Below, piece after piece: positions 1 to 64,000 of a DNA stretch of 64,000 nucleotides (within the stretch, counting starts at the first letter, position 1; every line of letters starts with the position of its first letter). The notes under the pieces are model-generated. The model ran no database searches and was not told where the DNA came from. It worked only from the letters and a program-made list of their open reading frames with translations. The translations under genes and the position numbers were made by a program. The stretch is from Bugula neritina (Eukaryota > Bryozoa > Gymnolaemata > Cheilostomatida > Bugulidae). The DNA is taken from the NCBI GenBank assembly GCA_964035545.1, contig OZ037766.1:23954767-24018766 (forward strand), given 5' to 3'.

Positions 1-900
1 GCTGTTACCTGTTCTCTTAATTGTTTTCACGCTAGGATCTAAGTCTGGTTTTACTATTCAAGTCATTACTTCAGAATGGTAAAGTATGTAAATCAATCGG
101 AAACTCACTGCAGCTACTATCTTCATTTATAAGCCTAGGGCCACACGGTGCGTATTTTCGCATGCGAAAATTGAAATCACAAGTAGCAAAGGTGTTCACT
201 GTAGCGTCAGCGATGCGTGATAAATGAAGCTTTCATTTTTAAATCGCACTCGCTTTCAATAAAACGCAATTCACTAGAATGTAGCACTAAAATAAAGAAA
301 TTGGGCTCGCTGAATAACTACCAGCCAATTAGGTGACGACGACAGAGACGATTCGCACTTGCGTTGAAAATGCTGAGCGACAAGTGCGAATGTTTTCTCA
401 ACGCGTACAGTGGACACCTTTGCTACTTGTGATTTCAATTTTCGCATGTGAAAATACGCACCGTGTGGCCTTAGGCTACCACTTTCATGTATGTTACCTT
501 TATATACGCCGATTTCATCTTTATGTATGCCGATTTCATTTTTGGTAAATATTATACTTATTGACTGAAGTTTAAATGAAGCATCAGGTTGTTGTTTTTT
601 CATGCTGCTGAATTCTATTTAACCAAATATGAAGTAACATTACTTTCTATAAGAAAAAATATAGTTTTAACAGCTCTTCAATATATAGCAATATAAATTC
701 TAATTAAGAAGATGCACAAAAATTTATTAATTATGAATTAAAAAACATTTATAATTTTGGGATAACTAAAAATCAAAAATCAATATATAATCACATATTT
801 GGTTTAAAAGCTTTATATTTCATTCGAAGGCTCTATGTCATGCAACAATATGTTTTCTATTTATGATAAGATGTAAACAAAGTTTCAAATCTTAGCAACA
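1..900. other. Intergenic / 3' flank of the SVEP1-like gene
   Basis: No coding exon recognised. It holds a palindromic MITE-like element (listed separately) and AT-rich sequence. A minus-strand AATAAA-type signal near 723-728 lies about 175 bases after the stop of the SVEP1-like gene and may be its polyadenylation signal. Confidence 0.6.
134..475. mobile_element. MITE-like element with 62-bp terminal inverted repeats
   Basis: The left arm 134-195 (begins CCTAGGGCCACACGGTGCG) and the right arm 414-475 are near-perfect reverse complements, with only a few mismatches such as CATGCG against CATGTG. The interior has no credible ORF. No target-site duplication is clear, so the superfamily is not assigned. 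Confidence 0.75.
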
Positions 901-20550
<19,650 letters not shown>

Positions 20551-22071
20551 ATTTTCTTAAGTCTTTTATGAGCTACTAAATAAGCTTTTAGCAGCCAAAT
20601 GTTGACTACTAATGGAAGATTTTAGGTAATAATAGGTAACTAATAGTGAGAATTACAACATAAAATAGTTTGGGGGTAAAACATGCCAGCCTAGAATACA
20701 AAAGTCTGTTTAAGAAAAATTAGGCTGTATTAGATAAGGGTTATCTTGAGGCAAAGCGACCAAATAGATAACCATTCAAAGCAAACTAATTATTACTAAA
20801 CCAGTTTGCAAATGGCTACTTTTACTTGCTTATAGAAATAGACAATATTGTTATGCTACATGGAGTAACTATTTTTATATACTCAACACTGTTTTTGCAA
20901 AAAGAACCCATTTTAGTATGATTGAGTTTTGTTATCATGTTTACTGGGTGGTAAACCTGAATTATATGAAAATAAGGTGAACATTCAAATGGATCAAGTT
21001 TAGATAGATAAAGCTGCCTACAAGATAGGTATAATATAATATAATGATCTATAATGTATAAATACTTCTCCTCATAAAATAGACATTCTATACAAGTAGC
21101 CTGTTGTAGATGTAGGTATTTGATTTCTATATACTACACACTGTTTTGAGTTATAAGTAGTATATAGCATAGAAGTTAACGTGCATTATAGGTACATTAT
21201 AAAATGGTGTTTAGTGTACCACTAAAAAGAGCTCAATGCGTGACAGAGTAAAGTGAATAAAAGTATTGTTCGATAAAATTTGATTTAAAACACTTTATTA
21301 ATATTGGTTTCATGTGCATTATATATACACAATCATCAGTTGAAAATATATTAACATTTTATCTGATGATTGTGTATATATAATGCACATGAAACTAATA
21401 GTAATAAAGCGTTTTTTTAAATCAAATTTTATCGGAAAATACTTTTAATATATATATATATATATATATATAAATATATATTTATATATATATATATATA
21501 CAGGTATATACGTATATACATATATGCATGTGTGCGTATGCGTGTGTGTTTTTGTGTGCGCGTGTGTATATGCATATCGTGTAGGAAATACATATTTATA
21601 CATGCATGAAATACAAACCACACTACTGAGATAGGTTATTTGTGCACACATAATATGTAATTATACCGACAAAGAAAGCTCACAACAAACTTTCCCACAC
21701 CTCGAATATTCTCTGCTTTCTGTTGTGCCAGCATTGTTAATTAATATATTGCTGCTATTTTGCAGCCAAAAACATCAGTAAATATTTCCGATTATCAACT
21801 ACTGATTGCAAGATGTCAGACATATAATATTGTTCAGTGAGATTGCATATATGGTAGGTTTGCAAGCTTTGCCAAAGTTTTATTTTTATTTAAAGCTGAC
21901 TATATGATATTAAGTCTAATGCAAAATACATGTGATGTTTCCTAGCTAGGAGATATTGCATATGAAGCAACATGCATAGAAAAAATGTTAGCGATGAATA
22001 TATGAAAATTTGGTAGTTTTAATCAAATATTCTTTAAGTAATCATGGTAAATGAAAGTACGTGTTTACATT
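20551..22071. other. Intergenic between the SVEP1-like and NHL genes
   Basis: Presumed promoter of the SVEP1-like gene on the right flank of its start, and the 3' flank of the NHL-cassette gene. It contains a large hairpin element (21257-21447) and a TA-rich run (21448-21500). No exon recognised. Confidence 0.6.
21257..21447. mobile_element. Long hairpin (foldback/MITE-like), about 80-bp arms
   Basis: The left arm, about 21257-21339, and the right arm, 21363-21447, are near-perfect inverted copies separated by about 23 bases. Inner arm ends read ACAATCATCAG and CTGATGATTGT. A TA microsatellite follows at once. No coding capacity. Confidence 0.8.
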
Positions 22072-25000
22072 TTACTGTTGACAGCTGTCACTGGCAGCAT
22101 CATATGTCAAAGTCTCGTCAGCACAGGTGGAGATAAGCAGCAAGTGTATAGCTTCTCCTTGATCATTCTCTTCCGCATCAACAATTCTGTTAAAAATAAT
22201 TTGCAGTATATTAAGGAAAGTTAAAATATTTTATAATAAAAAAACGATGTTTAGGACATTTGATTGTTTTGTGCATAACAGAGAAATTAAACATGATTTG
22301 TGTAACAATTGTACTAAGTACATACATTAAATTAGTATTGTAATTACAATACTTTACTTACATTGCATTAGTAGTAGCATTACACTGTACTTAGAATACG
22401 TTAGTATTAGTATTATATACACTGTACTTACATTACAACTTAGTATTAGTATTACGCTCTACTTACGGTTGGCTTAGGGTCTGAATCACAATCTCTGAAT
22501 ATGTTGTTTCGTGATCAACCAGCCTCTCTCTCAGAGTAACTCTCAAGTCATCAGGAACTTCCTTTGTGTCAACAGAGTACACATTGTCAGTTGGCCAATA
22601 GACTGTCAGCACATTTCTGTCACATTCATATGAAGGTGCCATCTCAGTAGACATGTGACAGTCTTGAGTATGCAAAATAAATGTCTCAAATATTATGCTA
22701 ACATTGTGATAATGCATATAAAAGCAAAAAAGCATATATTACAACATAGTACAGAAAACATTGGTGACCAGTTCTAACTATTAGAATAACTAAAAGAATA
22801 AATAATCAATTATCAATCAACATATTTTACTTCTTCTAGCCAATTATTTGAAATTAACATAGTAAATTCTACATCAGTCGTGTTTTATACGATATATTAG
22901 TTTAAATAATTAGCATAACTAAAAGTTTCAGTGATGAATAATTAGCCAAATATATTTTTGACTTCTACTATAAGTAATTTCAGTGAGACACATTATTCAA
23001 TTTACTCAAACACATTAAGTCTGACTGTGGGACATATCTAGTTGGTGGCATCAGTATTTATATGTTGTATTGTTAGTATTAGCTAACCCTAAACCTTAAT
23101 CAATGAATCAAGAGAATAGTATATTATTACCTATACGGAAAACGGGGTCAAGAAGAAATGCAAAATACTAATAATACAAAACTATTTATTTTGTTTAATT
23201 TAGTTTACTTTCTATCCAAGAACACATACAAGTTCAAGCTGCATATAATATATCGAGCATGTAAATGTGTTCTATCGCTATAATAATTTCAATAAAAAAA
23301 TTTATAGTGCTATAAGGTAGCTATAAATTAAACGCATCTTCTTAGTTTTTCTTTCAAAGCAAACAAACAGACAGAAATTACAGCTAAAGCATAATTTATT
23401 AATGTTTTTGGTATTTTTCAATTTGAGTGTGTAATCTAAATTAACGTCATTGTTCTTGTACTTGTTTGTTTTCTATTATATAGTACGATTTAAACAGTTT
23501 ATATTGTTAAATAAATATTCAATTTGAACAATTTTTATTTACCGTTTGCACAAATTCTCTGGAAATGGTTTTTTTGACGAGACAAGGAGTTTCTAAGAGA
23601 ATTCCTGTTGTAAGCATTTCTCAGAGCATTGCACGAGACATGATATTTTGCCATATATGTTAGCCTTCTTACAATTGGTGACTCTGCAAATAAACCATTT
23701 TTATACTAAAAATAAATACATATATGTGTGTGTGTGTGTTGTGTGTGCTGTGTGTGTTGTGTGCGTTGTGTGTGTGCGTTGTGTGTGTGCGTTGTGTGTG
23801 TGCGTTGTGTGTGTGCGTCGTGTGTGTGCGTTGTGTGCGGTGTGTGCGGAGTGTGCGGTGTGTGCGTGTGTGTCTGTGTAATGATGAAAGGTTTCAAACT
23901 AGTTAAGTGTTTTTTAATCATTTTTGAAAAAAGAACCTAATTATCAGATAACACCCAATGCAAGTGATGACTTTATAGCTTACCTAAAACATTGACGTAA
24001 TACTGGCATTCAACTGTGTAATGAGATTTAGTAAACTGATAGATTCCTTTTGGAACTGATACTGTACTACTGCCCGGGAGTGTGACTTTAGCTGTATCAT
24101 GGCCAGGAGTTAGGTATGTGGTAATGTTGGTGTATGGGCATAGAAAATGTAAATCTACAATTATTAACAAGAATTAGCATGTCTTAGAAAGCACTAAGCA
24201 CTAAGGTTTTATGTATGCTAATGTAATTGCTAATGAAATCAGGAAGAATATACATATACTGCTGTGTGTTGAAAAAAGCTCAAACAAAACATTTTGGCTT
24301 GTTTTCCATTTTATCTGATGTGTTTACTTACCAGTCAGTCTGTACATGTCTCTGAGCATCCCAATATATACTTCATTTCCAATTTTGGTTACAGACACAG
24401 GATGGTTTGGCAGCTGACTGCTAATGTTACAAGGGTTCTCACCATTAAAACAGACCGGGCCCACAACCTGCTCATTAAAGTCTACTAATCGCACCATTTT
24501 GCTGTTGTAATCAACGACCAGGTAGACACCTGATTCTAATTTTGCAAACTCTTCTGGGTGGCTAAACATTGCCTGAATAAAGCTGCCATCAACATGGTTG
24601 GAAGAGTGCGAACCAGTGATTATAGTGTTTGTAACAGACCCATCAATTGACCAGCTGACTTGAGAGATATAGTTATTATTTGCTACTAACAAATGGCAGC
24701 CGTTCCATGCTAGACCTCTGGGGCCATCAAACCCAAAATTAGCAACAGTACCTAATTCTCCAGTAGCAATATCTACTGATCTTAGCGCATTGTTAAATAC
24801 ATCGGTAACAAGTAGCCTGCCATGACCTCTCATATCTATTTCAACACTATGAGGACAATTGAATCTACCAACATTTGCCCTGCCTTCTCCATATCCTGTT
24901 TTTGTACAAATACCTGCTAGAGTTGAATAACTGTTTGTTTCCCTGTTCAAGATCTTGATACAATGGTGACCCCAAAATATTGTAGCAACTAAAGTGTCGT

Positions 25001-27067
25001 TTATTTGTTTGAAACTAGTTATGGCAGTACGTTCACCATCTATATTCCCCACAATTGTAGAGACGTTTCCGTCAGTAGTCCGTAGTTCATGTGTTGTGCT
25101 GAACAGAATTTGCCCATCATTATTATATAGATCTTTCTCTATATGGTAGATAGGGTGTGAAAACTCAAGAAAGTGGCCAGAATAATTGAATGAAACACTA
25201 CAAGTATATTAGTTTAACAAAATATTATTATAACATTATTATATTGTATAAAAATCTTGTGCTAGTTAGACTAAGGCATTATTATTTGAAACCAATTAAA
25301 GATCTATTGTTCTCTGCTGAAGTGCAGTGGCTTGCACAATAACATAATATTCTGAACAGCTTTGCTAGTAGAGATAGATATTAAAAAATTCTGTCTTCTA
25401 GTCACAATTACAAAGAATTACTGCTATTTTATAAGTTTTAATTGAAAGGTATAGAGTGACCCTTGCAAAATACTGCATGCAGCCGGAGTAGTGACTTAAA
25501 GTGTACCAACTAAGCTCTACTATAATGTGTGAAGTCAGCACTTTCAAAATGAAACATAATAAAGTTAAACAGAATTATTAAAGTCTTTTCTTTTTTAAAT
25601 TGTCAAACCTTTTACAATAAATTATGAAAATTTTATATTAGCAAAACACGAGAAACATACATACGTAAAACGTTTTTCAAGGTTTTAATGCAGCAACGCA
25701 GGTCTTATTTACACTTATTGCATGTGTTGGCATTTTACCTTTTTTAGGCTAAAATAAGCAAGTAGAATGTAAGTTAATGCACCATCCTAGGTACTTACAG
25801 ATATGGTGATACTTACCTTGGATTATAATTCACACTCTCTGCATATGTTTTCGGGCCAAATATTAACACGAAAACCTAAAATTTAACCAAAAAATTGCTA
25901 TATATTATTTAAAAAAGAAAATTTAACTCCACTAAGTTCCATTAGTAGATGAATCAATAGTGATGCATGATATACTGCATTGGACATTAAGCTATACTGA
26001 TTTTTATTTATAATATTCATTGTACGTTTCAGGCTTGATTAATACTATTACTGTTATAATGGATATCATAAAAAACTTTTCCATTGCCAGTGAAGAAATC
26101 ATCTGAAAATGATTTTGTTTTTACAATAAAACCAGATAAAGCAAACTACAAATATTTAGTGGTCATGCTAAGTTACTTTCACCTAAAGCTGTTTTGCAAT
26201 GTAAATAAATGCAAGTTTACAAAAATCACTAATCATATCATTTAGTCTCGAAAATTATGTCTATATAACATTATTTTTTACACTTTCCAGAGGAGCGTAA
26301 CTGAATTTATTTGTATGCTTAGTCATAATACATCTGTAAAACAACTGGGTTAATAATTACCATGCGAGTTGGTTTTTAGGAAAAAGTTCAGTTTTTCAGC
26401 AACTTAAATTGATTTAGCATGCAGGAAGCAGATATTGCAATTGTATATGTTAGTGTGTGTGTGTGTGTGTGTGCGCGTGTGAATTCGCAAAACTTAAAAA
26501 AAGAATGTAAAACACATATGCAGTGCATTAGAAATATGTCTATATAGCAGCAGTCTACCTTTAGTAACATATATTATGTAATAAATAAGTGTAAATAAAC
26601 AGATGATGGGTAGTCTTAGCGTTTGACAAAGAAGCAGTTTCTAGAGTTTAAATAAAAACATATGCAAATGAGTATAAAATGAACTGAGCGGCCAATAATA
26701 TGAAACCACATGTATAACTATATATAGATAGATAGTGTCTAATTTGTTTCTACGTTTCAAAATAACTTAATGAAATAAAAGTGAAAGTTGATGAATAATT
26801 TAGAAATGAAACCTTTATAGATAAATGGATTCAGCTTCTATCTAGATATACTTTGTAGCAACATATAAAAATATTCCACTGAATAAATTTAACATATATA
26901 TCAAATTCTACTTGTTATACAACTTTTAAATACTGTAAAATATTTTACCAGTACTGTTTTCAATAAAACATCATATTGAAAAAAAAACACTTAGTTCTAG
27001 GTCTGTGTTCTAATACTGCAAAGATAACATGTTTGTCACTTACAGCAACCAACAGATGGTGCGTCAT
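22072..27067 (-). CDS. Secreted NHL-type beta-propeller protein with the novel C-terminal cassette, 523 aa
   Basis: Exons 5'->3': 27067-27044, 25875-25817, 25197-24332, 24154-23984, 23683-23543, 22662-22467, 22186-22072 (TAA 22074-22072); 1,572 nt in frame. Two tiny exons together encode a signal peptide (MTHHLLVAVFVLIFG). One 866-nt exon (residues about 28-316) carries repeats of NHL type, such as AGIC..GYGEG..FNCPHSVEID, LLVTDVFNNALRSVD, FDGPRGLAWN and LVVDYNSKMVRLVD. NHL/six-bladed propellers usually bind proteins or glycans; no catalytic residues were identified. Residues 317-523 are the four-exon cassette shared with the two laminin-like genes. It is nearly identical to the gamma-like copy over its last three exons and early 3' UTR, indicating recent segmental duplication. 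The propeller call rests on motif spacing only. Confidence 0.88.
22310..22466 (-). repeat. Minisatellite with repeated 5' splice-site-like units (NHL CC3-CC4 intron)
   Basis: Starting at the real donor, the intron repeats degenerate units of the type GTAAGTACAGTGTAAT plus TACTAATACTAATGTAAT. The same intron in the two laminin-like genes has the same repeat. Confidence 0.75.
23719..23880. repeat. Compound TG/TGCG minisatellite
   Basis: TG repeats organised into roughly 13-bp units of the type TTGTGTGTGTGCG, inside the CC1-CC2 intron of the NHL gene. Confidence 0.9.
26453..26482. repeat. Short (GT)n run in NHL gene intron 1-2
   Basis: About 30 bp of GT with a GCGC interruption; simple sequence only. 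Confidence 0.8.
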
Positions 27068-27729
27068 TTTCTCTTCCAGGCTTATGATCCTCTTTCCTAT
27101 ATCTAGACTTTCTCGTAGGAGCGGTAACTAAATAACTAATATGATACACTCTGCAAAGAATGAGTTTAAAATAGTCTAGTTTAATCAAAAGCAGTTGTAT
27201 TACAGCAGGGAAGTGGGTGATAAAAGCAAAAATAACTGAAGCTTGACTTGCTCTATATTATGCAAAGGTCAAAGGGATTTTGGAGGGAACCAAAACTAAA
27301 AACTCCACTAAATAGTCACATGAGTTTTGAAAATGTTTGCTCATAAAGATTAATTCTTATAATAGGTCAAGCTGATGTCATGTTGCCTTCCGCTTTATAT
27401 TAAAATATCTTAGATAAACAAATCAGTATACCAGGAAACAACATGAAAGTCTGCATGTAACCTACTGTAAAAGCAGTACTTGTAGTGACAAAATATGATG
27501 TGGCACTGTAAGATATTCAAATACAATACACGTTTGTAATAACTAAAATTTTTTTAGTCTCTAGGAAAGAGAGCTTATTAAATACATTAGTTTTGAAGCT
27601 TCCAAATGACAGCAGTTTTGGCAAGAATGCTGCAAAATGACTACTAAGTTTACTGAGAGTTCATATGCTTGGGGTGTCAACTAGAGTTCATGCCTTATTA
27701 AATCTAACAGCTATAATTAGTAGATCTAT

Positions 27730-27893
27730 CACTGCGTTTCCATTATCGCATTATGCGAATGGATTTTTTCATTCAGCTAATGGAAACAGTTACATCGGAT
27801 GAAACCGCAACTATAAGGTAATGCAAACCACAAACCACAAATAATCCGTACGAAGCATTCATTCGCATTATGCGCAGTCATGGAAACGCAGCG
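27730..27893. mobile_element. MITE with CACTGCGTTTCCAT termini
   Basis: The left end CACTGCGTTTCCAT...ATGCGAATG mirrors the right end CATTCGCATTATGCG...ATGGAAACGCAGCG; the element is about 164 bp. TAT flanks both sides and may be a 3-bp target duplication, which would suit a PIF/Harbinger-like origin. This is inference. Confidence 0.8.
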
Positions 27894-28781
27894 TATGTGA
27901 ATTATGTCTCCTTGTTATTGTCATAATCAACATCTATATATCACATTTGTATAGTTCTTGCTAACCAGTGTTATCATCATTAACATTCTTAGTAGTCTTA
28001 CCAAATAAATCTACAATCTAGTGCATTACAAGTCAGCACCATCTTGTTGCATATCATTACACTACATACCACCGCGAAAACCTCCAAAATGTCACCAAAA
28101 ATCTCAAAATATATGACATGTATACAAGGAAAAAATATGCTAAATCTGTTGCCGAAAATGCCAAAACTGTTGTCGAAAACATTGAAATGATTGCGTCTTG
28201 AAATAGTATATTCCATTCACATCTTCAGGGCATTACCACAGCCATAGTAGATGAATTACAATAGTTAAAATTTGCAGTGCCTGCTAACAAGTCGACTTAA
28301 ACTTATATAGAAACTTTAATGAAAAGATAATTTCTATAAAAGTATATGTGAATAATGGGCATGCATGTGTATTTCAACATAATTAACCAAAATCACGTCC
28401 TCATTCTATCACTCTTTGTATGTGATTATCAAGGTTTTATAATATGGTTTCTAGTTTATTACCTTAGTATCTATAATATACTCATTATTACCAGTGCAAC
28501 GCATCAAAGCATCAAAAGATAAGAATATAAATGAAGTGAAATTAAAACATGTTTATTGGTCAAACCTCAAAATTAGGAACCTCAGTGAGAAAAGACAAAT
28601 CTCAAAAAGCTGCTAATGGCTGTTTCTAATTTTGAGTTCAACTTGTAAGACAACCTGAGGCATATTTTTACAAACTGAAGCATTTAGTCAGCGCCTAAAA
28701 TGAATTATAATTGAAATATTATGTGTTAGTAATAACTTTAGATGAAAGATATCTATTTCTTTATAACAGATTAATTATAGT

Positions 28782-28787
28782 TTTATT
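28782..28787 (-). terminator. Putative polyadenylation signal of the laminin gamma-like gene
   Basis: AATAAA on the minus strand, about 110 bases after the TAG stop. It is the first canonical signal downstream. Confidence 0.5.
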
Positions 28788-28895
28788 CCCAGGTACATGT
28801 CTTGAAAGATGCAGCCAGCCGTCTTGACAATGCGGCAAGCTTGTAGTTTCGATCAAATATTCTTTAAGTAAATTCAAGTATGTGTTGACATTTTG

Positions 28896-31800
28896 CTAGT
28901 AACAGCTGTCACTGGCAGCGTCATATGTCAAAGTCTCGTCAGCACAGGTGGAGATAAGCAGCAGGTGTATAGCTTCTCCTTCATCATTCTCTTCTGCATT
29001 CACAATTCTGTTGAAATATTTCAAAGTGAAAAACAGTAAAATAGGTTTAAAGCATTTTATTATTCTGTGCATAACAGAGAAATGAAACATGAATCATGAT
29101 ATAATTATATTGCCTTTGCTTTAATATTACTATTATGATTACCTTTTACTTATAGTATTTGTACAACCATTACATTATAATTATTTACAGTACATGAGTA
29201 TCAATATTGCACTGTACTTACATCACATTAGTATACATTCACTATACTATACATTACATTAGTATCAATATTATACACTGTACTTACAGTACATTAGTAT
29301 TATTAATATTACACACTATACTTATATTACATTACTAATAATATTACATTGTATACTTACAGTACATTAGTATTACCATTACACTGTACATACATTACAT
29401 TAGTATTATTACTACGCTATACTTACGGTTGGCTAAGGGTCGGAATCACAATCTCAGAGTATTTTGTCTCGTGATCAACCAGCCTCTGTATCAGAGTAAC
29501 TCTCAAGTCACCAGGAACTTCCTTTGTGTCAACAGAGTACACATTGTCAGTTGGCCAATAGACTGTCAGCACATTTTTGTCACATTCATATAAAGGTGAC
29601 ATCTCAGTAGACATGTGACAGTCTAAATAATATAAAACAAATGCAGTACAGCCAAAATTGGCAGTATTTGGTACAATTAATCTCATTAATATAATAATGA
29701 AGGATTCTTTCAATCAATAATTAGTCAAATATTTTTTATAACTTCTGGCAATTTTTCATTAATATATCTCGTTCTTTAGACTCAAGCACAATAAATCTGA
29801 ATACGAAATATTTAATTTCACTAGTATTGGTTTAACCATTGCTATATAATGACAAAATTACGAATACGGTCTAAAGCTGACTCTGTACACATGTGTGCCA
29901 TTTTTTGCTAAACTGTTTATCTGAAATGAGTAGTCTTTGTATCATGGTACTAAGTTAAACAAAAGATAACGTAGAAATCAAGGTTTATTAATCACTTTGC
30001 ATTTTTCAAAGTGTGCAAAACAATTTGGTCATTACTGTGGTTGTCCCTTTTTCTCTCATAATGTTTATATAAAAGATATGATGATCTTGAGTCCGTAACA
30101 GCTTTAAGTATTATGTATTTACCATTTGCACAAATTATCTGAAAATGGCTTCTTTGATGAGACAAGGAGTTTCTAAGAGAATATCTGTTGTAGGCATTTC
30201 TCAGAGTATTGCACGAGACATGATATTTTGCCATATATGTTAGCCTTCTTACAATTGGTGATTCTGCAAATAAACAATTTCATAATAGAACAAATAAAAT
30301 ATTAGCAATTAAGCACAATCTAAATGAAAAAAATATTTATGTACCACTTCAAGCTATTAAAAGTCTTTTCATTTTTTCTTATTCGTCAGACAATGTTATG
30401 TACCATATAAGGCTAAATTCATAGCTTGCCTAAAACATTGATGTAATACTAGCACTCAACTGTGTAGTAAGATTTAGTAAACTGATAGACTCCTTTTGGA
30501 AACGATACTGTATTACTGCCCGAGAGTGTGACTTTAGCTGTCTCATGGCCAGGAGTTAGGTATGTGGTACGTAATATTGGTGTATGGGCATGAAACATGG
30601 AACCATTTTATAGAAAGCAGTGACCCATGTAAGCTAATGTCATTATTGCAAAAAATTGAAAATTAATTTGCAGTGAAAATAGCTTGTTTCACTGAATAGA
30701 CATGAGTCATAGCTAAATACACAAAAATTTGCATTTGTTATACTAAAAACAGACCAGTAAATTCTGACTTTCAGCTACAGTGTGAAAAGAAAGATAAAAG
30801 GGATGAACTAATGTTTTGCTAGCTGCTAAATTTGGGGCAGCATGTTGTGAACTCTTACAGCTGCTGTTTTGCAGGCATGGGATCAGCCATTGAAACAGTT
30901 GCTGATTGCATACATGCACAGGTTTTGGAATGCTGTGCTTCTATGTAGCAAATTGGACCAGCTTAGTTTGCTACTTAGAAACGCAGCATTCCAAAACTTG
31001 ACACAACCTTTGAATATCCATATTGTAAATTTATAGTATCATTAGAAAAAAATAGAAAATTACTTTCTTGACTGAAACCAGCTTACGTATATTAAATCAT
31101 GTTTTGAAGTAAAGTATATTATATAGATGCTTAAATTCTGTTTTCAAAAAAATTTATGAGCGTTGGTTTAAGAGTATAACGAAGTAGCGGTGGTCTGGCG
31201 GTTAAAGCACTTGCTTAGTAAGCACAAAGTCAATGGTTTGAATCTTAGCAAAAGCAATTGGTGATGTTAGAAAGAGCATCCAGTCATAAATGCTCCTGCA
31301 TGTACAACATGTAAATAAATCTTCAGTCTGTCTAAAACCCTTTCTTATTAGGGATGGCGACTATAAACCCATGTGGGTATAAAGATATTTTTTTGTTTAA
31401 CAAAATCTTTCTTCTTGTTAACGACACATAATGCTGTGCTGACTTACCAAAAACATCAATAAAATAAATTGACTTGTCATTCCCATGTGTTTTAGCAAAC
31501 ATGTATGAGCCTTTGGGAAAGTACCAGGTGTATTCACTGTTTGGCAACTGCACTGCTGTCATGTTTTGACCAGGATTTAGAATAATGCTGATGTTTTCCC
31601 CAACAGATAAACAAGTACCCACTGCAATGAAAATATGTAAAGTTACATCAAACTTCAAAGTGTTAGAGTTTGTAAGGAAATGATTTCAATACCATGTAGC
31701 AGCATAATATTGGCAGATTTCTGTATTAAACAACTAGTCCATGTTGAATCATGAATACAATATGAAGAATGTATACGGGCTTTTTATAGCAAAAATAGAT

Positions 31801-34800
31801 TAAAGATTTGCATTAATTGACTTTTGCAAACTAAAATATCACGAATACAACACCTACAACTGTTACCTTGGTCAATATGATCACCAGATATTGCTCTAAC
31901 ATAAAGCTCAGTTGGTTTACATTGAGTATTGGAGTCATTGGAGAAACCAGAACTGCAACCTTCGCTATTGAGAGAGTCCAGACTGTGGTAGCCAGATTTA
32001 CATGTGTCACAGTTTAAGCCTTCAACATTTATCTGTATTTACAAATACAGCAGCATAATTAGAATCGACCAGCATATAATGTTATCACAAATTTCCGAAT
32101 AAAGTGTTTTAAAAACCAGAATGTACGCATAATGCTTTCAATCTGATTTCCTAAATTGAACAATCTAACAATTGGTTGCATGGTAAACTTGTTAACAATT
32201 TGCCAAAGTACAACTTGCTAAATGCAACAATTTTACCTGATAACTATTTGATAAGATCAGTGTGTGACTATTATTGCTATATATCAGCCATGTGTCTTAC
32301 CTTGCATTTGCATTGACCAGTCACGCTGTCACATTTCACGGTATTATTGAAGCTGCCAGCCTCTACACACTGACATAGCTTGCACCCATTGACCCCAAAG
32401 TCATAGTAGTTAGCACTGCACCTATCACATTTCAAACCTTCTACTCCGGGCATACACGTGCACTGCCCATTCATGTCGCACTGTGGACTCAGAGCTCCTG
32501 AGATATAATATAATTTGTATAAATGAAGTATTATTAAGTATTATATTATGAGCTTTCAAATGAAATCAATTCTATAATCAGCTTCATGTTGAGGGTGACT
32601 GAGTGCAATAGTTTGGGGTTCTCGGGTTGGAAATTGGGCGCTCTAATTTCAAATTCAAACTTGAGAATCCCAAACTTCTGCACTCGGTCACCCCCAACTG
32701 GAGCTGTCTATAAAGCTATTCTTCCAAATGTGTGTCTCAAACAATTTATTTGATTGCTGTAGAAAAAAGCAAAGGCTCAAAATTTCAAATAATTACATAA
32801 TACAAGTTATCCGTATATAATGTTGCCGTAATTATTACAAAAGCTACCCATTCATAGCCACATTTTTAAATTATCAACTCACACAATTTCTAAACTTTTA
32901 AAGTGTAAGAAATGCATTTAAATATCTGAAATACTTACGGAGCAAAATCAGTTATTTCTGTAACAACTCTATATGTCAATGTATGAAAAATTTGTTTTAA
33001 GCTTGATAAACATGCCTAAGCCTGCAGTAATGCATATAACTATTGCCTGTTAAACATACATCCTAGTGCACATACCTATTTCGCTACATTCACACTCTAT
33101 ACACAGATTTGCAGGAGTTTTTCTGAAATAATTTGCTTTGCATTTTTCACAGTGAGGACCATCTGTGAAATCTGAGCAGTTCTGGCAGTATCCACCAGAG
33201 CCGGTCTGGTCATAGAGGGTTTGGTTGAAGACACAGCTATTAGATTTATTATTACACTGGCATTCTACAAAAGTCATTTTGTGAGTGAGTTATATTACAG
33301 CAAAATTTGCTGCGATATAACTCACTCACGGGACTTTTCTTAAATTTAAATTTAAGAAAATTTTAAATATCAACTGAATAATATAATTTGAAATTTTATA
33401 AATAACTATTTATGCCTAAGTCTTAGCTGTGATTTACCTTCATTTCTATTTTTAGCCACCGAAGATGATCTACTCTTAAAAGCTTTTTTGCTCAACTTAT
33501 GGCTACTATATATGACAACAATGGTATATATTGTATGCTATTTGAAAGATTAAAAGCTGTATTATTTGTGGAATATGAAATAAATTGTGCAGAATTATAC
33601 AGCCATACGTTTTTGAGAAGTAAATACAGCTCACTAACTTATGTTTTTTTAGTAAAACTTTGACAAAAAGTGTTGAAAATGTTGCAAAATTAGAAAATTA
33701 TTTAGTTTCATTTGTTAACAAATTATTAGTTTTAGGCCACATTACATTAGCAATTATAAATCTCTATAATAAATCAAAAATGCCAAAATGCAGTGTGTAA
33801 TAAGTAAAGTAAAATGACCCTAATACTATGCAAAAACATTTTGGATAAAATATTCATACCTTGACAGGTGTTTGTGCTGAAGAAGGTAGCTCGAGTCCAA
33901 GGTGCATCATTGTGAGTCTCTAGACATTGGTTACAGTCAGGGCCAGTAGTTCCATGCTGACACTGGCATTCTAACCTAGATTTACCATTTAGAGGGTTGG
34001 TCTGTAGCACACATTTGTTAGCGTGACCGTTACATTTGCACCTACAAAATGATTATTCAGGTACATAAAATAAACTTTAATTCTATAATGTAGATTGTTG
34101 TTCCTTGCATTTGTAAAATAGAATAAAAGCCTAGTTATAATATTTTATGCATGCGTTATAACACCTTTACATGCAATAAGATTAAGTTTTATAACCTTGG
34201 GTTTTACTAACTACATTTGCTAAATGGAACAAAAAAGCTGCATTGTAGTCTTTTTATTTTCTGCTCAGATCTATGATATACAAAACAGCACAAGAAACAT
34301 GGCTGCTACATAATATAACTTGTTTTTATTAATCAAAATAATTTGACTATAGTTAGCTAAAACTTTTGATTGCAGATTACATAACATTATACGGTCAATT
34401 ATTATATAGTGCAACTTCAAGTATGCTCTATCTGATGGTGATCGGAATCTCACTAATTGCAACACAAAGCAATCTTCAGTTTGATAATAGAGAATGGCTT
34501 AAATTCTTTTCTAAAGTAGAGTTTTTTTCAGGCGTTTTTATTGCAAGCTATAGCCTTTTAATAGTTAGCCGAAACTGTAACGAGTTACACATAATATTAT
34601 GTAATGTATTTACCATCGGCTTTATCTTGCAGTTGAGAAATTTCAATAGCTTCATTGCCCTTTATGATGTAGCCGACAAAAATATTGCATTCATTAAAAA
34701 TATATTTTTCCTTAAAATTGGGGGCCTAAGCTAGGTGTTTTCTTACTTATAAGTTTACAAATTGTATTTATACAATAATGTTTTGAATGAACTTTACCTT

Positions 34801-37800
34801 TTACTAAATAAGGTCATATGTAGGCTATAGGCTATGGGCTCTCAAGCAAATTGTTCAAGTAAATAGTATAAGTGCTAACCGACTTTATATAGCTTTTGCA
34901 AAAAAAGTTGTATGCTGTAAGTTTTATTACTCCAGCTACAGTTTCTCTCTCATTCTTATAACTGTACATTTTTTAAGATTTACCTTCCACCTACAGAGAT
35001 ATCAGATATAGCATAATAGTATGACTGAAGAGTTGCCTTCTCTCCAAAAACCTCATTTCCAAATGTGTTCAATCGTCTCAATCTGATCTGAATTGCAGTG
35101 GCAGTTACAAACTCCTGCAGATTGAAACAAGTTATTATTTTACTGAGCAACTATGTCAGTTGCAAGACCTATAGAAAAGACTTAGCATAAAGGGAAAGGT
35201 AGGTTTTTACCAGTCGAGATTAGTGCAAAAAATGAGTTTACTATTTATTTTGATCCTAATTAATACACTATTATTCATTCATGCTATGTATATTAATCAT
35301 GTCACCATGAAACATAAGACAAAATATGATTAAAATTTAAAAAATAAATCTTCAGTAAAATAATGTCAAAAAGGCAGATCTGAAATTTTGTAAATCAATA
35401 AATACACAATAGCAAAAATTGAGTTATTGAAAGAGCTTGTGTTTTTAGCTAAAATAGATGCAAATTATTTGTTTGAAAATGATAGTTGAGCAATTAAAGA
35501 TGAATGTTAAAATCTTTGTCATATTAATAGAGAAGTGCACAACTTTTTGATCAATAGCAAGATATTTTATAATTTAAACATAAATCTTATTCATGAATTA
35601 AAACTAAAATTCAAGCTTGAAGTCAAAGTAACTGCCTGCATGATTTATTTGCTGTAATAACTTATAATACAGAGATGTATACATGTTTTATCAATTATGA
35701 ATGCATGCTTGCTATTTTTAGAAAAAGTTCGACTTGCGGAACACAGCTGCTATAAGTAGGACAATTTTACTGCCAGCCCATGAAAAACTAAATCAATTTG
35801 ACAATTTTCCTAAACTAAGTTGACACAGTTTACATAACATAAAACACTCAAGAGTGTCTGGTGTTTTCACTACTGACCTGTAACAACTCACTCTTCTCAA
35901 ACTGATATGCCTGAGGCCTGTCTGCTAGTGTGCTAAACACAACATTCCCACCGGTTAATGGAGATAAAGAGGTGTATTCATTTGTACAGATTGCTCTAGT
36001 GGGGGAATCTATAGCACCCTGTAAACAAAACAGGCTATTAAGACTATATTGTTAAGAAAATAGAAGTAGATATCTAATTTTGTCTAAAAGAAATATGCCA
36101 ACAAATCTTTTAGCTTACACTCCCACATTCAACTCTATTATAATATGTTGTGCATATTAAGTTGAAAAGTTAGATATGTTTAGTTAAACTGATCAATTTC
36201 TAATTATATTTAATAAACTTTATAGTTGCTATAAATATTTAATAACACACCTTTTGAACCTTAGACGTTTTTCCCCAAAGATATGGATCACCTTTCATGC
36301 CTGCTATGGCGTATTAGCAGCCAACAATTGTTGGGCAGACATCAGATTAAAAAATATGTTTCCACTTTGTTAATTTAATGTGATATATAGATTTTTTTGT
36401 CTCCATTTAAAAAGCTACAATTCTGGTTATTTGTCAATCTTCAAGGTATTTTAGAGGTATTAGAGGTTGTGTCCTATTGATGTGTTTCTAAATACATAAA
36501 CACAATAGTAGTTTTTATTCTACATTAAGCTTTAACCAGTTTCTTAGTTCGATTTTATTTAGCTCAGTTTTAATCATATAAGTTACAAGCAATGTGTTAA
36601 GCACTGAATGAAGCTGCTGTATTGTTTAGGTCTAAACTTGTAGTACCGTATTGTGTATATTTTCAAGTTTGCTTTGATAGCATTAGAACACATATTATAT
36701 AAAAGATCGTTTTAAATTTAGTTTAAATTGGTGAGACCATCGTAGCTTCACAGTTATGAGATTATATATTAGTGTCAGAAAATATGACTTACATTCTGAA
36801 TGATGTTGTAGGTCGCTAAGCAACTTGAACTATAATACTGATAGGGCTCCCATTCTGACCCACTAGTAGTTTTCTTCCAAATAGAGAAACTCTCAGGCCT
36901 AGGTGACTGAAATGCAAGTCTTATGTAGGTAACTTCATAAGCTTTACCTGCAAGCATATTTATAACTTACCCTAAAATCATCAGAGTGACACTACCTTAC
37001 AAATGCAAAGACCTTCCTAACAAATTATGAGATGCTTCTTTTATAACCCATGAAAACTCACCCAAGTCTAAGGTAATTGTTGCCTGTACCATGTCACCCA
37101 ACCCTCTTTCTCGGTACTCATACAGTGTCACACTCTGCCACCAGGTGCTGCTACCTTTTGAAACGATACCATATAATAATGCACAATACTATATAATAAT
37201 GCATGTGCAACTGGCTTTCAATAAAATGATCAAAGTGATATGCTATAATACAAAAGAAACAATATCTACTGATGGCATATTTCAACTATACTTATTGCAT
37301 CAAATACACAACTTTTGTTTGAGAATTTTCTGTTATTAATATGCTATTTATATGGAAAAAATATTTTACTTGGATTTTTTTGCAAACTGAAGTTATCTTC
37401 TCTTCAAACCCAAACACCAGAGAAAACCATTTGAACATTATACCAACCACAGCGCAAGTTAAGTAAAAAGCTAATTAATTCAGATGCAGGCATGTGCGTA
37501 CTTGCGTATGCATGTGTGTTTAGACATACACACCTTTTGGCTATAGTGCTATTTAAATATATATATAAGAAAGCCACTTTCATGTTTCAGAGAAAGCTGC
37601 CAGTAATGGATAACTGCCAATCTTTAGTTATACAAACATTAGATGTGACTCAAAGGTTTTTGTCTAAACAAAATTTCATTCAACTCCCGTTTTCTGCATA
37701 CCATAACCAAATCAGCAAACTGATTTATTAAGCAAAATCCAGTACTGATGTTGGTGTAGCTCTCTTCTAAATGTAACGTTTAATACTAATTAAGCTCAGA

Positions 37801-39057
37801 GTAACTTATATAATTATATTGCCTATCACTTATAGAAGAATTCATTCATTTAATTAAAGTAGCTATAATCAATGCGTACCATTTAAATCAACCATATTTG
37901 TTGCAGGATGTTGCTCAGCTAAGTTGGTAGAATTGGCGTCACAATAACTGCTTTTTACAGATGATGAAGTTAATGGGTAAAATATTTTGAAATCGCTCAA
38001 TTTCTGAGAGTCAAACACTTGGTCATCTGATTGAAGCGTATCACCACACGTGTGACTTGCATCTATCTGAAAAGTAAATATAGCAAGTGATTTTCAAAAA
38101 TTCAATAAAGCATTTAAAACAATTGGTATATTTCCATGGTGATGAAGCTTGAGTTAGACAGAAAAAAAAGGGAGGAGGGGGTATCAGTATTGCTGACTTT
38201 TTTTGTTTAAATTTATTATTGTATAAAGTTAAACATTCCAAGTTTATCTAAACATTTCACTAGTAGAGGCACAGTTGTGGTCTAATGGTTAGAGCATCCT
38301 TTCAATAAAAAGTGTCAAAATAAAATTGAATGTACTAATAATACTAAAGTAGACTATTTTTACTAAAGCTGAATGAGAAAAACTTTACTAGAGGGTGTGG
38401 GCTACAAATGCTTTTTGAAACTAAATTTGAATTTCTATTCATAACACGCTGATGGTTTAAATATTCAAAATTATGATTTGTTTTACAATGAAATGTGTTT
38501 TTGAATGTTGTCACTTTTATACATGTTTTTAAGTATAGATATCAGCAAATAAACTTTCTAGCTTTAAAGATTCAGTTTATAGCCTGATGTTGAAAAAAGA
38601 AAAGATTTTACTAAAAATCTGCGAGCTTCTAGCTATATCAATAGCAGTAATAAGTACAATAACCGGGAAAAATATTGCCAGTAGCCATTAGAAATTATTA
38701 TAATATGCTGCAACTATTTAATTTAATTAAAAATTAACTCGAAGGTTGAATGCTTTAATATTTAACACTATAACTTCCCATGCTTCTAATAAATCTTTTA
38801 TTGATGCATAGGGGCGTAGTCAAAGTGTGGTCGCCACTGAGTTATAGCGAATTGAACACTTTCATATAACTAAATTTAAGTAGATTTACTTAGTATGTGA
38901 TTTTATTACTTACGGGCAATCCAAAGACAATATTGGAGAAGAAAGGTTCACATCTAATCGCTTGTCCAGCTGAGTTATAGCAGGGGGAATAACTTCTTTG
39001 CCCACTAATTAAATTGCAACACAGTGTTAACAGCACTGCTTTTACTAGCAAAGCCAT
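28896..39057 (-). CDS. Laminin gamma-type short arm (LN + LE) with novel C-terminal cassette, 735 aa
   Basis: Exons 5'->3': 39057-38914, 38066-37880, 37154-37062, 36947-36793, 36018-35878, 35114-34984, 34041-33860, 33264-33076, 32497-32301, 32032-31867, 31621-31448, 30263-30123, 29622-29427, 29007-28896 (TAG); 2,208 nt in frame. The start has a strong context (GCCATGG) and a signal peptide ([19 protein letters not shown]). Residues about 20-283 are a laminin N-terminal domain of gamma type: [64 protein letters not shown]. Residues 284-528 hold about four laminin EGF domains, the last partial. Residues 529-735 are the cassette. There is no laminin IV domain and no coiled coil, so it cannot form a laminin trimer; the layout is netrin-like, but no NTR domain is recognisable. 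LN domains mediate laminin polymerisation, so a matrix modulator is inferred. Confidence 0.93.
29110..29426 (-). repeat. Minisatellite with splice-donor-like units (gamma CC3-CC4 intron)
   Basis: Reads on the plus strand as repeated ACATTAGTATTA and ACTGTACTTAC blocks, 30-45 bp apart. On the coding strand this gives repeated GTAAGTACAGT motifs following the true donor. Confidence 0.75.
30432..30595 (-). pseudogene. Dead duplicate of cassette exon CC1 inside the gamma-like gene
   Basis: It aligns at roughly 90% with the functional CC1 exon of the NHL gene (24154-23984). Lesions: a 4-bp insertion near 30568 (frameshift), CAG to TAG nonsense at about 30453, donor GT to GC, and loss of the acceptor region through a deletion of roughly 35 bp. 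The gamma-like gene instead uses its own CC1 at 31621-31448. Confidence 0.88.
30919..31000. repeat. Hairpin, 34-bp arms, in gamma-like intron
   Basis: Left arm 30919-30952 and right arm 30967-31000 (TTTTGGAATGCTG against CAGCATTCCAAAA) with a 14-base loop. Probably a MITE-like snapback; no coding. Confidence 0.75.
31185..31320 (+). mobile_element. tRNA-derived SINE in gamma-like intron
   Basis: It has a Pol III box A-like TGGTCTGGCGG and, about 35 bases on, a box B-like GGTTTGAATC, followed by GAAAGAGCATCCAGTCATAAA, a tail type known from tRNA SINEs with LINE-derived 3' ends. It does not fold convincingly as a real tRNA gene. Confidence 0.65.
32588..32698. repeat. Imperfect hairpin, about 42-bp arms, in gamma-like intron
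   Basis: Left arm GAGGGTGACTGAGTGCA and right arm TGCACTCGGTCACCCCC are complementary over about 42 bases with mismatches; the loop is about 25 bases. Confidence 0.7.
33281..33329. repeat. Perfect-type hairpin next to a 3' splice site
   Basis: Arms GTGAGTGAGTTATATTACAG (33281) and CTGCGATATAACTCACTCAC (ends 33329), almost no loop. It lies about 15 bases upstream of the acceptor of the LE2 exon on the minus strand. A second palindrome, TTTTCTTAAATTTAAATTTA and its mirror, follows at 33335-33360. Confidence 0.85.
38266..38312 (+). mobile_element. tRNA-like SINE fragment
   Basis: GTGGTCTAATGGTTAGAGCA is a classic tRNA/SINE box A region; the copy is truncated after about 45 bases. It lies in the first intron of the gamma-like gene. 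Confidence 0.5.
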
Positions 39058-39085
39058 GGCTAAACATTCACTCCAGTTCAGCTAG

Positions 39086-39093
39086 TATATATA
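39086..39093 (-). promoter_or_regulatory. TATA-like box of the laminin gamma-like gene
   Basis: TATATATA on the minus strand about 30 bases upstream of the ATG at 39057, implying a very short 5' UTR if used. Sequence match only. Confidence 0.35.
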
Positions 39094-40401
39094 GTGGTTG
39101 CTAAAGTGTGGCAGCTATCATATGCTGCCTACATTATATAAACGTTTGAGTGCTTGCTTGCCAGTTTAGACTGCAATCAACCCCAAAACTTCATCCAGTA
39201 AGAAACTCCTAACCATATTATAACAGAATTATTCAGTGTAGCAAGCCACGCCCAACTCAAAAGTCACGTCCTGTTCCATGGCCCCACCCATTTAGTTTGT
39301 TGTCAGTCCAAAAATTGACACCAAATATCAACCCAGTAAAACAATTAACCATGAGATGCACCAATTGCTGAGCTGAGGAGCTCCTAGGTTTATTAATCAC
39401 ACAATAATTGATTCTTAATAGATAATATATATCCACTTATCTACGAACCTAGAAGGTCAATTATGCTGATACACACATAACGTGTATAATAGATACTTAC
39501 TATCTATAGTGAATAATCAGGTTCATCTAATGTAATTTTGCACTTATACATATCATGTTAATGTTTACTTTCCTTCATTTGTTATATTAAATTGCAAAGA
39601 AGTTCTCAGAATAAAATTTGATAGTGAAAAGCAACTAAACAAGTTTGTTGCGATAACTTTTTGCAAGGGTTGACTACCTTCTAAACATTTGAGAGTTGAA
39701 AAATTATGTAATTTAAAGTATACGAACTTCAAACAACACATCATTGAAACAATAATTTCATCATCATATCTATGGAGGATGTCATTCTATTCCAATTACT
39801 GCTAAAATTTGCATTAAATTTAATTTTGAGGAAACTGTAATTGATTTCATACATGCATAGTCTAGCTACTTTCAGCTTTATTAGATGCGCTGTCTGCACT
39901 TTCAACATCCAGATGGATCATTGCTCATGGAATTTTTAGCTCATCCTGAAATTTCTTTATTCTACAAACTAGCATTGCCAAATAATAGCTGAAGTAAGTT
40001 TTGAAACTTGAAAGCCAACAGAAAATAATTTTTAATTTTATGTTGTCTGTTCTGTATTCCTGGTGTGTGCAAAAATGTTGGTGCTTTTTTAGCACAAAGG
40101 AAATGTATAGTGAAAAGACTTTAAACATTTTATTAAATGATTCATTCAATAGGCTAAACAGCGCACATGCACAGTTAATTACCTCTAATTTCTTTTATCT
40201 ATAACACTGTTTTTGATAGGTGAATATTTTGCATATATAAGCATGTAATCTCCAACTAAAAATTAACATCATAAGTTTAAAGGGCAAATGCTAAAAAGCT
40301 GAATTGAGTATTACTCTTTCAAATTGTGTTAGCAAGCATTCTAAAAATTCACCCCTTATAGTTGATATTTTTAGTGATATTCGGAAACCCTAAAAACCCA
40401 T

Positions 40402-41003
<602 letters not shown>

Positions 41004-41139
41004 TATATATGCTAGCATTTTGCATATGCTAGAATTTTGCAATGCTCGTGACTCCTAGGTAACCCCTAGAGTCACTTGAGCTCTCTGGCCTGAGTTTACA
41101 CACCTTTTAAATATGCTTTAGTAGAAACATAAGTTTCTA

Positions 41140-41221
41140 CTATTGCGAAGGTGTGGGCCATGGTACTCTGTTCTGTGCTGATGAGGGGACAAACCCCGAA
41201 ACAGCCGCTGTCCACAGATTG

Positions 41222-41310
<89 letters not shown>

Positions 41311-41316
41311 TATATT
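41140..41316. repeat. Mobile-element tail plus (TA)n array
   Basis: CTGATGAGGGGACAAACCCC then GAAACAGC, a stem-loop type seen at ends of dispersed animal repeats, followed at 41224-41316 by a TA array with one ATGTATA interruption. Confidence 0.5.
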
Positions 41317-41596
41317 ACCGCAAAAAGAATACTGTAAGCAATAGTGCAAGGTAACATCCCTTTCATTATAATTATTAGTCAGCTTTGCTATATTTGTGTA
41401 TTACTCATTGAGCTGTCTGTAAATCGAATCAAATAAAAACAAATTCTGACCAGCTCGCAACTTCCATCATGCAGTAATCTTTTTATTGCCCAAAAAAAAT
41501 TTTTTTTTTACTGAAAAAACAATATTCATGATATCACCTGAGATATTTTCCTTACTGTTGTTATTACCCATTAAGTCTAGGCAAAGTCATGTTAAA

Positions 41597-41599
<3 letters not shown>

Positions 41600-41639
<40 letters not shown>

Positions 41640-41643
41640 TGTG
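41600..41643. repeat. (GT)n microsatellite
   Basis: About 40 bp of GT repeats. Confidence 0.9.
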
Positions 41644-43228
41644 TAACTTATTTGCATTTTAATTGGAATACTTAGTTTTATATTTAATTTATAAGTCATT
41701 TATTTTGATGTTTAATATGTCAATTCAAATTGAAAATCTATAATATTGCAGTTATGTTATACAGCTTGTGATCTGAATGTAGTCTTTATATTTTAATTAT
41801 TGCATGTTACTTAAAACTATTTTTTTATAAATATATTTGGTTATAAAGATTGATTGATTACAACTATAATTGATTATGCGTATAAACACAAATTGATTAC
41901 ATATTAAGAGCATCATTAGTGCTGCAAAATATGACACTATTTACTAATGAGCTGTAATATTATTTTATGATGGCAGAATTAAAGGCTAGAATTTCCTTTT
42001 GCTGCAAGTTCTTTGTATAAGGAAGAAATAATTATAATCTTAGAGTTGCATAAGATCATCATATAACTCTGTCTGAATTAGAGATTGTGTTTTAGTAAAG
42101 CAGCAATCTAAAAGATCCAAACAAACAATATTATGTCCTTTCATGGCTATATAACTGCAGGATTTCTAAATAAGTGATGCATTTATACAAAAATAACCAT
42201 CAGTAGTTGATATTTTCATAACAGAAAACACTTACTTGAATCTATAATGAAAAAATTGTTACACTGGCTTATTTTTCAAATGCGCGTAGGCATGATGTAA
42301 ATTCTGGAATGTCAAAGATGTGCCAATTTCCCACATTCAAAGCAATCCAAATGTAAGGTTTAAATTACCTATAATCTATCTCTTATACTCTTATACGTTC
42401 TAAGATCAAAATACCTGGTGATTATATAAAAAACACATTCATGTGATGAATTTAGTTCCCTTAACATTCAAGTAATAAATAGCGTGTGTTTTTAAATTTA
42501 CATAATTATACTATTCAACAAATATGCTGTGAAGTTTTAGATTAGAACACAATTCAAATGTGTGAAGTTTATTTCTCACCTGAGTCTCATTATCCTAAAA
42601 TTTAAATACTTGCAAATATGCACTCGCGAACACAAAAACAAACGCGTCATGTTACTGCATAAATTTTATATCCAACTTTAAGGCTGCTGTTATATTCGTG
42701 TTGACAATCTGGCTGAACAGGTTCCTACCAGAAGCTCATTCCAGAGCACAGTTTTATATTACAAGTAAGTGGAAAACACCATTAGTGTTTTGCTGAAGCT
42801 ATTTTGTGAAGCAATACATAGTTCTTTCGTTTCTAAAATAACGCAATATATTGTTACAGTTGCCTATAAATTGACAACTTTTATATTACCAGTTTATTTA
42901 TTGTGTACTGTAATTGCATTCATTCTTGAAGAGGTTGCTGTGATATTTTATAACTCCCAAGTACTATATAAAATATTATTTTTAACTTTACCTGTTTTTG
43001 TGGTGTCTAACGCAACCTAAAAGTAACAATTTTTGGTGTACAAAAAGACATCATTCTTTGATTAATTTGTCAACTTTTAATGCATTTTGTACTTTAAGCA
43101 GCTATAAAGTCACATCAATGGTGATATAAGAAAGGCTAAGATATATTTCAGTAATTTATACTCTTTATGAAAGTATTTAACAGCTTAGTACTATTGACTT
43201 GCAGAGGCCTTTTTGCTTTAATATATGG

Positions 43229-46200
43229 ATGATGAAGGTAGCACGGGATGTCAAAACCACTCTTTTGCTTCTTACTGTGTTGGGTTAGTGAAATGTGATA
43301 TTTTCTTTCCATAATTAACACTTTTTAGCCTTCAAGATCTACTTATCTAAATGAAAATAGGTGTTTTTGTGTTCTATAAGAAGTTATTTTTGCTGTATTA
43401 TTTGACTGAAGCATGCATACCTATAGCTATCTTTTTTTCACCTATAATGTGGTGTGAAGTTTGTTTTTCTGCTACATACATTTCTATAGCTGTATATATG
43501 CAGAATGAGATATATGTATGTATATACATATGTTCATATATACATATATGAACATATGTATATATATGTATATATGTATATACATTATATTATACTTTTA
43601 AATTAAAGATGACAATATAATATTCTAACTACAATGTTGATTATTGGCTGCAGTTGAAGGTATTCTTCAAAGACAATGCATAATGTTACTAAAATTTTGC
43701 TAATAACTGTTAAAATAAAATCATAGGCATTTAATCGTTTTGTAGGCCAACTTCTCATCGTAAAACATGCAGATGCTGTGCAAGCTTGTGAAGAAAGAGC
43801 TTGTTATCTGCCTACAGGGAACTTGTTGATTGGCAGAAGACACCTTCTAGCAGCCTCATCAACATGTGGCCTCAACAACTCGCAACAATACTGTATCCCT
43901 GGCCGTTCTCACAACCCCAGATGCTACCCTTGTGATAGCAGACAACCGTGGTCAAAGAACAACACTCACAGTCATAACATCACCAACATCATTGCTTCTT
44001 CTTCAAACAAAAGGCTTAAAAAATGGTGGCAAGCTGAAAATTTGAAAGAAGAAGTGTCTATTCAGTTAGACTTTAACGCCGAGTTTCAATTCACACATTT
44101 GATTATTATATTCAAAACTTTCAGACCTAAGTCGATGTACATTGAGAGATCTGCTGATTTTGGTAAGACATGGCACAAATATAGGTACTTTGCAGAAAAC
44201 TGTAGCCACAGTTTTCCTGGAATTTCTAGAGGTCCAGTTCAGAGTTTAGAAGACTACATTATCTGTGAGGAAAAGTACTCCAACGCATTACCAAGAAAAG
44301 GTGGTGAGGTTAGTTGGGTAAATAGAGGCAGTTTTTGTGAGTTGTGCAATGCCTCAAGAATATGCTACAATAGCAGTAGCAGCTTTTTATGATCTTAATA
44401 ATATGGCATTCAATAAACTGTGGTGAAGTGCAAAGGGTCATATGTTTTAAGAAAATTAGTTTTCATACAAATTTAAATGCCATATAAGACTTTTCAACTT
44501 GTCAACTTTGCAATCTTAAAATTCAACCGTGCATATAAATTAATGTTAAGTCATTTTTAGATCTTGAAAAAACTCTGTGTTGCAATAACCTTTGTGATGA
44601 AAATATTGTCCCCAAACTGATTTTGCATAACAAAGATTTGATGTTCAACATTACTTATTTTAGTATGAAACAATGCTGTGGCTTGCGTTTTAGGTTGTTT
44701 TCAAAGCTTTGCCTTCTAATGTCGTCCTGAATCCATTTTCTGATGAAGTTGACAATCTTTTAAAACTAACTAATTTGAGGATCGTCTTTAAAGAGCTGCA
44801 AACGTTGGGTAAGTTTAGTTGACTTAACTTTGACATAGAGCCAATTTAATATAATAGTAATTTATTAAAGAATTCCCATTTATCTGCTTAAACATTTTGC
44901 GCAAGGTCAATAAACTTATTCATGCATTAGAAAAAATACAAAAGCTATATTTGTCATTAACTTTAAAGTTGTTCAGTGGCTTTGTGATTTTTCTATATTT
45001 TATAAATTTGATTTTTTTTGGTTTAATGAATTATGAAAATTATAATTTTATTAAATATAAAAAATTGTTAAAGTAGTATATCACAAATGAGCAAACGGTA
45101 ATGAAAATTGAATAACATTAGGACTAATAATGCATATATAATCAGTACATCAGGGATGTGCAACAGTATCTTAGTAGAAATATTTTAATGCACAGCTTTT
45201 GAGGATGTTTTTGTTGCTAAAACTATATGTTATAGCTTTTTCAAATCTGTAAGCATGCTCAATTTATGTAAGTTTTAGCCTACCAATTAAAATCGCCAAA
45301 AGCATTACATAGTTGTTGCATTTTATGAATAATGTCGCATCTTTTAACATCTTAGTCACATACTCAACTCGAATATGCATTTTAGGGCAAAACATAACAG
45401 CTCTAACTCCTCAGTCAAGCAAACAATACTATTACGCTATCTATGACATGGTTGTGAGAGGAAGTTGCTCTTGTAATGGTCATGCCCCACAATGCAAGCC
45501 AGCTGATGGAGAAGATCCTAACACGAGATACATGGTCAGTTACTACTCTCATTATAATAAATGGATGCTAGTCACATTGTGTAATAGTAAACATACAATG
45601 AAATGGTGACACACTGGCATGTCATAACAAGGGCCATCATTTCATGTTGTGACATGGTGCTTGTTGACAAACATTTATGTCGCATCGTTATGCCCAGACA
45701 GGGTGTCACAATACCCTGTCACATCATAGCAGCAAGCTAAAATTCACCTACCAATTGTTCCTTAGGTATATAAACACCATTGCTTATAGCTATAATGATT
45801 AAAGCAACACGATTTAAAAAATATAAATAAATCCTGCTTACCTGCTTTCTACACTCCTATGTATATAACTGTTATAAGTGATGGTTGTTAAGGTCTACAG
45901 TCAATGTGCGTGCACTCATAATACGAAAGGCAAGAACTGTGAAATGTGTGATGATTTTTATAATGACCGACCATGGGCTCCAGCTAAAGGAACTGAAGCC
46001 AACCAGTGTAGAAGTATGTATATTACTTACAGTTTATTTGTTTTCAATTTAACAGATTTTGTGCTTTTTAAAGTTTATTAGGTAAAACTGGTTTTAATTG
46101 CCCACTACGCTGTATATAGAGGTAGAACAAACTTACTTAACACTAATTTTGTAAAATTTCATAAAGAAATACCTACACTTTGTTTTTGTAGTTTCGGTCT

Positions 46201-49200
46201 CAATTATAAGCTAACCATGCTTGTTGTAAAGTATGTATAATGCCGTAAAGGTTTCTGACTTTTTAGTGTGTGCATGGAAGCCTTTTATCACAATAATTGA
46301 CAAAAATCAGGTGGACTTATCTCAATGACAAGACAATTATTGTTGCCTTTATGATTTAACTATAAGAACGGACTTTATGTTGTTTCACTTACAATTTACA
46401 AACTCAATTAGTTCAAATGAAAACTACAATTTTTCAAAAATGTGTGATGTAGTTACAAAAATCACATTTAATATACCAAAGCAACTCAACTACATTTTAG
46501 GGTGTGAGTGCAATAATCATGCGAGCAGTTGCCATTTTGATCCCGCTGTCTACCACGCCTCGGGAAACGTCAGCGGAGGTGTTTGTGATAATTGTCTGCA
46601 TAACACTGCTGGCCTCAACTGTGAGGCTTGCAGACCTGGCTTTTACCAAGACCCAGTGAAGGATTTGAAAGACAGATATATATGTCAGCGTGAGTGAATC
46701 ACAATATCATAGCATTCGACTACTGATATATTATCGCATTATTCTCGCATTGTTATATAACGTATTATTATATTTTATTACATTATATTATGTTATGTTA
46801 TCTTATTTTATATTATATTGTCTTTTATTCTATTTTCTTGTATTATTGTAAGTTATATAAGAGTGTATTATATTGTGTTATAATTTATTATATTATAATA
46901 TATTATGTTATAATCTTTTATATCGTATTATATTATTTTACAATATATTATATTATGCTTTTTAAATTATATTATATTATATATGGTAGTTCTTCTAGAC
47001 CAAGCAGCTACATGTCACCGAATAAGCATTTTTAGCAAAAAATCTAAATGGAGGAATTATAGTGAAATCACATTAATCGTAGACAGGCAAAAAAGATGTC
47101 TTAACTTCCAACGTTTGAACTTGTCCATATAATCTGTGAACTATATAATTGAAGCTCTATATATGTGATGTTGTAGCATGTAACTGCAGCTTGTTAGGTG
47201 TAGACCCAAACTCCGTGGAGCCATGTAATGAACGAAATGGACAATGCATGTGTTTACCTAATGTGGTTGGCAGATCATGTGACCAATGTTTGCAAAATCA
47301 TTGGGGGTTGGCAAGTGGTGCAGGTTGTCTGCCATGCATGTGTAGCCATGAAGGAAGTTCTTCTTTGCAGTGCAATGAGGTTGATGGACAATGTTCATGC
47401 AGAGCCGGATGGAGTGGAAGGCAGTGTGATCATGGTATGCTTTTACACCAGAGTGCTTAAATAATTCATATACGTATATAATATGATATTTAAAGTGTAT
47501 TATATTATATAATGACGTGTATTCTATGAATTTGTTTATTTGCTACTTGTAGTAGTTTAAAAAAAAACTTGAGCAATTTTTTTTTAAATATACAATAAGT
47601 TTTCACAAAAACTCACGAACTATTAATTTTAATTCCTTTTTATAAGCTAAAACAATGCATATTTTAATCATTATATGTGTGTATGTATATTACAGTCTTA
47701 TACTTTTTTAGTTATGGAACGGTTAAATAGTTCTTGTCCACATCAAAATCTTACTGGCTACTTGATTCCGGGACAAACAAAGGTCAAGGTCAAGCTGCTC
47801 GATGACTTTTTTGGTGTTTTGGCAGAAGGAGTTCATCAATTTGTCAACTTATATGATTCTGAAGAGTGCATTTATTTTGCCAACATTATGAGTGAGTCAA
47901 TTAGTTGAACACTGCTTTGTAGTAACTTCTCATTAGTGCAATGAGTCATGAGTTATACAGCTTTTAATACACCCTATACTCATATTTGACAGTGTAACAA
48001 CTATAAGAGCATCATTATGCATTGGCATGTATACTGGTTACGAATTTATAGTGATATATTTGTTATTACCTTCTACCAAGGGGATATAATTTCTTGCTAC
48101 TGTATTTTACCATCTTTAGGAATATCTCAATAGTTTTTGAAATTTTTTATATGGTTGCTTTTAAGCCCCTTTACATACCACATCCAAAAGAAACTGCAGG
48201 TGTTACAAAATGTTTTTAATTTAGTTGAGTAGTAATAAATAAAAACACAATTGCTTGTGATGTGCAAATACTGTGCAAAATTTTGTTTACTTGCATAAAT
48301 TTTCTGTTTGCTTACACTTGAATATATTGTTTGTATCGACATAGACTCACCAATACTTAGAAGACTGACGTTCAAAGCTAGCTATGATGATGTGCCATGT
48401 CATTTAACTGTGAATTTATTTAGCGTGGTTTCTATAATCAGAGCTTTAAAGAATCAGATTGATAACTTTCAAGAAGTTTGCAACAATGGTAAGTTACTCT
48501 TTTCAAGATAAAACTTTATTACTCTTATTTACTAAAAAGTGTTTTGAAATATTAAGGGAATACTTTAATGCTTATATAAACATATAAAATATTATTTAGA
48601 CTGTCACATGTCTACTGAGATGTCACCTTCATATGAATGTCAAAGAAATGTGCTGACAGTCTATTGGCCAACTGACAATGTGTACTCTGTTGACACAAAG
48701 GAAGTTCCTGGTGACCTGAGAGTTACTCTGAGAGAGAGGCTGGTTGATCACGAGACAACATATTCGGAGATTAGGGTTCCGATTCTTACCCAAACGTAAG
48801 TAGAGCGTAATACTGATAACATTACACAATAGTGTAATGTTATATAGTACAGTGTAATAATAATGGTGTAATGTAAGTATAGTGTAATGATAGTACTAAT
48901 GTAATGCATGTACAGTGCAATGGCGTAAATACTTATATCATGTATAGATATAGTGTCATGGTAATACTAGTGTAATGTAATTGTGATGTAATGATAACAA
49001 TAAAGTAATGCAAGTATAACAATGTAATAATAATGCTAATGTAATATCATTACAGCTGGGTACAATGTTAAAACTTTAGTTAATTAGCAGGGAATCAGCA
49101 GTTTATTAAATTTAATATAAAAAAGCTTGAAAAGTTTTTTCACAGTTCATGCTGTTAGTTTCTTTATTTTTTTAGCAAGTTGCCTGTTTGTATAACTTTT

Positions 49201-49489
49201 TATTAATTCTAATGTGTTTAATGGAAACTATATTTTCATTATCATGATTATTTTAGGTTGTGATTCTACCAGCGGTATTTGCATTTTTCAAGGGATATAC
49301 CAGGTTTATAATGTAAAAAGGTTTTAGTCTTGCATGCTGATAATAGAATTTAGTTGTGGTGCTTTTTATTCTGTTTACAGTGTTAAGGCAAGAAAAAATG
49401 TAAAAGGAGAAACGATACAACTGATACTCCGCTCAACCTGTGCTGATCACACCATGACATATGACCCTATCAGTGATGTCTGTCGCTAA
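43229..49489 (+). CDS. Laminin beta-type short arm (LN + LE) with novel C-terminal cassette, 692 aa
   Basis: Exons: 43229-43283, 43746-44308, 44694-44808, 45386-45534, 45893-46013, 46501-46689, 47177-47434, 47712-47891, 48345-48488, 48600-48795, 49381-49489 (TAA 49487-49489); 2,079 nt in frame. The start is the first of two adjacent ATGs. Exon 1 plus the head of exon 2 gives a signal peptide ([15 protein letters not shown]). Residues about 30-270 are a laminin N-terminal domain of beta type: [86 protein letters not shown]. Laminin EGF domains follow to residue 483 ([44 protein letters not shown]), the last truncated. Residues 484-692 are the cassette. No laminin IV domain or coiled coil. Head-to-head with the gamma-type gene. 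Confidence 0.93.
43505..43592. repeat. TATG/TATA palindromic simple repeat (beta-like intron 1)
   Basis: Alternating purine-pyrimidine sequence with a perfect palindrome around ACATATGTTCATATAT; no coding. Confidence 0.8.
46740..46985. repeat. TTATA-rich simple-sequence tract (beta-like intron)
   Basis: Degenerate TATTATATTA repeats over about 245 bp between the LE2 and LE3 exons. Confidence 0.8.
47712..49489 (+). other. C-terminal cassette (CC1-CC4), beta-like copy
   Basis: CC1 47712-47891, CC2 48345-48488, CC3 48600-48795, CC4 49381-49489; entry phase 1, then 1, 1, 2. Eight cysteines, two per exon. CC1, CC2 and CC4 are strongly diverged from the other copies, but CC3 is nearly identical at the DNA level over most of its length. 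Confidence 0.87.
48796..49060 (+). repeat. Minisatellite with splice-donor-like units (beta CC3-CC4 intron)
   Basis: After the donor GTAAGTAGAGCGTAATACT the intron repeats GTAATGTAAGTATAGTGTAA-like units for about 260 bp, as in the other two genes. Confidence 0.75.
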
Positions 49490-50366
49490 ATCAATGTGGA
49501 GACATCATTTGGAAAATCCAAATCTTTGCAGACTAATTTTGAAGCACATTTAATTGATGACTTCAAAATTGTCAAGTAATTTAATATAATATTACAAAAC
49601 ATTCTGTTGTGTGCTAACTATGTTACATAACTGAATATTATAATCATCAATTGTAAAAAAAAGAAAACTAAAGCTAACTAGTATATTAATTTATCGTTTA
49701 AAAAATTCTTTGCATTTTCTTTGTGTATATGATTTTTATGTATATCGTATAAAGCATTTCTTCTACAGCTTCTGCCACAATTTTTATTTTGAATAAAAAT
49801 CTGCAAGAGTTGTCTTTTCTTAACAGAACTGAGTTTGAAAATGCCCATCAGCATGCTTTTAATTTTATAACTGTAGAAATGACATATTATTTTAACTAGT
49901 AATTGCAATAAAAAAATGATACACTTTCCAAACGATCAATTTTAATGAACCAAACATGATTTTATAGCAGTAAATTATTTGTTGATTTTAAAAAGTATTT
50001 TGATACAATGAAGTTATAGAGTTGTATTGCTGCATTGTACATAATAAACTTTAAAAACAGATAATTAAAGCTATCAACTGGTGTTAGAAGAAGGGCATGT
50101 AGTATGAGTCCTAACTATGTGTTTCTATTTAGCAGTAGTAAAGCAAAGATTGCTTGTCACATGGCTTACAAGTTGAGAAATTCGCAAATATGAAAATTGA
50201 ACATTGTAGAATAGTGTGTCTTAATCTGGTAACACTGTGTGTATGAGACTTTATTGTGTATCTCATTCTACAGTTATTCTTTGAGTCTTCTTTGTAAGAT
50301 TATCACTTCTTGGCAGGTCCTCCCTTGTCTGTGACGCTCTCAGCTGTTCACATTATATGCTTTTTG
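49490..50366. other. 3' flank of the beta-like gene
   Basis: AT-rich, no exon recognised. A plus-strand AATAAA at 49792-49797 may be the polyadenylation signal. Confidence 0.5.
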
Positions 50367-50675
50367 TCCTATGTATACATGTATGTACGTATGTATACAT
50401 GTATGTACGTATGTATGCATGTATGTACGTATGTATGCATGTATGTACGTATGTATGCATGTATGTACGTATGTATGCATGTATGTACGTATGTATGCAT
50501 GTATGTACGTATGTATGCATGTATGTACGTATGTATGCATGTATGTACGTATGTATGCATGTATGTACGTATGTATGCATGTATGTACGTATGTATGCAT
50601 GTATGTATGTATGTATGTATGTATGTATGTATGTATGTATGTATGTATGTATGTATGTATGTATGTATGTATGTA
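50367..50675. repeat. Left GTAT/GTAC minisatellite arm
   Basis: About twelve 20-bp units (GTATGTACGTATGTATGCAT) to about 50600, then pure GTAT to 50675, where the Tc1 element begins. Confidence 0.95.
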
Positions 50676-52447
50676 CAGTGCTGTGAAAAAGTTTAAGGAC
50701 GCTTCCCTGTTTTCCATAATAGCAATGTTCCAAGCTAATTTTAAGACATAACTAATGCCTTTCCATAGGCATGGTGCCTATCAAAATGATCCTTAAAATC
50801 TCCTTATCTCATTCATATAAATTATAAGTGTCTCTTTTTACATCCTCTAAAAACTTAGGTGAAACAATGAGATACTATGCATATATGGGAATTATTCAAC
50901 GTTCTCACAATTTGTGTGTACTGTAGAACATCAGAATATTTTACTTGAAACATAGAAAAATATTATATGTGAATTGTTATACACATTATAGCAGCATTGC
51001 AAAACACAGTGCTTTAAATTTTAGTATCAATATTTTGTTGGCTAGCCTTTATTCTCAATCACAAGTTGGCAGCGACGAGGCATCGACTTGTACAACTTCT
51101 CCAACTCCTTTTCAGTCACGACATGATGCCATGCATGAATTACAGGCTTTATGAGTGTCACCTTAGTTGTTGGTTTTTGTGAAGAGACTATTTTAGCCAT
51201 TCTTGACCATAAATTTCTTATTGGATTCAAGTCCCGGCTTTGTGCTGGCCAGTTAAGCGTTGAGACCCTCTGCTTTTTCATCCACTTTTTAACAGTTTTT
51301 GCCCAATGGCATGGTGCATTGTCATCTTCAAATATGTTAATTTCATTTAAAAAGAAGTTTTTTATGATTGGAAGGAGTTTAGCATTAAGATTCTCCATAT
51401 ATTTTTGAGCATTAACATCATTCCAGAGCAATTACTGAGTCGACCTACACTTTTTCGTGTTATGCAACCCTAGAACATAACACCGATAGAGTGCTTATTT
51501 GTTCGAAGAATAAATTAGGGGTTATGTTTTTCATACTGGTATCTTTTAACACAACAGTTTCCAGCATGGTTGTTCACATTAAATATGGATTCATCTGAAA
51601 AAATTACTTTTTTTCTAATCATTCACTGTCTAATTACCAGGCTCCCTGGTCCACCGTAACCGGCTTTTTTGCTGCTTCTCGGTTGGTTGAGGCTTCCTCT
51701 TGCTTTGCGGCCATGTAAACCATGGCTCAGCAATCTTGCCTTATCAGGGATGTTGAAGCTGGTGTTCCTGTTGATTCTGACTATTCCTTGCCTACTCAAG
51801 ACTTGTTTTATGGCAATCTTTCTTGCTGATCCCAATGAGAACCTTGTTATCTCTAGGTGTGCTTATTTTTGGTTGGCCATTTTCAGGTCCATCTGCTACA
51901 CTACCAGTGTCCATAAACTTCTTGATAAATTGATGTACAGTTGTCTTTACTTTGCCAACCTTTTCAGATATTTTCCTAATTGAATAACCTTCTTTTTGCA
52001 AGAAAATTATTACAAACTTTGCCTCTGAAGGAAGATTTACAGCTCTCATTTAGTCTATGGGCAGCACCCAAGTAGACACCATGTAAAATCTCACAACTAA
52101 ATGACATATTTTAAATTATAAAAGAAAGTTATACTTTATGATATCATGATGCCACGCACAAAGTCAAATTTCACTATTTAGCCTTTTGTGGTTATAAAAG
52201 TCGATAAACTTTGGTTACATAAAAATACAGGAGTTGCGCTTCCTTAGCTGCCTGTGCACTTGGCCCAGAAATGGGTAGAAAAAATCACAACAGCAAGAAT
52301 TTAGAAGATGGAAATTGTAGAGCACATTCTAAGGGTCATTTTGATATATAGAACTTGCAGGAAAATATTAAGAACTTACAAGAAATGCCTATTAAACAAG
52401 ATACATAGAAATTTCTGCAAGCATCCTTAAACTTTTTCACATCACTG
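50676..52447 (-). mobile_element. Inactive Tc1/mariner-family transposon
   Basis: 1,772 bp. Ends are inverted repeats: CAGTGCTGTGAAAAAGTTTA at 50676 and, reverse complemented, CAGTGATGTGAAAAAGTTTA ending at 52447. A subterminal inverted match (TATCAAAATGA(T/C)CCTTA(A/G)AAT, about 100 bases in) suggests long IR/DR-type ends. TA flanks both sides (50674-50675 and 52448-52449), the usual target duplication. The interior encodes a broken transposase on the minus strand. Confidence 0.94.
51042..52049 (-). pseudogene. Degenerate Tc1/mariner transposase
   Basis: N-terminal helix-turn-helix region at 52049-51792 (GYSIRKISEKVGKVKTTVHQ), then a frameshift into 51835-51623, then a third segment with stop codons around 51595-51431 that keeps the first catalytic-Asp motif (FSDESIF). 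The C-terminal part 51431-51042 keeps EDDNAPCH (second Asp), but the third acidic position reads NPIRNLW where active members have Glu. Frameshifts, stops and the lost acidic residue make it non-functional. Confidence 0.9.
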
Positions 52448-52449
52448 TA

Positions 52450-52455
52450 TGTATG

Positions 52456-52489
<34 letters not shown>

Positions 52490-52905
52490 TGTATGTATGT
52501 ATGTATGTATGTATGTATGTATGTATGTATGTATGTATGTATATATGTATGTACGTATGTATGTACGTATGTATGTACGTATGTACGTACGTATGTACGT
52601 ATGTATGTACGTATGTATGTACGTATATATGTACATATGTACGCATGTACGCATGTACGCATGTACGCATGTACGCATGTACGCATGTACGCATGTACGC
52701 ATGTACGCATGTACGCATGTACGCATGTACGCATGTACGCATGTACGCATGTACGCATGTACGCATGTACGCATGTATGTGCGTATGTATGTGCGTATGT
52801 ATGTGCGTATGTACGCATGTACGCATGTACGCATGTACGCATGTACGCATGTACGCATGTACGCATGTACGCATGTATGCATGTAGGTATGTATGTATAC
52901 ATATA
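52450..52905. repeat. Right GTAT/GTAC/GCAT minisatellite arm
   Basis: Pure GTAT next to the transposon (to about 52540), then GTAC-interspersed units, then an 8-bp ATGTACGC array (about 52640-52775 and 52810-52875). It frames the Tc1 insertion with the left arm. Confidence 0.95.
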
Positions 52906-53293
52906 CTCATGCATATGTCTTCATTTATTTATTTGTTGCTTCTGGCACTTCATAATAATATCTTATATAATCTGATATGCAGATTTTTTATATCAATTAG
53001 TTATAAGGGTTCTAATTTGATTTGTATGTTTATACATGCCATGCAATACTTTGCAATAAAATTTTAGAATAATATGATTTTGTTCACTGTAATACAGGAT
53101 AAGCAGAGAGGTGGGAAAATAGGCATCGTTATCATGTGTCATTGCAGATAGGGAGAATTATATTCTTTTCAAGTAGAATTCATGTTTGCATCAGTTGAAA
53201 AATCTATTAACCTTATAATGCGTTATGTATTTTTTTATTATTGAATTATATACCAACAAAGATAACGATATTTAAAAACACAACATAATTGCA
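52906..53293. other. 3' flank of the repeat-protein gene
   Basis: AT-rich with no exon recognised. A minus-strand AATAAA at 53234-53239, about 55 bases after the stop, is a good polyadenylation signal candidate. Confidence 0.5.
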
Positions 53294-56200
53294 TCAGTCG
53301 TTCTGTGGTGCACAGCAACATAGCCTTTGCAAGAACTTTCTAAATCTTTTTGTTCTAGAAGTTCCCTCTCCTGCCACTCTTTCTCCTAAAACGGAAAAGA
53401 TCGTCAGTGTTACTCGAAGTATATCATACTTTACACACCACAGGTGATATGGCAAGACATTTTCAGAATCTTCAGATGCTATAAAATTAGGAGATATAAG
53501 TTTACAAATTTATATTCAACAGTAACTTACCATTATTATATCCATCAGTAGTAATTTTCTCTGTAGCTTCCACTAATCCATTTCCTTTGGCCATCTTCAA
53601 AGTGACATCACTTTTTTTGCAATGCTTAATTCTACCAACTTTTTCCAAACTTTTTATACTTTGATTTGGCTGTTCAGTGATAAAGCGCTCATCTTCCTTT
53701 ATGACCATATCATCTCCAGTTATTTCTCCATCTTTATGCATCAGATCTTCTATATTAACAAGCTTCTTTTTCTCCACCAGGATCTCAACATCTGTAATCT
53801 TTCCTGATTCACACTTTGATTTTTGTTTCTTATCCTGCTCATCTTTCTCTACCACTAACTCATCTTTAATTGTCTGTCCTGATCCATGCTTTGGCTCTCG
53901 TTTTTTAACAGCCTCATCTTTCTCCATTACTATATCATCTCTGACCATATCAACAGCTTCATGCTGGCACTTTTGGTTTTCAACAGGCTCACCCTCCTCT
54001 CCACCAATTTCGCCTTTTGCCATAACTCCTGTGTTGGTCTTCAGCTCTTCCGTCTTATCAGACTGATCCTCGGCCACCACCATGTTATCTCGGAGCATCT
54101 CTCTTGTTTCATTCTTTTGCTCTTCTTTATTAACATTCTTATCTTCCTCCAACACCATCTCATTATCAACCATCTGTTCTGCTCCGAAATTTTGCCTTTG
54201 GTTTTCACCAGCCTCATTTTCCTCCCCCTCCATATCATCTCTGACCATTTCTATCACTCGATGCTTGCCCTCCTTGTTCCCAACAGACTCGCATTGCTCT
54301 ACACCTATCTCGCCTTCTGCTGAAACTCCTGTTTTATGCTTTGGCTCATCCTTTGTAGCAGCCTCATTTTCCTCTATCACCATATCATCTCTGACTATCT
54401 GTCCTGCTCTATGCTTCTGCTCTCGTTTTTTACTAGGCTCATTCTCCTCTACCGCCTTCTTATTTTGGACCATCTTTCCTGTTTCATCTTTTGGCTCTTC
54501 TTTGTTAGTAAGTTTATCTTCCTCTACCACCATGTCATATTCTGTCATTTTTCCTGATCCACGCTTTGACTGTTCTTTCTTATCGTGCTCAACTTCTTTT
54601 TCTACTGTCTCATCTTTGACCATTTGCCCTGCTCCATGTTTCAACTCTCGTTTCTTACCAGCCTCATTCTCTTCTCTCTCTATATCATCTCTGACCATTT
54701 CTATTACTCGATGCTTGCCCTCTTTGTCCCCAACAGACTCGCATTGCTCTGCAACTTTCTCGCCTTCTGCTACAACTCCTGTTTTATGCTTTGGCTCATC
54801 CTTTGTAGCAGCCTCATTTTCCTCTATCACCATATCATCTCTGACTATCTGTCCTGCTCCATGCTTCTGCTCTTGTTTTTTACTAGGCTCATTCTCCTCT
54901 ACCACCTTCTTATTTTGGACCATCTTTCCTGTTTCATCTTTTGGCTCTTCTTTGTTAGTAAGTTTATCTTCCTCTACCACCATGTCATATTCTGTCATTT
55001 TTCCTGATCCACGCTTTGACTGTTCTTTCTTATCGTGCTCAACTTCTTTTTCTACTATCTCATCTTTGACCATTTGCTCTGCTCCATGTTTCAACTCTCG
55101 TTTCTTACCAGCCTCATTCTCTTCTCTCTCTATATCATCTCTGACCATTTCTATTACTCGATGCTTGCCCTCTTTGTCCCCAACAGACTCGCATTGCTCT
55201 GCAACTTTCTCGCCTTCTGCTACAACTCCTGTTTTATGCTTTGGCTCATCCTTTGTAGCAGCCTCATTTTCCTCTATCACCATATCATCTCTGACTATCT
55301 GTCCTGCTCCATGCTTCTGCTCTTGTTTTTTACTAGACTCATTCTCCTTTACCACCTTCTTATTTTGGACCATCTTTCCTGTTTCAGCTTTTGGCTCTTC
55401 TTTGTTAGTAAGTTTATCTTCCTCTACCACCATGTCATATTCTGTCATTTTTTCTGATCCACGCTTTGACTGTTCTTTCTTATCATGCTCAACTTCTTTT
55501 TCTACTATTTCATCTTTGACCATTTGCCCTGCTCCATGTTTCAACTCTCGTTTCTTACCAGCCTCATTCTCTTTTTTCTCCATATCATCTCTGACCATTT
55601 CTATCACTCGATGCTTGTCCTCTTTGTTCCCAACAGACTCGCATTGCTCTACACCTATCTCGCCTTCTGCTGAAACTCCTGTTTTATGCTTTGGCTCATC
55701 CTTTGTAGCAGCCTCATTTTCCTCTATCACCATATCATCTCTGACTATCTGTCCTGCTCCATGCTTCTGCTCTCGTTTTTTACTAGACTCATTCTCCTCT
55801 ACCACCATCTTATTGTGGACCATCTTTCCTGTTTCAATTTTTTGCTCTTCTTTGTTAGCAGGTTTATCTTCCTCTCCCACTATCCCATCTCCGACCATCT
55901 CTCCAGTTTCATGCTTTGACTGTTCCTTCTCAACAACCTCATCTTTCATTACCACTACCTCATCCTCTTTCTCCACACCAACTTCTGCTCCTGTTTCAGA
56001 TCCATATCTTGCCCAGCTAAAATATTTAATAATATTAAGCTTCTCTCATATATGCTTAGTTGAAGTTGTAAAGTTACATGTTGTTTAGTAACTTTTTGCA
56101 GTGAAAACATACAGCTATAGAGAAGCAAACAAGCATCTGTAGGCTATTATAGATAAGTTCTATGCTGACACACACCATGGGGTTTATGCCATCTTCCTTT

Positions 56201-56772
56201 ATGGTGTCAGGAAGAACATATCATCACATCTATATAACTACTGCGCTACATTAAAAGCCCTTTTTTCATGTTTCCAGCTTAGTCTGATGCTTGGACACTT
56301 TCAGTTATGAAGGCTTGCGACAATTATGGAAAATTTTAATCAAAAAATAAGTTTTATTGAAATAGATCTTCATTGCTATTCATATTTATTATACTAACAG
56401 TAATAAATTGTAAAATACTAAAACAACACTGACCTAGACTTATCGGAAATTAAACAATCGTAATAATTATTTCTTCAGCCGTGCCCTTTCCAGTATCACT
56501 AACAACTATTGGCATCTTCCAACCTAATGTGGCATCTATCTACTAAAGCTGAGTTGCTTTCTAAATAAATTATTATTATTTGCTTGTCAATAAAACTTAT
56601 TTAATACAACTATATCTGACATAATATTCATCTCAACTTACGAGTCTACAGAGCTCTCTGCTGTGCCAATCTTCTTGATCACGTAAAAAATGAAAAAGGG
56701 CAATAAAAATATGCATATAGTTTGCAATAAAGGAACACTGAAATTAAAAATATCAGTCAATAATACCTCCAT
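53294..56772 (-). CDS. Signal-anchored 25-aa-repeat charged protein, 902 aa
   Basis: Exons 5'->3': 56772-56642, 56016-53531, 53385-53294 (TGA 53296-53294); 2,709 nt in frame. Exon 1 encodes a short N-terminus and one membrane segment, residues about 14-32 (PLLQTICIFLLPFFIFYVI), followed by KK, so by the positive-inside rule the long C-terminal part should be cytosolic. Exon 2 is built of about 32 copies of a 25-aa repeat, K-H-x-x-G-x-M-V-x-D-x-M-V-x-E-E-N-E-x-x-x-K-x-E-x, grouped in sixes as a 150-aa (450-bp) unit. Exon 3 gives a basic tail ending CCCAPQND, with a Cys triplet that could be lipidated. The layout (short lumenal N-terminus, anchor, long charged repeats) recalls ER proteins such as p180/RRBP1 or triadin/junctin, but I see no sequence homology. 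Function unknown. Confidence 0.85.
53900..55850 (-). repeat. 450-bp tandem coding repeats (about four copies)
   Basis: Blocks starting near 54336, 54786, 55236 and 55686 are nearly identical at DNA level (for example 54780-55007 against 55230-55457), including synonymous positions. Each encodes six 25-aa subrepeats. Confidence 0.9.
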
Positions 56773-59200
56773 TTTGTCTAATTTGCATATTCTATCAAAT
56801 ATAGCAATATTTTGATTGTTGGGAAAAATATATAAACCATATAAGGAAATTAGGTGCCCTATTGTTACAATTAACCTCTACACATTTTTTCGTATATATT
56901 ACTATTAATAGTACAATGATTGTTCTGATTGTTTATGATATTCCATTGTTTTTACTGTGAATGTGTTGATTTAGGAGTTGTTTTTCCTAGAAGCTATGTT
57001 GCCTGGTACTTAACTTTATGCTTTGAAATTTCCATTCAAAAATCAAATAGCATATATTTTGAGTTTGAGTAATGATAGGATATATGTAAAATTAGTTTAA
57101 CTATAAATTATTGTTTTCCAAAAAATATATACCAACAATTGCATTTAGCTTGCCAACATATTCATTTTTTATTAGGTAATTCTATAAATAATAAATACCA
57201 TTTCAGTGACTTTGAAATGTATTATGTTTATTTGTAAAAACTTTTTATTTAAACATGAGCTGTGCATATAATATTAAATAATTTACAGTATTATTTATCA
57301 CTTCTTATTATAATATATTCTTATGTAATACATTGCTACATGTTTATGGGTCACAGTTTTTTTATGCGTAACTTCAAAATTGACAAAAATATGAACTCTG
57401 CCCTATTTTCTTTCTATATGATGTAAAATATCATTTTATAGCAGTAGCAGCTTTAAGATGAACAAAACCATAGGATTGATATATTCTGTCTGAGTTCTCA
57501 AGCAAACAGAGTCTTAAACATACATGTACATCATAATGCAGCATGTAGCAACCTTTGACGTGTATATGCAAGTTTAGGTACCTTAGAAATTATAGCAATA
57601 CAACCACTGTTCAAAGTGTAACAAACTAACATATTATGAGCAGCTTCGTATGAGATGAGTTGAAGACATTCATTGAACAAGCTGAGCTCGTGGTGCTCAT
57701 CTCAGAGTTAAAAGTTGTGATACTCATATTAAACTTAATTTAAATTTACGTACATGCTTTAAAAGCCATGCAATGGTCAGACTTATTGAGTAAAATTTTA
57801 AGGGATAATTAGACCTTGGCCACAAATTGAAAAATTAATAACTTTCAAAAGTATGAAAACCAAATGAGAAATCTACACAGCTGACAAGAATATTAGCAGC
57901 TAAAGAGGATGTTTTGTCAGTAACCTTGGTTTATTATTCATAAGACAGTGGAATAATTTTGTATAAATACTTCAAATTAGCATATTTGAAACTTTACAAT
58001 AAATTCAAGTGTTCGATTAGCAATTAAAATTCTGTGCTACAATAGAAAAATGACAGGTCTTCGTATCTATTCTAAGTAGAAACACTAATTGCTTAGCAAA
58101 CTCAATACCCATTTCTGACCAAACTAGTGGTAGTAATTGTTGAGTTAGCAGTCAATGGCATTTAGTTAAACACTCTAATTACAACATATTGTATGACTGC
58201 TGATTTAGCTTTTAACCAAAAGTTTTTAATATTAGAAAATGTCAGTCTTTCATAGTTTATGGTGTGTTTTGGCAACAAATATGTTTTTAATTCCTATTTT
58301 TATGTGGTAAATTATTTATTCACTAGATAGTCAGTTTGTCAGCATAGTTAGGAATAAACAGTATGCCGTTGGCCAGTGTAATTCATAAATTATAACTCCC
58401 AGTTTTTTACTGATCTATGCTTGGCTTTAGCTGTAGCATATACAGTATCTTTGTTATATATATAAATACTGTAGTTTAATGCGCTACATATTTCTTAAGC
58501 TAACAAAGCTTTGTTTTTGCAGTAGTGTGTTAATAAAATATGTGTATATGATATTGCAGCTCCAGCACTGGATGGTAAACTTTCTTGCACTTCATTGATT
58601 AAATTTTATCCAAATTTATACCTTGCAAAATAATTCCAGCTTTATCATATTTATTTTTAAACATTTTAGGATAATTTTCGGAGTTTCTTCAAGTCTGATC
58701 ATTTTTCACAAATGTTCATTTGATAAACTTTTCATAGTAAAACTTTGTGTAGTTGTTTATCATGTTATATTTTAGTTAATATGGATTTCAGTATAGGCCT
58801 ATTTCATGTTCGAAGAATATGAGTTCTAGCAACTATTCAATTATTTTAATTATGATACAAAGCCAAAGCATTGACTTACTGAGAAAAAGGATTAAAGAAA
58901 AAACTGCTAAACTCTTATTGACAGTATTTTTCAGTTAAGTAATAAGATCATGCAGCCATTTTTAACTTTATCCTGTCACTTCTACGCAGTAATTTTCATC
59001 ATGGCTGCATAAGAAAATAATAAAATCTCAGTTATTAGCTTTACCCAATTAATTTATCAATTAGAAAACTGCATTTAGATCATTTTATAATTTTAAACAC
59101 TCTAAATCCTGTAAAATTCTTTAGACCTAAGAAAATCTTCACTTGCATTTTAGACAAGAAATCAACATTAAGTAATTAACAACCAATATTGTTGTAAATT
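56773..59200. other. Gene-poor AT-rich region
   Basis: About 2.4 kb upstream of the repeat-protein gene. I found no exon with family resemblance on either strand and no clear repeat element. Confidence 0.5.
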
Positions 59201-59204
59201 ATAG

Positions 59205-59650
59205 GGTTCACAGCGTGTGGGTAATTAAGACGAGATAGAGTGTAGATTGATAATCAAAGAGTAGCAAATTTAATTAATATTTATTACACACGAATTATAC
59301 AAGAGTTATAAAAAACGGCATACAAAAGAATGCACTACATAATTACCAACATTATCGTGCACAAGCTATAACTTAACTAAGCCGGCTCTACTTTAAGACA
59401 ACATGGGCCCCTGGCTGGCTTATAGTGGCCCTTTTATACCCGCGAAGCTGTTGTAATACAAGAATGATCAGGGGATCACTAGCCAATCTGTGAGGGGGGG
59501 GGGTGATCACTAGCCAATACGATGGGAGATAGCGTAGTGAAGCATATCATTGTGATTAGGGTGGAAAGTATAGCGTAGCGACCGTCAGGCCTAAATATGT
59601 TACGACGCTACTGTAGCAATGCGTAGCACAGGAGCTGCTCAGTTTCAAAT
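59205..59650 (-). mobile_element. Possible solo LTR (minus orientation)
   Basis: A GC-richer island in AT-rich DNA. Read on the minus strand it has two ATTGGCTAGTGATC (CCAAT-like) repeats, then GGGTATAAAAGGG, then AATAAA roughly 165 bases later: the U3-R layout of a retrotransposon LTR. No TG...CA ends with a matching target duplication could be fixed, so the bounds are approximate. Confidence 0.45.
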
Positions 59651-59690
59651 TAGTCCGCAAATCTTTACAATATTATTATGAAATTTATAG

Positions 59691-60432
59691 AAACCTGTTT
59701 ATACAGAGATCAAATGGGGTATTTAGTTGTATCACACCCAAACCCAACATGCAAAGAGCTGTCATTAGTTCAAAATTGTAAAACTTACGATTTCATACCA
59801 ACCTCTTGCTGTGCCAGCTGTAGGAAACTACATACCTCATGACTGGGGCCTGATTGTCTGTATATAGACAAAAACTTGGCTTGTTCAACTTTAGAGTTTT
59901 CTTGGTGTTGCAGAAAGACTGACGTATGCTGTCAAGGATGCTGCCATGCATGTAAATGGACCAAACCTAGGATATAGGTGAGAGCCCTCACTACCTATAA
60001 CTACCACTACCACCACTACTACCACTACTACTACCACTACCACCACCACCACCACCGCCGCCACCAGCACCATCACCACCACCACCACCACTACCATAAC
60101 CACTGCCACTACCACTACCACTACCACTACCACTACCACTACCACTACCACTACCACTACCACTACCACTACCACTACCACTACCACTACCACTACCACT
60201 ACCACTACCATTACCACTACCACTACTACTACTGATACTACTACTGCTACTACTACTACTACTATTACTACTACTATTACTACTACTATTACTACAACTT
60301 CTATTTCTACAAAATTCACCATGACAGAACCAACAACTACTACCACCAAGCCAATATTTAAAACTTTCAGCTCACATGATGTTTCTCATCTATTTACATC
60401 CTCGCGTCTTAAGCCACTAAAAGTAATATAAC
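59691..60432 (+). pseudogene. Broken Cys-rich (ShKT-like) / poly-Thr gene copy
   Basis: After an acceptor-like TTATAG the plus strand encodes a domain with the same cysteine frame as the minus-strand gene at 62668-63549: ETC..RD..GY, HPNPTC, QNC, SCCASCRK, LGPDCLY, CCQGCC, NGPNLGYR. Breaks: TGA where the relative has Trp before LGPDC, a frameshift between CC and NGPNLGY, and TGA in place of the Cys after GY. An open frame of about 145 codons then follows, mostly ACC/ACT threonine, ending TAA 60430-60432, equivalent to the relative's Thr-rich linker. A GTGAGA donor-like site at 59984 leaves a spliced form possible, but the first stop remains. Confidence 0.78.
59998..60300. repeat. (CCACTA)n / (ACT)n microsatellite
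   Basis: Hexanucleotide CCACTA and trinucleotide ACT repeats. In one plus-strand frame it reads as poly-threonine continuous with the Cys-rich pseudogene. Confidence 0.95.
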
Positions 60433-62045
60433 TAGTTAACTGTCTTTTGTTAGAAGAGCCAATGGCATTGAATTGTTGCTAGAAATGTTGTTGATCATTA
60501 TGCTGTATACTGTGTAATAAGTAGGTTGGAGTTAAATTTATTATAATTAAAGTCATTTTTTGCTTGTACTGTTAATTTTACAAATCAAGTTATACTACAG
60601 ATGAAATAATATTTATATTTGTTGATGATTCATCATTGCAGTAACAACTTGCCACACTGGCAAGCACGCAGCAACATGTTTGACCCATAAAAAATATTTT
60701 TTTAATTCAAAAAGATATCTTTAGTTGGAAAACTTATGAAGTTGGCAAATTATACTAACTGGAATGTTTTTGTTAAATGTAATGTGATATTCCATGACCC
60801 ATCAACTAACTGCTATAAGTAACAATGATGTTTTTAAATCAATATGCAAATTGCTGTAAAGTAATTGCAAAAAGAATTCGCCCAAAGAATAAAATTAAAA
60901 CTGCATTCTTTTAATAACTACGCCAGCATTCTACCCATTCTACTATAGAGACATTTGCATGGGGAATCTTAACACATCATTTTACCCAGTTCTCTACAAC
61001 TTCCCTTGCTTCCCATTACCACTTCAGCTCTTTTACTCTGCTATAGAAACTAGTGGGAATTTTAGCACAAAATTACTCAATCTTGTAACTAATTGAACAA
61101 AATTCTATCTGTAATTTGACAAACTTGCAAAGACTGTGAAGCTCAAAGCAAGATTAGGAATTTCTTTATCATGTAGCTCATTATTTATTTATATGTACTT
61201 ATAATCTTCTTTCCTTTCCTTTATTATGTAATATCTTTCAAGAAAATCAATAGCTATTGCTTGTAACATTTCAAAAGTTTGATTCGCTACCAAACTTTGT
61301 GTGTGTCTTATGTTTTGTGCTAACTCTTACAAATTCAGTGTTATTCAGTGTTGTACTTTCTTCTAGAGTAGCAAAATTATTTTCCCAACAGTGAAATGAA
61401 AACTCCTATTCCCAACATGACATTCACATCTAAAATTAAACAGAAATTTCGTTAAGTATGCACCAGAGTAGTTTTCAAGCATGGAAACAGCTGAGAGTGA
61501 GCGCGTAATAATCATCGCAACTTGAAAGTGTCAAAAATTTCAAATTGCAGTAACTTGTATATAACATGTTGATGAAAAAACATAAAGCTTGAAACTATGC
61601 TTCAGTTTGAAAACACTTTTCAGTTCTCATTAAATATTTTATGGTTTACGCCTTTATAAAATGTTGACAACTTCAACTAGATTTTTTAAATATATTTGCA
61701 AAAAATGTAATAGTTTATAAATTACAAATAGTTATCAAAAATGAATGATAAATATATTAATATAAACTTTTCAAATTGTGTTTACTAGATTAAAAGTGCA
61801 AAGGATCATTTAAATTATAGCTCAGTTCTCATCACAATAATTTTGAAAGGTTGCTAGTTGCAGATATTTTTAATATTCACACAGTAAATGTTATGTTTTT
61901 TCAAAGTAAAACTATAAACAAGTAGTTTTTAACCAGCAAATGCTCAATATTTATTTTGGTTTAAATAACTAATAGCTGAAAATTTATTTATTGAACAGTT
62001 AAAGTTTTTGAAATACTTTATAGTCATATCAGCTATTTCCGTTAC
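60433..62045. other. Region between the Cys-rich pseudogene and the Cys-rich gene
   Basis: AT-rich, no exon recognised. The minus-strand gene at 62046-63549 ends in a phase-1 donor and so needs at least one more exon downstream; I could not find it here with confidence. Confidence 0.5.
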
Positions 62046-63549
62046 CTTTCAACAGCATCTTAGCTGAAGAAATTTCATATGCAAGCTGGCACGTATAGCC
62101 ATTCGCTAAGTTGAGACATATGCTTCCAGCGCTGCAATTATGTGCTCCTGTTAAACATTCATCAGTGTCTAAAAGATATAATAAGAATCTTGAATTTCAT
62201 TGCAATGTTAAGATTTAAGGATAACCTGTGCTTTAACCAAATTAATTCATTTGCGGTAGTAAAACATGATGAGTTGTGAAAACACTAGAATGTATCTCGC
62301 ATTTCCATTAAATCAATATTGCTATTTAAGACAAGACATTGCGATTTTATATTTTTTCAAGTTAGAAGATCTCAGAAATAGTTTCTAAATTAAAATGTAT
62401 AAAAAAGTAACTTCACTCTTTTTAACAATACCTGTAAAACAATTCAACATCCAAAAATATTTGGCCAATCTGACAATTTAATTTTTCATCTAATGAGCAA
62501 TCTGCTTATAAGTCTAGCTTCAATACCAAGCATACAATTACTTTTAATGAAAGCAAAAGGTGCTGGACTCAAATGATGAGCAAAATTTTTATTATGTTGT
62601 TTCAAACATGGCAGAGATATTGTTTTATCAGTTTAGTAGAATATGTATAACAAAATTTCTCTGTTACCTGCATTATCTAAATCAGTAAAAACAGTTGTTG
62701 ATAGTTGAAAAGATGTGGTTGTCTGTTGTGATGCTGTTGCAGTTGACATTATAGTCTTAGTCTGTAGAAGTGTCACTGCATCACTGGATGGCATGGGCGT
62801 TGTTACTTTTGGAGTAATAATATTGCTAGGGGTGGTAGCAGCAGTTGTACTAGTGACGGCGCTAGGAGTAGTAACAACAATAGTAGTAGCGGTAGCATTA
62901 GCAGTATAAGGGTTGGTAGTTTTAGTAGCAGCGCTAGTTGCAGAAGATGGAGGATCACAACTGTATCCTGCTGTTGGTCCAATCACATCACAGCAGCTTT
63001 CACAACAAAAGCTAGCATATTGAGCACAGCTCTCTGTTGGTTCTGACAGACACACAGAGAGTCTATCTCCATACAGACAATCTGGTCCCAGCCAAGGTTT
63101 CCTATGTAGAGCACAAGTTTCACAGCAGTGTTTTTCTACAAATATTGATATAGCACAGTCTACTGCTGTTACTGTTGCACATCTCACACCTGGGTTGAAG
63201 GCCACTTCGCCTGGTAAATCTCTACAAATTTCTGAAAACCAAAGCGATAATGTAGTTTCAGAAGATGGAGGATTACAACTGTATCCTAATGCTGGTCCAA
63301 TCACATCACAGCAGCTTTCACAACATATGCCAGCAGATTGAGAACAGCTCTCTGGTGGTTCTGATGGACAGGAAGAGTTTCTATCTCCGTACGGACAATC
63401 TGGTCCCAGCCAAGGTTTTCTATGTGGAGCACAAGTTTCACAGCAGTATCCAGCTACAATTTTGGATTTAGCACAGTCTACTGCTGTTATGGTTGCACAT
63501 GTCAGCCCTGGGTGGAAGCTCACTTCGCCTGGTAAATCTCTACAAGTTT
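62046..63549 (-). CDS. Partial secreted protein: two ShKT-like Cys-rich units, Thr-rich linker, EGF-like exon
   Basis: Two exons seen, 63549-62668 and 62168-62046, both flanked by phase-1 sites; the 5' part lies beyond the window or in an unseen exon, and a 3' exon is missing. The first encodes two tandem Cys-rich units of about 95 aa: C-x14-C-x7-C-x9-CC-x2-C, then LGPDC-x-YGDR-x3-C-x7-C-x6-CC-x2-CC, and GPxxGYSC. The CCxxC endings and GPDC.YGDR motif resemble ShKT-type modules found in metalloproteases and other secreted animal proteins. A linker of about 100 residues rich in Thr, Ala and Ser is probably O-glycosylated. The second exon begins DTDECLTGAHNC like a calcium-binding EGF domain, but lacks the last two cysteines. 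No catalytic domain was seen, so the function is unknown. Confidence 0.75.
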
Positions 63550-64000
63550 CTGAAAACCAAAACAATATTGACATAGTGAGTAAAGTTGAAATAACATTTA
63601 AATTTACAGATCTTAAAACTTTTAATAACACATAAACTATTTAAGGCAAACCACAACACTTGCAAAAATTGCTAAACTATAAAGTAAACTAGCCAAATCA
63701 AGGTTAAACCAAAAAAATATCTTAGTTTTTGGTAGTTTAAAAAAATCTACCAGGCAGAAGTTTACACTGAGTAAAAAAGATTTTTACTGTACTTGGGTGT
63801 AGTCAACAACCCACAGCAACTTTTTCAGCAAACGATAACAATATTACTCGCTCACTCAAATACACATGTATATTAAGGGTTTTTGCTTCTGTTTATATAC
63901 GCAGTCTGGTTCTATAACTATACTGGTTTTCAATAGTCTGCAATTAAATATGACCGAGTAGCACAACCCAATGATGCAACCCAATTCAATGCAACACAGC
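63550..64000. other. Right edge, probable intron of the Cys-rich gene
   Basis: AT-rich with no exon recognised. The open frame continues upstream of 63549 to 63631 but starts only at GTG and runs through a pyrimidine-rich acceptor (TTTTGGTTTTCAG), so it is read as intron. Confidence 0.55.

Follow-up and report, generated by a model that had tools for sequence, protein, structure and literature searches.

A two-module C-terminal cassette predicted in NHL-propeller and laminin-type genes of Bugula neritina

Introduction

Why should three neighboring genes with unrelated N-termini end in the same four exons? The question is raised by a locus on chromosome 2 of Bugula neritina (assembly tzBugNeri2.1), analyzed here as a window, the whole stretch of 64,000 nucleotides, which holds an NHL-propeller gene (A), a laminin-gamma-type gene (B) and a laminin-beta-type gene (C). 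A sequence-only reading had described their common ending as an unrecognized, possibly extracellular module shared by three secreted proteins.

Animal basement membranes have laminin nodes as their common scaffold, and netrin-4 reportedly enters or caps laminin αβγ nodes. Netrin-4 and LaNt α31, an α-chain splice form that arises through intron retention, are the LN-only regulators that we met in the literature. LaNt α31 is a truncated laminin short arm, with LN and LE domains and a unique C-terminus, and is proposed to be a competitor in laminin nodes (PMC9788559).

The searches found no paper on bryozoans and NHL repeats together, nothing uniting netrin, the laminin N-terminal domain and exon shuffling, and no title on bryozoan proprotein convertases. 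The one paper found under bryozoa, laminin and netrin concerned, by its listing, Dicyemida and Orthonectida.

Results

Gene models in the window

The features are listed by window position and strand. For the LN exons of gene B at 34986..38066 the coordinates are codon limits, with the splice ends within about 2 nt.

Gene A (NHL propeller and cassette)
24332..25208, minus: NHL-type β-propeller exon (profile match; donor read from sequence)
23984..24154, minus: cassette exon 1, small β module, two cysteines
23543..23683, minus: cassette exon 2
22467..22662, minus: cassette exon 3
22072..22186, minus: cassette exon 4 and stop

Gene B (laminin-gamma-type LN-LE and cassette)
38914..39057, minus: first exon with start, signal-like leader and beginning of the laminin-gamma-type LN
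38066-37881, 37152-37063, 36945-36793, 36018-35878 and 35114-34986, minus: other LN exons (Laminin_N match)
31955..34040, minus: four laminin-EGF (LE) repeats, near 34040-33861, 33262-33077, 32495-32301 and 32032-31955 or slightly beyond (EGF_laminin, four stretches)
31448..31621, minus: cassette exon 1, B's own, one cysteine
30430..30603, minus: dead A-type exon 1 in an intron (by sequence comparison with A exon 1)
30123..30263, minus: cassette exon 2, A-type (130 of 141 bases identical to A)
29427..29622, minus: cassette exon 3
28896..29007, minus: cassette exon 4 and stop

Gene C (laminin-beta-type LN-LE and cassette)
43229..43283, plus: candidate signal-peptide exon, weak, with several possible joins
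43746..45534, plus: laminin-beta-type LN and start of LE1 (43746-44308, 44694-44808, 45386-45534; Laminin_N match)
45893..47434, plus: about 3.5 laminin-EGF repeats (45893-46013, 46501-46689, 47177-47434)
47712..47891, plus: cassette exon 1
48345..48488, plus: cassette exon 2
48600..48795, plus: cassette exon 3
49381..49489, plus: cassette exon 4 and stop

The same four terminal exons, bounded by GT/AG splice sites, are present in all three genes at the places described earlier, and encode 207 (A), 207 (B) and 209 (C) residues. Each copy is entered in phase 1 and continues in phases 1, 1 and 2 to the stop. The landmarks SPI(V/L)[21 protein letters not shown] and STCAD occur in all three copies, and the typical two cysteines per exon in 11 of the 12; the exception, with one cysteine, is the first exon of copy B. 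The resemblance is beyond chance: an exon finder that allowed all phases recovered distinct peptides from 30 loci of the genome, 28 for exon 1, 30 for exon 2 and 36 for exon 3, and none for any of the three exons from reversed sequences. The phases of the window copies were also the commonest among these loci (exon 1, 19/28; exon 2, 14/30; exon 3, 32/36). Entry in phase 0 scored best for 13 of the 30 exon-2 peptides; exon 2 of copy A starts with AG, so that the splice site there is ambiguous.

The propeller exon of gene A has an open frame to 24327 and a donor after 24332 in phase 1; its 5' limit is provisional. The propeller by itself had no match to Pfam NHL at E ≤ 0.1. Pfam NHL matched seven of the 13 aligned members of its family (best E 2.9e-10), and a profile of all 13, run against the PDB, matched the NHL domain of SOQ1 (E 4.1e-20) and also that of NHLRC2. 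By this family profile, the N-terminus of gene A is assigned as an NHL propeller. The NHL domains of SOQ1, NHLRC2 and TRIM71 were all matched by the profile; unlike these proteins, the Bugula propellers carry an unnamed cassette after the NHL part.

Gene B matched Laminin_N over its full length (1-233/233, E 4e-64), and the donor of its last laminin-EGF exon is ambiguous. In gene C, the acceptor of exon 43746-44308 is one of several possible; a model without exon 44694-44808 matched Laminin_N at E 1e-49, and four EGF_laminin stretches were matched. The joins from LN-LE to cassette in both genes are predicted from splice sites, phases and open frames.

Two modules of an unnamed cassette

The cassette consists of two modules. 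Exon 1, a symmetrical 1-1 exon, encodes about 55 residues predicted to be all-β, and occurs up to four times in tandem in the genome; it behaves as an independent, repeatable small β module. Exons 2–4 encode a C-terminal domain of about 150 residues with six conserved cysteines and the predicted order β-α-α-β-β-α-β. The best fold model of exons 2–4 had a pLDDT of 84.8 and a pTM of 0.74 (two poorer models among the five of the first prediction scored 76.2 and 51.2), and the same order of elements was seen in the model of a 33%-identical protein (pLDDT 67.0, pTM 0.56 overall).

The description of the cassette as an unrecognized extracellular-type unit on unrelated N-termini was borne out, since Pfam gave no family above cut-off and the PDB no sequence relative. 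Comparison of the predicted structure of exons 2–4 suggested generic ferredoxin/SEA-like folds only, with no clear match, in keeping with the earlier statement that no named domain fits; NTR, TGF-β and laminin-IV folds were not among the structural matches listed, an absence that excludes nothing. At E ≤ 10, no match to PF01759 (NTR/C345C) was found among those of 19 cassettes, including A, B, C and the fourth local copy (D).

Several candidate matches were rejected. A HYR (PF02494) origin of exon 1 had been suggested by its pattern; none of 20 exon-1 members matched at E ≤ 10, and the 10 HYR places of the genome include no copy of the cassette. The exon-1 profile matched designed leucine-rich-repeat proteins in the PDB (best E 8e-6), a result discarded because the score adds up many weak repeat pieces, the strongest of about 4 bits. 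Pfam matches of single members, CMI2B-like among them, were inconsistent across the family, and the PDB sequence matches to uL6 (E 0.91) and Top7 (E 0.76) were at chance level.

Symmetrical 1-1 modules spread by exon shuffling form the class described by Patthy. The cassette likewise entered at phase 1, and its exon 1 is a 1-1 exon found in tandem; exons 2–4, in contrast, close the gene with a stop codon and can therefore be added only at a C-terminus.

Copies and carriers in the genome

The cassette is not confined to three proteins, and is both larger and older than the earlier reading had it. Copy D lies 9 kb outside the window, and at least 64 further copies bring the genome to at least 68 exon-3 places, 57 of which lie downstream of their own NHL-propeller exon, the usual carrier. 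The count of 68 is a lower bound, obtained from 150 scored candidates with rows merged by hand; C7:13623468 and C7:13615458, which match exons 1–2 and not exon 3, were left out of both figures. On the NHL side, the best 76 of 115 matches were used (E 1.6e-20 or better; half of one split exon omitted), and exon 3 was found downstream of 57 of these 76. The home of the cassette is this large NHL-propeller protein family of B. neritina. The alignments comprised 19 of 31 cassettes, 20 of 31 copies of exon 1 and 13 of the 22 NHL exons listed; one weak exon-2 match in locus L002 was left out.

Eleven exon-3 places had no NHL exon: those of B and C, three with different upstream exons, one lone exon and five on C7. 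The carriers probably include fibronectin-III (FN3)-type proteins, and one copy among the other carriers has a Sushi exon 6 kb upstream. A subtilisin-type proprotein convertase with a P-domain carries a truncated cassette, without a recognizable exon 1 and without the last two cysteines. The lone exon 3, at C2:27423895, adjoins a putative methyltransferase gene. A weak match was also seen at C3:31139000.

In a protein collection, two cassette profile searches, for which only proteins of about 114–362 residues were eligible, matched 4 of 3008 and 6 of 869 candidates. The named ones were solely from B. neritina; the others were unnamed fragments from other sources.

Laminin origin of genes B and C

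Compared over three exons for each gene, gene B is identical to the chromosome-8 laminin gamma gene in 105 of 141 residues (74%), and gene C to the chromosome-4 laminin beta gene in 174 of 262 (66%), with matching exon limits in all three exons. Synonymous sites are saturated in both comparisons (pS 0.81), and pN is 0.152 for B and 0.207 for C, which points to purifying selection on the LN exons. Against solved chains, gene B was closest to laminin gamma-1 (1.3e-98), with netrin-1 behind (1.9e-89), and gene C to laminin beta-1 (1.5e-157), with netrin-4 behind (8.3e-103). These comparisons indicate that B and C arose by copying of the 5' ends of this genome's laminin gamma and beta genes, have stayed under constraint and are not netrins. 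They lie head to head, and directly downstream of each, on its own strand, comes an NHL-cassette gene.

In having an LN domain, about three LE repeats and one C-terminal non-laminin module, B and C resemble netrin-4 and netrin-1; their C-terminal module, however, is not NTR, and their LN domains are nearest to laminin gamma-1 (B) and beta-1 (C). In the genome, NTR was matched at just two places, C1:14200731 and C5:1742159. A separate netrin-like gene is marked on chromosome 1 by LN and NTR exons separated by 4.3 kb. The earlier proposal that the cassette replaces the NTR domain of netrins is accordingly given up in favor of a derivation from laminin gamma and beta. The LN-LE short arm is common to B, C and laminin beta/gamma chains, but B and C stop after the cassette, and none of the four Laminin_B and two LAMININ_IV_B matches in the genome falls inside the window. 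The LaNt architecture of LN, LE and a unique C-terminus is also found in B and C, with a C-terminus of 207–209 residues; unlike LaNt, they are separate gamma- and beta-type genes with a shared module and not intron-retention products of a laminin gene, lying on another chromosome than the laminin gamma and beta genes.

Recombination between neighboring copies

Grouping of 29 copies by exons 2 and 4 placed A with B (100/97) and, with weaker support, C with D (83/84). Each laminin-type gene thus appears to have a cassette closest to that of its same-strand downstream NHL neighbor. Within gene B, the dead exon at 30430..30603 matches A exon 1 in 153 of 170 aligned bases, and has a 4-base insertion, an in-frame TAG and GC instead of GT at its donor. 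Gene B retained its own exon 1 and took exons 2–4 from an A-type copy, along with a further exon 1 that has since died. Of the earlier view that the cassette moved as a unit at a phase-1 boundary, the phase-1 entry stands, but the unity does not always hold, as gene B held on to its first exon and exon 1 is independent and repeatable.

Discussion

We favor, with somewhat more confidence than doubt, the reading that a two-module cassette was shuffled from the NHL family onto duplicated laminin 5' ends, followed by local conversion and with a presumed role at laminin nodes. Exon shuffling would have joined the NHL-family cassette to duplicates of laminin 5' ends, gamma in B and beta in C. Recombination between neighbors would be continuing, giving B its A-type exons 2–4 and homogenizing exon 3 in the four local copies. 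The locus shows exon shuffling and the replacement of exons, with the fossil exon still present, and the cassette would be a new domain family, still to be named and solved. By analogy with netrin-4 and with the proposal for LaNt α31, B and C could encode secreted LN-LE stubs able to join or cap laminin nodes, while the cassette docks to a partner or matrix site also used by the NHL-cassette proteins; this role we propose tentatively, at less than even confidence. Such fused stubs may be new regulators of the basement-membrane sheet. Bugula would have separate beta and gamma LN stubs with one extra module, in a phylum hardly studied at such a level, and the stubs, if real, allow a direct test of whether the two kinds of LN stub arose as a pair that tunes basement membranes. 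We consider it rather unlikely that a promiscuous module of the bryozoan lineage spread over at least 57 propeller genes and then onto matched beta and gamma LN stubs encoded head to head, making these a purpose-built, co-expressed pair of lattice regulators coupled to the propellers, with gene conversion keeping exon 3 uniform because all carriers share one partner.

The novelty of the cassette itself is open to a serious objection, one we would sooner reject than accept: it may be a divergent known domain (SEA, ferredoxin-like or S6-like as in dystroglycan; HYR/Ig-like for exon 1) missed by the profiles; it would then be a new offshoot of a known domain, spread by ordinary shuffling. At E ≤ 10, the 19 cassettes gave no match to PF01390 (SEA). 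In SEA domains, autoproteolysis occurs at a Gly-Ser motif lying between the second and third strands; no Gly-Ser was seen by eye at the corresponding turn in the 19 aligned cassettes, with the strands taken from the predicted model. It is improbable, in our judgment, that B and C are simply laminin 5'-end duplicates upstream of NHL-cassette genes, their fusions being tandem leftovers or read-through that yield no functional protein. The position of each gene directly 5' of a same-strand NHL-cassette gene, the dead exon inside gene B, and a search with a gene C model lacking one LN exon, in which none of 295 candidates of 341–1085 residues was a cassette protein, would all fit such leftovers. 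However, each of the two genes has a complete four-exon cassette of its own, separate from A and D, with splice sites, frames and stop intact; their LN exons are under purifying selection; and in exons 2–4 of A and B, dN is about 0.05 against a dS of 0.10–0.20.

Returning to the favored reading, its conversion step concerns exon 3 and its strikingly shared landmarks. In all six pairs of the four local copies, dS in exon 3 is 0.10–0.17. For exons 1, 2 and 4 of these pairs, with A/B set aside, 10 of the 15 comparisons have reached saturation, and the remainder range from 0.55 to 2.34. That this near-identity reflects a functional contact surface held by selection is very improbable: VYWPTD is still recognizable in distant copies, but the synonymous sites are near-identical too, and the similarity stops sharply near the exon (A/D, 97.1% over 175 bases, with no further match in the 3.2 kb compared from D). 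The near-identical local third exons are better read as the product of recent gene conversion. The concerted evolution of exon 3 may result from recombination alone, with no function behind it, and conversion centered on one exon cautions against taking identity between neighbors as functional conservation. Another cluster, at C2:33 Mb, also speaks for conversion: dS there is 0.01–0.03 in exon 3, against 0.20–0.43 in exon 1, 0.09–0.10 in exon 2 and 0.06–0.08 in exon 4. Its exon 3 has dN/dS values of 2.56 and 0.72, into which we read no meaning because the changes are few.

Anatomy of the Cassette

The same four terminal exons, with the intron phases given in the sequence-only reading, were found in all three genes: the NHL-propeller gene A, the laminin-gamma-type gene B and the laminin-beta-type gene C. 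Relative to the cassette of A, identity was 74% for B and 56% for C. The view that no named domain shows this pattern was supported: Pfam gave no matches for cassettes A and C and one sub-threshold match for B. A Pfam scan of 19 cassettes touched 11 families, each matched by a single member, and the best matches in a PDB sequence search with the cassette had E values of 0.76–0.91. Among the protein relatives recovered, those with a named source were exclusively B. neritina hypothetical proteins; by eye, P0003 and P0001 are closely similar to the genome copies L038 and L018, respectively.

Copies and Carriers in the Genome

The genome searched comprised 215.8 Mb in 295 contigs, with the window at C2:23954767-24018766; the published size of the assembly, tzBugNeri2.1, is 216.00 Mb, spread over 320 scaffolds (PMC11480708). 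Copy A as query yielded 163 exon-level matches and copy L040 yielded 153. Merged by hand, the matches listed for these two queries correspond to at least 68 exon-3 places, those listed being on C7 (40), C2 (23), C5 (3), C1 (1) and C9 (1). An NHL-type propeller exon was present upstream (≤9 kb, same strand, no intervening exon 3) in 57 of the 68 places listed, and exon 3 lay downstream of 57 of the 76 NHL exons used, the best of 115 matches. The propeller is NHL by profile, with Pfam NHL matched in 7 of 13 members, and its profile retrieved SOQ1 from the PDB at 4e-20.

Other upstream exons were laminin-type in the window (genes B and C). At C5:1486259 they were fibronectin-III-like pieces, two of three matching fn3 below threshold, although one of these fits a glycosidase domain somewhat better, likewise sub-threshold. 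The C7:2932706 copy, whose cassette exons 1 and 4 were recognised by eye, is preceded at ≈6 kb by a Sushi exon above cut-off, 2500 bases of the interval being masked, and also by two FN3-looking pieces that matched no Pfam family. Used as a query, it recovered A (E = 1e-7), B (2e-8), C (8e-6) and D (1e-6), the last being the NHL-cassette gene beyond the window, which makes all of them members of one family. Upstream of the C2:31647394 copy are subtilisin exons (Peptidase_S8, 4e-13) and P-domain exons (P_proprotein, 9e-16); cassette exon 1 was looked for there and none was found:

C2:31639394-31649294 (L048), proprotein-convertase gene with truncated cassette; exon 4 stops before its cysteines

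A lone exon-3-like open frame adjoining a methyltransferase-looking gene (L049:8008-8176; C2:27423895) is probably an orphan copy. Weaker NHL-type exons (E 5e-10 to 8e-4) form a second cluster at C8:7659392-8734653, with no cassette exons there among the matches listed.

Make-Up and Parents of Genes B and C

Gene B is predicted to encode a leader, a complete laminin N-terminal (LN) domain, four laminin-EGF (LE) repeats and the cassette; gene C is predicted to encode a probable leader, LN, ≈3.5 LE repeats and the cassette. The nearest solved chains for the N-termini were laminin gamma-1 (B) and laminin beta-1 (C). The LN exons of B match a gene at C8:9.29 Mb (105/141 aa), which also has a laminin IV-A match, and those of C match a gene at C4:10.67 Mb (174/262 aa), which also has laminin IV-B matches, each over three exons with matching exon limits. 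Against these two genes pS was saturated at 0.81 for both genes and pN was 0.152 (B) and 0.207 (C), so B and C are old duplicates under purifying selection. They stand head to head with starts ≈4.2 kb apart (39057 and ≈43229), the latter holding only if the weak leader exon of C is correct.

The earlier suggestion that the cassette takes the place of the NTR domain of netrins was not supported. At C1:14.20 Mb, a single strand carries LN and NTR exons separated by 4.3 kb, and B and C are thus not the genome's netrins. No LN-cassette protein was found in a protein collection holding B. neritina entries, with the gene C model lacking one LN exon as query.

Origin of the Cassettes of B and C

On the minus strand, gene B lies just 5' of the NHL-cassette gene A; on the plus strand, gene C lies just 5' of gene D (C2:24028053; NHL exon at 24026036). 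In a tree of exons 2 and 4 from 29 copies, A and B paired with support of 100/97, and C and D with 83/84, which we regard as moderate. Both pairs fell inside a clade of 15 copies (98/99), with C2 and C5 copies among its members.

Gene B retains a dead A-type exon 1, 0.8 kb after its own exon 1, that matches A at 153/170 aligned bases (90%) and carries a 4-base insertion, an in-frame TAG and a GC donor. The gene's own exon 1 is 69.5% identical to this relic, and exons 2–4, beyond it, are A-type (92.2, 93.9 and 92.0% identical). Read most simply, B lost its original exons 2–4 to a segment that runs from the upstream intron of A to the end of the gene.

Gene Conversion of Exon 3

Exon 3 was 90.8–93.9% identical across all six A–D pairs, with a synonymous distance of 0.10–0.17 in each; for the other exons, identity was 58.7–70.6% in pairs other than A/B, and of their 15 synonymous comparisons, A/B apart, 10 were saturated and the remainder gave distances of 0.55–2.34. 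Recent common descent does not account for this likeness, as A and D are far apart in their NHL exons (that of D partial; branches of 1.01 and 0.99). The C2:33 Mb cluster has the same pattern, with dS of 0.01–0.03 for exon 3 versus 0.20–0.43 for exon 1, and 0.09–0.10 for exon 2, 0.06–0.08 for exon 4 and 0.11 for NHL. Judged from these sequence distances, exon 3 is the centre of recurrent gene conversion.

In A, B and C, the intron that follows exon 3 consists of short, related GTAATACTAAT-like repeats, alignable among the copies, which may aid exon 3 recombination and conversion:

22300-22467, GTAATACTAAT-like repeat intron of A
29116-29426, GTAATACTAAT-like repeat intron of B
48796-49043, GTAATACTAAT-like repeat intron of C

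Possible Function

Leader-like starts and disulfide-type cysteines suggest that the gene products are secreted. The LN stubs of B and C would act on laminin nodes, with the cassette serving as a putative docking or assembly module. Netrin-4 reportedly competes with beta LN domains, disrupting networks, and LaNt alpha-31 has been proposed to act at alpha LN sites (PMC9788559); in our model, B would be a gamma-type counterpart of these proteins and C a further beta-type one.

Other Features of the Window

The HYR, Sushi and vWA set of the neighbouring gene or genes within 11859-19573 is together reminiscent of SVEP1/polydom.

11859-11972 and 12869-12970, −, HYR exons
15199-15495, −, Sushi
19280-19573, −, vWA
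19659-20136 and 40390-41015, very long AC/TG microsatellites
51042-52049, −, Tc1/mariner-type transposase pieces (DDE_3 and helix-turn-helix matches)
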